Program-made: the position numbers and the translations under genes
The notes under the pieces: generated by a model
What the model was told of the DNA's origin: nothing
Seen by the model: the letters and a program-made list of their open reading frames with translations, nothing else
The model's database searches: none
Origin: Mesorhizobium sp. PAMC28654
GTDB taxonomy: Bacteria; Pseudomonadota; Alphaproteobacteria; Rhizobiales; Rhizobiaceae
Reading direction: 5' to 3'
Assembly: GCF_020616515.1 (NCBI RefSeq)
Contig: NZ_CP085135.1
Span: forward strand, 2,542,001 to 2,606,000
Length of the DNA stretch: 64,000 nucleotides
In this document: positions 1-64,000 of the stretch, one piece after another
Position numbering within the stretch: position 1 is the stretch's first letter
Layout: the number at the start of each line of letters is the position of its first letter

Positions 1-2
1 TG

Positions 3-1280
3 TTTGAATCGGTGTCGGTGGTCGAGAACATTGCCCTGTCGACAAGCAGCGCCTTTCACCTTCCCACGCTCGCCGAAAAGATCCGCGACCTCTCCCTGCG
101 TTACGGCACGCCCATCGATCCGCATCGCCAGGTGCACGATTTGTCGGTCGGCGAGCGCCAGCGCGTGGAAATCGTGCGTTGCTTGCTGCAGGCGCCAAAA
201 CTACTGATCCTCGATGAACCGACTTCGGTGCTGACACCGCAGGCCGTGGTCAAGTTGTTCGAGACGCTCCGGCAACTGGCCGCCGAGGGCTGCAGCATCG
301 TCTATATCAGCCACAAGCTCGACGAGGTGCAGGAGCTCTGCGACACCGCCACCGTGCTGCGCAACGGCAAGGTCACCGGCACCGCCCGCCCGAAGGAGAC
401 GACATCGCTGGAGCTCGCCCGCATGATGGTCGGCTCCAAGCTGCCTGAAATACGCGTCAGCCCGCCGGTCCCGAGCGACAAGCCAGTGCTTGAGGTCAAA
501 GGCCTATCGGTCAAGGCCCGGGACCATTTCGGCGTCGACCTCAAGGACGTTTCATTCAATGTGCATGGCGGGGAGATCGTCGGCCTTGCCGGTGTTTCCG
601 GAAATGGTCAGGCCGAGCTAATCGCCTTGCTCAGCGGCGAACGCACCCATGAGCGCGCCGATGCGATCAGGATTTGCGGAACCGACGCCGCCCGCCTTCG
701 CCCCCAGGAACGCCGCAAGCTCGGCGTCGCCTTCGTTCCCGAAGAACGGCTTGGGCGCGGTGCGGTGCCATCGCACACGCTGTGGGAGAATGCCGTATTG
801 ACGGCGCACCGCTTCGGCACGGTGCGCAAGGGGCTGGTTGACCGCCGCAAGGCAAAGGCTTTCGCCACGGGCATTATCGACAGGTTCAAGGTCAAGGCCA
901 ATGGAGCCCAATCGACCGCGCAAAGCCTGTCGGGCGGCAATCTGCAGAAATTCATCGTCGGGCGCGAGATCGCACTCACGCCAAAGCTCTTCCTGGTGTC
1001 GCAGCCGACCTGGGGTGTCGATGTCGGCGCGTCCGCCTTCATCCGCCAGACGATCATCGATCTCAGTCGCGCTGGTGCAGCCGTATTCGTCGTTTCCGAG
1101 GAACTCGACGAGTTGTTCGAGATCTGCGACCGGCTGCTGGTCATCTGCCAAGGAAAGGTGTCTCCGCCACTGATCCGCACGACCGCCGACCGCGAGGAGA
1201 TCGGGCTTTTGATGACCGGCCAAGGCATGGGCGAAGGCGTATCGGCGAACAGGGGTGGCAGCGTTGCATTTCAGGATTGA
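3..1280 (+). CDS. BMP/nucleoside-type ABC transporter ATPase, 5' truncated by window edge
   Basis: Energy-coupling ATPase of a sugar/nucleoside importer of the YufO/NupO kind, with two fused nucleotide-binding domains. The reading frame is open from base 3, so the start codon and the first Walker A lie outside the window. The first domain shows its signature LSVGERQRVEI and Walker B LLILDEPTS. The second shows Walker A-like GVSGNGQAE, signature LSGGNLQKFIVGRE and a Walker B with QPTWGVDVG, the degenerate form usual for second domains in this family. The stop overlaps the next permease start by 26 bases. The two following permeases and the downstream purine genes suggest a nucleoside or nucleobase substrate. 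The binding protein gene is not in view and probably lies upstream. Confidence 0.9.
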   Translation, partial: FESVSVVENIALSTSSAFHLPTLAEKIRDLSLRYGTPIDPHRQVHDLSVGERQRVEIVRCLLQAPKLLILDEPTSVLTPQAVVKLFETLRQLAAEGCSIVYISHKLDEVQELCDTATVLRNGKVTGTARPKETTSLELARMMVGSKLPEIRVSPPVPSDKPVLEVKGLSVKARDHFGVDLKDVSFNVHGGEIVGLAGVSGNGQAELIALLSGERTHERADAIRICGTDAARLRPQERRKLGVAFVPEERLGRGAVPSHTLWENAVLTAHRFGTVRKGLVDRRKAKAFATGIIDRFKVKANGAQSTAQSLSGGNLQKFIVGREIALTPKLFLVSQPTWGVDVGASAFIRQTIIDLSRAGAAVFVVSEELDELFEICDRLLVICQGKVSPPLIRTTADREEIGLLMTGQGMGEGVSANRGGSVAFQD

Positions 1281-2331
1281 ACAAAGACCGGAGCCTTCCG
1301 CGCCGATGCGCGTTGCCGCGCCGATCCTGGCGACGGCGCTCACGGTCATCGTCGGCTCGATCTTCTTCGCCTCTCTCGGGCATGATCCGCTGGCCACGCT
1401 CTATGCGTTCTTTGTCGAGCCGCTCAGCTCGATGAACGGACTGTCGGAATGGCTGCTAAAGGCCTCGCCGTTGATCCTCATCGCTTGCGGGCTGGCGGTC
1501 GGTTTCCGCGCCAACGTCTGGAACATCGGCGCCGAGGGCCAGTTCACGATGGGTGCCATTGCCGCCAGCGGCGTCGGGCTGTTCTGGCCGAACCCGGAGA
1601 GCGTGCTGCTTTTGCCTCTGATGTTCCTGGCCGGCATGGGCGCCGGCATGGCATGGGCGGCAATCCCCGCATTCCTGCGCGCCCGCATGAACACCAACGA
1701 AATCCTCGTCACCTTGATGATGACCTATATCGCCACTCTGTTCCTGTCCTATCTCGTGCATGGACCGTGGCGCGATCCGGCTGGGTTCAACTATCCGCAG
1801 ACGGCCATGCTGCCCACCGCCGCGCTGCTGCAATCCTTTGATCCCGCCTACCGGCTCAATTCCTCGATCTTCATCACCGTGGTCGCCGTCATCGTGATGT
1901 GGCTGTTCACCGACCGCAGCTTCCTCGGCTACAAGATGTCGGTGAGCGGCGCGGCCCCTCTCGCCGCGCGTTATGCGGGGTTCCGCGAGTCGGCGGCGGT
2001 CTGGATCGGCTTGCTGGCCGGCGGTGCGGCAGCCGGGATCGCCGGCATGGCGGAAGCGGCCGGACCGCTCGGCCAGCTCTCGCCGCAAATATCGCCGGGC
2101 TATGGCTTCGCGGCCATCATCGTTGCCTTCATCGGCCGGCTGAACGCGTTCGGCATCGTGCTCGGCGGGCTGCTGATGTCGCTTCTGTTTCTCGGCGGCG
2201 AAGGCGTACAGATGACGCTGGGCCTGCCATCGGCGCTGACGCGGATCTTCCAGGGCATCCTGCTGTTCTTCCTGCTCGCCGCCGACTTCTTCATTTTCTA
2301 TCGCATTCGCCTGGTCCGGGAGAAAGCCTGA
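1255..2331 (+). CDS. ABC transporter permease, BMP/nucleoside family (first)
   Basis: Inner-membrane permease of 358 residues, YufP/NupP-like, with about ten hydrophobic segments. The segment around residues 85-130 carries the conserved NIGAEGQFTMG motif of this permease family, and MNTNEILVTLMM is the usual cytoplasmic loop motif that contacts the ATPase. The GTG start at 1255 lies inside the end of the ATPase gene, which implies translational coupling; an internal ATG at 1306 is a possible alternative. It forms a heterodimer with the next gene product. Confidence 0.9.
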   Translation: MAALHFRIEQRPEPSAPMRVAAPILATALTVIVGSIFFASLGHDPLATLYAFFVEPLSSMNGLSEWLLKASPLILIACGLAVGFRANVWNIGAEGQFTMGAIAASGVGLFWPNPESVLLLPLMFLAGMGAGMAWAAIPAFLRARMNTNEILVTLMMTYIATLFLSYLVHGPWRDPAGFNYPQTAMLPTAALLQSFDPAYRLNSSIFITVVAVIVMWLFTDRSFLGYKMSVSGAAPLAARYAGFRESAAVWIGLLAGGAAAGIAGMAEAAGPLGQLSPQISPGYGFAAIIVAFIGRLNAFGIVLGGLLMSLLFLGGEGVQMTLGLPSALTRIFQGILLFFLLAADFFIFYRIRLVREKA

Positions 2332-3251
2332 TGGATCTGTTCATTGCCATTTTCACCGGCACCATCATTGCCGCGACGCCCTTGATCTTCGCGGCACTCG
2401 GCGAACTCGTGGTCGAGAAATCCGGCGTTCTCAATCTCGGCATCGAAGGCATGATGCTGATGGGGGCAGCCCTTGCATTCTGGGCGGTCACAGCGGGCTT
2501 TTCCATGCCTGTCGCGATCATGGCCGGCGCGCTGGCGGGTGCCGCCGCGTCCCTGCTGTTCGGCGTTCTGGCGCTGACCTTCCTGACCAACCAATATGCC
2601 GCCGGCCTGGCGCTGGCTATCTTCGGCTCAGGTGTTTCGGCCTTCCTCGGGCGCGGTTTCGGCAGCGATCCGATCGAGGCATTGCATCGTGTCGACATAC
2701 CCCTCCTGTCCGACTTGCCCGTGGTTGGTCCGCTGCTGTTCCGATTCGACCCGATGGTTTATCTGGCGTTGCTGATGTTCGTCGCCATCAGCTGGTTTCT
2801 CTACCGGACCAAGGCTGGTCTGATCCTGCGCACCATCGGCGAGTCGCCCCAGACGTCGCATGCGATCGGCTATCCAGTGATCAGGATCCGCTACATGGCC
2901 GTGCTGTTCGGCGGACTGATGGCCGGTCTGGCGGGCGCCTATCTGTCAGTCGCCTACACACCGCTCTGGGTCGAGAACATGACCGCCGGCAAGGGCTGGA
3001 TCGCGCTGGCGCTGGTGGTTTTCGCCACATGGCGGCCGCTGCGCATCCTGCTTGGCGCCTGGCTGTTCGGCGGCATGACGATCCTCCAGTTGCAGGGACA
3101 GGCGCTCGGGCTGGAAGTGCCGTCCGAGCTGCTATCGGCCCTGCCCTATCTGGCCACCATCATTGTGCTGGTGCTTATCTCACGGAACCGCCAGATGCTG
3201 GCGCTGCATTTCCCTGCCTCGCTTGCCAAGCCCTTCCGCCCGGCAAGCTAG
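2331..3251 (+). CDS. ABC transporter permease, BMP/nucleoside family (second)
   Basis: Second permease of the importer, 306 residues, YufQ/NupQ-like. The protein opens with a membrane segment followed by LGELVVEKSGVLNLGIEGMM, the hallmark of this subfamily. The ATG at 2331 shares one base with the previous stop (TGATG), so I chose it over longer in-frame readings that merely overlap the first permease out of phase. It ends the transporter operon. An intergenic stretch of about 800 bases follows before the amidohydrolase. Confidence 0.9.
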   Translation: MDLFIAIFTGTIIAATPLIFAALGELVVEKSGVLNLGIEGMMLMGAALAFWAVTAGFSMPVAIMAGALAGAAASLLFGVLALTFLTNQYAAGLALAIFGSGVSAFLGRGFGSDPIEALHRVDIPLLSDLPVVGPLLFRFDPMVYLALLMFVAISWFLYRTKAGLILRTIGESPQTSHAIGYPVIRIRYMAVLFGGLMAGLAGAYLSVAYTPLWVENMTAGKGWIALALVVFATWRPLRILLGAWLFGGMTILQLQGQALGLEVPSELLSALPYLATIIVLVLISRNRQMLALHFPASLAKPFRPAS

Positions 3252-4067
3252 TTTCGCGGAAGTCGTCCGACTGTCCTGACTAGAGGATGTGCCCAGCGCG
3301 GCTAACGCGCGCGTGAGCGCAGGCCGGCAAGCAACACCCTGGCTGCCGAATGCATGTCTACTGAATCCACTCCGCTCGCCCAATGAAGTGGCAAATTCGG
3401 ATACTGGCCGCCGACGTTCGCCGCATTACAATCGGCTGGCGGAATACCAGACCGTATCAGTGTCCCATTGCAAGAAACACGACCATCCGCAACGGTAGCA
3501 CTATTCTGTTCGGAATCCCTCCGGCGCGTGCCATTGCGATTTCAGCTACCCTATGACGCCCCGACAATGCCTCGTCCGCCCAAAATTCGGGCTCGTACCT
3601 AAGTTTCTGTTCGGTCCGCTTTATCAACTCCTCCCCATGCAAGATTTTTCGCGCAAGGGTCAGCTCCTGGCGCATCCAGATTTTTTCAATGCGGTGACAG
3701 ACCTCTTCCGAGTAGCCAATTCTGGGGTGACCGGAGGATGCCGGATTGAGATTCGGAAAGGCAAAGCAGGAATCGCGTTGGCTCTGCTTCGCACATCGCG
3801 GCGAAGGTCAACGCTACTTGTAGTGGGAGATTGATCGATGCACGGCCGCCATATCCTGCCCGACCAAGAAAGCCGCTTGACACAGCAAGCAACGTAATCT
3901 CAATTGCTAGGCACCATCGGTTCAGCAGTGGACTTTCGGTGGCACAGAGCGCCCGCTCAACATTTAGTCGATGACGATCCGGAGTTCGCACCTCCTGGGA
4001 CAGGGCTCATAGCGCGGAAAGGCTGCACCCAGCTTTTTCGAGTTTGAGACCGACCGGGAGGCGACGA
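3252..4067. other. intergenic stretch of about 816 bases, no convincing gene
   Basis: No reading frame here matches a family I recognise. The only mildly protein-like frame is on the minus strand around 3457-3800. It has an ATG at 3675 and reads as a charged, helix-like segment (for example RIEKIWMRQELTLARKIL), open upstream to about 3806. It could be a gene remnant or chance. The stretch must also hold the promoter of the amidohydrolase at 4068, but I see no clear sigma-70 boxes. Confidence 0.4.
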
Positions 4068-5420
4068 ATGACCGTTGATCTGCTCGTGCGCGATGCGTAC
4101 GTCTATGTGGACCGCGACTGGGAAATTAATGGCGGCTGGATCGCCATAAAGGACCGCCGCGTCCATTCGCTTGGCAAGTCTGGCGACGAGCCCAAGGCCG
4201 CCAGAACGATCTCGGCTAAGGGCCGGCTGGTCACACCCGGCCTGATCAATGCGCACCATCACATGTACCAGAACCTGACGCGCTCCTTCGCGCCGGTGAC
4301 CAACGGTACGTTGTTCCAGTGGCTGACGGGGCTCTATCCGCTTTGGGCAAACATCGACGACGAGTCGGTTTACCTGTCCACCTACATCGCCATGGTGGAA
4401 CTGTTGATGGGCGGATGCACGACGTCCATGGACCATATGTACGTCCACCCCAAGCCATTCCTGATCGACGCCCAGTTCCGCGCCGCGCGCGACATAGGCT
4501 TTCGCTTCTATGCAACCCGTGGGTCCATGACCCGGTCCGTTGAGAACGGCGGCCTGCCGCCGGCAAGCGTGGTGCAGAGCGAAGACGAAATCCTCTCTGA
4601 CAGTGTGCGACTGGTCGAGAAATTTCACGATGCGACACCCGGCTCGATGGCGCGCGTGGCCTTGGCGCCGTGTTCGCTTTTCTCGGTCACCGAAAACATC
4701 ATGTCCCAGTCCGCGCAACTCGCGGACAAGTACGATCTGCGGCTGCATACCCATCTCGCCGAGGATCCGCAGGAAGACGAGTATTGCGCCGAGATCTACA
4801 AGTGCACGCCCGTCGAATATTTCGAGCGCGTCGGCTGGGCGACGCCGAGATCCTGGGTCGCGCACTTCATCTACCCGACGGAAGATGAAATCGGTCGCCT
4901 CGCCCATGCGGGCGTCTGCGCAACACAATGTCCTTGTTCCAACATGTTGATCGGCGGCGGTTCCGCCGACGTGATGGGCCTGCGCAAGCGAGGCATGCGC
5001 GTCGGTCTCGGCTGCGACGGGTCCGCCTCGACCGACCACGCCTCAATGTGGCTGGAGGCAAGAACCGCCCTGCTTCTGGGCCGATACCGCAACGGCCCGC
5101 ATTCAATGTCCGCTCGCGATGCCCTGGATGTCGCAACGCGCGGCGGCGCCGCCTGCCTGGGCTGGGACAACGAGATTGGCCACCTGCGGCCCGGCGCGTG
5201 CGCCGACCTCGTCATCTGGCATATGTCGGATGTGGCGCTCGCCGGCGCGCATAGCGATCCCGTCGAAGCCTGGCTGAGATGCGGGCCGGCGGTGGCCGGC
5301 ACCACGATCGTCAATGGCGAGCCGTTGATCGAGAACAGCCTTCCAGTGATGTCGCAACTCTCGGACGTGCTGCGCGAACACGCAAAACATGCCCGCCGAA
5401 TCCAGTGTCTGGAGGCTTGA
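4068..5420 (+). CDS. 8-oxoguanine deaminase-like amidohydrolase
   Basis: Metal-dependent aminohydrolase of 450 residues in the TrzN/8-oxoguanine deaminase branch of the amidohydrolase superfamily, which hydrolyses an exocyclic amino group on purines or triazines. Visible metal-site elements are the HxH in NAHHHMYQN, a His in LHTHLAEDPQEDE, a His in SWVAHF and the Asp in GLGCDGSASTDH. The CPCSNMLIGGG stretch is also typical of the family. The ATG at 4068 is chosen because GGGAGG lies about ten bases upstream; a longer frame begins at 4044. Between a nucleoside-type importer and a nucleobase permease, a guanine, 8-oxoguanine or isoguanine-type substrate is likely. Hydroxy-triazine deamination is an alternative. 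Confidence 0.85.
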   Translation: MTVDLLVRDAYVYVDRDWEINGGWIAIKDRRVHSLGKSGDEPKAARTISAKGRLVTPGLINAHHHMYQNLTRSFAPVTNGTLFQWLTGLYPLWANIDDESVYLSTYIAMVELLMGGCTTSMDHMYVHPKPFLIDAQFRAARDIGFRFYATRGSMTRSVENGGLPPASVVQSEDEILSDSVRLVEKFHDATPGSMARVALAPCSLFSVTENIMSQSAQLADKYDLRLHTHLAEDPQEDEYCAEIYKCTPVEYFERVGWATPRSWVAHFIYPTEDEIGRLAHAGVCATQCPCSNMLIGGGSADVMGLRKRGMRVGLGCDGSASTDHASMWLEARTALLLGRYRNGPHSMSARDALDVATRGGAACLGWDNEIGHLRPGACADLVIWHMSDVALAGAHSDPVEAWLRCGPAVAGTTIVNGEPLIENSLPVMSQLSDVLREHAKHARRIQCLEA

Positions 5421-5475
5421 ACGGGCGACGATCCGCATAGCCCAGAACGCCGTCACTCAAGGGAGGAGAACCATA

Positions 5476-6799
5476 ATGAGTGTTGCGACAATACAGACTG
5501 AACATGCATTCCTCGACGCCGAGGATATAACCATCGGCGATATCGAAGAGATCATTCCAGTAAACCGGCGCTTTGCGCTCGGAGCCCAGCAGGCACTGGT
5601 GTCGAATGCCTGGCTCGATCCGATCTTCATCGCCTCGGTCGCTGGATTCTCGGCGTCGCTGGCGACCAATCTCGTCACGGCGACGTTCCTTGCCGCCGGC
5701 GTCGTCACGGTGGTGCAAAGCACGAAGCTGGTGCGGCTGCCGATCGTGCAGGGGCCATCTTCGGCGTTCTCGCCCTTGGCCATAGGCTACTACAAAGCGG
5801 GCACAATCTCGTCCGCCAGCCTGGGCCTCTTCATTGCAGCGGCACTGGTCTTTCTCGCGGCCGTTTCTGGCCAGTTCGCCAGACTGCGCCGTCTGCTTTC
5901 GCCGGCCGTTTCCGGCACCATCATCACGCTGGTCGGTGTTTCCCTGGCTGGCTTTACCTTCATGGAATTCTTCGGTGGTATCGGGACGCCGAATTTTGGC
6001 AAAGGGGCGAGCCTGTTCATCGCTTGTGCCACCAGCCTGGCGGTCGTGGTCAGTGCGGCGATAGGCGGCAGGGTCAGGATGTTCGGCTTCCTGATCGCGC
6101 TCCTGCTTGGCAATGCGCTTGCCTTGTGTCTTGGCCTGCTCGATTACTCGAGCGTCGGGTCAGCACCCTGGTTCGCCCTCCCCACGCTCCTTCCCTACGG
6201 CGCGCTCAAGTTCGATCCGGCGATCACCATCACGATGTGCATCGTGTTCCTAGTCGCAGTGGTCGAAGCCATGGGGATGTACGAGGCAACCGCGAAGCTG
6301 ACCAACACCGAACTGACGGACCGCCGCGTCAACATGGGCATTGCCGGCGAGGCCGGCGGGTCGATGATTGCGGCGTTGATCGGCGGCCTACGCCCAGAAT
6401 CTCGGCGTCGTCAAGATGACGGGGGTCGGCAGCAGGCATGTGGTGCGGGTCGCGGGCTGCATTTTCATCGCACTCGCATTTTTGCCGAAGGTCGCGGCAG
6501 TCCTGGTGGCAACGCCCGCTCCTGTCGTTGGGGGGTTATTCTTACCAGCCGCAGCGACAGTCATCATGGCGGGTATTCAGCTTGCCAGCCGGGAACGCCG
6601 GTCACCGGTGAAGAACCTCGTCGCGCCGCTCGGTCTCATGGCCGGCCTTGGCATTCCAGCGCTTTCGGGCGCCTTGGCGCCGTCGCTTCCGCCGATCCTC
6701 GGCGAAATGATCAGCTATCCGATCGTTGTTGGCGCGGTTTCGGTGATGATTGCCGAATTGTGTCTGGTAAAGATACCGGATCTTTTCCGAGCTCACTGA
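5476..6799 (+). pseudogene. NCS2 nucleobase (xanthine/uracil-type) permease, frame broken by a small deletion
   Basis: Proton-coupled purine or pyrimidine symporter of the NCS2/NAT family. The ATG at 5476 follows a strong GGGAGGAG. The first frame encodes about 305 residues of membrane helices up to ALIGG near 6387, then leaves phase. The second part resumes in another frame and carries the NAT signature AQNLGVVKMTG plus the last helices, ending at 6799. Family members normally have a run like LPTTAY between GG and AQN; here only GGCCTAC remains. A 14-base loss between two GGCCT repeats would explain both the missing residues and the frame change. The protein is probably non-functional unless the base calls are wrong. 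Confidence 0.8.
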
Positions 6800-6894
6800 A
6801 CACTACGGCGCAAGGGCGAGCCCGAAGGCGCGCCCTTGCGCTCATTCTGCTGCAGCCAAATCGTCATCCGTGAAGAACGCCCAACCGACTGACT

Positions 6895-7142
6895 TTGTCA
6901 GAAGCGCAACGTCGCGCCACCGATCAAGCACCCGATGGGCGACGCTCGGCAGTCGAACCCGTCATCGGCCACATCGAGAACGAACACAGGATGGACCGAA
7001 ACCAACCCGCCCACCAAATCGGCGAAGCCCCATCCTCGCCACCGTCGGATACAACTCCAGCCTCATCCTCAAATGGATCAAGGCTCGTTTGCTTATATTC
7101 CGGGCCGCTATCTCAACCGCTAACCAAACCAAAATCGCTTAA
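6895..7142 (+). mobile_element. IS5-family transposase 3' remnant
   Basis: The translation contains SAVEPVIGHIENEHRMDRN followed, in another frame, by ILATVGYNSSLILKWI. This order is the C-terminal end of IS5-type DDE transposases, where the first motif contains the catalytic Glu. At least one frame change falls near 7020-7040, and the N-terminal two thirds and the left terminus are absent. It is a dead remnant next to an RND pump remnant, so this short region seems to be an old deletion or recombination scar. Confidence 0.65.
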
Positions 7143-7200
7143 TTCACAGGCGACAAATGAAAGCGCCAGAGAATGAGCCCGCGGTAGCCATAGGCGGCAC

Positions 7201-7693
7201 GATTGGCGACTTCCGGTATTGCCCTTCACGGTCCTCCTCATCGCGCCGTTGGCGTTGCTGTCCGCCATCGTTGGCGTGTGGCTCTCGAACGGTGACAACA
7301 ACATCTTCACCCAGATCTCGTTTGTCGTGCTGGTCGGTCTTGCGGCCAAGAACGCCATCCTGATCGTGGAGTTTGCCTATGAAGAGGAAAAGAAGGGCCA
7401 GGATCCAATTGCCGCGGTGCTCGAAGCCGCGCGCCTGCGTCTGAGCCCTATCCTGATGACGTCGCTCGCATTCATCGCTGGTGTCGTGCCGCTGGTCATT
7501 GCGACGGGAGCCCGGTGCGGAGATGCGCCATGCAATGGGCATCGCCGTGTTCGCCGGCATGCTTGGCGTGACATTCTTCGGGTTGATCCTGACGCCCGTC
7601 TTCTATGTCGTCATCCGGCAGCTGGTGCTGCGGCGAGCAGCCGGCACCGGAGTTGACGCGCTGGCTGCTGCCAAAGGCGAACCTCACGCATAA
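7201..7693 (+). pseudogene. RND multidrug efflux pump (AcrB/MexB type), C-terminal remnant
   Basis: Only the last three or so membrane helices of an AcrB-like inner-membrane transporter remain. Recognisable motifs are GVWLSNGDNNIFTQI, LVGLAAKNAILIVEFA and, after a frame change, EMRHAMGIAVFAGMLGVT and LILTPVFYVVIR. One extra C near 7511-7513 (GCCCGGT where GCCGGT would keep phase) breaks the frame. About 85 percent of the gene is missing at the 5' side, next to an IS5 remnant. No function is expected. Confidence 0.85.
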
Positions 7694-7844
7694 GTTTGAG
7701 CTCTTGCAGCGTCCTTGGCGTATCTGAAACGACGCGTGGCGCTGCAACGAGTGCGGGGCAGGCAGGCCTCAAGCCTCCTCGCCCCCACACATATCGACTA
7801 GGCAGCATTTCAAGCGTCTGTCTGGTTCCTTCTCATCCTGCGCT

Positions 7845-7872
7845 CGGGGACGGAGATAAAGCTCCGCCCCCG
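7845..7872 (-). terminator. GC-rich hairpin 3' of copZ
   Basis: CGGGGACGGAG and CTCCGCCCCCG form an 11-position stem with one mismatch around a six-base loop, about 14 bases after the copZ stop on the minus strand. There is no U-run, so it may act as an RNA-stabilising or weak terminating hairpin. Confidence 0.4.
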
Positions 7873-7885
7873 AAACAGATCGCTA

Positions 7886-8089
7886 CTACGCGGCGCTGAC
7901 CGTGGCGGGATAGCCCGCCACGTCAAGTGCCTGCGTGAAAGCGGCATCGTCAGCGCTGGCGTCGATGGTCACGGTCTGGGTCTTCAGATCGACACCAACC
8001 TCGGCGCCCGCGTCGACGCTCTGGATCGCCTTCGTGACGACCCCGGCGCAGTGGCCGCAGGTCATGTCGGGCACGTTCAATTTCAACAT
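7886..8089 (-). CDS. copZ: copper chaperone CopZ-like (HMA domain)
   Basis: A small cytoplasmic copper chaperone of 67 residues, a single heavy-metal-associated domain. The metal-binding MTCGHC motif sits at about residues 9-14, and the C-terminal VAGYPATV matches the last strand of the fold. The ATG at 8089 is preferred over the upstream in-frame ATG at 8116 because CAGGAGA lies just before it and the protein then begins directly with the first strand. It is divergent from copA, with a MerR-type promoter on its own strand, so it is likely CueR-controlled. It should deliver Cu(I) to CopA. Confidence 0.9.
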   Translation of the reverse strand: MLKLNVPDMTCGHCAGVVTKAIQSVDAGAEVGVDLKTQTVTIDASADDAAFTQALDVAGYPATVSAA

Positions 8090-8131
8090 TGGTTTCTCCT
8101 GTCTCGTCATCGGCACAAGCGCCGTTTGTTG

Positions 8132-8162
8132 AAACTGCGCGTTCCCGCCAGTGGAAGGTCAA
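8132..8162 (-). promoter_or_regulatory. CueR-type promoter of copZ
   Basis: On the minus strand TTGACC (8162-8157) is followed by a 19-base spacer containing the imperfect dyad CTTCC-ACTGGC-GGGAA and then CAGTTT as a weak -10. An overlong 19-base spacer with a dyad inside is the mark of MerR/CueR-activated promoters. Confidence 0.65.
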
Positions 8163-8181
8163 GCGGCTGGTTGCCCTCCCA

Positions 8182-8254
8182 ATTTTCAAACCGCCCGCCG
8201 GTCATAGTGAGAAAAAATGATTTAAAAGCAACATCTTAGTGGCGGTTTGAAAAT
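8182..8254. repeat. 14-base perfect inverted repeat centred between the copZ and copA promoters
   Basis: ATTTTCAAACCGCC (8182-8195) and its exact complement GGCGGTTTGAAAAT (8241-8254) flank a 45-base AT-rich core. The centre near 8218 is almost exactly midway between the two divergent CueR-type promoters. It may be a second regulator site, a looping element or a small mobile-repeat relic. Confidence 0.75.
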
Positions 8255-8268
8255 CTTCTCCAACCCTG

Positions 8269-8299
8269 TTGACCTTCCCGTAACTGGAAGCCTTAGCCT
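8269..8299 (+). promoter_or_regulatory. CueR-type promoter of copA
   Basis: TTGACC (8269-8274), a 19-base spacer containing CTTCCCGTAACTGGAAG, then TAGCCT (8294-8299). This is the classical MerR-family promoter geometry, 33 bases upstream of the copA start. Confidence 0.8.
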
Positions 8300-8332
8300 C
8301 CGGTCATCAAATTGGAACACAGGACCGGAACG

Positions 8333-10867
8333 ATGAACGCCACGCCCAAAATACCTGCAGCAGCAGCCAGACAAAACTTCCCGATCGAGGGCATGACCTG
8401 CGCATCCTGCGTGCTTCGTGTCGAGAAAGCGATCGCAGCCGTGCCGGGCGTGACGGCGGCTTCCGTCAACCTCGCTACCGAGAGCGCCGACGTCAGCTTC
8501 GGCGGCTCCATCGATTCCGACGGGATCATCGCCGCGATCCGCGGCGCCGGCTACGACGTGCCCTTCGAGAAAATTGAAATCGACATCGAGGGCATGACCT
8601 GCGCCTCCTGTGTGAACCGTGTCGAAAAGGCGATTGCCGCGGTTCCAGGGGTAAAATCCGCCTCGGTCAATCTCGCCACCGAACGCGCGACTGTCCAACT
8701 GCTCGCGGGTTCCACGCCACGCGCGGCTATCGACGACGCCATCCGCAAGGCCGGCTATGAACCGCGTCGCGCGGAAACAACGGCGATTTCGGCGGGAACC
8801 GACGGTCGCGAGAATGCCCGCAATCGCGAGTTCTCCAATCTCAAGCGCGACTTTGGTATCGCAGCCGTGCTGACGCTGCCGATCTTCGTGCTTGAAATGG
8901 GCTCCCACATCCTCCCGCCGCTGCATCATTGGCTGATGATGAATGTCGGCGATCAGCCGCGCTACATCGCCTTTTTCATCCTGGCGACGATCGTCCAGTT
9001 TGGCCCTGGTCTGCGCTTCTACAAGAAGGGCGTGCCGGCGCTGCTGCGCCTTGCCCCGGACATGAACTCGCTGGTGGTGCTGGGTTCGACCGCGGCCTGG
9101 GCCTATTCGGTCGTTGCGACCTTCGCACCGGGCGTGCTGCCGGCCGGCACCGCCAATGTCTATTTCGAGGCCTCGGCGGTCATCGTCACGCTGATCCTGC
9201 TCGGCCGCGTGCTTGAAGCCAAGGCCAAGGGCCGCACCAGCGAAGCCATCAAGCGGCTGATGGGCCTGCAGGCGAAATCGGCGCGCGTCGAACGCAATGG
9301 CGAGTTCGTCGACGTCGCCCTTGAAGATGTCGCCGCTGGCGACGTCATCCAGGTGCGTCCAGGCGACAAGGTGCCGGTCGACGGCGTCGTGTTGTCGGGT
9401 TCGTCGTTCGTGGACGAATCCATGATCTCGGGCGAGCCGATCCCGGTCAGCAAGGGTGAAGGCGCGGAGGTCGTCGGCGGCACGATCAACAAGACCGGCA
9501 GCTTCACCTATCGCGCCACCAAGGTCGGCGCCGACACGCTGCTGGCTCAGATCATCCGCATGGTCGAAACCGCGCAAGGCTCGAAGCTGCCGATCCAGGC
9601 GCTGGTTGACAAGGTCACCTCCTGGTTCGTGCCAGCCGTCATGGCCGCCGCCGCGCTGACCTTTGCCATCTGGCTGTTCTTCGGCCCGGAACCTGCCGTC
9701 AGCTTCGCGCTGGTCAATGCCGTTGCGGTGCTGATCATCGCTTGCCCGTGTGCGATGGGTCTCGCCACCCCGACCTCGATCATGGTCGGCACGGGGCGTG
9801 CGGCCGAACTCGGCGTGCTGTTTCGGAATGGAGAGGCACTGCAATCCCTGAAGTCGACTGATGTCGTGGCCCTCGACAAGACCGGTACGCTTACCGCCGG
9901 CAAGCCGGTGATGACCGATCTCGAAATCACCAGCGGTTTCGAGCATGCGAAGGTTCTGGAACTCATTGCTTCGGTTGAGGCTCAGTCCGAACACCCGGTT
10001 GCCGCGGCCATCGTGGCCGCCGCCAAGGATGAAGGCTATTCATTGGGCGAGGTCAGCGCTTTCGAAGCCGTGCCCGGCTTCGGTGTCAGCGCAAAGGTTG
10101 GTCAGCACCAGATTGCTGTTGGCGCCGACCGCTATATGGCGAGGCTCGGCATTGCCGTGGACACCTTCGCCGACACCGCAAGCCGGATGGGCAAGCAGGC
10201 CAAGACGCCGCTCTACGCGGCTGTCGACGGGAAGCTTGCCGCCGTGATCGCGGTTTCCGATCCGATCAAGCGTTCGACGCCGCAAGCCATTCGCGCCCTG
10301 CAAGCCATGGGTTTGAAGGTAGCGATGATCACCGGCGACAATCGTCGCACAGCGGAAGCGATCGCGGCCCAGCTCGGCATTGACGAGGTCGTCGCCGAAG
10401 TGCTGCCCGACGGCAAGGTCGAGGCGATCAAGCGCCTGCGGGTCGGCGGCCGCGTTGTAACCTTCGTCGGCGACGGCATCAACGATGCGCCGGCCCTGGC
10501 CGAGGCTGATGTCGGCATGGCGATCGGCACCGGCACGGACGTTGCCATCGAAAGCGCGGATGTGGTGCTGATGTCGGGCGACCTGCTCGGCGTGACCAAT
10601 GCGATCGCGCTGTCGAAGGCGACCATCAACAACATCCGCCAGAACCTGTTCTGGGCCTTCGCCTACAACGCGGCTCTGATTCCGGTTGCGGCCGGCGTCC
10701 TCTATCCCGTCAGCGGCACGCTGTTGTCGCCGATGCTGGCGGCCGGCGCGATGGCACTGTCGAGCGTGTTCGTGCTCGGCAACGCGATGCGGCTCAAGCG
10801 TTTCCGGGCTCCGGTGCGGGAAACTGGCGCAGCAGCCGGCGCTCGCTTGCTTGCCCCAGCAGAATAA
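8333..10867 (+). CDS. copA: Cu(I)-exporting P1B-type ATPase
   Basis: Copper-exporting P-type ATPase of 844 residues in the inner membrane. Two N-terminal HMA domains each carry GMTCASC (about residues 18-24 and 86-92). These are followed by eight membrane helices with the CPC motif ([15 protein letters not shown]), the TGES-like actuator motif MISGEPIPV, the phosphorylation site DKTGTLT, the HP motif SEHPVAAAI and the hinge [10 protein letters not shown]. The ATG at 8333 is preferred to TTG at 8312 because CCGGA lies close before it and translation then starts with the usual short leader. A MerR-type promoter ends 33 bases upstream. It should export cytoplasmic Cu(I) to the periplasm, where the oxidase encoded next can act. 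Confidence 0.97.
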
Positions 10868-10933
10868 CGGTCCTCGGCTCGCCAGAAGCGCGGTCCGATC
10901 CTCCACCCGCATCGCCTCATCCGACATCCACGC

Positions 10934-10965
10934 CGATGTCTTCTTCACACAGGAAGAAGACATCG
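10934..10965 (+). repeat. perfect 13-base hairpin between copA and the oxidase gene
   Basis: CGATGTCTTCTTC and GAAGAAGACATCG pair perfectly around the loop ACACAG. No U-run follows, so it is not a standard terminator. It lies 38 bases before the oxidase start and could tune expression of the second gene of a copA transcript. Confidence 0.6.
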
Positions 10966-11002
10966 AGGCCGTGGCCTAATCACCGAAATGGAGACCCAAT
11001 TC

Positions 11003-12520
11003 ATGCTTCGTAGAGACTTCTTGAAACTTTCAGCAACAGGCGCCCTGATGACGACTGCCCCATCCCTCTTGGCTTCACGCGCCAAGGCCCAAGGCTCTGC
11101 CCCAAGGGTCATCACAGCGGGCAAGCGCGTCATCGAAGTAAAGGGCAAGGCAGCCAACGTCCTCGGCCTGACGCAGCCGGGCGAAAGCCATGGGCTGGTG
11201 ATGAATGCCGGTGAGAATTTCCGGGTACGGCTAGAAAACCGCATCGGCGAGCCAACCGCGATTCACTGGCATGGGCTCACCCCGCCCTGGCAGCAGGACG
11301 GTGTCGCCGGCATCTCACAGGAGCCTATCCCGGACGGCGGGGGTTACGACTACGATTTTCCGGTCGCTCGTCCCGGCACATTCTGGATGCATTCGCATAT
11401 GGGATTGCAGGAGCAGCATCTGCTTGCCGCACCACTGATCGTCCTCGATCCGGCGGAGGCTTCGAAGGATGTCAAGGAGGTCGTGGTGCTGTTCCACGAT
11501 TTCACCTTCCGCGACCCGGCCGAGATCCTCGCCGAGCTCAAGGCCGGTGGCCACGACATGGCGGCGATGCAGAAGCCGCCGGCGGCGTCCGGACATGAAG
11601 GGCATACCATGCCGGGCATGGCGACTGGCGCCGCGATGGACCATGGCGCGATGGGACACGGCACGAAAAGCCAGGGTTCGATGGACCATGGCGCTATGCG
11701 GATGGGTGGCATGTTCCATCTCCAGGACGTGCAATACGATGCGCTTCTCGCCAACGATCGAACCCTCGACGACCCCGAGGTCTTCACCATCGAGCCGGGC
11801 GGGCGGGTGCGTCTTCGCCTGATCAATGGCGCCGCCAGCACCAACATGTGGATCGATCTTGGCGGACTCTCGGGTAGATTGATCGCGGTCGACGGCATGC
11901 CGGTGGAGCCGATCATCGGCTCGCGCTTCGAGTTCGCTGTCGCGCAGCGGCTCGACATCCTGCTCGAACTGCCCAGGCAAGCCAAGGCATGGCCGATCCT
12001 CGCGGTGCAGGAAGGCGGCCGGATGCGCACCGGTGTGGTGCTCGCCGCCAAAGGTTCTTCGATCGGCAAACTCGCCGAGACCGCCGACGCGGATTTTCCG
12101 GCTGTCGGCGCCGACCTGGAGCAGAAATTGCGAGCCGCGAAGCCGCTCGTGGAAAGGGCAGCACGCAAGCACACCATGATGCTGGGTGAAGGTGCAGGCT
12201 ATGTCTGGACCCTGGATGGGGCAGTGCACGGCTCGGACAAACCACTTGCCGTGAGAACCGGCGACCGCTTCGAACTAACCTTCATGAACCACACCAGCAT
12301 GTCACATCCCATGCACCTGCATGGGCACCACTTCCAGGTGGTCGCGGTGAATGGCAAGCGGTTCGCGGGTGCCATGCGCGACACAGTTCTCGTTTCGGCC
12401 AATATGGGGCAGGTCACGATCGCCTTCGATGCCGACAATCCCGGCAAATGGGCGCTGCATTGCCACCATCTCTACCACATGGTCGGCGGCATGATGACGT
12501 CGATGGCTTACGGGGCCTGA
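11003..12520 (+). CDS. Tat-exported multicopper oxidase, CueO/CopA type
   Basis: Periplasmic multicopper oxidase of 505 residues, expected to oxidise Cu(I) to the less toxic Cu(II). A twin-arginine signal (RRDFLKLS, residues 3-10) ends near AKAQG. All copper-site motifs are present: HWHGLTPP, FWMHSHMG, HPMHLHGHHF and the C-terminal HCHHLYHMVGGMM with the type-1 axial Met region. A Met/His-rich insert at about residues 195-235 (HTMPGMATGAAMDHGAMGHG) resembles the copper-loading regions of CueO and PcoA. The start at 11003 is chosen because the GGAG at 10990 then serves as ribosome site; an ATG at 10988 is in frame. No MerR box precedes it, so it is probably read from the copA promoter. Confidence 0.92.
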   Translation: MLRRDFLKLSATGALMTTAPSLLASRAKAQGSAPRVITAGKRVIEVKGKAANVLGLTQPGESHGLVMNAGENFRVRLENRIGEPTAIHWHGLTPPWQQDGVAGISQEPIPDGGGYDYDFPVARPGTFWMHSHMGLQEQHLLAAPLIVLDPAEASKDVKEVVVLFHDFTFRDPAEILAELKAGGHDMAAMQKPPAASGHEGHTMPGMATGAAMDHGAMGHGTKSQGSMDHGAMRMGGMFHLQDVQYDALLANDRTLDDPEVFTIEPGGRVRLRLINGAASTNMWIDLGGLSGRLIAVDGMPVEPIIGSRFEFAVAQRLDILLELPRQAKAWPILAVQEGGRMRTGVVLAAKGSSIGKLAETADADFPAVGADLEQKLRAAKPLVERAARKHTMMLGEGAGYVWTLDGAVHGSDKPLAVRTGDRFELTFMNHTSMSHPMHLHGHHFQVVAVNGKRFAGAMRDTVLVSANMGQVTIAFDADNPGKWALHCHHLYHMVGGMMTSMAYGA

Positions 12521-12570
12521 TCAGTACCCGGGGGAACAATTTTTGCGGTTTCCCCGGCGAACAAAGCCCC

Positions 12571-12601
12571 TTGAGCTTCCAGTGACTGGAAGCACTATAT
12601 A
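12571..12601 (+). promoter_or_regulatory. CueR-type autoregulated promoter of cueR
   Basis: TTGAGC (12571-12576), a 19-base spacer carrying the near-perfect dyad CTTCCAGTGACTGGAAG, and TATATA (12596-12601). It is the best dyad of the three MerR-type promoters in this copper block and sits 28 bases before the regulator start. Confidence 0.8.
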
Positions 12602-12629
12602 ATGTCCAACTCACTCCAGGGAGAGCCAA

Positions 12630-13028
12630 ATGAATATTGGCACTGCATCAGAAAGATCCGGACTGCCGGCCAAGACCATTCGCTACTACGAGGATATCGG
12701 CTTGCTGACGGCTGACCGCGCCAGCAACGGCTATCGCGACTATTCGACAGCTGACGTGCATCGCATGCGCTTCATCCAGCGCTCGCGCCGCCTTGGCTTT
12801 TCGGTCGATGAATGCCGACAACTGCTTTCGCTGTATAACGACAAGGAACGCGAGAGCGCCGATGTAAAGGCGCTGGCCATGACAAAGCTCGCCGAGATCG
12901 ACCGCAAGCTGGTGGAGCTCACGGAGTTGCGCGACACGCTTCGCCACCTTGCCCGCAGCTGCCTAGGCGATAGCCGTCCCGACTGCCCGATCATCGAGGG
13001 ATTATCGAGCGCTCAACGCAAGCAGTGA
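12630..13028 (+). CDS. cueR: CueR-like MerR-family copper-responsive regulator
   Basis: Transcriptional activator of 132 residues. The N-terminal winged helix (TIRYYEDIGLL, NGYRDY) and the long dimerisation helix are typical of MerR proteins. The C-terminal loop CLGDSRPDC gives the Cys-x7-Cys pair that binds one Cu(I) in CueR. GGGAG lies about eight bases before the ATG. It likely activates copZ, copA and itself through the three 19-base-spacer promoters found in this block. Confidence 0.93.
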   Translation: MNIGTASERSGLPAKTIRYYEDIGLLTADRASNGYRDYSTADVHRMRFIQRSRRLGFSVDECRQLLSLYNDKERESADVKALAMTKLAEIDRKLVELTELRDTLRHLARSCLGDSRPDCPIIEGLSSAQRKQ

Positions 13029-13145
13029 TTGACACTGAATGGCGTCGCGCGAGGTGCATCGTCGTGAGGCGTCGCAGCCTTGGTCAGATCCAGGCAACCG
13101 GGCTACGGCTTGAGTGGGCGAGCCTGCTGGGCAAGAACGCAATGG

Positions 13146-14588
13146 TCAGGCATCGAGCCATGGCGTGGTATCCTCGACCGGGACCCTGGCAAGCTTTGGA
13201 TCGGACGGTCGCCGTGCCACGAACTGCCCGTGCCCCGGGCCCGTGCTGAGGACTTCATCGGTGACCACTGGCACACCTCGGACAAGCACCGTCATGGGCT
13301 TTCCAACCACTTTTCTGCCCTCATATGGAGTGAAGTCGACGCGGGAATGGAGCACGGCGTGGCCAAGTTCCCATGTCCGAGCAGGATCCCACAGCACAAG
13401 GTCGGCATCGAGCCCGACGGCAATACGACCTTTACAGTGATCAAGGCCATAAATCGCGGCGGCGTTGCGCGAGGTGAGATCGAGATAACGTCCGAGCGTC
13501 AGGCGTCCGGCAAGCAGTCCTTCTGAAAACAAGAGCGGCAATCTGGTCTCGATTCCCGGAATGCCGCTCAACGTGGTGTTGAACGCGGGCGTGCCGGATT
13601 TCCCCAGTTTGTCGGCGAAGAAATATGGCGAATGGTCCGAAGACCAAAGGTCGATGCCGCCATCCGCGAGGGCCTGCCACAGATGATGTTGGCTGCGAGG
13701 GGAACGCGGCGGCGGCGAGAACACAAAACGGGCGGCATCCCGTGGTGGCTTGTCAAGATCCGACGCGCCGAGAAAGATGTATTGCGGACAGGTCTCGGCG
13801 GCGACTTCGACGCCACGCAGGCGCGCCCGTGCGACCTCCTCGGCGGACTGGATCGAGGAGACATGCACGATCGTCATGCGCGTTCCCGTCATTTCCGCCA
13901 GGGCGAGTGCCCGATGCGTCGCTTCCCGCTCCATGATCTCGCTGTGCGCGACCGCATGGTAGCGCATCTCGGTGCGTCCGAGGTCAATCAGCTTCTGCCG
14001 CGTCCGCCGGATCGCCGCGTCGTTCTCGGCATGCACCATGACGACCCAGCCCAGCCTGCGCGCGGCATCAAGAACGGTGAGGAAGAGGTCGTCGTCCACG
14101 GCGAACCCGTCATATGTCATGAACAGCTTTACCGACGCGATGCCTCGCCCGGCCAATTGCTGAAGTTGCCCGTCGACGTCCACGCCGGTGCCAGCGGTGA
14201 CCACGCCATGCAGGCTATAGTCGACGATCGATCTTCCCACCGCGCGGGCCATCGCCCGGTCCATTGCTCCGATTGTCGTCATGCCAGGGCCGGGCATGCC
14301 GAACGGAACGATGCAGGTGGTTCCGCCAAACGCCGCCGAGACTGAGCCGGATTCGAAATCGTCTGCGTTTCCGGCACTGCCCCAGACGGGCTGATCGAGA
14401 TGGCAGTGTGTATCAATGCCGCCTGGCATCACCCATCTGCCGCGTGCGTCGATCGTTTTCGCGCCTTGCAAACCGTTGCCGGTCGCGGCAATGCGGCCGT
14501 CCGTGATGCCGATGTCGCATTCGGCCCAGCCATCATCGAGCGCGACCCGTCCGCCGCGAACAACAAGATCATACATGCCGGACCTCAT
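13146..14588 (-). CDS. dihydropyrimidinase/hydantoinase-like amidohydrolase
   Basis: Zinc amidohydrolase of 480 residues in the D-hydantoinase branch, which opens cyclic ureides such as dihydropyrimidines or hydantoins to N-carbamoyl acids. The binuclear site is complete: DTHCHLD (HxH), Lys in ASVKLFMTYDG for carbamylation, His in VMVHAEN, His in TIVHVSS and Asp in SSDHSPYF. The start at 14588 has GAGGA ten bases upstream; ATG at 14576 is also possible. It lies 69 bases downstream of the demethylase gene on the same strand and is probably co-transcribed with it. The pairing suggests an N-methylated cyclic amide substrate. Allantoin or dihydrouracil cannot be excluded. Confidence 0.88.
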   Translation of the reverse strand: MRSGMYDLVVRGGRVALDDGWAECDIGITDGRIAATGNGLQGAKTIDARGRWVMPGGIDTHCHLDQPVWGSAGNADDFESGSVSAAFGGTTCIVPFGMPGPGMTTIGAMDRAMARAVGRSIVDYSLHGVVTAGTGVDVDGQLQQLAGRGIASVKLFMTYDGFAVDDDLFLTVLDAARRLGWVVMVHAENDAAIRRTRQKLIDLGRTEMRYHAVAHSEIMEREATHRALALAEMTGTRMTIVHVSSIQSAEEVARARLRGVEVAAETCPQYIFLGASDLDKPPRDAARFVFSPPPRSPRSQHHLWQALADGGIDLWSSDHSPYFFADKLGKSGTPAFNTTLSGIPGIETRLPLLFSEGLLAGRLTLGRYLDLTSRNAAAIYGLDHCKGRIAVGLDADLVLWDPARTWELGHAVLHSRVDFTPYEGRKVVGKPMTVLVRGVPVVTDEVLSTGPGHGQFVARRPSDPKLARVPVEDTTPWLDA

Positions 14589-14657
14589 AGGATATCGATC
14601 CTCGATTGCCCCCAAGTGACGACATCCGCCAGCCGCCGGCAAGCGTTGCCTCGTGAC

Positions 14658-17078
14658 CTACGCCCTCAGCCGCGTCCCGTCCGGATCGAAAGGCGGGCGA
14701 TCCAGCAGGACAGCACTATGCGGCTGTCCAAGGATCGCCACCGTGACGGCGTCACCCGACTTCGCCATGCCAGCCTTCACATAGCCAAGCGCCAGGGACA
14801 TCCCCACCGAATATCCGTAGGCGCCAGACGTCACTTGTCCCACCGGCGTGCCGTCGGGCAGGAAGATCGGCTCGCCGCCGGTTGCATCGGCGCTGTTGGC
14901 CTCGATCGAGATCATGATGAGTTCGTCTCGCGACGGCTTGCCGGCGATCTCGATGTAGGCGTCGCGATTCAGGAAATCGCCCTTGTCGAGCTTGATCAGA
15001 CGATCGAATTTGACCTCTTGCGGCCAATACTCCGGCGAATATTCGCGGCCCCAGCTGCCATAGCCTTTTTCCACCCTGAGCGACATGAGCGCGCGCGAGC
15101 CGACCAGACCGCCGCCTTCCTGGCGGGCTGCGTCAAGCAGCGCCATGTAGAGCGCAATCTGATCCTTCTCCTCGCAGTAAAGTTCCCAGCCAAGATCACC
15201 CGTGAAGGACACACGCAGGGCAACGACCTCTATCCCCGCGACCGTGATGCGGCGTGACGCCATGAACGGGAAGGATGGCGTCGTCAGGTCGGCGTTCGTG
15301 AGCCGCTGCAGCACCGCCCGTGAGCTTGGTCCGGCAACGTTGAAACCGCACAGCTCATTTGTCACCGAGCGGAATGTGGTGCCCTCCGGCAGAGGCACCA
15401 TGTTGAAGAAACGCTGATGGTAGCGTTCCGCCATGCCCGAGCCAAACACTCGGAATTCGTTCTGGCCGAGCCTCGTCACGGTAAAGTCGCCAGCAATGCC
15501 GCCGCGCCTGCCGATCAGCGGCGTCAGGCACGACTTGCCTATCGAGACGGGGATCTTGTTTGCGAACAGGCCGTTCAGCCACGCCTCGGCGCCAGGCCCC
15601 TTCACCTCGTATTTCGCAAAATTCGAGATGTCGATGATCCCGACCTTCTCACGCAGCATGCGTGCTTCGCGGCCAACGGGCGCCCACCAGTTCTGCCGGG
15701 TAAACCCGATGGTCTCCTCGCGCGGCTCGCCGTCGGCCGAAAACCACAGCGGATGCTCCCAGCCGAAATTGAGGCCGAACACGCCACCCATTTCCTTTTG
15801 CATGGAATAGGCCGGGCGGGTGCGCACCGGCCGCCCGGCGGCGCGCTCTTCGTTCGGGAAATGGATCTTGAAGCGGTGGCTGTATTGGTCCTGTACGCGT
15901 GCCTTGGTGAAGGCCTTATCGGCCCAAGCACCGAAGCGCGCCAGATCCCAGGCGAACATATCGAGTGTCGGTTCGCCCTCGATCATCCATTCGGCAGCAA
16001 GGCGACCAAGGCCGCCTGATTGTGAAAAGCCAGGGATGATGCCGGCGCAGCAGAAGTAGTTGCGCAGCTCCGGAATTGGGCCGAACAGCGCCGCGCTGTC
16101 GGGCGACCATATCATCGGGCCATTGATGACCCTCTTGACACCAGCCAGGCCGACCGCCGGCACGCGAGCGATGGCGCGCAACATGTTCTCCTCGATGCGC
16201 TCGAGGTCGTCGGGGAACAGCTCGTGGCCAAAATCCTGCGGCGTGCCGTCCTCGGCCCAGAACTTCATGGCCCGCTCATAAGCGCCGACCAGCAGGCCAA
16301 GACCCTCCTGACGCAGATAGTATTCGCCGTCGCGATCGGCGACCGACGGCAATCGCCGGCCCATTGCCGCGATCTCCGGAATGGTCTCGGTGACAAAATA
16401 CTGATGCTCCGTCGGGATCAGCGGAAGCTGAAGCCCCGCCATGGCGCCGACCTCGCGCGCCCACAGGCCGGCGGCATTGACGACCCATTGGGCGTGAACG
16501 TCACCTTTCGTCGTGCGCACGGTCCAGCTACCATCCGGCCGCTGCTCGGTGCCGGTCACCGCGGTGAACCGATGGATTTCGGCTCCGCGCTGACGAGCGC
16601 CGGCGGCGTAGGCGGCGGTCACGCCGGACGGATCGACGTTGCCGCCCTCCGGCTCGTACATGATGCAGCGTATTCCGTCGAAGTCGACCAGCGGATGCAG
16701 CCTCTCGGCCTCGGCGCGATCGACTTCATAGAAATTCATCTTGTAGCGGCGAGCCTTTGCCTCCTGCAATCTGAGCTGATGCTCGCGCGCTTCTGTCTGG
16801 GCCAGATAGAGGGAGCCCGGCTGGAAGATGCCGCAGCCCTGGCCGGTTTCCTTCTCCAACTCCTTGTAGAGCGCCATCGTGTAGTGTTGCAGGCGGCTGA
16901 TGTTGGTGGAGTCATGCAGGCCGTGGATGTTGGCCGCCGCGTGCCAGGTGGAGCCGGACGTCAGTTCGTCGCGCTCGAACAAGACGACGTCCGTCCAGCC
17001 ATGTTTCGCAAGGTGGTAGAGGATCGAACATCCGATCAGGCCGCCGCCGATCACTACAGCCTGTGCATGTGTTCGCAT
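14658..17078 (-). CDS. dimethylglycine/sarcosine dehydrogenase-like FAD oxidoreductase with GcvT domain
   Basis: A flavoprotein of 806 residues that should oxidise an N-methyl group and pass the one-carbon unit to tetrahydrofolate. The N-terminal dinucleotide fold VVIGGGLIGCS (residues 8-18) is followed by SGSTWHAAA, where His46 matches the covalent FAD histidine of dimethylglycine dehydrogenase. A DAO domain spans about residues 5-370, followed by FAO_M, GCV_T (about 430-690) and a GCV_T C-terminal barrel. The ATG at 17078 is chosen over a longer frame because AAGGGG lies close upstream and the dinucleotide fold then begins at once. It diverges from the transporter operon across a 523-base control region. 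Confidence 0.88.
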   Translation of the reverse strand: MRTHAQAVVIGGGLIGCSILYHLAKHGWTDVVLFERDELTSGSTWHAAANIHGLHDSTNISRLQHYTMALYKELEKETGQGCGIFQPGSLYLAQTEAREHQLRLQEAKARRYKMNFYEVDRAEAERLHPLVDFDGIRCIMYEPEGGNVDPSGVTAAYAAGARQRGAEIHRFTAVTGTEQRPDGSWTVRTTKGDVHAQWVVNAAGLWAREVGAMAGLQLPLIPTEHQYFVTETIPEIAAMGRRLPSVADRDGEYYLRQEGLGLLVGAYERAMKFWAEDGTPQDFGHELFPDDLERIEENMLRAIARVPAVGLAGVKRVINGPMIWSPDSAALFGPIPELRNYFCCAGIIPGFSQSGGLGRLAAEWMIEGEPTLDMFAWDLARFGAWADKAFTKARVQDQYSHRFKIHFPNEERAAGRPVRTRPAYSMQKEMGGVFGLNFGWEHPLWFSADGEPREETIGFTRQNWWAPVGREARMLREKVGIIDISNFAKYEVKGPGAEAWLNGLFANKIPVSIGKSCLTPLIGRRGGIAGDFTVTRLGQNEFRVFGSGMAERYHQRFFNMVPLPEGTTFRSVTNELCGFNVAGPSSRAVLQRLTNADLTTPSFPFMASRRITVAGIEVVALRVSFTGDLGWELYCEEKDQIALYMALLDAARQEGGGLVGSRALMSLRVEKGYGSWGREYSPEYWPQEVKFDRLIKLDKGDFLNRDAYIEIAGKPSRDELIMISIEANSADATGGEPIFLPDGTPVGQVTSGAYGYSVGMSLALGYVKAGMAKSGDAVTVAILGQPHSAVLLDRPPFDPDGTRLRA

Positions 17079-17601
17079 TTCGCGTTTGTCCCCTTGGGCA
17101 GACAGCCAGGATTCATTTTCAAAGAGGGGTCGGATGCGCAGCATTCTGAGCGCATGGGCTTGGTTGTGTCCAAGCCCATGACCCCGCTTTTTCGAGTGTG
17201 GGCAATCTAGGTAGCCCGCCAAAAGCATGTAAAGCCTGCGTTTGAGGCTAAATGCCGCTTTTGCAGGCATAGAAGGCCAAAAAAAACGAAGTCATAGCCA
17301 CGTCAATCTTCGTTTGTGAGCCTACAAACGAAGTGTAGCCTTTCGGTGGGGAAAACGAGCAGCCGCGTGTCAGCGGCGCCGCCAATGGGAGCCTCCGAAA
17401 TGAACGCGAGTTCCGTGCCAAGAGACGGAGACTTTTCGTTTCGCACAGCACGCATCGCGTCGCTCAAGCGACCAGGAAGCCTTGTTGCACGTCTCTGCGC
17501 GAGCAGACGGCACACTCGTATCCGCACAGCAACTCGACGTCATGTAGCAGACAATATGGCTTACCCAACAAGCGCAATGCGACAACTCGGAGGTCAAGAC
17601 C
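17079..17601. other. divergent control region between demethylase and transporter operons
   Basis: No gene is recognised in these 523 bases. The part 17200-17340 is A-rich relative to its surroundings and contains the dyad listed separately. An AAACGAAG half-site at 17284-17291 repeats one arm of the dyad. The transporter start is preceded by GGAGGT at 17589-17594. Confidence 0.5.
17308..17333. promoter_or_regulatory. candidate operator, 9-base perfect dyad with an extra half-site
   Basis: CTTCGTTTG (17308-17316), eight bases, CAAACGAAG (17325-17333). The arm sequence AAACGAAG occurs once more at 17284-17291, giving three regularly placed half-sites between divergent operons. The regulator is unknown. 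Confidence 0.5.
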
Positions 17602-19275
17602 TTGGATAAGAAATCGCATCCCTACATCCCGACACTTCTCGGCCAGTTGAACGAGGGGGCTATCAGCCGCAGGGATTTCCTGCGCAGGTCGACGCTCCTC
17701 GGTATGTCGGCCACCGCCGCCTATGCGATGGCCGGCATGGTCGATCCGTCGACGTCAGCCAAGGCTGAAAACCTGCCCAAGGGCGGCAATCTGCGCATTG
17801 GCATGCGCTGCATGGAGATCAAGGACCCGCATCTCGCCGATTTCGCCGAGAAGTCGAACGTCGTGCGTCAGGTCTGCGAATACCTGACCATCACCGACCG
17901 AAACAACATCACGCATCCCTACCTTTTGGAAAAGTGGGATGTGAGCGATGACCTGAAGACCTGGACGCTGCATATCCGCAAGGACGTGAAGTGGCGCAAG
18001 GGCCGCTCGCTTACCGCCGACGACGTCATCTGGAATCTCAAACGGGTCTGCGATCCCAAGGTCGGCTCCTCGATGCTTGGCCTGTTCACCGGCTATCTGG
18101 TCGAGGAATTCGCGACCGGCGAAAAGGACGACAAGGGCAATCCCAAGAAGTCGAGCCGGCTCTGGTCGGAGAAAGCCATCGAGAAGGTCGACGACCATAC
18201 GGTTCGGCTGAACACGTCTTCTCCGCAGATCGCGGTCGCGGAGCATCTTTTCCACTATCCGATGTTCATACTCGACCCGGAGGAAAACGGCTCCTTCGGC
18301 GCTGGCGCCAATGGCACCGGCCCGTTCGAGATCGTCGAATACACGGTCGGCAAGGGCGCGAAATACAAGGCGCGCACCGATTATTGGGGTGACGGTCCTT
18401 ATGTCGACACCTTCGAGTTCGTCGACCTTGGCGACAGCCCGGGCGCCGGCATCGCGGCAATGGCTTCCAAGCAGGTCGATGGCCTTTCGGAAGCCGACGC
18501 GGTTCAGATCAATTCGATGAAATCCTTTCCGCACGTCGCGGTCTACAAGGTTGAAACGACCCAGACGATCGTCGCGCGCATGCATCCCGACGTCGACCAG
18601 TTCAAGGACAAGCGCGTGCGTCAGGCGATGCGCCACGCCATCGACCGCGACAAGGTGATCCAGACCGTATTGCTCGGGGCCGGCACCCCCGCGGAGGATC
18701 ACCACGTCGCGCCATCGCATCCTGAATATGCGGCCCTGCCGAAATACGGCCGGGACATCGACAAGGCGAAGAAGTTGCTCGCGGATGCCGGGTTCCCGGA
18801 CGGCTTCGAATACGACATGGTCACCCGCCCCGATCCGATCTGGGAGCTCAACACCGCCCAGGCGCTGGCTGAGCAATTCAAGGACATCGGCATCAAGGTC
18901 AACATCAAGTCGCTGCCGAGTGCTCAGTATTGGGAAGTGTGGACGGACGCGCCTTTCAGCCTCACGGCCTGGGGTCACCGTCCGCTGGCCATCATGACGC
19001 TTGGCCTTGCGTACCGCTCGAACGCGGCGTGGAATGAATCGCATTTCTCGAACGCCGAATTCGACACGCTGCTCACCCAGGCCGAGGGAATCCTCGATCC
19101 AAAGGAGCGCAGCAAGGTGATGGCCAAGATCGAAACCATCATGCAGGACGAAGGGCCGATCGTGCAGCCTTTCTGGCGCATCTTCTCCACGGTGATGGAC
19201 AAGAAGGTGAAGGGCTTCGACCTGCATCCCTCGCAGTACATCTTTGCCCACAACTACGCTGTTGCAATGGCCTGA
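17602..19275 (+). CDS. ABC transporter substrate-binding protein, family 5 (peptide/opine type), Tat signal
   Basis: Periplasmic solute-binding protein of 557 residues, SBP_bac_5 family (DppA/OppA-like). Translation appears to start at TTG 17602, seven bases after GGAGGT. A twin-arginine signal SRRDFLRRS lies at about residues 22-30 and ends before AKAENLPKGG. The usual features WTLHIRKDVKW, TADDVIWNLKRV and GTGPFEIVEY are visible. It is the first gene of a long plus-strand operon. With demethylases and ring hydrolases around it, a small zwitterionic or N-methylated compound is more likely than a true peptide. Confidence 0.88.
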   Translation: MDKKSHPYIPTLLGQLNEGAISRRDFLRRSTLLGMSATAAYAMAGMVDPSTSAKAENLPKGGNLRIGMRCMEIKDPHLADFAEKSNVVRQVCEYLTITDRNNITHPYLLEKWDVSDDLKTWTLHIRKDVKWRKGRSLTADDVIWNLKRVCDPKVGSSMLGLFTGYLVEEFATGEKDDKGNPKKSSRLWSEKAIEKVDDHTVRLNTSSPQIAVAEHLFHYPMFILDPEENGSFGAGANGTGPFEIVEYTVGKGAKYKARTDYWGDGPYVDTFEFVDLGDSPGAGIAAMASKQVDGLSEADAVQINSMKSFPHVAVYKVETTQTIVARMHPDVDQFKDKRVRQAMRHAIDRDKVIQTVLLGAGTPAEDHHVAPSHPEYAALPKYGRDIDKAKKLLADAGFPDGFEYDMVTRPDPIWELNTAQALAEQFKDIGIKVNIKSLPSAQYWEVWTDAPFSLTAWGHRPLAIMTLGLAYRSNAAWNESHFSNAEFDTLLTQAEGILDPKERSKVMAKIETIMQDEGPIVQPFWRIFSTVMDKKVKGFDLHPSQYIFAHNYAVAMA

Positions 19276-19355
19276 CATCTTCCACCCCAGCCCGGCCGAC
19301 CTGAGGCGGCCGGGCTCGAATCCTTGGTCAAGCAAAGATCGGAACTGGCCGGCTG

Positions 19356-20366
19356 ATGGCGATATTCCTGGCGAAGCGGTTTACGATGATGCTGCTCACC
19401 ATGATTGCCGCATCGTTCCTGGTTTTCGCCGTCTGCGAATTCACGCCCGGCAGCGTCGCGCGCAAGTCCCTGGGTCCCTTCGCGACGCAGGAGGTCGATC
19501 TTCTCACCAGGAAGCTGAAGGCGAATGATCCCCTGCTCGTGCGCTATGGCCGCTGGGCAGGGGTGCTTCTCGGCGTCATCCCCGATCCGCTGCAGGATCC
19601 GGACACCGGCCTCAATTTCAAGGATTCGCGCGGCGCCCAATATTTTGGAAATTTCGGCTATTCGACGCTGAACAAGCTGCCGGTCAACGACGTGATCTGG
19701 GACAGGCTCGGCAACACCGCCATTCTTGGCGGCCTGGCATTTCTGTTGATAGTCCCTCTCTCGATCATCTTCGGCATCTTTTCAGGATTGAAGGAGGGCG
19801 GCGTGCTCGACCGCGTCCTGTCGATCGTTTCCATCACCTTCACCTCGATCCCGGAATTCGCCTCGGGCGTGTTCCTGGTGACGCTTTTCGTGATCCTGTG
19901 GCCAGTGTTGCCGGGCACCAGCCCGCTTGACACTGGAAGCGGCTGGTCGATCCCCTCGCAACTGGTGCTGCCCGTTGCGGTGCTGGTCATCTACGACTTC
20001 GGTTACGTCGCGCGCATGATCCGCGTCTCGATGATTGGCGTGATGGAGAAGCCCTACATCCGCACGGCCGTCCTGAAAGGCATGACCACCCGACAGGTCG
20101 TGCTCGGCCACGCGCTGCGCAACGCAATGATCGCGCCGTTCACCGTTCTCCTGCTGCAGATCAATTTTCTGATCAGCGGCGTTGTCGTCACCGAACTGGT
20201 CTTCGCCTATCCCGGCTTCGGCCGGCTTCTCCTCGACGCAAGCCTGTTCGGCGATATCGCGACGATCGAGGCGGCGACGCTGATCACGGTCGCCATCGCG
20301 GTGGTCACCCAATTCATCGGCGACATTGGTTACATGTTGCTCGATCCGCGCATAAGGTTGAGATGA
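19356..20366 (+). CDS. ABC transporter permease, DppB type
   Basis: Inner-membrane permease of 336 residues. The N-terminal helix MAIFLAKRFTMMLLTMIAA is typical of DppB/OppB proteins. The large periplasmic loop after helix 1 is followed by five more helices, and the EAA-type loop (MIRVSMIGVMEKPYIRTA) should contact the ATPase. The next permease begins inside its stop codon (ATGA). Confidence 0.9.
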   Translation: MAIFLAKRFTMMLLTMIAASFLVFAVCEFTPGSVARKSLGPFATQEVDLLTRKLKANDPLLVRYGRWAGVLLGVIPDPLQDPDTGLNFKDSRGAQYFGNFGYSTLNKLPVNDVIWDRLGNTAILGGLAFLLIVPLSIIFGIFSGLKEGGVLDRVLSIVSITFTSIPEFASGVFLVTLFVILWPVLPGTSPLDTGSGWSIPSQLVLPVAVLVIYDFGYVARMIRVSMIGVMEKPYIRTAVLKGMTTRQVVLGHALRNAMIAPFTVLLLQINFLISGVVVTELVFAYPGFGRLLLDASLFGDIATIEAATLITVAIAVVTQFIGDIGYMLLDPRIRLR

Positions 20367-21244
20367 GCGTACTGGCCGAGCAGAATGTGATGGACGCAGG
20401 GGCCGCGACTGCCAAAAGCGCGAAGCGCCGGAAGTGGACGCAGATCCTGCGCTCCCGTACCGCGATGGTCGGCCTCTTTCTGATAAGCTTCTGGGTCCTG
20501 GCAGCGCTGCTCGCGCCAATCCTGCCCCTTTATTCGCCAACCGAGCAGGACGTCATGGCCATGGCCGATCCAACGCCGTCGGCAGCCCATTGGCTGGGCA
20601 CCGACATCCTCGGACGGGACTTGCTTTCACGCCTGATATTCGGAGCCCGAACCGTGCTTGTCGTGGCACCGCTTTCGGTCGCCGTAGCCATGATTGCCGG
20701 CATCACGATGGGGATGTTCGCGGGCTACTATGGCGGCTGGATCGATGCCGTGATCAGCCGCTTCTCCGATATCGTCCTCGCCTTTCCCGTACTCGTTCTC
20801 TACGTCATCCTGATTGCCAACATTGGACCGTCCGTACTCAACATCGTTATCGCCACGACGATCGCTTCAGCGCCGGGCATAGGCCGCATCACGCGCGGCC
20901 TGGTGCTTGGCCTGAAGGAGCAGGAATACATCGCCGCGGCCAGACTGCGCGCCGAAAGCACGCTCTACATCATGGTGGTGGAGCTCTTGCCGAATTGCCG
21001 CAACATGCTGATCGTCGATGCCTGCCTGCGTATCGGCTACACGATCATCACCATCGGCATACTGGGCTTTCTCGGCCTCGGCCTGCCGCCGCCCAATCCC
21101 GACTGGGGAGGAATGGTCAAGGAAGGCACCACGGTGCTGAATGTGTGGCCCCTGATGTCGCTGGCGCCTTCCATCGCCATCGTCAGCCTGGTGCTCGGCT
21201 TCAACCTTCTGGCCGACGGGCTGCGGGAGGCCTGGAAGCCATGA
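20363..21244 (+). CDS. ABC transporter permease, DppC type
   Basis: Second permease, 293 residues, with the N-terminal OppC_N region and the motif WLGTDILGRDLLSRLIFGAR found in almost all DppC proteins. The EAA loop reads QEYIAAARLRAES. It overlaps both neighbours by four bases (ATGA), so the whole importer is translationally coupled. Confidence 0.92.
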   Translation: MSVLAEQNVMDAGAATAKSAKRRKWTQILRSRTAMVGLFLISFWVLAALLAPILPLYSPTEQDVMAMADPTPSAAHWLGTDILGRDLLSRLIFGARTVLVVAPLSVAVAMIAGITMGMFAGYYGGWIDAVISRFSDIVLAFPVLVLYVILIANIGPSVLNIVIATTIASAPGIGRITRGLVLGLKEQEYIAAARLRAESTLYIMVVELLPNCRNMLIVDACLRIGYTIITIGILGFLGLGLPPPNPDWGGMVKEGTTVLNVWPLMSLAPSIAIVSLVLGFNLLADGLREAWKP

Positions 21245-23325
21245 CGATGACGGCTCCCGAAAGAGCGGCGATGGAACCCGGGCACGGCGTGCCGCTGCTC
21301 GACATCCAGGATTTGCGCATCGAATTCCGCGGCAAGCAGGAGACGGTGGTCGCCGTGCCCAAACTGTCCTTCAGCGTCATGCCGGGGGAAAGTTATGGTC
21401 TGGTCGGCGAGTCCGGCTGCGGCAAAAGCACAACGGCCATGGCGATCATGGGTTATCTGGGCGCCACCGGGGTGATCGCCGGCGGCAGCATCCGGCTCGA
21501 GGGAGAGGAACTGGTCGGGACATCCGCGCGCAAACTGCGCGCCATGCGCGGCCGGCGGATCGCCATGGTCTACCAGGACCCGATGAGCGCGCTCAATCCG
21601 GTCAAGACAGTCGGCGCGCAGCTCGCCGAAGTGCCGATGCTGCATCTCGGGGCGACTCGTGCCGAGGCGACCGACATGGCAGCCGCCATGCTGAAGGACG
21701 TGCGCCTGCCCGACCCGGGCGATATGCTGAAGCGCTATCCGCATCAACTGTCTGGCGGACAGCAGCAAAGGGTCGTCATCGCGATGGCGCTGCTCGGACG
21801 GCCGGCGCTCCTGCTCCTCGATGAGCCGACGACGGGCCTGGACGTCACCGTCGAGGCAGCGGTCATCGACCTCATAGCTGAGCTGCGCCGCCGCTATCGC
21901 ACAAGCCTTCTGTTCATTTCCCACAATCTCGGGCTGATCGCCGAAAGCTGCGACCGCGTCGGCATCATGTATTCCGGCGAAATGGTGGAGGAAGCGCCGA
22001 CCCGTGAGCTGTTCAAATCGCCACGTCATCCCTATACGCAGGGCCTGATCGACTGCATTCCGGATATCGGCGCCGGCAAGCATTCGCGTACGCTCGCAGC
22101 CATTCCCGGACAGATTCCCCTGCCAGGGGAACGCCCGCAAGGCTGCCTGTTCGGACCACGCTGCGCAAGCTTTCGAAAGGGCATTTGCGACGACCATTCC
22201 GGTCTCCCGCTTGAAACTGCAGGCGAAAGACACCTGGTTCGCTGCGTGCGATGGCAGGAGGTTGCCCGCGCGAGGCCGACCTTCCCCACACGGGCCGTCG
22301 ATGATGCGTCGACGGTAGCGGCGATCGAAGTGGTGGGCGTCAGCAAGCTCTACAACATCGGTTTCCACAAGACCTTGAAGGCGAACGAAGCGGTATCCTT
22401 CGCGGCGGCCGAGGCTGAGATCGTCGCGCTTGTCGGCGAATCCGGCTGTGGCAAGTCGACGCTCGCGCGCATCGTTGCCGGCCTCGACCGCGCGACGTCC
22501 GGCGAAATCCGCGTGGCGGGCCAGAACATCGCCACGTTGGGCGCAAGCCGGCGGTCGCGGCACCTGCTTCAGTCGATCCAGATGATATTCCAGAATCCGG
22601 ATTCGACGCTCAACCCGTCGCACTCCGCGGGTTTTTCGATTCGCCGCTCGCTCAAGAAATTCGGCATCAGCAAGGGCCGTGCGGCGATCGATGCACGCAT
22701 GCGCGAACTCCTCGAAATGGTGCGGCTGCCCGCCGACTTCGCCCGGCGCAAGCCGAACGAACTTTCCGGTGGCCAGAAGCAGCGCATCGCCATCGCGCGG
22801 GCCTTCGCCGCCAATCCCTCGCTGATCATCGCGGACGAGCCGGTCTCGGCACTCGACGTCTCCGTGCAAGCGGCTATCGTGACCCTGCTGCTCGACATCC
22901 AGAAGAACCAGCGCTCAACGATGCTGTTCATCAGCCATGATCTCGCCCTTGTGCGGCACGTCGCCGACAAGGTCGTCGTCATGTATCTCGGCAAGGTCAT
23001 GGAACGGGGCACGGTCGATGAGATTTTCGGCGGCACGAACCATCCTTATACACAGGCGCTGATCTCGGCGGTCCGCAGCACCAATCTGGAAGAGGCGCGG
23101 ACCCGTATCACACTGACCGGCGAGACACCGAGCCCCGTGGAAGTGCCGCCCGGCTGCCGCTTCGCCAGCCGCTGCCATCGCAAAGTTGGGGCGATCTGCG
23201 ACACTGTCCCGCCGCCTGTCCAGCGGATGTCCGATACGCACGAGATAGCCTGCCACATCCCGTTGGAAGGACTGCAAGCGCGGCCTGCCACTTCAGCAGC
23301 GCCGGAGGCGCAGGATCGTTCATGA
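21241..23325 (+). CDS. fused DppD-DppF ABC transporter ATPase
   Basis: A single 694-residue protein containing both ATPases of a peptide-type importer, as in E. coli GsiA/YejF. The first domain (about 15-290) has GESGCGKSTT, LSGGQQQRVVI and LLLLDEPTTGLD. The second (about 365-620) has GESGCGKSTLAR, LSGGQKQRIAIARAF and LIIADEPVSALD. Each is followed by an oligopeptide-type C-terminal Cys cluster (for example GCLFGPRCASF and GCRFASRCHRKVGAIC), expected to bind iron-sulfur. The start at 21241 overlaps the permease stop; longer readings upstream only shadow the permease. Confidence 0.93.
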   Translation: MTMTAPERAAMEPGHGVPLLDIQDLRIEFRGKQETVVAVPKLSFSVMPGESYGLVGESGCGKSTTAMAIMGYLGATGVIAGGSIRLEGEELVGTSARKLRAMRGRRIAMVYQDPMSALNPVKTVGAQLAEVPMLHLGATRAEATDMAAAMLKDVRLPDPGDMLKRYPHQLSGGQQQRVVIAMALLGRPALLLLDEPTTGLDVTVEAAVIDLIAELRRRYRTSLLFISHNLGLIAESCDRVGIMYSGEMVEEAPTRELFKSPRHPYTQGLIDCIPDIGAGKHSRTLAAIPGQIPLPGERPQGCLFGPRCASFRKGICDDHSGLPLETAGERHLVRCVRWQEVARARPTFPTRAVDDASTVAAIEVVGVSKLYNIGFHKTLKANEAVSFAAAEAEIVALVGESGCGKSTLARIVAGLDRATSGEIRVAGQNIATLGASRRSRHLLQSIQMIFQNPDSTLNPSHSAGFSIRRSLKKFGISKGRAAIDARMRELLEMVRLPADFARRKPNELSGGQKQRIAIARAFAANPSLIIADEPVSALDVSVQAAIVTLLLDIQKNQRSTMLFISHDLALVRHVADKVVVMYLGKVMERGTVDEIFGGTNHPYTQALISAVRSTNLEEARTRITLTGETPSPVEVPPGCRFASRCHRKVGAICDTVPPPVQRMSDTHEIACHIPLEGLQARPATSAAPEAQDRS

Positions 23326-24575
23326 GGCCACTCCTGTCTTCTCCAGCACGCATCTGGCGGCAGGCCGAGCGCTCGCGCGCCATCCTGCCGATCATGATCC
23401 GTATCTGCCTGGCAGGCACCGGCAGCGCCATGCTGACGACAGCCGTCTCGCTTGCGCTCAGCCGTCCAGGCGTCGAACCCTATGTCGTCCAGATGGTCCT
23501 CACCGCCTATCCGATCGGGTTCCTGATCGGCTGCCTTCTCAGCCGGCCAATCGTCTCCCGTTTGGGCCACGAACGTACCTTCATGCTGATCACCCTGGTC
23601 GCGACGCTCGCCGCGTCCGGCTTCACGCTGACTGACCGCATGCCGGCCTGGTTCTGTTTTCGCCTGCTCGGCGGGCTTGCGATGTCGTCCATGTTCATCG
23701 TCTGCGAAAGCTGGATCAACCTTTACGCCGAGCAGCATAACCGAGGCACGCTCTTCTCGATCTACATGCTGACGACGGCCGTGGCGGTGCTTTTCGGCCA
23801 GCTTCTCCTTGCCGCCGTCGGCCCGCACTCGCCGCATCTCTTTACAATCGGAGCCGCAACGGTATTGCTGGCATTCCTCGGCAAATTCGCCTTTGGCGGC
23901 TGGCCGGCCCTGCCCGTTCCACAGCCAGAGCTGATGACGACCGCGATGTCGCCGCGCAGCGACCGCTATGGTCTCGCGCAGCTTTTCCGCCTCGCGCCGG
24001 TGACCGTCGTCAGCATCTTCCAGGCGGGCATCACGAACATGAACATCTTCGTCCTCACGCCGCTCTACGGCGCCATGATCGGCCTGTCGGCCGCCGCCAC
24101 GGTCGGCCTGGTCACCACGATCAGCATTGCCGGAATGCTGGCGCAGACGCCGGTCGGCTGGCTCTCCGACCGTTTCGACCGGCGCGTCATGCTTCTGGTC
24201 CAGGGCGTGCTTTCGGTCACCCTGTGTGCGTCGATCGCGTGGCTCGGCAACAGTTCGAAACCACTGCTGTTTCTTCTGTTCTTTCTCTACGGCGCCACAG
24301 CGCTGACGGTCTATCCGGTGGCGATCGCGTTCGCCAACTCCCAGCTTCACAGCCGGCACATGGTGGCGGCATCCGGGACCTTGCTGCTGCTCTACTCGGT
24401 AGGCAACATCCTCACTCCGGGCCTGGCTTCAGGGCTGATGGAGCGCACGGCTCCGCAGGCAATGCTGTTCGTGCTGGGCGGAGGAGGCATTCTCGTCGCG
24501 ATCGCCGCGTGCGTCAACCTGATGCGTCCTCCGCTCAAGACGGCGGTGGTGCGCATGACCGGAGCCGATCCGTGA
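23322..24575 (+). CDS. MFS transporter, YcaD-like
   Basis: Twelve-helix major facilitator of 417 residues. The loop between helices 2 and 3 reads GCLLSRPIVSRLGHERTF, a variant of motif A, and SWINLYAEQHNRG is seen in YcaD/UMF-type members. It overlaps the ATPase stop by four bases. In this operon it may export a by-product or import a second substrate; nothing in the sequence fixes the cargo. Confidence 0.82.
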   Translation: MRPLLSSPARIWRQAERSRAILPIMIRICLAGTGSAMLTTAVSLALSRPGVEPYVVQMVLTAYPIGFLIGCLLSRPIVSRLGHERTFMLITLVATLAASGFTLTDRMPAWFCFRLLGGLAMSSMFIVCESWINLYAEQHNRGTLFSIYMLTTAVAVLFGQLLLAAVGPHSPHLFTIGAATVLLAFLGKFAFGGWPALPVPQPELMTTAMSPRSDRYGLAQLFRLAPVTVVSIFQAGITNMNIFVLTPLYGAMIGLSAAATVGLVTTISIAGMLAQTPVGWLSDRFDRRVMLLVQGVLSVTLCASIAWLGNSSKPLLFLLFFLYGATALTVYPVAIAFANSQLHSRHMVAASGTLLLLYSVGNILTPGLASGLMERTAPQAMLFVLGGGGILVAIAACVNLMRPPLKTAVVRMTGADP

Positions 24576-25344
24576 CGCCGGCGCCCAATCCTGTTCCTGG
24601 GCGGCTGGCCGGCAAGGTGGTGCTGATCACCGGAGCCGCGAGCGGCATTGGCGCTGCAATCGCGCGCCGCTGCGTGTCGGAAGGCGGCAAGGTCGCATGC
24701 CTGGACCTGAATGCGGAAGCCGCCGCAACACTTGCCGCTGAGCTCGGTCCCGACGCGCTGTCCGTTCAATGCGACGTGAGGGAGATCGATGCGGTCCAGC
24801 AGGCCGTGAACGTCGCGCGCCAGAAGTTCGGGCGGCTTGACGGGCTGGTGCACAATGCAGCCGCGCCCTCGACGGATGGAACCGTCACCGACCTTGATCC
24901 GGACAAATGGCGTCTCGAGATCGACGTCAGCCTGACAGGCGCCTTCCTGGTCAGCAAGTTCGCGGTGCCGCTGATCGCCGCCGGCGGTGGTGGGTCAATC
25001 GTCCTCATCGGCTCGCAATTCGCCCGGGTCGCTGTCGGCAAGGCGGTCGCCTATTGCGCGGCCAAGGCCGGGCTGGTCCACCTCGCCAAGGCGATGGCTG
25101 TCGATCACGCCGGCCAAGGCATCCGCGTCAACAGCCTCTCACCCGGCGCCGTGGCCACGGCACGGCTGCTGCAGCGATGGCCCGACCTCGACGCCGCTGA
25201 TGCCGGACTTGGCCCCGCGCATCTCCTTGGCCGCATTGCCCAACCCGATGAGATCGCGGCCGCCGCCGCGTCCTGCTCTCCGCCGATGCCTCGTTCGTCA
25301 CCGGAACCGACCTGCTCGTGGACGGCGGCTATGCGACACGTTGA
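24572..25344 (+). pseudogene. SDR-family dehydrogenase with a late frameshift
   Basis: Classical short-chain dehydrogenase of about 256 residues. The cofactor motif is GAASGIGAA, the NNAG equivalent is HNAAAP, and the catalytic pair is Ser in IGSQFA and YCAAK. Translation starts at GTG 24572, overlapping the MFS stop. Near 25270 a single T is missing: restoring it gives FLLSADASFVTGTDLLVDGGYATR and a stop at 25344, the normal SDR C-terminus. As written, the frame instead runs out of family and stops at 25378, by chance in an ATGA overlap with the next gene. The oligomer-forming C-terminus would be lost, though the active site remains. Confidence 0.8.
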
Positions 25345-25374
25345 ACCCGTCCTCCCAATGCAAGGTTTCTCGAC

Positions 25375-26400
25375 ATGACACTGCTCGTCACAGGTGGCAC
25401 CGGTTTCGTCATGAGCACCGTCGCGCGGCATTGGCTTGATCGCGATCCCAATGCGCGCGCCGTAATCCTCGACCGCTCGGGGCTCGATGCGACGGCGGAG
25501 AGATATTTCTTTGACGTGCGGGACCGCCTTAGCGTCATTCAAGCGGACATACTCGTCCCATCCGCGTGGTCGGGGCTGCTCGACGCCGAAGAAATCACCG
25601 CCATCGTGCATGGCGCGACGATCACGCCGATCTCGCGCGGCAGCGCATCCGAGGCAAAGCGCCAGCCGGAAGCCGAAGACCCGGCGCGCATCGTCGATGT
25701 GAATCTGATGGGAACGGTGCGCATGCTGGAATGGGCGCGAGCCCACCCGGGCATCCGGCGGTTCGTTTATGTCAGCTCAGGCTCGGTCTATCGCCATCAA
25801 GGGCCCGATTGGAGCGGCGAACCGTTGCCCGAGGACGGCTATGTCGCGCCGCTCACCCTCTACGGCATTTCCAAGTTCGCTTCGGAAATGGTTGTCAACC
25901 GCTACGCCGACCTGTTCGGCCTTTCGGCCGTTTCGGTGCGGCTGGCGTCGGTCTACGGACCGATGGATCGCGCCACGGAAAGCCGCAACTTTCGCCACGT
26001 GCCCAACCGTGTCGCCCATATGGCGCTTGCCGGCGAGACGATCCGGCCCAACAGCCTCGAGCCGGTCGGCGACTATGTCCTCTCGACCGACGTGGCGCGG
26101 GCGATCACCGCGCTGATCGAGGCGCCCGGACTTCGCTACCGCCACTACAATATCGGCAGCGGCGAGGCCGTCACCATCGGCGACATTATCGCCTGGGCAC
26201 GGGAACGCGTGCCCAGCCTCAGGGCCGAGACCAGTCCGGGCGATGCGGCCAACATCGTCCAGGACACGGCGCTGAAGGGCGGCATGTGGGGCGCCTACGA
26301 CATTGCCCGTATCGAGCGCGATACCACCTGGCGGCCACTGCCGGGCAAGGAAGCCTTCCACGCCTACATGGACTGGATTGTCGAAAACGAGACGAGCTGA
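25375..26400 (+). CDS. NAD-dependent epimerase/dehydratase, extended SDR
   Basis: Extended short-chain dehydrogenase of 341 residues, cytoplasmic. The nucleotide motif TGGTGFV opens the protein (last Gly replaced by Val compared with the usual GGxGFIG), DILVP is the acidic strand, and SSGSVY with YGISK gives the catalytic Ser, Tyr and Lys. The C-terminal part binds the substrate, usually a nucleotide sugar or a small lactone/uronate. Its place between an SDR and ring hydrolases argues for a catabolic oxidation or epimerisation rather than envelope sugar synthesis. Confidence 0.85.
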   Translation: MTLLVTGGTGFVMSTVARHWLDRDPNARAVILDRSGLDATAERYFFDVRDRLSVIQADILVPSAWSGLLDAEEITAIVHGATITPISRGSASEAKRQPEAEDPARIVDVNLMGTVRMLEWARAHPGIRRFVYVSSGSVYRHQGPDWSGEPLPEDGYVAPLTLYGISKFASEMVVNRYADLFGLSAVSVRLASVYGPMDRATESRNFRHVPNRVAHMALAGETIRPNSLEPVGDYVLSTDVARAITALIEAPGLRYRHYNIGSGEAVTIGDIIAWARERVPSLRAETSPGDAANIVQDTALKGGMWGAYDIARIERDTTWRPLPGKEAFHAYMDWIVENETS

Positions 26401-26412
26401 GAGGAATTCGCC

Positions 26413-27354
26413 ATGCCGCAAACCCCCGCCACACCACAGGCGAACGATCAGCCCCGCGACTTCGTCGGCTACGGACCGAAGCCACCCTTCATGACATGGC
26501 CGGGCGGCGTGAAGGTCGCCGTCAACCTGGTGCTCAACTACGAGGAAGGGTCCGAGTACTCATGGACCGAGGACGGCCGCAACGACAATTGGGGGGAGTA
26601 CAACATCCCCAACAGCCCACCGGTGCGCGACCTCGGCACCGAGACACATTTCGAATATGGCAGCCGCGCCGGCGTGTGGCGGCTGGCCCGCCTGTTCGAC
26701 CGCTACGGCATTCCGATCACGGTATCGGCCTGTGCGGTCGCGCTGGAGCGCAATCCAGCCGTCGTCGAATGGATGAATGCGCGCGGTCATGACCTGCTCG
26801 GCCACGGACTTCGCTGGGCCGACTATTCGATGATGGAGCGCGGGCAGGAGGAACGCGAATTGCACCAGGCGATCGCGCTCTACAAGAAGCTCACCGGCCA
26901 GCGCCCGCTAAGCTGGAACTGCCGCTCGTTTCCGAGCGTCAACACGCGTGACCTGCTCGTGCGCGAGGGCGGCTTCCTCTATCATTCCGACCCGTGCAAC
27001 GACGACCTGCCCTATTTCATCGATCACGCCGGCACGCGCATTCTCGTCGTTCCCTATTCGAAGACCCTCAACGACAGCCGCTATTTGATCTCGCCAGGCT
27101 ACAGCAATCCACGTGACTTCGCCGAGGATTGCCGCTCCGCCATCGATTACATGCTCGGCGAAGCCGACGAGACCGGCGGCCGCATGCTGACGATCGGCAT
27201 CCATTGCCGCTGGACCGGCCAGCCCAACCGCGCCTCGGGCCTGCGCGACGTGATCGAGCATGTCGCCAATACTCCCGGCGTCGCCTTCATGCGCCGTCTC
27301 GACATTGCGCGTCACTGGCTTGACCATCATGAGAGTTTCGAACGCCGTGCCTGA
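26413..27354 (+). CDS. polysaccharide deacetylase-fold hydrolase, PuuE (allantoinase)-like
   Basis: NodB-fold amidohydrolase of 313 residues. The opening VGYGPKPPFMTWPGG and VNLVLNYEEGSE match PuuE, the metal-independent allantoinase family, as do FEYGSRAGVWRL and the late GIHCRWTGQPNRA. The NodB metal triad is not clearly kept, as in PuuE. GAGAGGA precedes the ATG. It sits directly before a cyclic amidohydrolase-like gene, so ring opening of an allantoin- or hydantoin-like molecule is plausible. Peptidoglycan or chitin deacetylation is unlikely. Confidence 0.82.
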   Translation: MPQTPATPQANDQPRDFVGYGPKPPFMTWPGGVKVAVNLVLNYEEGSEYSWTEDGRNDNWGEYNIPNSPPVRDLGTETHFEYGSRAGVWRLARLFDRYGIPITVSACAVALERNPAVVEWMNARGHDLLGHGLRWADYSMMERGQEERELHQAIALYKKLTGQRPLSWNCRSFPSVNTRDLLVREGGFLYHSDPCNDDLPYFIDHAGTRILVVPYSKTLNDSRYLISPGYSNPRDFAEDCRSAIDYMLGEADETGGRMLTIGIHCRWTGQPNRASGLRDVIEHVANTPGVAFMRRLDIARHWLDHHESFERRA

Positions 27355-28690
27355 AACATTCGATACGCTGATCACCGGCGCGATCGTGGTCGGCGCCGAT
27401 ACGCAAAGCGCTGGCCAGGTCGGCATCGTCGACGGGCACGTGGCCGCCTTGCTAGATCCCCGCGAAACGGCAGTGGCACGGACCGTCATCGCAGCCGACG
27501 GCTGCATCCTGCTACCCGGGCTCGTCGATGCGCACGCTCACCTGCGCGAACCGGGCCTCACGCACAAGGAGGATTTTTCGTCCGGCACTCACGCCGCGGC
27601 GCTCGGCGGCGTGACAACGGTTCTCGACATGCCGACCGACGATCCGTGGACGGCGACCGACGCCCAGCTTTCCGACAAGATGGCGCTGGCTCGCCGCCGC
27701 ATCCATGTCGACGTCGGTTTCCAGGCGGTCGTCAGCCATGACCTCGAGCGGATCGCCCCACTGCATGGGCTGGCGCCGGTGTCGTTCGAACTTTTCACCG
27801 CCGACGTGCCACAGCAGTTCCTGTTTGCCTCGATGGACGAAGCGGTCAACGCTCTGAAGCGTTTCAGCGGGCTGGATACACTGGTCGGCATCTCGCCCGG
27901 CGATCAGTCGCTGCTGATGGGCAGCGCTCAACGCCACCGGACCGGCGGCATCACTGCCTTCCTCGAGAGCCGCCCGGTTCTGGCGGAAGCCATCGGCATC
28001 TCCCGGGCGTTGCTGGCGAGCGCCGCGACCGGGACCCGCATCCATGTGCGGCAGATCAATTCGGCGCTTGGCGTCGAAACCTGGCGCCGGCTGCGCGGCA
28101 TGGCCGATGCCAGCGTCGAAACCACGCCGCAGAATCTGTTCTTCACGGCGCAGGATTATGCAAGTCATGGCGCTGGACTGAAGGGGTCGCCCCCGCTGCG
28201 CGACAAGGCCGATGTCGCAGCCTTGCGAGACGCACTCGCCGCCGGCCAGATCGACATTATCGCGACGGACCATGCGCCGCACGAGGCGGTGGAGAAGGCA
28301 GCGCGCTACGCGACCTTCGCCGAAATTCCAGGAGGAATGCCGGGGCTGCAAACGCTTCTGCAAGCGATGCTCAAGCTGGTCGATGAGGGTCTGATCGGAT
28401 TTCGCGACATCGCCCGCATGTGCGCCCAGAACCCGGCCGAAAGGTTCGGGCTGGGCCGCCGCAAAGGGCGGATAGCCCCCGGCCACGACGCCGACATCCT
28501 GGTCGTGGATCCACGCCAGGCCAGTGACATCAACAACGCCGACCAGGTCTCGAAAGCCGGCTACACGCCATTCGATGGATGGAGAGTGCCGGGCAGGCTC
28601 ACTCGTGTCCTGCTTCGAGGCGAGGAGATCATGCGCGACGGCAGGCTGGTGGCCAATGGAAAAGGTCTGGTCGTGACACGGGAGCGCTGA
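27329..28690 (+). CDS. dihydroorotase/allantoinase-like protein with an altered metal site
   Basis: Cyclic amidohydrolase fold of 453 residues. The first metal motif [10 protein letters not shown] and the late Asp in [10 protein letters not shown] are intact, and the C-terminus has the usual [13 protein letters not shown]. However, where the family has the carbamylated Lys (KxF) this protein reads [10 protein letters not shown], and where it has HAEDE it reads SPGDQSL; one His remains in RIHVRQIN. It may therefore hold one metal, or be a non-catalytic partner. The ATG at 27329 overlaps the PuuE-like gene; GTG 27347 with GAGAG upstream is an alternative start. Confidence 0.82.
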
Positions 28691-28696
28691 CACAAA

Positions 28697-29468
28697 ATGG
28701 GACTTCTCACAGGCAAGGTCGCCATCGTAACGGGTGCAAGCTCCGGTATCGGCCGCGCCATCGCCCGGCGTTTCGCCGTCGAGGGCGCCAGCGTGGTCAT
28801 CGCCGACACGATCGAGACGCCGCTCGAGGGTGGCCTCACGACGAAAGAACTGATCGAGCAGGCCGGCGGCACTGCCTTTCACGTCCAGACCGACATAGCG
28901 GACTGGAATGCTGTCGACCGAATGCTGAAAGCGACGATCGAACGGTTCGGCCGGCTCGATGTCATGGTCAACAACGCCGCCATCTATACCTCGACCAACC
29001 TGCTGGAAACCACGCCTGAGCAGTGGGCCAAGGTGATCGGCGTCAACCTCACCGGATTTTTCTACTGTTGCAAACGCGCCGTCGGGCAGATGCTCAGCCA
29101 GGAGCCCGTCAACGGCGTGCGTGGCCGCATCGTCAACATCTCGTCCCAGCACGGCATGGTCGCCTGCCCCGGCGACTTCCCCTATTCAGTGAGCAAGGGC
29201 GGGATCGTCCAGATGACGCGGCAGATCGCCATCGACCATGCCGAAGACCTGGTCGTCTGCAACGCCATCGCGCCGGGCAAGATCGTCACAGGCAAGCCAG
29301 GCATCGCCAACGATCCGGATTCGCTTGACTATTCGCGCCGCAGGACGCCATGGCCGCGCCTCGGCCAACCCGACGATGTCGCCGGCGCCGCGCTCTTCCT
29401 CCAGCGACATGTCAACCTATGTGACCGGCGTCAATTTGATGGTCGATGGCGGCTGGATGGCTGGCTGA
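28697..29468 (+). pseudogene. second SDR-family dehydrogenase with a late frameshift
   Basis: Short-chain dehydrogenase of about 257 residues, last gene of the plus-strand operon. Cofactor motif [17 protein letters not shown], catalytic Ser in VNISSQHG and YSVSK are all present. At about 29401 one base is missing in the codon after ALFL: restoring it gives ASDMSTYVTGVNLMVDGGWMAG and a stop at 29468. As written, the frame runs on into the convergent gene region with no family similarity. The break falls at the same structural place as in the other SDR of this operon. Confidence 0.8.
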
Positions 29469-29575
29469 GCTGGCTGCGACGCTCTTCGACCAGCTCGAAT
29501 TGCGCTGCCGTCGACCCCCTCCGGACCCGGCGGAGAGCAACGTTGGCATTGCGCTCCGCCAGCTTCAGCAAGGGA

Positions 29576-30481
29576 TCACTGAGTGTTCGGAACCTCATAG
29601 ACCTTGCCGTGCCAGGGAGCCGCGTCGATCTGGTCCAGCGCCATCACGTAAAGCACCTTTTCCTCGGGGCCAAAGGCGAAATTCGGCATCGATGGCGACG
29701 GCACAGAGAGCGTACGCAGCAGCTTGGCGTCCTTGTCGACCACGATGATCTTGCCCGGCGCATCGAGCGAGCGCGGGCTCTGCCCTATGTACATTTCGCC
29801 CTTCGCGTCCATCTTGATGCCGTCTGGCCAGATATGCGGCTGGTTCGGGAACAGGTCGTCGAGGCGCAGGAACACCCGGCGGTTCGCAAGGCTGTGGTCC
29901 GGCTGGACATCGAACTCGATGATGCGGTTGTCCTCGGTCTCGACCAGATAGAGGATCTTGCCGTCGTTCGACATGACAAGGCCATTGGCGTTGTGCAGGT
30001 CGCCCGCTTCCTTGGTCACGCCGCCGTCCTTGCCGATGTAGTACGCGGATGCGTCGATAAGCGGACCGCCCTTGCCCGAGCCGGTGAAATAGATCCCGCC
30101 GTCCTTGTCCGGCGCGAAATCATTCGGGCCGCTGAAGGCATGTCCTTCCGAGTCCTTGTCGTAAGGCGGCAAGGTCTTGCCGTCGGCCGAAATGCGGCCG
30201 ATCGTGTTGCTGTCGTAGCAGGTGACAACGAATTCGCCTTTGGCCGTCGGCAGCACGGCCGACGGGCCGCAGCCATCCTGTTTCCAGAACACCTCATTCT
30301 TGTTGCCATCCCAGGTCGTGACGGTGCCGCGGCCATATTCGACGTAGAACAGCTTGTTCTGGTACCAGATCGGCCCCTCGGCGAACCAGGCGTCGGCATT
30401 AACGACCTTGACGTCGGCAGCGTGCGCGGATGCAGCAAAGGCGAAACCAAGTAACGCGGTTAGAATACGTGGACTTGTCAT
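29576..30481 (-). CDS. secreted SMP-30/gluconolactonase-family protein
   Basis: Six-bladed propeller lactonase of 301 residues with a Sec signal peptide (hydrophobic LTALLGFAFAASAHA, cleavage before ADV), so periplasmic. The metal ligands expected for the family are visible: Glu in FAEGPIW, Asn/Asp in SGPNDFAPD, Asn in NANGLVMS and Asp in WPDGIKMD. AAGGGGAAATG precedes the start. It is the last gene of the long minus-strand operon and could hydrolyse a lactone or aldonolactone arising from, or feeding, the pathway. Confidence 0.85.
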   Translation of the reverse strand: MTSPRILTALLGFAFAASAHAADVKVVNADAWFAEGPIWYQNKLFYVEYGRGTVTTWDGNKNEVFWKQDGCGPSAVLPTAKGEFVVTCYDSNTIGRISADGKTLPPYDKDSEGHAFSGPNDFAPDKDGGIYFTGSGKGGPLIDASAYYIGKDGGVTKEAGDLHNANGLVMSNDGKILYLVETEDNRIIEFDVQPDHSLANRRVFLRLDDLFPNQPHIWPDGIKMDAKGEMYIGQSPRSLDAPGKIIVVDKDAKLLRTLSVPSPSMPNFAFGPEEKVLYVMALDQIDAAPWHGKVYEVPNTQ

Positions 30482-30521
30482 GTCATTTCCCCTTCTTTCA
30501 CATTGTTATCGCTTGATATTT

Positions 30522-32063
30522 CTACGGTTCGCCAGCGCCGATTTCCTCCTTTCGGTGCGTGACATAGGCTTCCAGTTCTTCGCGGATGGCTGGGTCCATC
30601 ACCGGCTCTTCATAGTCATGCAAAGCCTGCTGCCAGAGCAGCGTCGCGCGCTCGAGCGCATCGTGGCCGCCGGCTTCCTGCCAGCTCCCATAGTTCTGCC
30701 AGTTGGAGAGCATCGGGCGATAGAACGCCGTTTCGTAGCGCGCCATGGTGTGCTCGGAGCCGAAGAAATGCCCGCCGGTCGGCACTGCCTTTATCGCCTC
30801 GAAGCCGAGGTCATCTTCGTCGAAGGGCATGGGCCGCAGGAACTCGATCATGTTCTGCAGGATCTCGACGTCGAGGATGAGCTTCTCATAAGAGGCCGTG
30901 AGGCCGCCCTCCAGCCAGCCAGCCGCGTGATAGATCAGGTTGGCGCCGCCAAGCACGGCGCCCCACGTCGCCATTCCCGTTTCATAAGCCGCCTGGAGAT
31001 CAACGGCATTGGACGCGTTGGCATTCGATGTGCGGTAAGGCAGCCGATAGCGGCGGGCCAGTTGCCCGGCGACAATGTTGGCCTTGGCATTCTCCGGCGT
31101 GCCAAAGGCCGGCGCTCCAGAGCGCATGTCGACGTTCGATGTGAACGCGCCATACATCACCGGCGTGCCGGGATTGACGAGCTGCGTCAACGTCACCCCA
31201 AACAAGGCTTCGGCGTTCTGTTGCGCCAGTGCCGCCGCCAGCGTGACCGGCGTCATCGCGCCCATCAGCGTGAACGGCGTGATGGTGATCGGTTGGCCAT
31301 GCTCGGCCATGGCGATCAGCCCCTCCGCCATGGCTTCATCGAACAGCCGCGGCGAGTTGACCGAAATGATGGTGGTGACGCCAGGCGACGCCCGCATCGC
31401 TTCGACGGTGATGCCCCGGGCGATGGCCATCATGGCGATGCTGTCAACGGCGCGGCCGCGTCCGATCGCCGAGCAATGGAAACTCAGGTCGGACAGCGTC
31501 AGGTTGGCGCGGTAGGTGTCCAGATGGCGAGAATTGGCCGGCAGTTCCATCGGCGCGACGACCTGGTTGCCGATGATGTGGATGGCGTTGAAGTGGTGGG
31601 CCAGGCGGATGAAGTTCTCGTAGTCCGCAAGATTACCCTGCCGGCGTCCGTTGATGCGGTCGTGCACATTGGGTGGGCCAGCGACCAGTCCGAAGACCAG
31701 TGAATTGCCGCCCAGCGTGATTTGCTTGTCCGGATTGCGTGACGTGAGGGTGAACGACGACGGCGCGGTTCTCACCGCCGCCATCACCAGGGACTCATCG
31801 ATGCGCACGATGTTCTCATTGCGGTCGACGATGGCGCCGGCCGCTTCGAACAGTGCCAGGACTTTCTCACCCATCACGCGGATGCCGAGTTCGGAAAGGA
31901 TGCGCATCGAGGTGCGGTGCAGCTTGTCCATCTGCTCTTCGTTCAGCAGTTGCATCGGTGCATAGGGATTGGTCACGTGCTGCCATGGCAGTTGCGGGAT
32001 ACCGCCGCCGCTACGGCTCGCCTTCGACCGCCGGCCACCGCCGCGTCTTTCATGTGCCGTCAT
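30522..32063 (-). CDS. trimethylamine methyltransferase (MttB) superfamily, non-pyrrolysine type
   Basis: TIM-barrel methyltransferase of 513 residues, COG5598. Known relatives demethylate quaternary or tertiary amines such as glycine betaine, proline betaine or carnitine, passing the methyl group to a corrinoid protein. The frame has no internal TAG, so this is not a pyrrolysine enzyme. Conserved-looking features are LLNEEQMDKLH, YGAFTSNVDMRSGAP and GGHFFGSEHTMARYE. No corrinoid protein or activating protein is encoded in this window, which is odd for a canonical member. Within an operon for sarcosine oxidase it most likely acts on a methylated amine upstream of that enzyme. Confidence 0.85.
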   Translation of the reverse strand: MTAHERRGGGRRSKASRSGGGIPQLPWQHVTNPYAPMQLLNEEQMDKLHRTSMRILSELGIRVMGEKVLALFEAAGAIVDRNENIVRIDESLVMAAVRTAPSSFTLTSRNPDKQITLGGNSLVFGLVAGPPNVHDRINGRRQGNLADYENFIRLAHHFNAIHIIGNQVVAPMELPANSRHLDTYRANLTLSDLSFHCSAIGRGRAVDSIAMMAIARGITVEAMRASPGVTTIISVNSPRLFDEAMAEGLIAMAEHGQPITITPFTLMGAMTPVTLAAALAQQNAEALFGVTLTQLVNPGTPVMYGAFTSNVDMRSGAPAFGTPENAKANIVAGQLARRYRLPYRTSNANASNAVDLQAAYETGMATWGAVLGGANLIYHAAGWLEGGLTASYEKLILDVEILQNMIEFLRPMPFDEDDLGFEAIKAVPTGGHFFGSEHTMARYETAFYRPMLSNWQNYGSWQEAGGHDALERATLLWQQALHDYEEPVMDPAIREELEAYVTHRKEEIGAGEP

Positions 32064-32083
32064 TGCCGCACTCCTCCCTCGTT

Positions 32084-33050
32084 TCAGTAGCCACGCGTCG
32101 GATCGACGACGTTTTCCAGCGGTTCGCCGCGCCGATAGCGGGCCAGGTTATCCGCGAACATCCGCACCGACTTGACATCCCAACCGTCGTAGACGGACGA
32201 ACAGTGCGGAGTGATGATCACGTTGTCGTAGCCCCACAAGGGATGGTCGGCCGGCAGCGGCTCGGTGGCGAAGACATCGAGCGCCGCACCCCTGAGCCGG
32301 CCGGCTTCGAGAGCCTCGACAAGGGCTGCCTCCTCGACCACGCCGCCGCGAGAGACGTCGATCAGAACAGCGGTCGGCTTCATCGCGGCAAACGCCTGTC
32401 GATCAACCAGCCCGCGCGTCGTCTCCAGGAGCGGCACGCAGCAAACGATGAAATCGGCGCGCGCAGAGCGCCGGCAAGTCACTGATGCCGTGGACCTCAT
32501 CGACATTCGCGGTGGACCTCGGCCGGGCCCGGGCGCCGAGCGTCACCATGCCCATCGCCTTGGCGCGGCGGGCCACGGCCTGTCCGGTCCTGCCAAGGCC
32601 GAGGATCAGCAATGTGCGCCCTTCGATGGGTACGACGCTACCCGCGCTCCACCGCCGCGCCTGCTGGTCGCGGGCAAAGCCCGGAAAGCCCAGCGAGAAG
32701 GACAGCATCGCTCCCAGCGCGTATTCGGCCATCATGTCGGCAGCGACCCCAGCCGCGTTGGTCACCGTGACCTTGGCCGGATCCCACGGAAGCAGGTGAT
32801 CGGTACCCGAGCCGCCGACGGATACCCATCGCACGGTCGGACTTTCCAGGAGCGCCCTGCGCGGAAACAGCGGCGTTCCGGAAAAGCGCACGGAATAGAC
32901 GACCTCCGCGCCGGTGCTGGCTATCATGTCGGCCAATCCGCCATAGCTGTCGCAAGCCGTGACCCGGAGATCAGGATGCCTCTCCGCCAGCACCGCGAGC
33001 GCGGATTCCGGCCTGTCGCTGTGAACGATGATCGACGGGTGGCCGGCCAT
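32084..33050 (-). pseudogene. D-isomer 2-hydroxyacid dehydrogenase with an internal frameshift
   Basis: NAD(P)-dependent 2-hydroxyacid dehydrogenase of about 320 residues. The first frame gives the N-terminal half and the cofactor motif LGLGRTGQAVA; the second frame gives CVPLLETTRGLV, the catalytic-region DVSRGGVVEEAAL, FATEPLP and ITPHCSS with the catalytic His. They join near 32464-32467, where two bases appear missing or one is extra within GCTCTGCGCG. The ATG at 33050 sits just downstream of the DapA-like stop. If the break is real, the enzyme loses its catalytic half. Confidence 0.8.
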
Positions 33051-33054
33051 GGTT

Positions 33055-33972
33055 CTAAGCCCTGCGCCGCGCGGGGATGACCTCACTCGCTTCGCCAAGG
33101 GCGGCAAGGAGCGCCTTGCCGGCCGCGAGCGTGGTGTTTTCATGCGGGGCACGCAGGTTGAGCCAGCGGTGATCGCCGGACCGCGCCGCGAGCGCGGCCT
33201 TCATGCCGCCGATCAGCCCGGCGGCCTGCACTGCCTGCCGGAACGCCTTGATCGAGGCGTCGGCGGCACTCACATCCCGGCCGGCGCGCGCGCCGTCATA
33301 AACAGCCCTTATCGCCGCCGCGTTGAGATTGACCGATGCGGAGATACACCCCGCCGCGCCACTGGCCAGGCCTTGCGTCAACTGTGCCTCGGAGCTCGGG
33401 AACACCGAGACGTTCGGTGCCGCGGCGATCACCGCTGCCGTGTTGTCCCAGTTGCCGGCACTGTCCTTGTAAGCCACGACCGTATCGGGAAACGCGCTGT
33501 TCAGCCGGGCAGCCAGCGCCGGCGTCACCGCTACGCCCGAATTCTGCGGAATGTGATAGAGGATCAGCCGCAGTGACGGGCTCGCGACCTTTTCGATCAG
33601 TTCGCCATAGTAACGCGCCTGCCCCACGTCGCCCGCGGCGGTGTAGAAGAACGACGGCAGCACCATCACGCCGGCGCAGCCAAGACCAACGGCATGGCTG
33701 CTGAGTTCCACGGTTTCCGGTAGCGCCGTGACCCCGGTGCCGGGCATCATCCTGTGCGGCGGAATGCCTGCGTCCACCAACCATTCGAGCGCCTCCATAC
33801 GCTCATCGAGCGACAGCGACAGCGCCTCGCCGGTGGTGCCGAAGGGCGAAAGGAAGTGAGCTCCCTGGTCAAGCACCCATCGCGCATGGCCGATCCAGAG
33901 ATCACGTGCGATTCTGCCCTCGGCCTCGAAAGGCGTCAGGATCGGCGCGATCACGCCCTGGATGGTGTTCAT
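33055..33972 (-). CDS. DapA (dihydrodipicolinate synthase)-family lyase
   Basis: Class I aldolase/lyase of 305 residues acting through a Schiff base. Present are GTTGEALSLS (the TTGE phosphate/carboxylate loop), Tyr in LILYHIPQN and the Schiff-base Lys in VVAYKDSAG. In a catabolic operon such proteins are usually keto-acid aldolases or dehydratases rather than lysine-pathway enzymes. The ATG overlaps the soxG stop by four bases, so it is coupled to sarcosine oxidase translation. The product is presumably a 2-keto acid, fitting the adjacent hydroxyacid dehydrogenase. Confidence 0.88.
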   Translation of the reverse strand: MNTIQGVIAPILTPFEAEGRIARDLWIGHARWVLDQGAHFLSPFGTTGEALSLSLDERMEALEWLVDAGIPPHRMMPGTGVTALPETVELSSHAVGLGCAGVMVLPSFFYTAAGDVGQARYYGELIEKVASPSLRLILYHIPQNSGVAVTPALAARLNSAFPDTVVAYKDSAGNWDNTAAVIAAAPNVSVFPSSEAQLTQGLASGAAGCISASVNLNAAAIRAVYDGARAGRDVSAADASIKAFRQAVQAAGLIGGMKAALAARSGDHRWLNLRAPHENTTLAAGKALLAALGEASEVIPARRRA

Positions 33973-34559
33973 CGATGCTTCTCCCTTGATGTTCTTTCAC
34001 CGGCGGCCTGCTTGGCCGCAAGGATGACCGTCCTGACGAAGAAGGCGGTCGCCGCAATGTCGAAAAACACGTCGAATCCCTCCCCGGCCCTCACAAGGAC
34101 TGCTTCGAGTTGAGCGACGCGGGTCTGCGCGATCTCGTCTTCGTGCAATCGTCCGGCGCGCAGATCGAGCACGCAAAGCCTTGCCATGACGCCGTTGACG
34201 GCTGGCCCGGACAGCCGCATCCAGGCCCAGCCCTCCTCGCGCCACGACCAGTAGCCGCGCGGACCGGTCGTATTGTTCCAGCGGGCCGTGAGCGCGTCCA
34301 ATTCGCCGTCGACGACCAGGAAATCCTCGCTGCCGAGCCGCAGCACGCGCAGGTCGCCATGCCCGCTTATCCGGTTCACGGGCGGCAGTGTGATGCCGCA
34401 TCCTTCCAGCCAGGCGGAACTGCCCGGTCCCTTGATGCCGAAGCGGGGCTCCGCGGTCAGGTCGACCAGTTCGACAGCGCCGTTCGGCAGGCTGATGTGC
34501 TGCGCGGAGCCGCCGGTGGACAGCGGAAACTGACGCAGAGATAAAGGCAACGAGATCAT
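33969..34559 (-). CDS. soxG: sarcosine oxidase gamma subunit
   Basis: Small subunit of heterotetrameric sarcosine oxidase, 196 residues, GcvT-like fold. Motifs such as RFGIKGPGSSAWLEG and VLRLGSEDFLVV fit the family, and the C-terminal FDVFFDIAATAFFVRTV is the usual end. ATG 34559 lies one base after the soxA stop. It completes the B-D-A-G set that oxidises sarcosine to glycine, with methylene-tetrahydrofolate and peroxide formed. Confidence 0.88.
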   Translation of the reverse strand: MISLPLSLRQFPLSTGGSAQHISLPNGAVELVDLTAEPRFGIKGPGSSAWLEGCGITLPPVNRISGHGDLRVLRLGSEDFLVVDGELDALTARWNNTTGPRGYWSWREEGWAWMRLSGPAVNGVMARLCVLDLRAGRLHEDEIAQTRVAQLEAVLVRAGEGFDVFFDIAATAFFVRTVILAAKQAAGERTSREKHR

Positions 34560-34560
34560 C

Positions 34561-37414
34561 CTAGAGTTCCTGCCGCGCGTTCTCTGGATCGAAGAAGGCA
34601 TGCATGACCACGGGAGCGCTCACCAGTTCGCCGTCGCGGCATTTTATGGTGACCAGGCTGCCCTCGGCCGCGTCATCGACATGGACATAGGCGAGCGCGA
34701 TGTGGTGGCCGAGCGTCGGTGAAAAGCCGACCGAAGTGACCTGTCCGACCGGCACCCCGCCGCGCAGCACGAGGCAGCCTTCGCCCGGTACGTTCGTGGC
34801 GTCCGCGAAAGTCAGCCCGACCAGCCTGCGTGCCTGGCCGAGACGCGCCCGCATCTCGATCGAGCGCTTGCCGACGAAAAACGGTTTTCGTCTCGACACC
34901 GCCCAGCCGAAACCCAGTTCATCCGGGCAGGTCAGCGCGTCCGTGTCCTGGCCGATGAGGATGTGGCCTTTCTCCAGGCGAAGGATGCGCGATGCCTCGA
35001 GGCCGTAGGGGCGCAGCCCATGCGATCCGCCTGCCTCGATCACCGCATCCCACAGCGCGCCGGCATAGCTGGACGGACAATGCAGCTCGTAGCTGACCTC
35101 CCCGGTGAAACCGATACGCATGACACGCACCGGAACTCCGGCAAGCATGCCTTCGTGGCCGGACAGATAGCCGAACGCCTGCCTTGAAAAATCGATGTCG
35201 CCATCCATCGCCTGCAGCAAGACGCGCGCGTTCGGCCCGGTGACATTGAGCCCGGAAAACGCCGCGGTGACGTTGAGCACGTCGACCTTCAGCCGCCATT
35301 GAGCGTTCCAGAACAGCATTTCCGCCTGGACTCTGGCAACCGCGCCCGTGGTGGCGGTGACGTAGAAGCGATCGTCGGCCAGGCGGTAGGCGACGCCATC
35401 GTCGATCACCGCGCCCATCTCGTTCAGCATCAGGCAATAGCGCACGCGGCCGACGGGCTGGCCGGCATGGGCCATGGTGTACATGCGGTCGAGGAAGGCG
35501 CCGGCATCCGGTCCTCGCACTTCCAGCTTGCCCAGCGTCGATACGTCGAGCACGCCGACCGCCTGTCGCACGGCCGCGATCTCTTCGCGCACAAGCCGCT
35601 CGGCATCGACGTCCGCTCCGTAATGGTAGGGCCGCCACCAGGCACCCACCGGCTTCATGCGGGCATTAACAGCCAGATGCCGCGCGTGGAGCGCGGTCCG
35701 CCGTTCGAGCGGCTCATGATGGCCGGCAAGCACACCAAGCGTTTCCGGGCCTGTCGGAGGCCGCGCGGTGGTAACGCCGACGGCACCTACGCTGCGGCCG
35801 GTCGCCTCGGCGACGATCCTGGCTGTCGCCAGCGCCGAATGGCGACCTTGGCTTGGCCCCATGGCCACCGTCGAAAACCGCTTGACCAGTTCCAGTTCGC
35901 GATAGCCTTCCTTCACCGTGTTCAGCAGGTCGTTGACCTGCAGGTCCTCGTCGAAGTCGATGAAGTCATGTCCCTTCGGATCGGCAGCGATGGGCTGCGC
36001 CCAGCCTTTCGGCTCCGTATCGATATCAACCGCCGCTGCGTCGGAGCGGACCACGTGGCCGAGGCGGGCCAGTGCGTCCAGCCCCGCGCGGCGACCATCC
36101 GCGATTGCCGCATCGAGGCTCGACCTGCCCGCGACCGCTCCCGCCAGCAGCACCGAGCCATGATCCATGGTGAGCTTCATATTCGCCGACTTCTCGTCGT
36201 AGCCGACCTTGGCTCCGGCCTGGCACGGCAACTGCCAAGCTGGCACCGCGCCAGCAGAGATGACCACGAGATCGCAGTCGATCCAGCGGCCTTCGATGCG
36301 GACGCGCGCGACATGTCTGTTGGCCTTGGTGCCCTGGGCCTCGGCGATGGCTGCGCCCTGCATGATTTCGACGCCCCTGGCTTGCAGCGCCTTGGCCAGG
36401 TCGCCGTCATTGCCTGTCGGCCTCGGATCGGCTAGCACCGCGACGGCAACGCCCGCATCGATGAGGTCGAGCGCGGCATGATAGCCGGCGGGATTGGCGG
36501 CGAGCACGACGGCGCGCCGGCCGGGTTTCACCGCATAATGCCGGATCAGCCGCTGCACGGCCCCGCCGGTCATGATGCCCGGCAGGTCGTTGTTGCGGAA
36601 CAGCGCGGGCTGCTCGATCGCGCCGGTTGCGAGAACCACTTGCCGGGCGCGGGTCCGATAGAGCCGGTCGCCCTGGATCAGCGGCAGCCAGTTGTCCTCA
36701 TACCAGCCGTTGCAGACCGTGCCAGGCAGAATGCGCAAGTTGGGAAGTGCCACCACTGCAGCGGCCAGCCGCGCCAGCACGTCCGGCCCGCAGCGGCTGT
36801 AGGTCAACGAGCCGCCGATTTCCGGATTTTCGTCGCACAGAACGACATCCGCCCCGGCCTCGGCGGCGGCGATACCCGCCGAAAGCCCGGCCGGCCCGGC
36901 GCCGACGACCAGCAGGTCGCAATGGAGATGCGCCATGTCGAAGTCGCGATGCGGAGCCTTTGCATCGATCATGCCCAAGCCCGCCCTGCGGCGGATCATC
37001 GGCTCCCAGACTCTCAGCCACGCGTTGCGCGTCGGTCCCATGAACGTTCGATAATAGAAGCCGACCGGCAGCAGCTTCGCGAACCGGCCAATCAGGGCAT
37101 CGCGGTCGGACTGAAGCGAGCCGTTGACGTTCTGCGCCGTCACCTTCATGCCGTCGCGCAACGGCGTCAGGTCCGCCGCCACGTTCGGCTCGGACGTCAA
37201 TTGCACCAGTGTGTTGGCCTCGGCCCCGGCCATGCTGAAGACGCCGCGGGGCCGATGATTTGAACGAGCGTGACAGCAGCCATTGCCCCGACGCCCCCAG
37301 CGCGCTGGCGATGCAATCGCCCTCGAAGCCCTCGAACGCCTTGCCTTCGAAGCTGAAGCGAAGCGCCCGACCGCGGTCAATGCGCGAGCCAAAAGGTTCG
37401 GGCAGCCGGCTCAC
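34561..37414 (-). pseudogene. soxA: sarcosine oxidase alpha subunit, early frameshift
   Basis: Large subunit, about 950 residues when repaired. The first frame (GTG 37414) gives SRLPEPFG and the Fer2-like start up to SRSFK. Near 37258 the frame slips within AAATCATCGG and the second frame continues with HRPRGVFSMAG and the rest. The dinucleotide motif VVGAGPAGLSAG, a second NAD site region, and C-terminal GCV_T and GCV_T_C domains (from about residue 570) follow to 34561. Two missing bases (a Tyr codon reduced to T) would restore SFKYHRPRG. The GTG overlaps the repaired soxD stop in a GTGA. As written only about 50 N-terminal residues or an N-truncated protein could be made. Confidence 0.85.
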
Positions 37415-37679
37415 GGCCGGCCTTCGTCGTTTGGCGCGTAGGTGCGGATGATCTGATCTCGTTGGTCACCAGATTGCGTTCGGCCAGAAAGAAGAAGTTG
37501 CTCGGCACGTGGCGCCACCATTCCACCCCCATACCCTTGCGGTTGTCGGCCCTGAACAGGTGGCGCGCCCATTCGGCGTCGCTTGATGCATCGGGATCGG
37601 GTGCGGCCCGCACCGGCCCGAGCGACTGGAATTCGTCGATGTTGCGCGGTCCGTTCATCGGGCAGGTGAGCAGCTTCAT
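37411..37679 (-). pseudogene. soxD: sarcosine oxidase delta subunit, late frameshift
   Basis: Zinc-binding delta subunit, about 90 residues when repaired. LLTCPMNGPRNIDEF and DAEWARHLFRADNRKG are family hallmarks; the second Cys of the usual CPxCG is replaced (CPMNG). Up to LVTNEI the frame is normal; one base lost near 37452-37456 shifts it. The alternative frame gives IIRTYAPNDEGRP and a stop at 37411 that overlaps soxA GTG as GTGA, the coupling expected in this operon. As written, the product has a wrong tail and reads on to 37377. Confidence 0.8.
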
Positions 37680-37683
37680 GATG

Positions 37684-38925
37684 TCAATGACTCGCAGCCG
37701 TGGCGCCCATTTCGTTGAGCAGCCGGAAAGTCTCGAAGCGCTCCAACGCGAACGGCTTCAACACATCGGGAACGCTGCCCCTAGCGATCGTCTCGGCCAT
37801 GCGCTTGCCGGCGACCGCAGTGGCCTTGAACCCCCATGTACCCCAGCCGCAGTCCAGCCAGAGGTTGGCGAGTGGGCTGGCGCCCATGATCGGGCTGTAG
37901 TCGGGCGTCATGTCGGTGATCCCCGCCCATTGCCTGAGGAGCTTGACCCCTTGCAGAAAGGGGAACAGATGCACCGCGCCCGCCGCCAGATGTTCCTTCA
38001 TGTCGAGCGTCGAGCGGGTCGAGTAGAGCTGGTAGGGATCGGAACCGCCGCCGATGACGATCTCGCCGCGCGAGGACTGCACCAGATAGGTGTGCAGCGA
38101 AACCGATGAGACCAGCGTATCGAGCCAGGGCTTCAGCGGCTGGGTCACCATCGCCTGCAGCGGATAGCAACGGATCGGCAGTTCGATCCCGGCCATCAGC
38201 GCGACATCGTAGTTCATGCCGCCGGCGGCGATCAGCACCGCGCCGCAAGCGATGCGGCCGCGGTTCGTCACCACCGTCTTGACTCGGTCGGCGGCCACTT
38301 CGACGCTCTGCACTTCGGTGCGCTGATGGATTTCGGCGCCGCGCCGCGATGCCTGCGCGGCAAAGCCCCAGGCCACCGCGTCGTGCCTGGCCGTGCCCCC
38401 ATCGGCGTGCCAGAGCCCGCCCAGGACTTCGAGCGCGCCGCCACGATCCATGTTGAGTTGCGGCACGATCTCCTCGACACCCCTCGGGTCGACGACTTCG
38501 GTGCGTGTTCCCATATGTTTGCCTATCTCGGCCCGCAGGTGGAAGCTGCGCAGCGTCGCCTCCGAATAAGCGAGCGTCAGTTGCCCGCGCTGCGAGAACA
38601 TGACGTTGAAATCCAGTTCCTGCGACAGGCCCTGGAACAGGGAAACACCCTCCTTGTAGAAGGCGACACCCTCCGGCGTGATGTAGTTGGAGCGGATCGT
38701 CGTGGTGTTCCGCGCCGTGTTGCCCCCAGCCAGGTAGCCCTTCTCCAGCACGGCGATGCTGGTGATGCCGTGGTATTTCGACAGATAATGCGCTGACGCC
38801 AGCCCGTGGCCGCCGCCGCCGATGATGACCACGTCATAGGATGGCCTCAGCTCCGGCGTCGCCGGAATATCCCCCGTCACCGGATAGTCCTTGCTGAATC
38901 CGTATTTGAGCAGGCTAAGCGGCAT
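37684..38925 (-). CDS. soxB: sarcosine oxidase beta subunit
   Basis: FAD/FMN-binding subunit of 413 residues carrying the amine-oxidising site. The cofactor fold VVIIGGGGHGLASAHYL lies at about residues 34-50 and TARHDAVAWG contains the conserved His region near the flavin. The late motif SPLANLWLDCGWGTWGFKATA is typical. The ATG at 38925 lies inside the end of the PrpD-like gene, so the two are coupled; the longer upstream frame is only a shadow of that gene. Confidence 0.9.
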   Translation of the reverse strand: MPLSLLKYGFSKDYPVTGDIPATPELRPSYDVVIIGGGGHGLASAHYLSKYHGITSIAVLEKGYLAGGNTARNTTTIRSNYITPEGVAFYKEGVSLFQGLSQELDFNVMFSQRGQLTLAYSEATLRSFHLRAEIGKHMGTRTEVVDPRGVEEIVPQLNMDRGGALEVLGGLWHADGGTARHDAVAWGFAAQASRRGAEIHQRTEVQSVEVAADRVKTVVTNRGRIACGAVLIAAGGMNYDVALMAGIELPIRCYPLQAMVTQPLKPWLDTLVSSVSLHTYLVQSSRGEIVIGGGSDPYQLYSTRSTLDMKEHLAAGAVHLFPFLQGVKLLRQWAGITDMTPDYSPIMGASPLANLWLDCGWGTWGFKATAVAGKRMAETIARGSVPDVLKPFALERFETFRLLNEMGATAASH

Positions 38926-40315
38926 GATGGCGCTGGCCGGCGGGAGGATCGTAGAGCAGAACCGCGAGGTCGCTGAACCGGCTGCCGGGCGCCGCAAGGT
39001 CGAGAATGCCGTCGCGGATCGCCCTTGCCCGCGCCTCGCCCAGCACCGGAGCGGCCAGCTCCATGTATTTTGCCTCGATGTCGTCGGACGTGAACGGCGC
39101 CTCGGGTCCGCCACGCGCATGCACGTCGCCGGAATCGAGCACCCGACCGTCCACCGTCTCGATGCTGACATCCGCCCAGCGCCCTTGCGGAAAGCGGGCG
39201 CTGTGTCGAGGCGATTCAGTCACCTCGACGCGCTTGAGCATCGCCGCGACGGCCGCGTCCTGGAGACCGGCACCTGAGATATGCTCCAGGCCGACGCGGC
39301 CGTGCACGACCATGGTGGCGACCGCGAACGCCAGGCTGTACTGCGCCTTCGACGTGGTGTCGGGCATGCCGGCGAACAACGTAGCGGCGTGGTGAAAGCT
39401 GTTGACCCGTACCCTGGCGACCTGCTCCGGTCCCACGCCATGCTCCAGACAGAGAGCACGTGTCCCGTCGATTGCCGCATGCGCCCAGCGGCATACCGGA
39501 TACGGTTTGATATACTGGCGCGACATCTGCCAGAAGCTTCCGAGGTCGTCCCAGTGGTGCGCCACGTCCGGCGCTTCCAGGGTGATGGCCGGCGCACCGG
39601 CGAAGCCGAGCTCAGCGAGCACCGCCGCCGAAAGGCCGACCAGCGCTCCCATGCCCGACCCATCGTGCAGCATGGTCGGCGTTGCGATCTCGCGCATCAT
39701 CTGGCTGCGCGGCCCGTGATACTCCGCGATGCCGAAGGCATGGCGGAGTTTCTCGTCGCCGAGGCCAATGAAGCGCGAGGCCATGGCAGCCACGCCGAGC
39801 GCATTCCAGGCCCCGGACGTATGGTAGTCCGAAACCGTGGCATGCAACGCTATGCCGGCGCGGCCAGCGATTTCGTAGCCGATGACGATGGCGGCCAAAG
39901 CCTCGGGTCCGCCGAGATCGGGGGCTGCCTCGGCAAGCGCCGCCAGCGCCGGGATGACCGCCACGCCGATGTGCCCCTTGGTCGGGCTGTAGCCGTCATG
40001 ACCGTCGAGGTTATCGGTTTGGGTGGCGGCCGCGAAGGCGGCCCCAGCCAAGCTTACGCGGCGGCCGTCGAACAGCATCCGCGCCGCATGCCGGTCCTCG
40101 CCGGCGCCGTAGAGCAGCACGGCCGCATCTCGCGCGATCCGCCCTGCCTCCATTGGTCCGGCAGCGATCGTGACGCCAATCGTATCCAGGAATTGCAGCG
40201 ATGCCGCCCGCAATATTTCATCCGGGAACTGGGTAGCGGGTCTGCGCAGCACGAAATCCGCAATCCTGGCGGTAATCTCGCAAACAGCGGCGGCCTCTTC
40301 GGGCTGATCGACCAT
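38915..40315 (-). CDS. MmgE/PrpD-family protein
   Basis: Member of the 2-methylcitrate dehydratase-like superfamily, 466 residues, first gene of the minus-strand operon. Typical features are DTIGVTIAAG, NLDGHDGYSPTKGHIG and KPYPVCRWAHAAID. Family members range from methylcitrate dehydratase to iminodisuccinate epimerase and cis-aconitate decarboxylase, so the reaction cannot be named; dehydration or isomerisation of a branched acid or ureido acid is conceivable. ATG 40315 is preferred for its GAAGG ribosome site; an in-frame GTG lies at 40324. Confidence 0.85.
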   Translation of the reverse strand: MVDQPEEAAAVCEITARIADFVLRRPATQFPDEILRAASLQFLDTIGVTIAAGPMEAGRIARDAAVLLYGAGEDRHAARMLFDGRRVSLAGAAFAAATQTDNLDGHDGYSPTKGHIGVAVIPALAALAEAAPDLGGPEALAAIVIGYEIAGRAGIALHATVSDYHTSGAWNALGVAAMASRFIGLGDEKLRHAFGIAEYHGPRSQMMREIATPTMLHDGSGMGALVGLSAAVLAELGFAGAPAITLEAPDVAHHWDDLGSFWQMSRQYIKPYPVCRWAHAAIDGTRALCLEHGVGPEQVARVRVNSFHHAATLFAGMPDTTSKAQYSLAFAVATMVVHGRVGLEHISGAGLQDAAVAAMLKRVEVTESPRHSARFPQGRWADVSIETVDGRVLDSGDVHARGGPEAPFTSDDIEAKYMELAAPVLGEARARAIRDGILDLAAPGSRFSDLAVLLYDPPAGQRHHAA

Positions 40316-40361
40316 TGACGCCACCTTCGCGCATCTCCCCCGTCGTGAGCCCTATGATTAA

Positions 40362-40410
40362 TTTGGCCTCGTGGCCCATTCACGTCATAAGTTTGGCGCC
40401 ATTGGCCAAA
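40362..40410. promoter_or_regulatory. candidate LysR operator, two TTTGGC/GCCAAA-like dyads
   Basis: TTTGGCC-TCGT-GGCC at 40362-40375 and TTTGGC-GCCATTG-GCCAAA at 40392-40410 lie between the divergent lysR gene and the PrpD-sarcosine oxidase operon. The positions fit a primary binding site plus an activation site of a LysR regulator. Confidence 0.5.
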
Positions 40411-40485
40411 AAAATCGATGTCACCCGGTTCGACGCGCTATAAGCTCCCTGTTCCCGCCGTGATCGTCGACCGGAAAAAATCGCG

Positions 40486-41373
40486 ATGAAGCCACCGCCC
40501 CCACTCAACTATATCCGTTCGTTCGAATGCTCGGCCCGACACCTGAGCTTCACGCTCGCCGCCAATGAGCTGGGCTACACGCAGGCGGCTGTCAGCAACC
40601 ACGTCCGGGGGCTGGAACACTATCTCGGCCGGCAACTGTTCATCCGCTATCCTCGCAGTCTCAAGCTGACCGAGATGGGCGAGGCATTCCTGCCGACACT
40701 GCGTCAGGCTCTCGACCTGATCGACCATGCAACCGAGGCAATCGTGGCCTCGGCCCGCAACAAGACCGTGGTCATCTCGTGCCCAATGAGCCTTGCGGAA
40801 AACTGGATCGCAGGATGCATGGCCGCATTTCGCAATCAGCACCCAGAGATCGAGGTCGTCCTGCACGGCACGATCTGGGAAGACCTCAGCGAGCAGATCG
40901 CGGATATCACCATCTCGACGCGGCGCTTCGACGATCGCCCCCCGGCTGGTGTTCCGCTGTGGAACGATCAACTGGTTCTGCTGTGCGCTCCGCAATTGAT
41001 GATGGGGGCGAACCGGCTCAAGTCGCCGCAGGATATCCTGCATATGGACTGGATCTTCGTTCACGGAAGACAGGAGTACTGGCAGTGCATGGGTGAAGCG
41101 CTTGGTATCGATATCTCGGACTATGAAAAGGGAATAACCACGAACGCTTCGAACATCGCGCTGGAATTGGCGGCAAGGGGCGCCGGCTGTGTCGCGACCC
41201 AATATTCGCTCGCCAGAACCTACCTGAGCCGCGGCCTTCTCGTCGAACCGTTTCCTGTCCGCACGGCAAGCCCCTGGACCTATTACCTGTCAGAAAGCCA
41301 GCTGTCGAAGGGGAGCGTCGTCAAAACCGTCAAGAATTGGATCCTTGGACAGGCGAAAATAGACGTCGCTTAG
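40486..41373 (+). CDS. LysR-family regulator, GcvA-like
   Basis: Transcriptional regulator of 295 residues. The N-terminal helix-turn-helix reads LSFTLAANELGYTQAAVSNHVRGLE, and the effector domain follows from about residue 90. The short proline-rich start and the FECSARHLSF motif place it in the GcvA group. It diverges from the minus-strand catabolic operon with two dyads between them, so it is the probable local activator, perhaps sensing a glycine-like or methylated-amine intermediate. Confidence 0.9.
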   Translation: MKPPPPLNYIRSFECSARHLSFTLAANELGYTQAAVSNHVRGLEHYLGRQLFIRYPRSLKLTEMGEAFLPTLRQALDLIDHATEAIVASARNKTVVISCPMSLAENWIAGCMAAFRNQHPEIEVVLHGTIWEDLSEQIADITISTRRFDDRPPAGVPLWNDQLVLLCAPQLMMGANRLKSPQDILHMDWIFVHGRQEYWQCMGEALGIDISDYEKGITTNASNIALELAARGAGCVATQYSLARTYLSRGLLVEPFPVRTASPWTYYLSESQLSKGSVVKTVKNWILGQAKIDVA

Positions 41374-41548
41374 ATGCATTGCCTGCGAGACATGTTTGAA
41401 CTGGCAGGTAAAATCAGGCGCCGGAGCGCAGCGAAGCTGTCACCGCGCGTCGTGTTCGGCATCGCATGGCGATAGTCCACCCACCGTGAAGGCGAGCCTG
41501 TAGCCTGTCGAACGGCCCTTTAAACGCGGGCATTTGAGTTTGCAGCCG

Positions 41549-42967
41549 TCACGAAGCCTTGCGGCGCAGCGCCGTTCGGTAGTCGAGCCAGTGTTGGATT
41601 TCGGCGGCGATGCGCTCGGCATGCGCGGTGACCTCGGGGATACCCATCAGCTCGCCGACGCCCCCGCGAGCAAGAGGCCCGCTGACGAAAATACTGTCAG
41701 CCGAACGTCCTGAGGTTCCTACGGCATGGCCGAGATGATCGGTCTCCAGGCCGAGCCCGATAGGGTCGAGCCTGACCAACCCCAGACGCGCAAGCGCGGC
41801 AATCGCCGTGTTGGTCCGCAAGATATCGCCATGCGCCGGCCCGGTGGTCACGATCACGGTGTCGAATGTCTCGACGATCACGGCGTTTTCACGCCTCGGC
41901 CGCTGGGTGACGCGGATGCCACCATCAGCCTGCTCCGCATTGGCAATCGACGCGGCGCGATAGGCAAGCGTTCCCTCGGCAATGCGGCGATCGAGCACGT
42001 CACCGATCTGCGGCGCGACGCGGAAGCGATGCACATCCCAAAGCGCCCGCAGATGGCGCACCACGCGACGTCGCTCGGCAACCGGCAATGCCTTCCAGAT
42101 CACCTGCCCCTGACGCCGGACCGCGTCGAGCACGGGATGCCAGTCCTGGCCGCCGCGCGCGGCATCGGCGAGCGTGGCCCGGATGCGCCTGAGCAGCACT
42201 GTCGTGCTGCGCGACGGTTGGCTGGTGAAATCGCCGACCGGATCGGCCGGTGCGGCGGCGTGGCCGCGCGAGCGGTAGCCATGCCGCGACAGCGCCGTGA
42301 TGCGGCCACGGTGCCCCTTGCGGTCGAGCGTCGCGATGACATCCGCCGAGGTCAGCCCGGTGCCGACCACGAGGACACGATCGTCGCGCCCGATCGCTTC
42401 CAATCGTTCAAGGTCATACGGGTTGGACACGAGACCGGCGGCGCCCGCCACTGCGCGCAAGGCCTGCGGCAGGGCTGGCGGCGGATGCGTCGTCGCGATA
42501 ACCAGGGCGTCCGCCGCGAGCATTGCGCCGTCGGCAAGGATCAGGCGATAGCCCTCGCCATTGCGCTCGACCGAGGCGACGGCGGACCTGACATGCCGGA
42601 CCGTCTTGCTGTCCAGAAAGGGCTGGAGGTGGGATTCGACATAGCCCCCGAAAACGCGCCGCCGAGGATAAACAGCGCCGTTGGCAGCGATGGCCTCCGC
42701 GTCGTCAACAATGGCGCCGGTCCGTTCCAGCCAGTCGGCGAAATGGCCGGCCTGACCGGAGATCAGCGTCATCCTCGACGCCGCCACATTGATGCGGTGC
42801 GCTGGATCGTTCGTCGAATAGGCCAGGCCATGGCCCAGCCGGTCGCGGGGTTCAATAACAACGATATCGGACGTGCCTGCCGGCAACAGGCGCGCCAGGT
42901 GAAAGGCGGTTGCCGCCCCGGAAAAGCCGCCACCGATGATGGCAATGACAGGTTGGGAAGCGCTCAA
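41549..42967 (-). CDS. FAD/NAD(P)-binding oxidoreductase
   Basis: Flavoprotein of 472 residues with an N-terminal dinucleotide motif [16 protein letters not shown] and a second nucleotide motif [17 protein letters not shown] near the middle, as in FAD/NAD(P)-binding proteins of the HI0933-unrelated Pfam NAD_binding_9 group. Its start overlaps the SsuD-like gene end, so it belongs to the sulfur operon. It may reduce flavin or oxidise a product for the monooxygenase. The exact role is unknown. Confidence 0.82.
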
Positions 42968-44139
42968 GACTGGCTCGCGCGCAGCGCTGGCGGGCGGTGG
43001 TCACCAGCCACCGTTTCGCCGAAAGGTCCCATGTTCACAGTGGTCGGCCGCGTCGAGATTTCATGATCGAGCGGCAGCAACGGCAGCACCAGTTCGCCGA
43101 ACCGATAGGCCTCCTCCAGATGCGGATAACCGGACAGGATGAAGGTATCGATGCCGATGCGCCGGTATTCGTCGATGCGCTCCGTCACCGTCGCCGCGTC
43201 GCCGACCAGCGCGGTGCCGGCACCTCCGCGCACCAGGCCGACGCCAGCCCAAAGGTTCGGGCTGATCTCGAGCTTGTCGCGGCGGCCGCCATGCAGCTGG
43301 CTCATGCGCGACTGGCCAACGGAATCCATGCGGGCGAACACCTTCTGCGCCTCGCCGATCGTCTTGTCATCGAGGCGGCTGATCAGCCGCTCGGCATCGG
43401 CCCAGGCCTCGTCATTGGTTTCGCGCACGATGACATGCAGCCTGATGCCGAAGCTCACCTGGCGGCCGGCCTTTTCGGCAAGGCCGCGTACATGGTCGAC
43501 CTTGGCCGCTACGTCCGCCGGTGGTTCGCCCCAGGTCAGGTACTTGTCGATCTGCTCGGCGGCGACCGCGTTGGCCGCCTCCGACGAGCCGCCGAAATAA
43601 AGCGGCGGATGCGGCGTCTGCACGGGCGGAAACAGCAGCCGGCCGTCCTCGATATGGAAATGCTTGCCCTCGAAGGCAACGGTCTCGCCGCGCAGCACGG
43701 CCTTGTAGATGTCGAGGAACTCCCGCGTCACCTCATAGCGTTCGTCATGACTGAGGAAGATGCCATCACCCTTGTTCTCGACCGGATCGCCGCCGGTGAC
43801 GACGTTGATGAGCAGGCGCCCACCAGAAATGCGGTCGAGCGTCGAGGTCATGCGCGCGGCGAGCGTCGGCGATTGCAATCCGGGGCGGACGGCAACGAGG
43901 AAGCGCAGCCGCTGCGTCAGCGGCGCCAGCGCCGACGCCACGACCCAGCTGTCCTCGCAGCTGCGCCCGGTGGGCAGCAGCGCGCCATAGTAGCCGATGG
44001 CATCGGCCGCCTTGGCGACCTGGGTTAGGTAGGGCAGATCGACCGCCCGGCCGCCTTCTGACGTGCCGAGGTAGCGGCTGTCGCCATGGGTCGGCAGAAA
44101 CCACAGGACCTTGATCCTGTCGGGAATGGCAGTGCTCAT
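42964..44139 (-). CDS. ssuD: FMNH2-dependent alkanesulfonate monooxygenase-like (SsuD, LLM family)
   Basis: Luciferase-like monooxygenase of 391 residues that should split a C-S bond of a sulfonate or sulfone, releasing sulfite, with FMNH2 supplied by a reductase. SsuD hallmarks are [22 protein letters not shown] (substrate region after the Cys), [15 protein letters not shown] and the C-terminal [18 protein letters not shown]. Its neighbours, an SfnB-like flavoprotein and an FAD/NAD(P) oxidoreductase, fit sulfur scavenging. Dimethylsulfone-type SfnG chemistry is an alternative. Confidence 0.87.
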
Positions 44140-44172
44140 GAACAGTCCTCAATGAGTTTACGATGCCCTCGC

Positions 44173-45420
44173 TCAGCTCCAGGCATGGAGCGGCGGGTTG
44201 ACGTCGTTCAGGTAGTAATTGCCGAGGATCGCGTATTTCCAGCGCACCGGATCGTGCAGCGTATGGGTGCGGGCGTTGCGCCAGTGGCGATCGAGATTGT
44301 GTTCGGCCAAAGTGGACCGCGTGCCGGCCAGCTCGAACAGTCTGTTGGTGGCGGTGATGGCGATCTCGGTGGTGAGGATCTTGGCTTCCGCCACCGCGAT
44401 CTGTGCTTCCGCGACGGTCTTGCCGTTCGGATCGGCTACCGCGCGGTCGACCGCGAGCCCGGCCTTTTCGAGAATGGCTTCCGCCGCATTGGCGCGCAGG
44501 CGGAGATCTCCCACCGCCTGGATCGTATAGGGATCCTGCCAGGCATGATCGACGCCGCTGTCGATCCACGCACGCGATTTTGTCCGCACAAATTCAATCG
44601 TCTCATCGATCGCCGCCTTGGCGATGCCGAGGTCGACCGCGGCCTGGATGATCTGGAAGATGGCGCCATCGGCCGTCGGCCTGTCATAGCCCTGATAGCC
44701 GGGCACGAGATGCGTCTTCGGCACCTTCACATTGTCGAGCAGGACCGTGCCTGAGAGCGTCGTCTTCTGGCCGAAGCTCGACCAATCGTCGATAACCGTC
44801 AGTCCGGGCGCGCCACGATCGGCGATGGCGTACCAGGCGCGGCCCTCGTCATCGAGTGCGACGATCGGCACCAGATGGGCAAGCAGGGCGCCGCTCGAAT
44901 AGAATTTCTGGCCGTTGACGACGACATGGTCTCCGGCGTCGACGAATTTTGTCTCGAAGTCCGCCGCCCGCTTGGAGCCGAATTCGGAGAACGCATTGCC
45001 GAAGCGGGTGCCCGACAGAACCTCGGCGAACAGCAGTTTCTTCTGGGCCTCGTCCGAGACGGTGCGGATGGCCGCCACGACGCCGAGATGGTTCTGCGGG
45101 ATCTGGCCGAGCGACGGGTCGGCCGCCGAGATGATGGTGATCACCTTCGACAGCGTCACATAGGACAGTTCCGGTCCGCCATAGGCCTTCGGCACATTTA
45201 TCGACCACAGACCGCTTTGCGAGAACGCGTCGAGCTCCTCCTTCGGCCAGATACGTTCGCGGTCTCGCTTCGAAGCCTCCCTGGCGAATTCGGCGGCCAG
45301 CTTCTCGGCGACGGCAACTGCCTCGGCGTCGGTCTTGATGACATGTGCCTTGGCCGAAGGGCGTTCGACCGGCGGCACGGCGCTGCGGATGTCCGACGGC
45401 TGCCTAGATTGGATCGTCAT
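44173..45420 (-). CDS. SfnB-family sulfur-acquisition flavoprotein (acyl-CoA dehydrogenase fold)
   Basis: Acyl-CoA dehydrogenase-like monooxygenase of 415 residues, close to SfnB and DszC. The N-terminal HVIKTDAEAVAVAEKLAAEF, QIPQNHLG and FGNAFSEFGSK and the C-terminal LDRHWRNARTHTLHDPVRWK with a potential active-site His/Arg are typical. It shares four bases with the livF remnant (45417-45420), so it was part of the transporter operon. It likely oxidises a sulfur compound before the SsuD-like step. Confidence 0.85.
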   Translation of the reverse strand: MTIQSRQPSDIRSAVPPVERPSAKAHVIKTDAEAVAVAEKLAAEFAREASKRDRERIWPKEELDAFSQSGLWSINVPKAYGGPELSYVTLSKVITIISAADPSLGQIPQNHLGVVAAIRTVSDEAQKKLLFAEVLSGTRFGNAFSEFGSKRAADFETKFVDAGDHVVVNGQKFYSSGALLAHLVPIVALDDEGRAWYAIADRGAPGLTVIDDWSSFGQKTTLSGTVLLDNVKVPKTHLVPGYQGYDRPTADGAIFQIIQAAVDLGIAKAAIDETIEFVRTKSRAWIDSGVDHAWQDPYTIQAVGDLRLRANAAEAILEKAGLAVDRAVADPNGKTVAEAQIAVAEAKILTTEIAITATNRLFELAGTRSTLAEHNLDRHWRNARTHTLHDPVRWKYAILGNYYLNDVNPPLHAWS

Positions 45421-45884
45421 GCTGCTGTCTCCTGGGGAAAGTGTTGGGGTGGAAGCGGCGCGCCGCCGAGATAGTAGGACTTGATGTCGTCGCGCTGGCG
45501 CAGGTCGGCAGCCGAACCTTCGAGCACGCTGACGCCATTTTCGAGCACGGTGGCACGATCGGCGTATTTCAACGCGATCGCCGAGTTCTGTTCGGCAACG
45601 AGGATCGACAGGCCTTCATCGCGGTTGAGCCTCCTCAGCGCGCTGAAGATTTCGTCGACGATCAGGGGCGCGAGACCCATCGAGGGCTCGTCAAGCACGA
45701 AGAGTTTCGGCCGCGACATAAGGCCCCGGCCGATCGCCGTCATCTGCTGTTCGCCGCCGGAGGTGAGGCCGGAGCGGGTGCGTCGCTTCTCGAGAAGCCG
45801 CGGGAAGAGCGCGTAGACGCGCTCCAGATCGGCCTTGACGCCGGCGCGTGAGGACGAGCGCCCGAGCGCGCCGGTGAACAGGTT
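45417..45884 (-). pseudogene. branched-chain-type ABC ATPase LivF, N-terminally truncated by an IS
   Basis: Only about the last 155 residues remain, from NLFTGALG onward. The signature TSGGEQQMTAIGRGLM, Walker B LFVLDEPSMGLAP and VAEQNSAIAL are kept, but Walker A is gone. The break coincides exactly with the left end of the IS3-family element, so the ATPase cannot bind nucleotide normally. Confidence 0.88.
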
Positions 45885-45918
45885 TGGACTTGCTTCGGTA
45901 AAGTGGAGAGCGGGTTGC

Positions 45919-46779
45919 TCATTCGGCGGCGTTTCGCTCGAACTGCATCGGGCTGATGTAGTCGAGCGCGGAATGCCGCCGGATGGGATTGTAGAAGCCG
46001 TCGATATATCGGGCAATGGCGGCTTGGGCATCGGCGCGGGTAAGGAAAGAGGTGCGCCAGATCAGTTCAGTTTTCAGCGTCTTGAAGAATGTTTCGACCA
46101 TGGCGTTATCAAAGCAATTGCCCTTGCCTGACATTGAGATGATGACGCCGGCGGCACGCAATTCGGCTTGGTAGTCGATAGAACAATATTGGCTGCCGCG
46201 GTCGGAGTGGTGAATGAGGCCGGGTTCCGGCTGCCGCATGACGAACGCCTTGTTGAGCGCTGCCAGAGCCAGGCTGCGGTGTAGCCGGTTGCCAGCAGCC
46301 CAGCCAACGACCTTGCGGGCAAACAGATCGATGACGACAGCAAGGTACAACCAGCCCTCCCGCGTCCAGATGTAGGAGATGTCGGCACCCCATTTCTGGT
46401 TGGGACCAGTGGCGGCAAAATCCTGGTCGATGACATTGGGGGCAACCGGAAAGGCGTGTTCGCTGTCCGTCGTGCGCTTGAACCGCCGCTTCTGTCTTGC
46501 CTGGAGGCCATTCTCCCGCATCAGACGCGCCGTTCGTCGCCGGCCAATGGCAAAGCCATTGTCTTGCAGTTCCCGCGTCATGCGCGGGCTACCATAGGTT
46601 CCGTTCGACAGCGCGAACGACGATCGCACATGCGCCAGCATTATCATGTCGTCGCGCTGCCGGCGGCACGCCGGCCGGCGCCCCCAGGCAAAGTAGCCGC
46701 TCGGGCTGACACCCAGCGTCGCGCACAAACGGTCCACAGGGAAATCCTTCTTCGCCTGGTCGATGAGCGCGAACCTCAC
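45919..46779 (-). CDS. IS3-family transposase OrfB (DDE domain)
   Basis: Catalytic part of the transposase, 286 residues. The retroviral-integrase-type triad is visible in WGADISYIWT, HHSDRGSQYCS and NAMVETFFKTLKTE, with the D35E spacing of IS3 elements; the HTH_21-like N-terminus reads YGSPRMTREL. It starts at GTG 46779 in a GTGA overlap with orfA and is probably made as an OrfAB fusion by -1 frameshifting. Confidence 0.93.
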   Translation of the reverse strand: MRFALIDQAKKDFPVDRLCATLGVSPSGYFAWGRRPACRRQRDDMIMLAHVRSSFALSNGTYGSPRMTRELQDNGFAIGRRRTARLMRENGLQARQKRRFKRTTDSEHAFPVAPNVIDQDFAATGPNQKWGADISYIWTREGWLYLAVVIDLFARKVVGWAAGNRLHRSLALAALNKAFVMRQPEPGLIHHSDRGSQYCSIDYQAELRAAGVIISMSGKGNCFDNAMVETFFKTLKTELIWRTSFLTRADAQAAIARYIDGFYNPIRRHSALDYISPMQFERNAAE

Positions 46780-47069
46780 CGACTTCCCTCCTTGACGAAA
46801 AAAGCCGTCGCCCGTTTCAAGATATCCCGCTCCTGCCGAAGGATTTCATTCTCCCGCCGCAGCCGTTTCAATTCAGCGGCGACATCAGCATCAGGCGGAC
46901 GCCCAGGATCGCCCATCTCACGATCCAGCTGCCGACCCATCCATCGCGTCAGCGTCGAGAAACCAACACCAAGATCCTCCGCGATCTGCCGCTTCGTCCG
47001 ACCGCTCGTTCGCACAAGGCCAACCGCCTCCGCCTTGAACGCATCCGTAAACTGTCTCTGTTTCGTCAT
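46776..47069 (-). CDS. IS3-family transposase OrfA (HTH)
   Basis: DNA-binding protein of 97 residues. FTDAFKAEAVGLV and RQIAEDLGVGFSTLTRW form the helix-turn-helix, and ELKRLRRENEILRQERDIL is a leucine-zipper helix. Its start codon is duplicated 72 bases upstream in the tandem repeat, where the copy is followed by an early stop. Confidence 0.92.
   Translation of the reverse strand: MTKQRQFTDAFKAEAVGLVRTSGRTKRQIAEDLGVGFSTLTRWMGRQLDREMGDPGRPPDADVAAELKRLRRENEILRQERDILKRATAFFVKEGSR
46797..46803 (-). promoter_or_regulatory. slippery heptamer T TTT TTC for -1 frameshifting in the IS3 element
   Basis: In orfA the codons gct-ttt-ttc contain the heptamer TTTTTTC in the correct phase. A -1 slip enters the orfB frame, which stays open to and through GTG 46779, giving an OrfAB transposase. 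Confidence 0.6.
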
Positions 47070-47192
47070 CGAGGTCGCCTTTCATCAGAAGGAAACTCTC
47101 CACTTTTTCGGGGCAAGTCCAAACTGTCTCTGTTTCGTCATCGAGGTCGCCTTTCATCAGAAGGAAACTCTCCACTTTTTCGGGGCAAGTCC
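47049..47192. repeat. 72-base perfect tandem duplication at the IS right end
   Basis: Bases 47049-47120 are repeated exactly at 47121-47192. The unit runs from the orfA start region to the terminal CAAGTCC. It looks like the stub of a second IS copy abutting the first. Confidence 0.95.
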
Positions 47193-47193
47193 A

Positions 47194-47749
47194 CCTTGCC
47201 ATAGGGCGAGCCGTGATAGAGCACGACGATCTTCTTGCCCTTGAGCTTGTCGAGGCCGCCTTCCTTGGAGGCGATGTAGTTCACGATGCCGGAAGTCTCG
47301 CTGTAGGGATTGAGCAGCAGCGGGAAGACATAGGGAAACACGCGCCCGTCCGTGGTGTCGGTGCGGCCGTGATTGATGGTGATCAGCGGCACCTTGTCCT
47401 CGGTGATGCGGTCGATCATGGCGTAGGCGATGCCGACCGAGAGCGGGTTCCAGGCGGCGATGCCGGGATTGCTCTTTAGACGCTCATAGACCTCGACACC
47501 CTTTTCGACCTCATATTGCGTCTCGCCCTCGCTCCAGGTCAGCTTGACGCCGTTGACGCCGCCGTCGCGGATGTTGATGAGATTGAGGTAGTCGATGAAG
47601 CCGCCGAAGAAGCCTGTGCCGCCAGCGGCATAGGGGCCGACGCGGTAGCTCTGCAGCGGAAAATACTGTTCGTCGGCGTGAGCCGCCGTCGCCCCGAGCA
47701 CGAGGGCCGCGGCGATCGCCGCTTTTCGGAGGTGACTGAAGAAGGTCAT
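47194..47749 (-). pseudogene. branched-chain-type ABC substrate-binding protein (LivK-like), 3' truncated by IS
   Basis: The N-terminal 185 or so residues of a periplasmic binding protein of roughly 400. The Sec signal AAIAAALVLGATAAHA is clear, then QSYRVGPYAAGGTGFFGG and the Peripla_BP_6 fold up to LYHGSPYGKV, where the IS end begins. The frame runs a few codons into the IS and stops at 47138. CAGGAGA precedes ATG 47749. Without its second lobe it cannot bind a ligand properly. Confidence 0.88.
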
Positions 47750-47799
47750 GGGTTGCGTCTCCTGAATTGTGGTCCGTGAGGGAGGATGTCGAGCGGCGC

Positions 47800-48849
47800 T
47801 CAGCTGGACCTTGAGCCGATCCGTCGTTTCAGGCGGTCGAAGAGAGCCGACAGGCCATTCGGTTCCGCGATGAGGAAGATGATGATGAGCGCGCCCAGCA
47901 CGATGCGCTGGCTCATGTCGAGCACGCCTGAATCGAACACACCCCCGAACAGGAAGGCGCCGAGACGGGACAGGACGAGCGGAAAGACAACTATGAACGC
48001 CGCGCCCAGAAACGCGCCGCGTATCGAGGCCAGACCACCGATGATGATGATGAACAGGATCTGGAACGAGCGGTCGAGATTGAAGCCGGCAGGCTCGACG
48101 GTGCGCAGATAGGTGAAGGCCCACAGCACGCCGGCGACACCGATGATGAAGGACGAGATGGCGAACGCCAGCAGCTTGGTCCTCAGCACCGGCACGCCGA
48201 TGACGCGCGCGGCGGTTTCGTTGTCACGCACGGCGATGAAGTTCCGCCCGGTCGCGCTGTTGACCAGCCGCCAGACGAGAGCCGTCAGCACGATGACCGT
48301 CGTGACCGACAGCAGGTAGCGCCCAGTCGCGCCGTCAAGCGAGAACCCCGCGACGGCAAGACGTGGCGCGGAAATCACCCCGGACGGGTTGTCGTTGGAG
48401 AACCAGCCGAACTTGGTGAGCGCCCATTGCACGAAGAACTGCGCGGCGAGCGTCGAGACGGCCAGGTAGAAGCCGCGCAGCCTAAGGCTCGGCAGCCCGA
48501 AGATGACGCCGATGCCGGCCGCCGAAATGCCAGCCAGGATCATGGTCACCGCCAGCGGCAGCCCCTCGATCCTGAGATTGAAATTATAGGCGGCGAAAGC
48601 GCCTACCGCCATGAAGGCGGAAGAACCCAGAGACAGCTGGCCGCAATAGCCGGTCAGCACATTGAGGCCGACCGCCGCCAGGCTGAGCGCCAGGAATGGC
48701 AGCAGGATCGCCTCGACCAGATAGCTCGACGCATAGGCCGGGACCAACCCGTAAGCGATGACGACCAGAACCGCCGGCAAGGCCAATTTCCGTGCGATTT
48801 TCAGCCAGTCGATCGCGGGCGTTGAGGTGTCGAGCGCTTGCACGGCCAT
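47800..48849 (-). CDS. branched-chain-type ABC permease LivM
   Basis: Inner-membrane permease of 349 residues with about nine helices. NVLTGYCGQLSLGSSAFMAVGAF is the family hallmark and GRNFIAVRDNETAARVIGV the ATPase-contact loop. The gene itself is intact, four bases from livH, but it lacks working partners: livG is absent and livF, livK and livH are all cut. It is probably a relic. Confidence 0.9.
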   Translation of the reverse strand: MAVQALDTSTPAIDWLKIARKLALPAVLVVIAYGLVPAYASSYLVEAILLPFLALSLAAVGLNVLTGYCGQLSLGSSAFMAVGAFAAYNFNLRIEGLPLAVTMILAGISAAGIGVIFGLPSLRLRGFYLAVSTLAAQFFVQWALTKFGWFSNDNPSGVISAPRLAVAGFSLDGATGRYLLSVTTVIVLTALVWRLVNSATGRNFIAVRDNETAARVIGVPVLRTKLLAFAISSFIIGVAGVLWAFTYLRTVEPAGFNLDRSFQILFIIIIGGLASIRGAFLGAAFIVVFPLVLSRLGAFLFGGVFDSGVLDMSQRIVLGALIIIFLIAEPNGLSALFDRLKRRIGSRSS

Positions 48850-48852
48850 CGG

Positions 48853-49648
48853 TCAGACCCTTTCGACAATCTTCTGGCCAAACAGGCCGGAGGGACGCAC
48901 CAGCAGGACGACGAGCGCCAGCGCATAGGCGAACCAGCCTTCGATGCCGCCGCCGACGAAGGGGCCGAGATAGACCTCGGCGAGCTTCTCGCTGGCGCCG
49001 ATGATGAGGCCGCCGACGATGGCACCAAGGATGGAATCGAAGCCGCCGAGCACCAGCACAGGCAGCGCCTTCAAGACGATCAGCGACAGCGAGAACTGGA
49101 CGCCGAGGCGCGCGCCCCACAACAGCCCTGCGACCAGCGCCACGAACCCGGCAGCAGCCCACACCGTTCCCCAGATCCAGGGCAACCGCAGCCCGACGGC
49201 AAGGGCCGCGAACTGGTCGTCGGCGACGGCGCGGAACGCCAGCCCGATCCGCGTCCAGTGGAAGAATGCGCTCAAGCCGGCCACCATCGTCGCGGCAATG
49301 CCTGCCGCGACAAGATCGAACGAGGAGATCAGGATGCCGCCGACCTCGAAGGGCGTGTCGTCGATGCCGAGGTCGAGCCCGTGCACCTGCGTGCCCCAGA
49401 TCAGCTGGGCAGCACCCTCGATGATGTAGGACAGGCCAAGCGTGGCCATGAACAGCGTCATCGGCGAGCGGTTGACCAAGGGCCGCAGCACGGTCCGCTC
49501 GATGGTGAAGCCCAGCGCGACCATGACCGCGAAGGTGATGAGCAAAGCAAGGGCGAACGGGATGCCGCGTTCGAGAAGGCTGACGAAGGTCAGTGCCGCG
49601 AACAGCACCATCGACCCTTGCGCGAAATTCAGCACGCCCGACGTCTTG
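48853..49648 (-). pseudogene. branched-chain-type ABC permease LivH, 5' truncated by IS
   Basis: The reading frame begins at the IS junction with KTSGVLNFAQGSMV, a conserved motif normally near residue 40 of LivH, so the first helix and the start are missing. The remaining 265 residues, including VALGFTIERTVLRPL and the C-terminal RPSGLFGQKIVERV, are intact. A new start inside (for example GTG 49635) would omit helix 1. Confidence 0.88.
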
Positions 49649-49733
49649 TGTTCCCCGTCAGCACCTGTGTCCCAGATTTGAGGTTGTGAATTAAGGAGGG
49701 TTTTGATCTCGTCGTCACGACGAAGGAACCAAG

Positions 49734-50108
49734 ATGAGCCCTAAATCCTCAAGTGCCAAGAAGCCTGCCGAGCAGGTGGTAAAGGACATTCGCCGGGCGA
49801 CCCGGCGGCATTTTTCAGCGGAAGACAAGATCCGGATCGTGCTGGACGGGCTGCGCGGCGAAGACAGCATCGCCGAGCTGTGCCGCAAGGAAGGGATCGC
49901 GCAGAGCCTGTATTACACCTGGTCCAAGGAGTTCATGGAGGCCGGCAAGCGCCGATTGGCGGGTGATACCGCTCGTGCTGCCACCAGCGACGAGGTCAAG
50001 GATTTGCGCCGGGAGGCCGGCGCGCTGAAGGAATGCGTCGCTGATCTGACACTGGAAAACCGTCTGCTCAAAAAAAGCATGATCGCGGATGGGGACGAGC
50101 AAGAATGA
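49734..50108 (+). CDS. IS3-family transposase OrfA (HTH)
   Basis: DNA-binding protein of 124 residues: RRHFSAEDKIRIVLDGLRGEDSIAELCRKEGI gives the helix-turn-helix and LTLENRLLKKSM the C-terminal helix. An A7G run at 50070-50077 near the end could support slippage into orfB, which overlaps by four bases (ATGA). Confidence 0.92.
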   Translation: MSPKSSSAKKPAEQVVKDIRRATRRHFSAEDKIRIVLDGLRGEDSIAELCRKEGIAQSLYYTWSKEFMEAGKRRLAGDTARAATSDEVKDLRREAGALKECVADLTLENRLLKKSMIADGDEQE

Positions 50109-51085
50109 GATATCCCGCATCCGAAAAGCTCGAGATCATCAGGATCGTCGAGCAGTCACACCTGCCAACCCGCAAAACGCTGGACCGACTGGGCATCCCG
50201 CGCCGGACCTTCTATCGCTGGTATGACCGTTATGTCGAGGGCGGGCCTGAGGCGCTGCAGGATCGGCCCTCGGCGCCGAGCCGGGTGTGGAACCGCATCC
50301 CGCCTGCCATCCATGACCAGATCATCGAACTGGCGCTGGAGCAGTCCGAGCTCTCCCCGCGCGAACTGGCAGTACGGTTCACCGACGAGACGCGCTACTT
50401 CGTGTCAGAAGCCAGCGTTTACCGGCTCCTCAAGGCCTACGATCTGATCACCAGCCCGGCCTATGTGGTGATCAAGGCGGCGAACGAGTTCCACACCAAG
50501 ACGACGCGACCCAACGAGATGTGGCAGACGGACTTCACCTACTTCAAGATCATCGGCTGGGGCTGGATGTACCTGTCGACCGTGCTCGACGATTACTCCC
50601 GCTACATCATCGCCTGGAAACTGTGCAGCACCATGCGGGCCGAGGACGTCACCGACACGCTGGACATGGCACTTACTGCCTCAGGGTGCGACCAGGCCCA
50701 TGTGCACCACAAGCCTCGGCTGCTCAGCGATAATGGCCCCAGCTACATCGCCGGCGAACTGGCGGACTATATCCAGGACCAACGCATGAGCCATGTCCGG
50801 GGCGCTCCAATGCATCCCCAGACCCAAGGCAAGATCGAGCGCTGGCACCAGACCCTCAAAAACCGAATCCTCTTGGAGAACTACTTTCTGCCCGGCGACC
50901 TTGAGGCCCAGATCGCAGCCTTCGTCGAACATTACAACCATCGACGCTACCACGAGAGCCTGGCCAACGTAACGCCAGCCGACGCCTACTTCGGCAGGGC
51001 CGCAGCCATTATCAAACAGCGAGAAAGGATCAAACGCCAAACCATCCAACATCGGCGCTTGCAGCACCGCAAGATCGCCGCTTAA
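50105..51085 (+). CDS. IS3-family transposase OrfB (DDE domain)
   Basis: Integrase-type transposase of 326 residues. An N-terminal HTH (RKTLDRLGIPRRTFYRWYDRY) precedes the core with the Asp in WQTDFTYFK, the Asp in LLSDNGPSYI and the Glu in QGKIERWHQTLKN. The C-terminal HYNHRRYHESL is typical of the family. It seems intact, so the element may still be able to move. Confidence 0.93.
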   Translation: MRYPASEKLEIIRIVEQSHLPTRKTLDRLGIPRRTFYRWYDRYVEGGPEALQDRPSAPSRVWNRIPPAIHDQIIELALEQSELSPRELAVRFTDETRYFVSEASVYRLLKAYDLITSPAYVVIKAANEFHTKTTRPNEMWQTDFTYFKIIGWGWMYLSTVLDDYSRYIIAWKLCSTMRAEDVTDTLDMALTASGCDQAHVHHKPRLLSDNGPSYIAGELADYIQDQRMSHVRGAPMHPQTQGKIERWHQTLKNRILLENYFLPGDLEAQIAAFVEHYNHRRYHESLANVTPADAYFGRAAAIIKQRERIKRQTIQHRRLQHRKIAA

Positions 51086-51159
51086 CATCAACCCCAAGAT
51101 GAGGCCGACACTCCGCTAATCTGCGATCCAATCTGAGCCAAATGATCTGACGACGGACA

Positions 51160-51846
51160 GATCTGAAGGACCATCTCAAGCAGGATATAGGCGACCGGCC
51201 TTGGCTGATCAGCGATCGGCTACGCGATCTGCAGCGGCGCACGCTTGCGGGAGAAGACGAGCTGGCACGCGGGCTGCAGCTCGAAATAGCAGGCCTGGTT
51301 GCCGTCTATGAACTCGCCCATACGGCGGAATGGAAGCGTGTCGTCAAGCGCCTTGCCACGACACCCGCCATTTTCGTTTCCGGTTTCCAGACCGAGCGCG
51401 GTGTTGCACAGACCTTCGTCAATCAACTGCAGTATCTGCGCGACCGCGTCCATCTTCTCGATCTGGCCGGCGGCAATTTCAGCGAACTTCTGGCCTCCGA
51501 CAGCAAGCAGTCCTGCCTCGTTCTCTTCGAGGCCAAGCGCTACTCGCGCATGGCGCGGCTGCTGGCGCAGGAAGCCCAAAAGCTCGGCATCCCGACAACG
51601 CTGGTCACGGACGCATTCTGCGACTGGGGTCGCGATCTGGTCGACGAGATGTTTGTGGTCCCGACGGAATTCAATCTGTTCTGGGAATCGACCGCCCAGA
51701 TGGCGAGTCTGACAAATCTGCTCGTCAACGGCGTCTTCATCGAGCTCGGCCCGGAGGTGGAGCATCGCATGAACGAGGTATCGCGTCTCTACAGCCGCTT
51801 CACCGGATATGTCGGCGACCCGAGCGGCCCCTCAATGGGAGAATGA
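51160..51846 (+). pseudogene. RpiR/MurR-family regulator, N-terminal DNA-binding domain removed by IS
   Basis: The frame starts exactly at the IS end with DLKDHLKQDIGDRP, which in family members follows the helix-turn-helix. The rest (about 228 residues) is the SIS sugar-phosphate-type effector domain, for example IFVSGFQTERGVAQTF. The HTH of about 70 residues is missing, so DNA binding is lost. It lies 48 bases before the transporter gene and may have controlled it; that operon is therefore perhaps deregulated. Confidence 0.85.
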
Positions 51847-51894
51847 TCCGAGACCTACTGCAGCCCAATAACCATAACAACAGGGAACAATGAC

Positions 51895-53484
51895 ATGCGT
51901 ATCGCGACCAAGGCGTTTCTTCTCTCAGGCTCGGCGCTTCTATCCGCCGGCCTCTTCATGACAAGCCTGCCATCGAAGGCAATGGCGCAGGAGGCGACTT
52001 TCGCGCTTCCCGCCGGCGAACTGGGCGCAACCTCGTACAATCCGATCACCTCCAGCAACCTCAACTCGGCGACGTCGCTCATCTACGACCGGCTGATCGA
52101 GCAAGACGCTGACCAGTCGTTCCATCTGCATCTGGCCACGTCATGGCAGGAAAGCCCGGACGGCATGACCTGGGTGTTCAAGCTGCATCCCGGCGTCAAA
52201 TTCCATGATGGAGAGCCCTTCAACGCAGAGACTATCGCGGCATGGGTACCGACGTTCATCGGCACCGAGAATGCGTTCATGGTGGAGGCAATCGACAAGG
52301 TCGTGGTCGTCGATCCACTGACCGTCAAATTCGTCATGAAGAGGCCGGAGCCGAACATGCTGTACAACCTCGCCAGTTCGTTCATGGGCGTACCCAGCCC
52401 CAAATCCTACAAGGCGCTGGGCAAGGACTACGGGGTCACCACCGCCGTCGGCACGGGACCATTCAAGCTGGAAAGCTTTTCGATAGGGCTTGAGACAGAG
52501 TTGGTCCGCAATGACGACTATGCTTGGGATTCTGACCTGTCGGTCAACCAGGGCGCGGCGAAGATCGCCAAGATCACCTTTCGCGAGATTCCTGATCAGT
52601 CGACTGCATTCCTCGAATTGAAGACCGGTGGCGTCGACGTGCTGCTTGGCGTACCCACAGATTTCCTGTCGATCATCAAGGGCGAAAAGGCAGCCACCAT
52701 CATCACGATGCCGGGAACCGGCATCAACTACATGCCGATCAATACGTCCGTGGCGCCGTTCACTGACATCAAGGTCCGCCAGGCCACGGCTCTGGCGATC
52801 AACCAGAAGGCCATCCTCGACAGCGTCTATGCCGGCGTTGGACAGGAGGCTCACAACTTCCTGATCAGCTCGCTTCCAGAATCTCAGGTGAAGCCCGGCC
52901 TCGACGTCAGTTTCGACCTGGCCAAGGCCAATGCGCTGCTCGACGAGGCTGGATGGAAAAAGGCAGCCGACGGTGTGCGCGCCAAGGACGGCCACCCCCT
53001 GAAGGTAAAGCTCTTCACGCAAAACGATACGGAGTTCAAGCGGCTTACTCAGGTCGTTCAGGCACAGCTCAAGGATATAGGCATGGATGCCGATATCACC
53101 GTGCTCGATTCCAGCACGATCCGCGACGAGTACAAGAAGAACAACCATCAGCTCGCCGTGCGCGGCTACGACTGGAACAACGCCGACATTCTCGACTGGT
53201 TCTTCAGCGGGGCGCGGCTTGGCTACCCGAACATCTCGATGTGGAAAGACGCCAAATCCGACGAACTGGACAAGACGGCGATGACCAACTCGAAGACTTC
53301 AACCGAGCGCACCGCGAATTTCAGGACCTATCACGAGTATCTTCTATCTCAGTTCCTGTTCGTTCCGATCTACCAGCCGGCAACCAACATCGCCTTCAAC
53401 CCCAAGACGGTGAGCGTGCCGGAAAAGGTTCGCGGCCCGCGTTTCCGGTCGCAGACAATCATGGATATGCAGGTCCTGCAGTAA
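51895..53484 (+). CDS. ABC transporter substrate-binding protein, family 5 (oligopeptide type)
   Basis: Periplasmic binding protein of 529 residues with a Sec signal (LLSGSALLSAGLFM, cleavage after AMAQ). Family features WVFKLHPGVKFHDG, GTGPFKLESF and the late GYPNISMWKD are present. CAGGGAA precedes ATG 51895. It is not close to the binding protein at 17.6 kb, so the two importers probably take different substrates. The downstream MlrC-like peptidase suggests a peptide or peptide-like cargo. Confidence 0.9.
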   Translation: MRIATKAFLLSGSALLSAGLFMTSLPSKAMAQEATFALPAGELGATSYNPITSSNLNSATSLIYDRLIEQDADQSFHLHLATSWQESPDGMTWVFKLHPGVKFHDGEPFNAETIAAWVPTFIGTENAFMVEAIDKVVVVDPLTVKFVMKRPEPNMLYNLASSFMGVPSPKSYKALGKDYGVTTAVGTGPFKLESFSIGLETELVRNDDYAWDSDLSVNQGAAKIAKITFREIPDQSTAFLELKTGGVDVLLGVPTDFLSIIKGEKAATIITMPGTGINYMPINTSVAPFTDIKVRQATALAINQKAILDSVYAGVGQEAHNFLISSLPESQVKPGLDVSFDLAKANALLDEAGWKKAADGVRAKDGHPLKVKLFTQNDTEFKRLTQVVQAQLKDIGMDADITVLDSSTIRDEYKKNNHQLAVRGYDWNNADILDWFFSGARLGYPNISMWKDAKSDELDKTAMTNSKTSTERTANFRTYHEYLLSQFLFVPIYQPATNIAFNPKTVSVPEKVRGPRFRSQTIMDMQVLQ

Positions 53485-53517
53485 TCAGCGCTGTTCCTGG
53501 GCACCGGAGGAGCCGAG

Positions 53518-54447
53518 ATGATCATCAAATACACGCTGCAACGTCTGCTGATGCTCATTCCGGTGTCCCTGTCGATTTCGGTGGTGATTTTCCTGGTCGT
53601 CCATCTGTTGCCCGGTGATCCGATCGACAACCTCATGCGCGTCGGCTCGTCTCCGCAAGACCGGCTCGCAATGACCGTGAAATACGGCCTCGACCGGACA
53701 CTGGTCGAGCAATATTTGCTGTGGATCAGGAGCATCCTGAGCGGGGATTTCGGCGACGCGATCGTGCTGCGCCGACCGGTTTCGGCCCTGATCTGGCAGA
53801 ACCTGCCCTACAGCCTGACGCTTGGCGCCCTGGCCTTCGCCTTCTCTTCTATCATCGGCCTGATCGCCGGCACCGTCTCCGCGGTTGCCAAGAACCCTGT
53901 GGTGGAACAGGTGGTCAAGGCTTTCATCCTGCTCGGTTCGACGGTACCCAGCTTCTGGCTGGCGCTGCTGATGATCCTGTTGTTTTCGGTGACGCTCGGC
54001 TGGTTTCCTGTCTCCGGCGCCAAGACCTGGACGGCACTTGTCCTGCCGGTCCTTACGATCGGGTTCGGCGGCATCGCGCTGGTGGCCCGCGTTACCCGCG
54101 TGGCGCTGATCGAAATAGGGCGCCAGGATTTTGTCACGCTGTTGCACGCCAAGGGACTGTCCCGCTCGACCATCCTGTTTCGCCATCTGCTGCCGCACGC
54201 CTTTCTGCCGGTCGTCACGATTCTGGCCCTGCGCATTGGCTGGATCCTCGGCGGCGCGGTCACCGTCGAATTCGTCTTTGGCCGACCGGGGCTCGGCAGC
54301 CTGCTCATCCGTGCGCTCGGTCAGCGTGATTATCCGGTCGTGCAGGGATGCCTGCTCATGCTGGCGCTTGCCGTGATGCTAGGAACGCTGGTCGGCGACG
54401 TCGCCCAGGCGGCGATGGACCCGCGCGTCCGGGAAGCCACCACATGA
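53518..54447 (+). CDS. ABC transporter permease, DppB type
   Basis: Permease of 309 residues, six helices. MIIKYTLQRLLMLIPVSLSISV, LLPGDPIDNLM and the EAA loop RQDFVTLLHAKGLSRS are canonical. GGAGGAG lies about ten bases before the ATG. It overlaps the next gene by four bases. Confidence 0.93.
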   Translation: MIIKYTLQRLLMLIPVSLSISVVIFLVVHLLPGDPIDNLMRVGSSPQDRLAMTVKYGLDRTLVEQYLLWIRSILSGDFGDAIVLRRPVSALIWQNLPYSLTLGALAFAFSSIIGLIAGTVSAVAKNPVVEQVVKAFILLGSTVPSFWLALLMILLFSVTLGWFPVSGAKTWTALVLPVLTIGFGGIALVARVTRVALIEIGRQDFVTLLHAKGLSRSTILFRHLLPHAFLPVVTILALRIGWILGGAVTVEFVFGRPGLGSLLIRALGQRDYPVVQGCLLMLALAVMLGTLVGDVAQAAMDPRVREATT

Positions 54448-55295
54448 ACGCATTGGCCCAGTCCGGCGTCGGTCGCGCCTTCGCAACGCCGCTCGGCCTG
54501 TTTTCGGGCGGCTACATCCTGGTCATACTGGCGGTCGCGCTAACCGCGCCGTGGATCACGCCCTTCGATGTCACCATCCAGGACCTGGCCAACAGCAATG
54601 CCGCACCGGGTTGGCCGCATCTGATGGGCACAGACGAGTTTGGCCGCGATGTCCTCTCGCGCGTCATGTACGGCGCGCGCACCTCGCTGTCGGTCAGCGC
54701 AACGGCCATTGGTTTCTCAATGATCGTTGGGATGGCGCTCGGCGCCGCCGCCGGCTATTTCGGCGGCCTGTTCGAACGCGCCGTGATGACGGTCGTCGAT
54801 CTGACATGGTCGTTTCCCGACATCCTGATCGCGCTCATGCTGGTGGCGATCATCGGCCCCGGCCTGTCCAGCACGATGTTTGCCATCGCCGTTGCCTACC
54901 TGGCACAATTCACCCGGCTGACCCGGGCACAAATCGTCCAGCTGAAGCGCGAGACGTTCATTGAGGCAACCGTCAACCTGGGTGCCAAGCCCAGTCACAT
55001 CCTGTTGCGTCACCTGCTGCCAAATGCCGTTGCACCAGTCATCGTGGTCGGCATGCTCGCAATCGGCGACGGTATCATCCTGGAGGCGACGCTCGGCTTC
55101 TTCGGCCTTGGCGCGCAGCCGCCCACGCCAAGCTGGGGTGCGATGATGAGCAGCGGCACCGCGCAGCTTTTCCTGGCGCCCTGGGTCATCATCTTTCCTG
55201 GCCTCGTCGTTGCCGTAACCGTGATTGCCATCAACCTGTTCGGCGATGCGTTGATCCGGGCACTCGACATCCGCGAACGGCTGCGCGGAACATGA
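54444..55295 (+). CDS. ABC transporter permease, DppC type
   Basis: Permease of 283 residues with LMGTDEFGRDVLSRVMYGAR and the EAA loop ETFIEATVNLGAKPSHILLRH. Start 54444 is chosen for its ATGA overlap with the previous stop; a longer frame upstream is a shadow of that gene. Confidence 0.93.
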   Translation: MNALAQSGVGRAFATPLGLFSGGYILVILAVALTAPWITPFDVTIQDLANSNAAPGWPHLMGTDEFGRDVLSRVMYGARTSLSVSATAIGFSMIVGMALGAAAGYFGGLFERAVMTVVDLTWSFPDILIALMLVAIIGPGLSSTMFAIAVAYLAQFTRLTRAQIVQLKRETFIEATVNLGAKPSHILLRHLLPNAVAPVIVVGMLAIGDGIILEATLGFFGLGAQPPTPSWGAMMSSGTAQLFLAPWVIIFPGLVVAVTVIAINLFGDALIRALDIRERLRGT

Positions 55296-56251
55296 GCACG
55301 ATCCTGAAAGTGGAGGATCTTCGCGTTGCGATCGGCACGCTCACGCCATTGTCCAGCGTGTCGTTTTCGCTCGAGAAAGGTCAGACCCTGGGACTGGTTG
55401 GCGAATCCGGATCGGGAAAGTCGCTGACCGCCATGGCCATCATGGGGCTGCTGCCACTGATCGGCGGGCGTATCACCGGCGGCTCTGTGGTCTTTGACGG
55501 CGGTGACTTGACCGCTTTGCCTGAACCAGCCTACCGGAAACTGCGCGGTGGCCGCATCGGCCTGATCACGCAGAATCCGATGACGTCGCTCGACCCTCTG
55601 AAAAAGGTCGGCCCGCAGATCGATGTCGTGGCACGGCTGCATCTTGGCATCAGCAAATCGGCCGCGCGCAACCGCATCGTCGAGCTTCTCGGCGAACTGC
55701 GCATTCCAGAACCGGCCTCCATCTATCACCTCTATCCCCACCAATTGTCCGGCGGCATGAAGCAGCGCATCGTCATCGCCATGGCGCTTGCGGCCGACCC
55801 TGATCTCCTGATCGCCGACGAACCGACCACGGCGCTCGACGTCACCGTGCAGGCGCAGATCATCCGGCTGCTGGGCGACCTGATCCGGGACCGGGGCCTC
55901 AGCATGGTGCTGATCACCCACGATATGAGCGTCGTTGCCCAAGCCTGCGACAAGGTCGTGGTGATGTATGCCGGGACCGCGGTCGAATATGGAACCGTCG
56001 CGGCGATTTTCGATGATCCGCGCCATCCCTATACAAAGGCACTGATCGGCTGCATCCCGCGCGGATTGGCAGGCGCACACCGCCTGAAGGGCATCGAGGG
56101 CACCGTCCCAAGCGTCGCGCACTATCCGGAAGGTTGCCGCTTTCACCCGCGCTGCCCGCGCGCCGAGGCAATCTGCGCCGCCGTGTCACCACCTTTCATA
56201 GCCAGCGGTGATGGCGCCGCCGCATGCCATTTTGCCGGAGCGGTCGGATGA
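55292..56251 (+). CDS. ABC transporter ATPase, DppD type
   Basis: ATPase of 319 residues: Walker [12 protein letters not shown], signature [12 protein letters not shown], Walker [13 protein letters not shown], and the oligopeptide C-terminal motif [15 protein letters not shown]. It overlaps both neighbours by four bases. Confidence 0.94.
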
Positions 56252-57207
56252 GCGCGTTCCTGGAAGTCCGCAGCCTGTCCAAACGATACACCAGCAAGCG
56301 CGGCCTGTTCGGCGCGGCCCGCTCGATGTACGCGGTCAATGACGTGTCGTTCCAGATGACGAAGGGCCGCGTTGTCGGCGTTGTCGGTGAATCAGGCTGT
56401 GGAAAGTCCACGCTGGCGCGTCTCATCTTGCGCCTGATCGAACCGTCGAGCGGTGCGGTCCATTTTGATGGGCTGGATTTGCTGACGCAGCGCCCTCGCG
56501 AGATGCGCCGTCTGCGCGCACGCATGCAGATGGTGTTCCAGGACCCCTATTCGGCTATCGATCCCCGCTACACCGTTGCCGATGCAGTGATGGAGCCGTT
56601 CCAGATCCAGGGGGTACACCTTTCGTCAGCCGCGAGATCCGACATGACCATCGGATTGCTGAGCATGGTCGGGCTCAACCCTCAGACAGCATCGAGCTAC
56701 CCACATCAGCTTTCAGGCGGCCAGAAGCAGCGCGTCGGCATCGCGCGCGCGCTTGCGCTCAAGCCGGCGCTTCTGGTGCTGGACGAGCCGACGGCCTCGC
56801 TGGACGTCTCGATCCAGGCCCAGATCGTTGGCCTGCTCGAACGGCTGCAGGAGGAAATGGGCCTGACCTATCTGTTCATTTCTCATGACCTCGCGCTGGT
56901 AAAATATTTTTGCGACGAAGTGCTGGTGATGTATCTCGGCCGCGTCGTCGAGGCGTTACCCGATACCGACGCGCCTGCGCGCCATCCCTATACCAGAACG
57001 CTGCTCGACAGCACGTTCCAGCCCGATCCGAAGCTGCGTCGCCGCATCCAGCCCCTGGCCGGAGAGGTGCCGAGCCCGTTTGATCTTGGACCGGGCTGCG
57101 CCTTCTCGGCGCGCTGCCCAAGGGCGAGCGAACGTTGCCGGGTGGAAACGCCACTTCTGGCCGCTTCCGGAGGAGGTCACGCCGTAGCCTGCCACCATCC
57201 GGACTGA
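56248..57207 (+). CDS. ABC transporter ATPase, DppF type
   Basis: ATPase of 319 residues: Walker A GESGCGKSTLAR, signature LSGGQKQRVGIARAL, Walker B LLVLDEPTASLD, and C-terminal GCAFSARCPRASERC. ATG 56248 overlaps the previous stop. In contrast to the importer at 17.6-23.3 kb, the two ATPases here are separate proteins. Confidence 0.94.
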   Translation: MSAFLEVRSLSKRYTSKRGLFGAARSMYAVNDVSFQMTKGRVVGVVGESGCGKSTLARLILRLIEPSSGAVHFDGLDLLTQRPREMRRLRARMQMVFQDPYSAIDPRYTVADAVMEPFQIQGVHLSSAARSDMTIGLLSMVGLNPQTASSYPHQLSGGQKQRVGIARALALKPALLVLDEPTASLDVSIQAQIVGLLERLQEEMGLTYLFISHDLALVKYFCDEVLVMYLGRVVEALPDTDAPARHPYTRTLLDSTFQPDPKLRRRIQPLAGEVPSPFDLGPGCAFSARCPRASERCRVETPLLAASGGGHAVACHHPD

Positions 57208-57275
57208 CCCACGCGCCGAATTGCCGCCCCTTTGCGGTTGCCGCGCCCCGAATTCATGCATGCCTGGAGTAACTT

Positions 57276-58754
57276 ATGACCTTCAAAGTCCTGACTGCGG
57301 AAATCTACCACGAGACCAACACGTTCAGCCGCCATCCGACCGATGAGCAGGCGTTCCGCGACCGCTATTTCCTGATCGGAGCGGAAGCCATTGCCCAGCG
57401 GAGCGACGCCAACACAGAGCTTGCCGGTTTCCTTGATGTGGCGCGTGCCCGCGACTGGCAGGTCGAGCATGTGCTGAGTTCCGCCGCTGGCCCGAGCGGC
57501 AGGGTCACGCTCGCTGCGTTCGACTGGCTATGCGAACCGTTGATCGCTGCCGCGAAAGTTGGAAATTTCGACGGGATTTTGCTGGGACTGCATGGCGCGA
57601 TGGTTCCCGACTTTTGCGAAGACGGCGAAGGCGAACTGCTTCGGCGCCTGCGTGCCGTGATCAGTCAGGCCGTGCCGATTGCCATTACGCTTGACCCGCA
57701 CGCCAACGTCAGCCGGCAGATGTGCGAGATCGCCGATATCATCGTCGCCTTCAAGACCTATCCGCATGTCGACATGCGTGAGATCGGCCGGCAGGCCGGC
57801 GAAATCCTGCAGCGCACGATGGCCGGCGAGATCAAGCCGCGCACGATCAGCGCCAGGCGCCCCATGCTCGAGGAGGTCAATGGCGGGCGCACCGACATCG
57901 GTCCGATGCTCGAGCGGCTCGCATCGGCGCGGGCCTACGAAGCAGAAGGCGACGTTTTTGCAGTCAGCATCAATGGCGGCTTCGCCAGCGCCGATATTGC
58001 CGAGGTCGGCCCGACCGTGCTGGTCACCGGCCAAGGCGATTTCGATGCGCACCAGGCCTTTGCCGAAACAATCGCCGACGACATCTGGGAGAGACGCCAC
58101 GAGGTGCTGAACGAGTATGTCAGCGTCGAAACGGCGGCGGCTGTTGCCGTGGCCTACAAATCGGACGATGGCCCGCTTGTCATCGCCGATTATGCCGACA
58201 ATCCTGGCGGTGGTGGCTATGGCGACTCGACCAATCTGTTGAAGGCGATGCTCGATGCAGGTGTGACGGACGCCTGCTTCGGTCCGATGGTCGATGGCGA
58301 GGCTGCGGCGGCCTTGCATGGGTGCGCCGTTGGCGAACGCGTCGAGATCGCGCTCGGCGGCAAGACCGACGCCCGCTTCGGCGGCGGTCCGCTCGAACTC
58401 AATGCTGAGATCGTCGCGTTGAGCGATGGCCACTTCGTCGGCAACGGGCCGATGATTGGCGGACTGCCTGGCAATTTCGGGAGGAGTGCGGTGCTGCGCG
58501 TCGACGGCATCGAAATCCTGATCGTGACCATCGCCCAGCAGATGCTGGACCTCCAGCAGTTCCGGGCATTCGGCATCAACCCAGTGGAGAAGCGGATGGT
58601 CGCATTGAAATCGATGCAGCACTTCCGTGCCGCGTTCGCGCCGATTGCCGGCAAGATCATCGTCTGCGATAGTGGCGCGCTTTGTACGCCTCACTACGAG
58701 CGGATGCCGTATCGGAATGTACCGCGGCCTATCTTTCCACTCGATCAGGAATGA
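57276..58754 (+). CDS. M81-family metallopeptidase (MlrC-like)
   Basis: Protein of 492 residues related to microcystinase MlrC, the metal enzyme that hydrolyses linearised microcystin and short peptides. Metal-site candidates are the His/Glu pair in EIYHETNTFS, the Asp and His in LDPHANVS and the His in KTYPHVDMRE. LHGAMVPD and DNPGGGGYGDST are family signatures, and the MlrC C-terminal domain follows from about residue 300. It lies 68 bases after the transporter, so imported peptide-like molecules are its probable substrate. Related proteins are common near dpp-type operons in rhizobia. Confidence 0.88.
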   Translation: MTFKVLTAEIYHETNTFSRHPTDEQAFRDRYFLIGAEAIAQRSDANTELAGFLDVARARDWQVEHVLSSAAGPSGRVTLAAFDWLCEPLIAAAKVGNFDGILLGLHGAMVPDFCEDGEGELLRRLRAVISQAVPIAITLDPHANVSRQMCEIADIIVAFKTYPHVDMREIGRQAGEILQRTMAGEIKPRTISARRPMLEEVNGGRTDIGPMLERLASARAYEAEGDVFAVSINGGFASADIAEVGPTVLVTGQGDFDAHQAFAETIADDIWERRHEVLNEYVSVETAAAVAVAYKSDDGPLVIADYADNPGGGGYGDSTNLLKAMLDAGVTDACFGPMVDGEAAAALHGCAVGERVEIALGGKTDARFGGGPLELNAEIVALSDGHFVGNGPMIGGLPGNFGRSAVLRVDGIEILIVTIAQQMLDLQQFRAFGINPVEKRMVALKSMQHFRAAFAPIAGKIIVCDSGALCTPHYERMPYRNVPRPIFPLDQE

Positions 58755-58766
58755 CGGCACCAACAG

Positions 58767-59235
58767 TCATTCCCGATAAGTTGTCGGTTTCCAGTTGTGG
58801 ATGGAAATGATGTCCCGCAGTTCCGTGCGCACCGCACGGAAGAGGCCCTTGCGCCCGACATAATCCGAAATGATCCCATAATTGGGGCCGGTGAACCAGA
58901 TGCTGCCGTCGGACTTCACGACCATATCGTTTGGTGAGTTCAACGGCTTGCCGTCGAAAGGTGATCGAGCCGTCCCATTCCGTGCGCACGACGCGGCGCT
59001 CCCGCCGCATGCAAGTGACCAGCCTTCCGTTCCCGTCGCGTGTATTGCCGTGCGGGTTGGAGACATGGCCGCGGAAAAGGCGAAACCGCTCCGGTCTCCT
59101 CGTCCCAGCGCAGCATCCGGTCGTTGGGAATATCGCTCCAGATCAGCGACCGGAGGTCTGCGGAATAGACCGGCCCTTCCGCCCAGCGATTTCCCTTCTG
59201 GGGGACGCCCGCGAGAAAACGCCTGCGCGACCAAG
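58767..59235 (-). pseudogene. SMP-30/gluconolactonase-family gene, heavily decayed
   Basis: Family motifs occur in order but in three different frames: WAEGPVYSADLRSLIWSDIP, then SNPHGNTRDGNGRLVTC, then FDGKPLNSPNDMVVKSDGSIWF and the typical PNYGI. The N-terminal part is short and the C-terminal half is lost. It is a different copy from the intact periplasmic SMP-30 gene at 29.6 kb, because no signal peptide is present. Confidence 0.75.
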
Positions 59236-60095
59236 GCAGCGTTGTAATTGATGTGATAGGCGGGCATCGTCATTGCCCAGGGATTGAGGCAGCCGTTGAA
59301 TGATGGTCTTCGGGCACGAAGCAAACCCACCCTATTTGCACGTCGTTGCGCGCCGCAACTCTCCAACATGCCGACTGCGCTTTACACCCCTTCCAACTTC
59401 GTTCAGATCAACCCTGTGTTTTGCTAGGAGATCGAAAGAGGTTATCGCAACCAGACAGCGGAAGGTGACGATCGGGCCGGGGCGGCTCGGCAAGCTACGC
59501 CATTGCCATCGCTTCCCCTATTCCCACTCGATTATTAAAACAGCACCCAACCAATTGAAATCATTTGATAATTTATTCTGGCGACGAGAGAATTCCGACG
59601 CGGAGGCCGTCAAAAAGTTACGCTTCTGATTTTAAAGGGAAAATCGCCGGAAAATTTATTTAGAGGTTTCGCCAACTATCGGGACCAGTCGGTCGATTTT
59701 TGCACCTCGCGGCGTCCGGCAGCGCACCGACTCCGTCTCGGAAAGTACCGTCAGCGATCCATACCACGCTTATAAGGTGGATGCCATTGGGTCGGGGGAC
59801 ATGCCCCCTGCATCAACGTTCGGCGGCTCGATCCAGCCGGCTTCGAACTCGTGCGCTCCGACGACATTCCCGGAGATTTCCGACCGGAGGGAAACTGCGG
59901 TTCATCGCACGTTCGCCGTAGCCCTCGCGGCTGCAATACACGGGCCGCAATCGGTTCGCCCAGAGCTATATCGCACGACCACCAACAGGCCCTCCTCCCT
60001 CTGTAGCCGGGCCTCTCGATCCCGCCGCCCAAGGGCTGTATTTTTTGTAATCTTCGTGCTACATATTCCGTCGATCCGTAGCGCGAAGATACCAA
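59236..60095. other. intergenic stretch of about 860 bases, no gene seen
   Basis: No reading frame here resembles a known family. The part 59520-59660 is clearly poorer in GC than its surroundings (runs such as AAATCATTTGATAATTTATTC), suggesting a promoter region or DNA of other origin. The hipBA promoter must lie at its right end. Confidence 0.4.
60046..60063. promoter_or_regulatory. candidate HipB operator
   Basis: TGTA-ATCTTCGTGC-TACA is an 18-base dyad 33 bases before hipB, within the T-rich promoter region. Antitoxin autoregulation at such a site would be expected. Confidence 0.3.
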
Positions 60096-60431
60096 ATGCC
60101 CACTCCGCACCACCCTCCTGCCGCCGTGCGCCGCGCCCTACGCAAGCTCGGCGCGGATATCCACGACGCCCGGCGTCGGCGGCGACTGCCGATGGCGGTG
60201 GTGGCGGAGCGCGCCTTTACGTCCCGCTCGACCCTGCAAAAGATCGAAGCCGGCGACACCAACGTCAGCATCGGCATCTACGCCGCCGTCCTTCAGGCGC
60301 TCGGCCTGCTCGAGGGCCTGAGCCAGGTCGCCGACATCAGCAACGACAGCGTCGGACAGGCGCTGGCAAGCGCCGACCTGCCCAAGCACGTCCACCTCAA
60401 ACGAACAGCCGGATCGTCCAACGATGGCTGA
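60096..60431 (+). CDS. hipB: HipB-like antitoxin (XRE helix-turn-helix)
   Basis: Protein of 111 residues. A Cro/C1-type helix-turn-helix spans about residues 18-72 (IHDARRRRRLPMAVVAERAFTS, then TLQKIEAGDTNVSIG). Its stop lies eight bases inside hipA, the normal arrangement. It should neutralise HipA and repress the operon. Confidence 0.88.
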   Translation: MPTPHHPPAAVRRALRKLGADIHDARRRRRLPMAVVAERAFTSRSTLQKIEAGDTNVSIGIYAAVLQALGLLEGLSQVADISNDSVGQALASADLPKHVHLKRTAGSSNDG

Positions 60432-61671
60432 CTTCGAGGTCCATATCGAGCTGGATGGCCGCACACGGCCGGTCGGATTGGCGAGAAGTAACCGGGTCCG
60501 AGGCACAGAAACCGTGCTCTTCGAATACGCTGCCGGATGGCTCGACGACCCCGAGCGCTTCTCTCTTGAGCCGGCTCTTACCCTGACCCGGGGCGCCTTC
60601 GCCCCTCCTGCGGGACAGGCCACCTTCGGCTCCATCGGTGACTCCGCGCCCGACACTTGGGGCCGCCGCCTGATGCAGCGAGCCGAGCGGCGTCTCGCCG
60701 AACGCGAGGGCCGCCCCGTCCGCACTCTGGCGGAGAGCGATTATCTGCTCGGCGTCGCAGACGAGACGCGTCTTGGCGCGCTCCGATTCCGCTGGGCGGG
60801 CGAAGAGGTATTCCAGGCGCCGATCCGCGCGGGTGTTCCCGCCCTGATCGACCTCGGCCGCTTGCTCCAGATCACCGAGCGGATTCTCCGGGACGAAGAA
60901 ACGGACGAGGATCTCCAGCTCATCTTTGCGCCGGGATCGTCCCTCGGCGGCGCGCGGCCCAAGGCGTCGGTCACCGATCAGCATGGGCGCCTCTCCATCG
61001 CCAAGTTTCCGAAGGAGACCGACGACTACAGTATGGAGACCTGGGAGGAGATCGCCCTGCGGCTGGCCGGGCGTGCCGGCATCGCCACGCCGGACCATGA
61101 GCTGATTGAGGTTGCGGGCAAGGCGGTGCTGCTATCGCGGCGCTTCGATCGCGCTGGCGCCGTTCGAATTCCTTTCCTCTCGGCCATGGCGATGATGGGA
61201 GCCAAGGACGGCGAGCGCGGCAGTTACCCGGAGATCGTTGACGCCCTTGTGCAGCATGGCGCCCAAGGAAAGACCGACGCCCACGCCCTCTATCGACGTG
61301 TCGTCTTCAACGTCCTGATCTCGAATGTCGACGATCACCTGCGCAACCACGGCTTCCTCTGGCTGGGCAAAGCGGGATGGTCGCTCTCCCCGGCCTACGA
61401 CCTCAATCCCGTACCGACCGATCTCAAAGCGCGTGTGCTGACGACGAACATTGATCTCGACGAAGGCACCTGTTCGATCGACCTTCTCGAGGCGGCGGCG
61501 GAGTATTTCGGCCTCAGCCTCCCCGCAGCGCGCACCATCATCAAAGATGTCGCGTCGGTGACGGCCGCATGGCGAGAGACCGCGAAGGAAGCCGGCGCCC
61601 GGGCCGCCGAAATCACCCGCATGGCGAGCGCCTTCGAGCATGACGATCTCAAGCGGGCGCTGGCGCTATGA
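60424..61671 (+). CDS. hipA: HipA-like serine/threonine kinase toxin
   Basis: Toxin kinase of 415 residues. The N-terminal HipA_N-like domain (about 5-110) is followed by GGARPKASV (the phosphate loop region), ISNVDDHLRNHGFLW with the catalytic Asp and Asn, and LSPAYDLNPVP with the metal-binding Asp. E. coli HipA phosphorylates glutamyl-tRNA synthetase; the target here is unknown. All key residues seem present, so the pair should be active. Confidence 0.9.
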   Translation: MADFEVHIELDGRTRPVGLARSNRVRGTETVLFEYAAGWLDDPERFSLEPALTLTRGAFAPPAGQATFGSIGDSAPDTWGRRLMQRAERRLAEREGRPVRTLAESDYLLGVADETRLGALRFRWAGEEVFQAPIRAGVPALIDLGRLLQITERILRDEETDEDLQLIFAPGSSLGGARPKASVTDQHGRLSIAKFPKETDDYSMETWEEIALRLAGRAGIATPDHELIEVAGKAVLLSRRFDRAGAVRIPFLSAMAMMGAKDGERGSYPEIVDALVQHGAQGKTDAHALYRRVVFNVLISNVDDHLRNHGFLWLGKAGWSLSPAYDLNPVPTDLKARVLTTNIDLDEGTCSIDLLEAAAEYFGLSLPAARTIIKDVASVTAAWRETAKEAGARAAEITRMASAFEHDDLKRALAL

Positions 61672-61774
61672 AAGTGACTTCCGTTGATTGCAACGATCAG
61701 GCAGCCGCAAACCGCGTTGCCGGCTTGGCCGTCGATCGGGAAGTTTCCGATTTTGACTACGTCCGTTGCGCCCA

Positions 61775-62978
61775 ATGACCGACGAGCATCCCAATACGCA
61801 GGGCGACGAACATCGCTTGTTCGAGCGCATTTCACGCGAGAGGTTTGACGCCCTGGTCCTGTGGGGCATGCCGCAGCCGATGCGCGAGGACACACTAAGC
61901 GCCTCACATTGGTCCGCGGACAACGAACGGGTGATCGCGGGCGTTTTTCACGTCATCGACACCAAGGAATTCATGTGCGTCGCCTTTGCTCGAGACACCG
62001 CTGGCCGATATCGGCCGTTCCAGAGATCCCATTTTCTGCCCAGCGCGCGGGCGGGCGAACTTGCTCTTAAGCGAGACTTCGGCCGCGGCTTACTGACTGC
62101 TCAACCGGAACTTTCAGCGGCCGATGCACGGCCGGAGGGCGTCGATCTGTTTGCGACCCTCGGTAACATCGGACGTCATCACGACGCCTATGTCATGCTG
62201 CGCGACGGCTTCAATCAGGGCGCAGCGCGCGCCTTGCTTGAAGAGGTCTCCAGCTGGGTTCCCGACCTTGACGGCAACCTCGTCCGAGATTTCCAGACGA
62301 GCGGCTACAGCGCGCGCGCGTGGGAACTCTATTTACGGGCCGCCCTCCGGGCGCTGAACTTCGACATGGACCACACGCACGCAGCCCCCGACTTCTGCGT
62401 TAGGAAAGGCGGAAAGACAGTCTTCGTCGAGGCGACCACGGTCAATTCGCAGGACAACTTTCAGCTCGGCGATAGGCGCGGGCCCGCCGCCGGACGCGCC
62501 CGAACAGCTTCGGCCGTTCCTCGAAAACCAGATGCCACAGAAGTTCGGGTCGCCACTCTTTTCGAAAATGAAGAAGCGCTACTGGGAGAAGGCCCATGTG
62601 GCGGGCCATCCGCTCCTGCTGGCAATCGCCGACTTTCATGCACCGGCGTCAATGCGCTGGTCGCACGCCGCCCTGCCGTTCTATCTCTATGGGCTGCGGA
62701 TGGTGACGACCGTCGACACCGACAACCGGCTCATTGAACTATTCGTGCCAGGCCCCGATCATGTCGTAGGCGGCAAGATCGTGCCGACGAATTTCTTCGA
62801 GCAACCCGACACAGAGCATATCTCCGGCGTCCTGTTTTCGAACGCGGGCACGATCGTCAAGTTCAGCCGAATGGGCGTGCGCGCAGGCTTCGGCGATCCA
62901 TGGGTCAGCTTGGTTCGAAAAGGGGTATTGATCGATCCGGGAGCCGGCATGGCCAGCGCCACCCCGTTCAAGCCTTGA
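61775..62978 (+). pseudogene. hypothetical protein with a nuclease-like motif, internal frameshift
   Basis: Not recognised as a named family. The first frame (from ATG 61775) reaches about 62470; the second continues with PPPDAPEQLRPFLENQ to 62978, together about 400 residues. Around 62390-62440 the sequence reads PDFCVRKGG then VFVEATTVN, which resembles the PD-(D/E)xK nuclease core with Glu-Ala-Thr in place of Glu-x-Lys. One base gained or lost between about 62455 and 62480 separates the halves. It follows hipA by about 100 bases and might be a third gene of the same accessory module. Confidence 0.6.
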
Positions 62979-63015
62979 AGATCGCTCACGTTGCGATTGT
63001 GGCCGAACAGCCTAA

Positions 63016-63906
63016 GAGGCTGTTTGATAACCTTTGACATTGGCTTTGGGGTCTGTTTCAGGCTTGGGATGTGGACAGCATCAAGCCGAGGCCGGATGGC
63101 CAGAATCGCCAAGAAGACGAAGCGCTATCCGAGTGACCTGACCGATGAGGAATGGTCGGCTGTGGAGCCGTTTCTGCCAGGGGTCAGCGGCACGGGACGT
63201 CCGCGCCGGACTGACCTTCGCGAGGTTCTGAACGCCATCCGGTATCTCGTGCGATCGGGCTGCGAGTGGCGGATGCTGCCTGTCCACTTCCCTCCCTGGC
63301 AAACGGTTTACTGGTGGTTTCGCCGTCTGGTTCGGCGGCTGATGTTCCCGGACCCTTCACGATGTCGTCCTGATGATCGACCGGGCTCGTGCCGGCCGCG
63401 ATGTCGAGCCGAGTGCGGCGGTGATCGACAGCCAATCCGTCAAGGCCCCGGCCGCTCATGGCACGCGCGGATTCGACGGCGCCAAGAAGATCGTCGGGCG
63501 CAAGCGCCACATCGCGGTCGATACGGATGGCCGCTTGCTGATGGTTAGCCTGACCACGGCCAACATCGCGGACAGTACAGGCGCTCAGGCCGTGCTGGAG
63601 GCCACCTACAAGCGCTGGCCGAAGGTCAAACACCTGTTCGCCGACAGCGCATACGACAGGCGGACACTGCTCGACAAGGCCGCTTTCCTCGACTTCACGG
63701 TTGAGATCATCAAGCGGACCGAGGCGGCCTTCGTGGTTCTGCCGCGCCGATGGGTGGTCGAGAGAACCTTTGGATGGATGACACGGCATCGACGCCTCGT
63801 GAGAGACTACGAAGCACGACTGGATGTCTCACACGCCATGATCGACATCGCTATGGCAGGCCTACTCATCCGACGTATCGCACATCCCTAGTTCTCAAAC
63901 GGACTC
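63016..63906 (+). mobile_element. IS5-family insertion sequence with TAA target duplication
   Basis: Inverted ends GAGGCTGTTTGATAAC (63016-63031) and the complement of GTTCTCAAACGGACTC (63891-63906) match at 13 of 16 positions. TAA flanks both sides (63013-63015 and 63907-63909). The element is 891 bases, the size and target habit of IS427-like IS5 elements. Confidence 0.88.
63096..63891 (+). pseudogene. IS5-family transposase in two frames
   Basis: The first frame (ATG 63096) carries the DUF4096-type N-terminus [19 protein letters not shown] and [15 protein letters not shown]. Near 63347-63350, at TTCCCGG, the frame changes by one base, and the second frame encodes the DDE core: [20 protein letters not shown] and RRWVVERTFGWM with the catalytic Glu. 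IS427-group elements often need a frameshift to join two reading frames, so this may be programmed rather than damage. Confidence 0.85.
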
Positions 63907-64000
63907 TAAGGGGGTCGAAGAACAAACGGTCCCGATGGCTGATGACCACGCGAGCGATCAGCCTTCGCCACTCGCCTGTCCCCAAAAGCCTGCTGTTGCG

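Follow-up and report, generated by a model that had tools for sequence, protein, structure and literature searches.

A 28-kb block of hydantoinase-class and N-demethylation-type genes inherited together in Mesorhizobium

Do the ring-opening hydrolases, N-demethylation candidates and carbon-skeleton enzymes that share a 28-kb block in the soil bacterium Mesorhizobium sp. PAMC28654, which has legume-symbiont kin, serve one catabolic pathway or more than one? A sequence-only reading of the window (the whole stretch of 64,000 nucleotides analyzed here, to which all coordinates refer) had listed these genes and assembled them into a single pathway for an N-methylated cyclic or ureide-like compound. 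Its gene list was essentially correct and agreed with the family models, except that a sarcosine oxidase had been called full and that frame breaks were found in four genes. The proposed layout of one divergent control region, one LysR region and one convergent end was borne out by the coordinates, with two divergent regions lying between the dimethylglycine-dehydrogenase-like gene (dmg) and the solute-binding protein gene (17082-17601) and between prpD and lysR (40325-40485), and the convergent end between SDR2 and the lactonase gene (about 29466-29575).

Family models also confirmed the predicted transport and carbon-skeleton genes. The plus strand carries an SBP5-family solute-binding protein (17602..19275, PF00496), two ABC permeases (19356..20366, PF00528; 20363..21244, PF00528 and OppC_N), a double ABC ATPase with two ABC_tran and two oligo_HPY stretches (21241..23325), an MFS transporter (23322..24575, PF07690), SDR oxidoreductase 1 (SDR1, 24566..25378, frame break near 25265), an extended SDR of the epimerase/dehydratase family (25375..26400, PF01370) and SDR oxidoreductase 2 (SDR2, 28697..29465, frame break near 29400). 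On the minus strand are an SMP-30/gluconolactonase-like protein (29576..30481, PF08450), a D-2-hydroxyacid dehydrogenase (DH, 32084..33152, PF02826 in two frames, frame break near 32465), a DapA-family lyase/aldolase (33055..33972, PF00701) and an MmgE/PrpD-family protein (prpD, 38915..40324, PF03972 and PF19305). A xanthine/uracil-type permease is encoded approximately 6 kb to the left of the locus.

Among the ring-opening candidates, the hydantoinase-type hydrolase (hyd, 13146..14588, minus strand) was confirmed as a D-hydantoinase, scoring 441.5 bits with TIGR02033 (cut-off 393.25) and 335 bits against solved D-hydantoinases, and the motif columns of its alignment hold the complete metal ligand set HxH, K, H, H, D (H61, H63, K154, H186, H242 and D318). 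The PuuE-like polysaccharide-deacetylase-fold amidohydrolase (26413..27354, plus strand) is a full-length homologue of the solved PuuE allantoinase 3cl6 (248 bits), yet its 277.8 bits with TIGR03212 fall below the cut-off of 424.6. Two further PuuE-like proteins encoded in the genome share 37-39% identity with the locus copy. The adjoining allantoinase-like protein (alln, 27329..28690, plus strand) reached 286.1 bits with the AllB model TIGR03178 (cut-off 357.85), and that it is altered was confirmed by alignment, with E154, S189 and Q242 replacing K, H and H. Across 34 alignment rows, drawn from 66 sequences (the window and 65 named loci), E was found in 34/34, Q in 34/34 and S in 33/34, so that the E/S/Q signature is complete in 33 of the 34 and neither the carbamylated-lysine position nor either second-metal histidine is retained in these rows. 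In four distant relatives in the alignment, both histidines are kept in 4/4, while the lysine is kept in one and falls in a gap in three. The alln structural model (pLDDT 92) superposed on the AllB/L-hydantoinase fold of 3hm7 and 1gkr with TM scores of 0.87-0.93; the fold thus matches, whereas the carbamylated-lysine and two histidine positions are E, S and Q. Judged from the alignment, alln is a member of an allantoinase-like subfamily with a fixed, unusual, changed metal site, predicted to bind a single metal rather than a pair.

We further inspected what accompanies alln elsewhere. A PuuE-type gene lies near it in all 65 full-length named loci, and an N-carbamoyl-D-amino-acid hydrolase gene in the fetched flanks of 35 of the 65 named relatives, the nitrilase-fold gene of these relatives being a D-carbamoylase by score (340 bits, with the next family at 80). 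At E<=1e-40, this D-carbamoylase was present in 7 of the 16 genomes searched and in none of the four window-type genomes (this genome and its three arrangement-mates). Likewise, no close carbL was found in the four window-type genomes, the best match (44%) occurring in one of them, and no racemase was recognized among the locus proteins scanned. A protein of the allantoate/carbamoyl-amidohydrolase family is present in relatives.

For N-demethylation, the dimethylglycine-dehydrogenase-like FAD/THF enzyme was likewise substantiated: dmg (14658..17081, minus strand; longest open frame extending to 17270) carries the four domains DAO, FAO_M, GCV_T and GCV_T_C, aligned over its full length with solved DMGDH (4pab, 5l46) at 623 bits, and was closest to true DMGDH in a search against solved structures; all domains are alike, and the hydantoinase context differs. 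The MttB homologue (30522..32063, minus strand), an MttB-superfamily methyltransferase without pyrrolysine, was established by PF06253 (687.8 bits, above the gathering score). It scored 307 bits with the trimethylamine methyltransferase model TIGR02369 (cut-off 525), and its nearest solved structures are 4yyc (putative trimethylamine methyltransferase), 2qne (putative methyltransferase) and 9yce (glycine betaine methyltransferase). The locus itself yielded no corrinoid protein gene; both PF02607 matches of the genome lie elsewhere. Besides a MetH-sized protein there is one corrinoid protein, encoded 2.4 Mb away, whose best model is MtgC (209 bits, under the cut-off of 370) and whose gene stands beside genes for a RACo-type activator, a pterin-binding protein, MTHFR and DUF1638.

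The sarcosine oxidase fared less well. SoxA-like (alpha, 34561..37400, PF17806 and GCV_T, frame break near 37250), SoxD-like (delta, 37377..37679, PF04267, 70.5 bits, above the family threshold) and SoxB-like (beta, 37684..38925, DAO) proteins are encoded on the minus strand with their family domains. However, alpha reached 786 of the 1164 bits of TIGR01372 and beta 449 of the 529 bits of TIGR01373, and in the relative G036, which lacks the frame break, the scores were still under the cut-offs (899 of 1164 and 454 of 529). The gamma subunit (SoxG-like, 33969..34553, minus strand) was assigned by position only, with no NCBIfam match at E<=1e-20 and no Pfam match, and its gene adjoins soxA in 8 of 10 relatives. 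"Full sarcosine oxidase" is therefore too strong. The sox genes were absent from the locus in both relatives examined (G001 and G008) of the short-type spacing class, which comprises 12 genomes, and the idea that they are essential to the locus was abandoned on these two absences.

The gene-order check that had been suggested showed that the arms travel together within the genus. Of 146 genus genomes, 42 carry alln (at least 67% identity) and 44 carry prpD; alln and prpD coincide in 42, in 41 of which they share a contig, and the two genomes with prpD and no full-length alln are G026, in which alln is split, and a draft that is 79% complete. (A Fisher test on this co-occurrence ignores relatedness and was left out as evidence.) Three arrangement classes were distinguished, the spacing and orientation of the window being common to three further genomes, and of 37 same-genus genomes, this one included, an identical set of 12 carries MttB (at least 84%) and PuuE (at least 80%). 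In all 10 relatives analyzed over 60-80 kb each, hyd, dmg, mttB, DH, dapA, prpD and lysR lie in one block that also contains mfs, sdr1, epi, puuE, alln and sdr2.

A rare sequence element joins the arms as well. The 11-base element GGCCAAAAAAA, picked after both sites had been seen, has three copies in the genome of 6.7 Mb, of which two lie inside the two divergent promoter regions of the locus (17275..17285 and 40404-40414, plus strand); its backward control occurs twice, and a 10-mer of the element is expected 0.05 times in the window. At the prpD/lysR region the element is part of a TTTGGC-N7-GCCAAA dyad (40392..40414, plus strand), a block conserved in 10/10 relatives aligned, with a core of GGCC in six of them and GACC in four, followed by AAAAATAT. 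A weight matrix of this site gave no match in the dmg/sbp region, and the common part is the GGCCAAAAAAA core only. In the latter region a perfect 10-bp inverted repeat, CTTCGTTTGT-N6-ACAAACGAAG (17308..17333), is an operator candidate, and an element copy was found in the hyd/mfs divergent region of 11/11 relatives. The predicted LysR region was verified by a GcvA-like protein (lysR, 40486..41373, plus strand, PF00126/PF03466; 210 bits with PRK11139, cut-off 288), which is the probable regulator of the locus. Neither the Ancylobacter stretch nor any of the three core-operon records searched (described below) contained a relaxed form of the element, which may therefore be special to the genus. 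The block is inherited as such and a rare element is common to both divergent promoters; with this joint inheritance, the locus behaves like one regulon in the genus, and we hold with considerable confidence that it is one co-inherited, co-controlled unit.

Outside the genus, the question of whether the three arms occur independently received a divided answer. On plasmids of R. johnstonii, Neorhizobium petrolearium and Paracoccus, the middle (ureide) arm stands alone within the 37-40 kb examined, and in other genera its solute-binding protein shares 78-85% identity with that of the window. The core operon of R. johnstonii 3841 pRL12 encodes, like the locus and in identical order, the solute-binding protein (84.5% identity), permeases, ATPase, MFS protein, SDR1, extended SDR, PuuE, alln and SDR2, and Paracoccus aminophilus pAMI1 has the same gene order (78%); unlike the locus, both also encode a second hydantoinase, a TPP enzyme and a third SDR, and neither shows a demethylation or PrpD arm over the stretch examined. 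In the Rhizobium, Phyllobacterium, Caballeronia and Paraburkholderia genomes searched, prpD was not found at E<=1e-60, no dmg match exceeded 45% identity, and MttB was sought in the fetched flanks only. Among 29 named genomes, including the window-type L087, prpD was found at 77% in one and at 45-49% in two, and dmg at 80% or more in three, with no dmg match at E<=1e-150 in eight. In contrast, the arms are joined in the genus and in Ancylobacter amanitiformis, where approximately 28 kb combine a GbcA-like Rieske protein, a reductase, dmg (80%), hyd, D-carbamoylase, PuuE and alln, with members of all three arms represented (dmg; PuuE/alln; hydroxyacid dehydrogenase/LysR). The Rieske protein is glycine-betaine-monooxygenase-like (GbcA, 514 bits, cut-off 670), no MttB was found in 40 kb of the cluster, and by comparison of the two clusters the Rieske enzyme appears to be in the role that MttB would fill. 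In G019, a 74% MttB occurs together with sox-like genes and a GbcA-like Rieske protein, folD and purU being recognized by eye.

The single pathway first proposed thus keeps the support of co-inherited arms, a common element and the joined arms of Ancylobacter, but is weakened by the separate occurrence of the middle arm. The reading we prefer, at about even chances, is a modular catabolic island: it would take in a hydantoin-class ureide, open its ring, and N-demethylate either a betaine-type part of that ureide or a partner compound. In this scheme the LysR protein would bind the shared element, and the SBP5 importer, the MFS protein or both would take up a small cyclic ureide of the hydantoin class. 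The D-hydantoinase and the PuuE-like enzyme would then open the ring to N-carbamoyl products; we consider ring opening of a hydantoin-class compound likely. In many relatives the carbamoyl group may next be removed and the product oxidized by an FAD enzyme, and the genes for both steps in the loci of these relatives are absent from the window. Stepwise removal would act on a trimethylammonium or dimethylamino group carried by that compound or by a partner, MttB passing a methyl group to the distant MtgC-like corrinoid protein and the DMGDH-like and SoxBDAG-like enzymes then yielding methylene-tetrahydrofolate; that the methyl groups sit on the hydantoin-class compound itself seems to us slightly less than an even chance. 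The hydroxyacid dehydrogenase, DapA, PrpD, lactonase and SDR proteins could process the carbon skeleton. A bolder and rather doubtful version is an undescribed pathway for a natural betaine-type ureide that would carry an N-trimethyl or N-dimethyl group besides its hydantoin-class ring. In that pathway D-hydantoinase and D-carbamoylase would have their physiological role, MttB or a Rieske enzyme would be interchangeable as first demethylase, and the new HxH/E/D alln subfamily would perform a key step.

Several other explanations have to be set against the modular island. Two separate pathways may share only an address and a regulator, one for a ureide (SBP through SDR2, and hyd) and one for a betaine or N-methyl amino acid (MttB, DMGDH, Sox, DapA, DH and PrpD), with different substrates and joined only in the genus. 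The ureide arm found apart in Rhizobium, Paracoccus and Caballeronia, a hydantoinase/carbamoylase operon standing by itself in Neorhizobium NCHU2750 and, at 6.46 Mb of this genome, an MttB-DMGDH cassette equipped with an SBP5 transporter of its own all fit such a division; all-or-none inheritance, the rare promoter element in common, and Ancylobacter, where dmg stands with hyd, PuuE and alln and the first demethylase is another one, argue against it, and we rate it unlikely though serious. A decaying, non-functional remnant, marked by four broken genes and a lost carbamoylase module, would explain why SDR1, SDR2, DH and SoxA are each split over two frames in this assembly and in one frame each in seven relatives (G127, L087, L092, G010, G018, G004 and G036). 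However, a similar break in a dmg paralogue at 6.47 Mb, and another there in a 130-aa reading frame, fit with assembly indels, the remaining enzymes are intact, and three further genomes share the arrangement, so that decay is improbable.

A creatinine-type route, in which N-methylhydantoin is converted through N-carbamoylsarcosine to sarcosine and, by sarcosine oxidase, to glycine, would account for the hydantoinase and Sox-like genes, and relatives encode a carbamoylsarcosine-hydrolase-fold protein (1nba, 60 bits). Yet this isochorismatase-fold protein resembles carbamoylsarcosine hydrolase no more closely than it does other members and is without match in the window, the Sox scores stay under their cut-offs, the enzyme known for N-methylhydantoin belongs to the ATP-dependent type, and MttB, PrpD, DapA and PuuE are left unexplained; we regard this route as very improbable. 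Breakdown of methylated (caffeine-type) purines, with the PuuE-like protein and alln acting on methylated allantoins, is hardly credible: two allantoinase-class proteins, the amidohydrolase-family protein of relatives and the neighboring permease would suit it, but no purine-oxidizing enzyme was recognized among the locus proteins scanned, and the methylureas released would be unexpected substrates for DMGDH, MttB and Sox. Three candidates were rejected: ordinary allantoin/purine catabolism on the unmatched PuuE and AllB models and the other PuuE-like genes in the genome, an ergothioneine/hydantoin-propionate route on ErtD (245 bits, cut-off 650), and a pyrrolysine-type trimethylamine route on TIGR02369.

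Titles and abstract openings in the literature yielded no description of the locus and no paper joining its enzymes, and neither the locus nor its hydantoin-class genes came up in a term search of the main texts PMC3333776, PMC8751395, PMC10418091 and PMC3925955. Old tags beginning pRL12010, pRL12011 and pRL12012, which may not be the locus's own, led to no paper. The corrinoid-dependent glycine betaine demethylation of Ruegeria pomeroyi (MtgB-MtgC-MtgD, RamA, DUF1638 and MetF2), as outlined in the part of the source consulted (PMC12478193), resembles the MTTB-family protein here and the corrinoid, pterin-binding, RACo, DUF1638 and MTHFR genes elsewhere in the genome; it differs in that the locus lacks a corrinoid gene, places MttB beside hydantoinase-class genes and stays under the MtgC and TIGR02369 cut-offs. 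The hyu hydantoin-utilization clusters, by the portion consulted of PMC3546935, pair a D-hydantoinase with a D-carbamoylase, as do many of the named relatives, whereas this genome has neither that carbamoylase nor a recognized racemase, and hyd is embedded among PuuE, an altered allantoinase, N-demethylases, PrpD and DapA.

The locus family thus delimits a subfamily of allantoinase-like proteins whose metal site is changed, as predicted from alignment, and offers a case in which the same slot of related clusters appears to be taken by a corrinoid methyltransferase in one and a Rieske oxygenase in another. Hydantoinases are used industrially, and their natural function was described as still unclear in 2012 (PMC3546935, in the portion consulted). 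A D-hydantoinase whose conserved neighbors include an importer and a regulator, joined by N-demethylases in some genera, suggests a testable natural role, and since Mesorhizobium and Rhizobium johnstonii 3841 are tractable hosts, this question can be addressed directly.

Family-model scans of the proteins in the 64-kb window, which belongs to a 6.70-Mb genome on a single contig, bore out the earlier gene list with corrections. At the locus (about 13146-41373), the genes for a D-hydantoinase (hyd) and a dimethylglycine-dehydrogenase-like enzyme (dmg) lie on the minus strand. Divergent from them on the plus strand runs the middle arm, which comprises an SBP5-family importer, an MFS protein, a short-chain dehydrogenase (SDR1), an extended SDR, a PuuE-like hydrolase, an altered allantoinase-like protein (alln) and a second SDR (SDR2). 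Converging from the right are genes for a lactonase-like protein, MttB, a 2-hydroxyacid dehydrogenase, a DapA-like protein, Sox-like G/A/D/B and a PrpD-like protein, and a GcvA-like lysR is divergent from this run. SDR1, SDR2, the hydroxyacid dehydrogenase and SoxA are each spread over two frames in the window (breaks at approximately 25265, 29400, 32465 and 37250), and each is a single frame in all seven relatives compared, with the hydroxyacid dehydrogenase alignment passing through one stop in three of them. One or two bases are missing at all four sites relative to genome G127, and a dmg paralogue at 6.47 Mb of the same genome has a similar break; assembly error is a likelier explanation than decay.

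Comparison of gene order in other genomes showed that the locus is real and conserved. Ten relatives were compared over 60-80 kb each, and an eleventh, G007, over 20 kb only; in 10/10, hyd, dmg, mttB, the hydroxyacid dehydrogenase gene, dapA, prpD, lysR, mfs, sdr1, the epimerase-like gene, puuE, alln and sdr2 lay together in a single block. The sox genes were found in 8/10, being absent from the 60-80 kb examined in each of G001 and G008, and the lactonase gene adjoined dmg in 4/10. PuuE at ≥80% identity and MttB at ≥84% marked an identical set of 12 of 37 same-genus genomes, the window's own included. Across 146 genomes of the genus, prpD (≥73%) was present in 44, alln (≥67%) in 42 and both together in 42; of the two with prpD and no alln, one has a split alln and the other is a draft at 79% completeness, and four more carried alln at 52-54% without prpD. 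By distance and orientation, the alln/prpD arrangement fell into three classes (4 window-like, 12 short and 25 long), plus one on split contigs. None of the window's genes for the SBP, the permeases and the ATPase had a match at ≥45% in the eleven same-genus relatives read. Genome G010 carries a second SBP gene between dmg and lysR and, between mttB and hyd, genes for isochorismatase-fold, allantoate/carbamoyl-amidohydrolase-family, FAD and FrhB-like proteins and a true N-carbamoyl-D-amino-acid hydrolase, the last of which was not found in any of four window-type genomes.

The locus is probably co-controlled. A shared element, GGCCAAAAAA, occurs twice in the window (17275 and 40404), once in each of the divergent regions dmg/sbp and prpD/lysR, against 0.05 copies expected and with two copies in 0/100 shuffles, the pattern having been picked after both sites had been seen. 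The form GGCCAAAAAAA has three copies genome-wide, two of them at the locus and the third where a seemingly unrelated reading frame begins; the backward-read control pattern has two. A GGCCAAAAAA match lay inside the hyd/mfs divergent region in 11/11 relatives and a GGCCTAAAAA match just past the lysR end in five of these, and neither was found in 180 kb of other DNA from the window's genome. The prpD/lysR site in the window is a TTTGGC-N7-GCCAAA dyad, and in 10/10 relatives it falls within a conserved block with a GGCC core in six and GACC in four, followed by AAAAATAT. Against shared control, a weight matrix of this site gave no match in the dmg/sbp region, and the element was absent from the Ancylobacter and core-operon stretches searched. 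The copy at 17275 lies on the upstream side of dmg, 194 bases from its assumed start and 5 from the longest open frame. A perfect 11-bp inverted repeat, CATGGGCTTGG-N6-CCAAGCCCATG, also lies near the dmg start (17153-17180).

A scan of named genomes for the altered allantoinase returned 102 relatives, of which 80 were kept; 65 of these were full-length (≥47% identity), 13 distant (28-33%) and 2 partial. Within flanks of up to 10 kb a side, a PuuE-type gene accompanied alln in 65/65 full-length loci and a hydantoinase-type gene in 60/65; the other five were two window-type Mesorhizobium and three Ancylobacter loci, and in both Ancylobacter loci read further the hydantoinase lay beyond the flank. 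In the same flanks, D-carbamoylase was found in 35/65 loci and a TPP enzyme in 22/65, never in the same locus; in A. gelatini both lie inside about 13 kb. The middle arm forms a compact gene run with its own hydantoinase and TPP enzyme in Rhizobium, Phyllobacterium, Neorhizobium, Paracoccus, Caballeronia and Paraburkholderia, and in three plasmid records a gene for a GlxA-family regulator stands before it and one for a third SDR after it; the one GlxA-family regulator scanned scored 300 bits against GbdR (cut-off 480). The 78-85% identity between the SBPs of the window and of these core operons suggests that they may bind the same ligand. Judged from prpD and dmg content, the middle arm can apparently stand apart from the other arms, because among 29 named genomes (28 of non-standard type and the window-type L087) prpD was found at E≤1e-60 in three (best 77, 49 and 45%) and dmg at ≥80% in three, and dmg had no match at E≤1e-150 in eight. 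The locus is built from movable modules. A single pathway for an N-methylated ureide across all three arms, as proposed by the sequence-only reading, is possible: the block is kept within the genus, where the arms are joined (42/146 with both prpD and alln), and is probably co-controlled, whereas in other genera the middle arm can stand apart. Some Mesorhizobium carry a PuuE-hydantoinase-alln trio (L133:1773-11371, also L135 and L138), which in L133 adjoins a LacI-type regulator and a ribose-type ABC importer, read by eye; these neighbours would suggest a sugar-like ligand variant. A stand-alone operon on a Neorhizobium sp. NCHU2750 plasmid (L179:12714-22880) encodes an SBP5 importer, hydantoinase (63%), D-carbamoylase (80%), amidohydrolase (65%) and an isochorismatase-fold protein (58%).

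Metal-ligand columns were examined in 34 of the 66 alln sequences, and in these the lysine position is occupied by E in 34/34, the first histidine position S in 33/34 and Q in one, and the second histidine position Q in 34/34, with the HxH and D ligands kept; in the same alignment, four distant relatives all keep both histidines, with the lysine in one and a gap in three. The AlphaFold model (pLDDT 92) matched allantoinase and L-hydantoinase structures at TM 0.87-0.93. We infer that the protein either holds one metal by HxH, E and D, or else is a non-catalytic partner.

A link to N-demethylation is seen in Ancylobacter amanitiformis, in which about 28 kb carries genes for an isochorismatase-fold protein, D-carbamoylase, hyd (56%), an ABC importer, an FAD enzyme, a Rieske enzyme with its reductase, a HisC-like protein, LysR (63%), SBP, carbL, hydroxyacid dehydrogenase, dmg (80%), alln and PuuE. 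Against the GbcA model the Rieske enzyme reached 514 bits, short of the cut-off of 670, and MttB had no match in the 40 kb read. From these sequences, it looks like one betaine demethylase swapped for another, Rieske versus MttB. No corrinoid protein gene neighbours the locus MttB in the window's genome; apart from a MetH-sized one, the sole PF02607 protein is an MtgC-like corrinoid protein encoded 2.4 Mb from the locus, in a methyl-transfer kit (L166:941-12532, about 118.9-130.5 kb of the contig) with a RACo-type activator, pterin-binding protein, MTHFR, DUF5981, DUF1638 and another MttB. This kit matches the MtgBCD/RamA/DUF1638/MetF2 gene set described for glycine betaine in R. pomeroyi (PMC12478193). 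The same genome has a second betaine-type cassette with an SBP5-type transporter, MttB (67%) and a DMGDH-like protein (50%) (L069:13081 to L070:4907, about 6.458-6.470 Mb), and MttB at 64-67% identity occurs in 35/37 same-genus genomes. In G019 (C121, L073:2385-19087), a 74% MttB adjoins a GbcA-like Rieske enzyme and sox-like genes, with folD and purU read by eye.

The flanks hold further genes. To the left lies a xanthine/uracil-type permease (5389-6873), with a possible ureide or purine link to the locus, and beside the hydantoinase end (10988-13028) a CopA-like multicopper oxidase, below cut-off, and a MerR-type regulator read by eye. Just to the right is an FMNH2-dependent alkanesulfonate monooxygenase (42964-44139), scoring above cut-off, and farther on a second region for an SBP5-type importer, which also encodes an M81 (MlrC-like) metallopeptidase (51895-58754), as well as an integrase-core (rve) transposase-like gene and a HipA-like gene (50105-51085 and 60424-61671).
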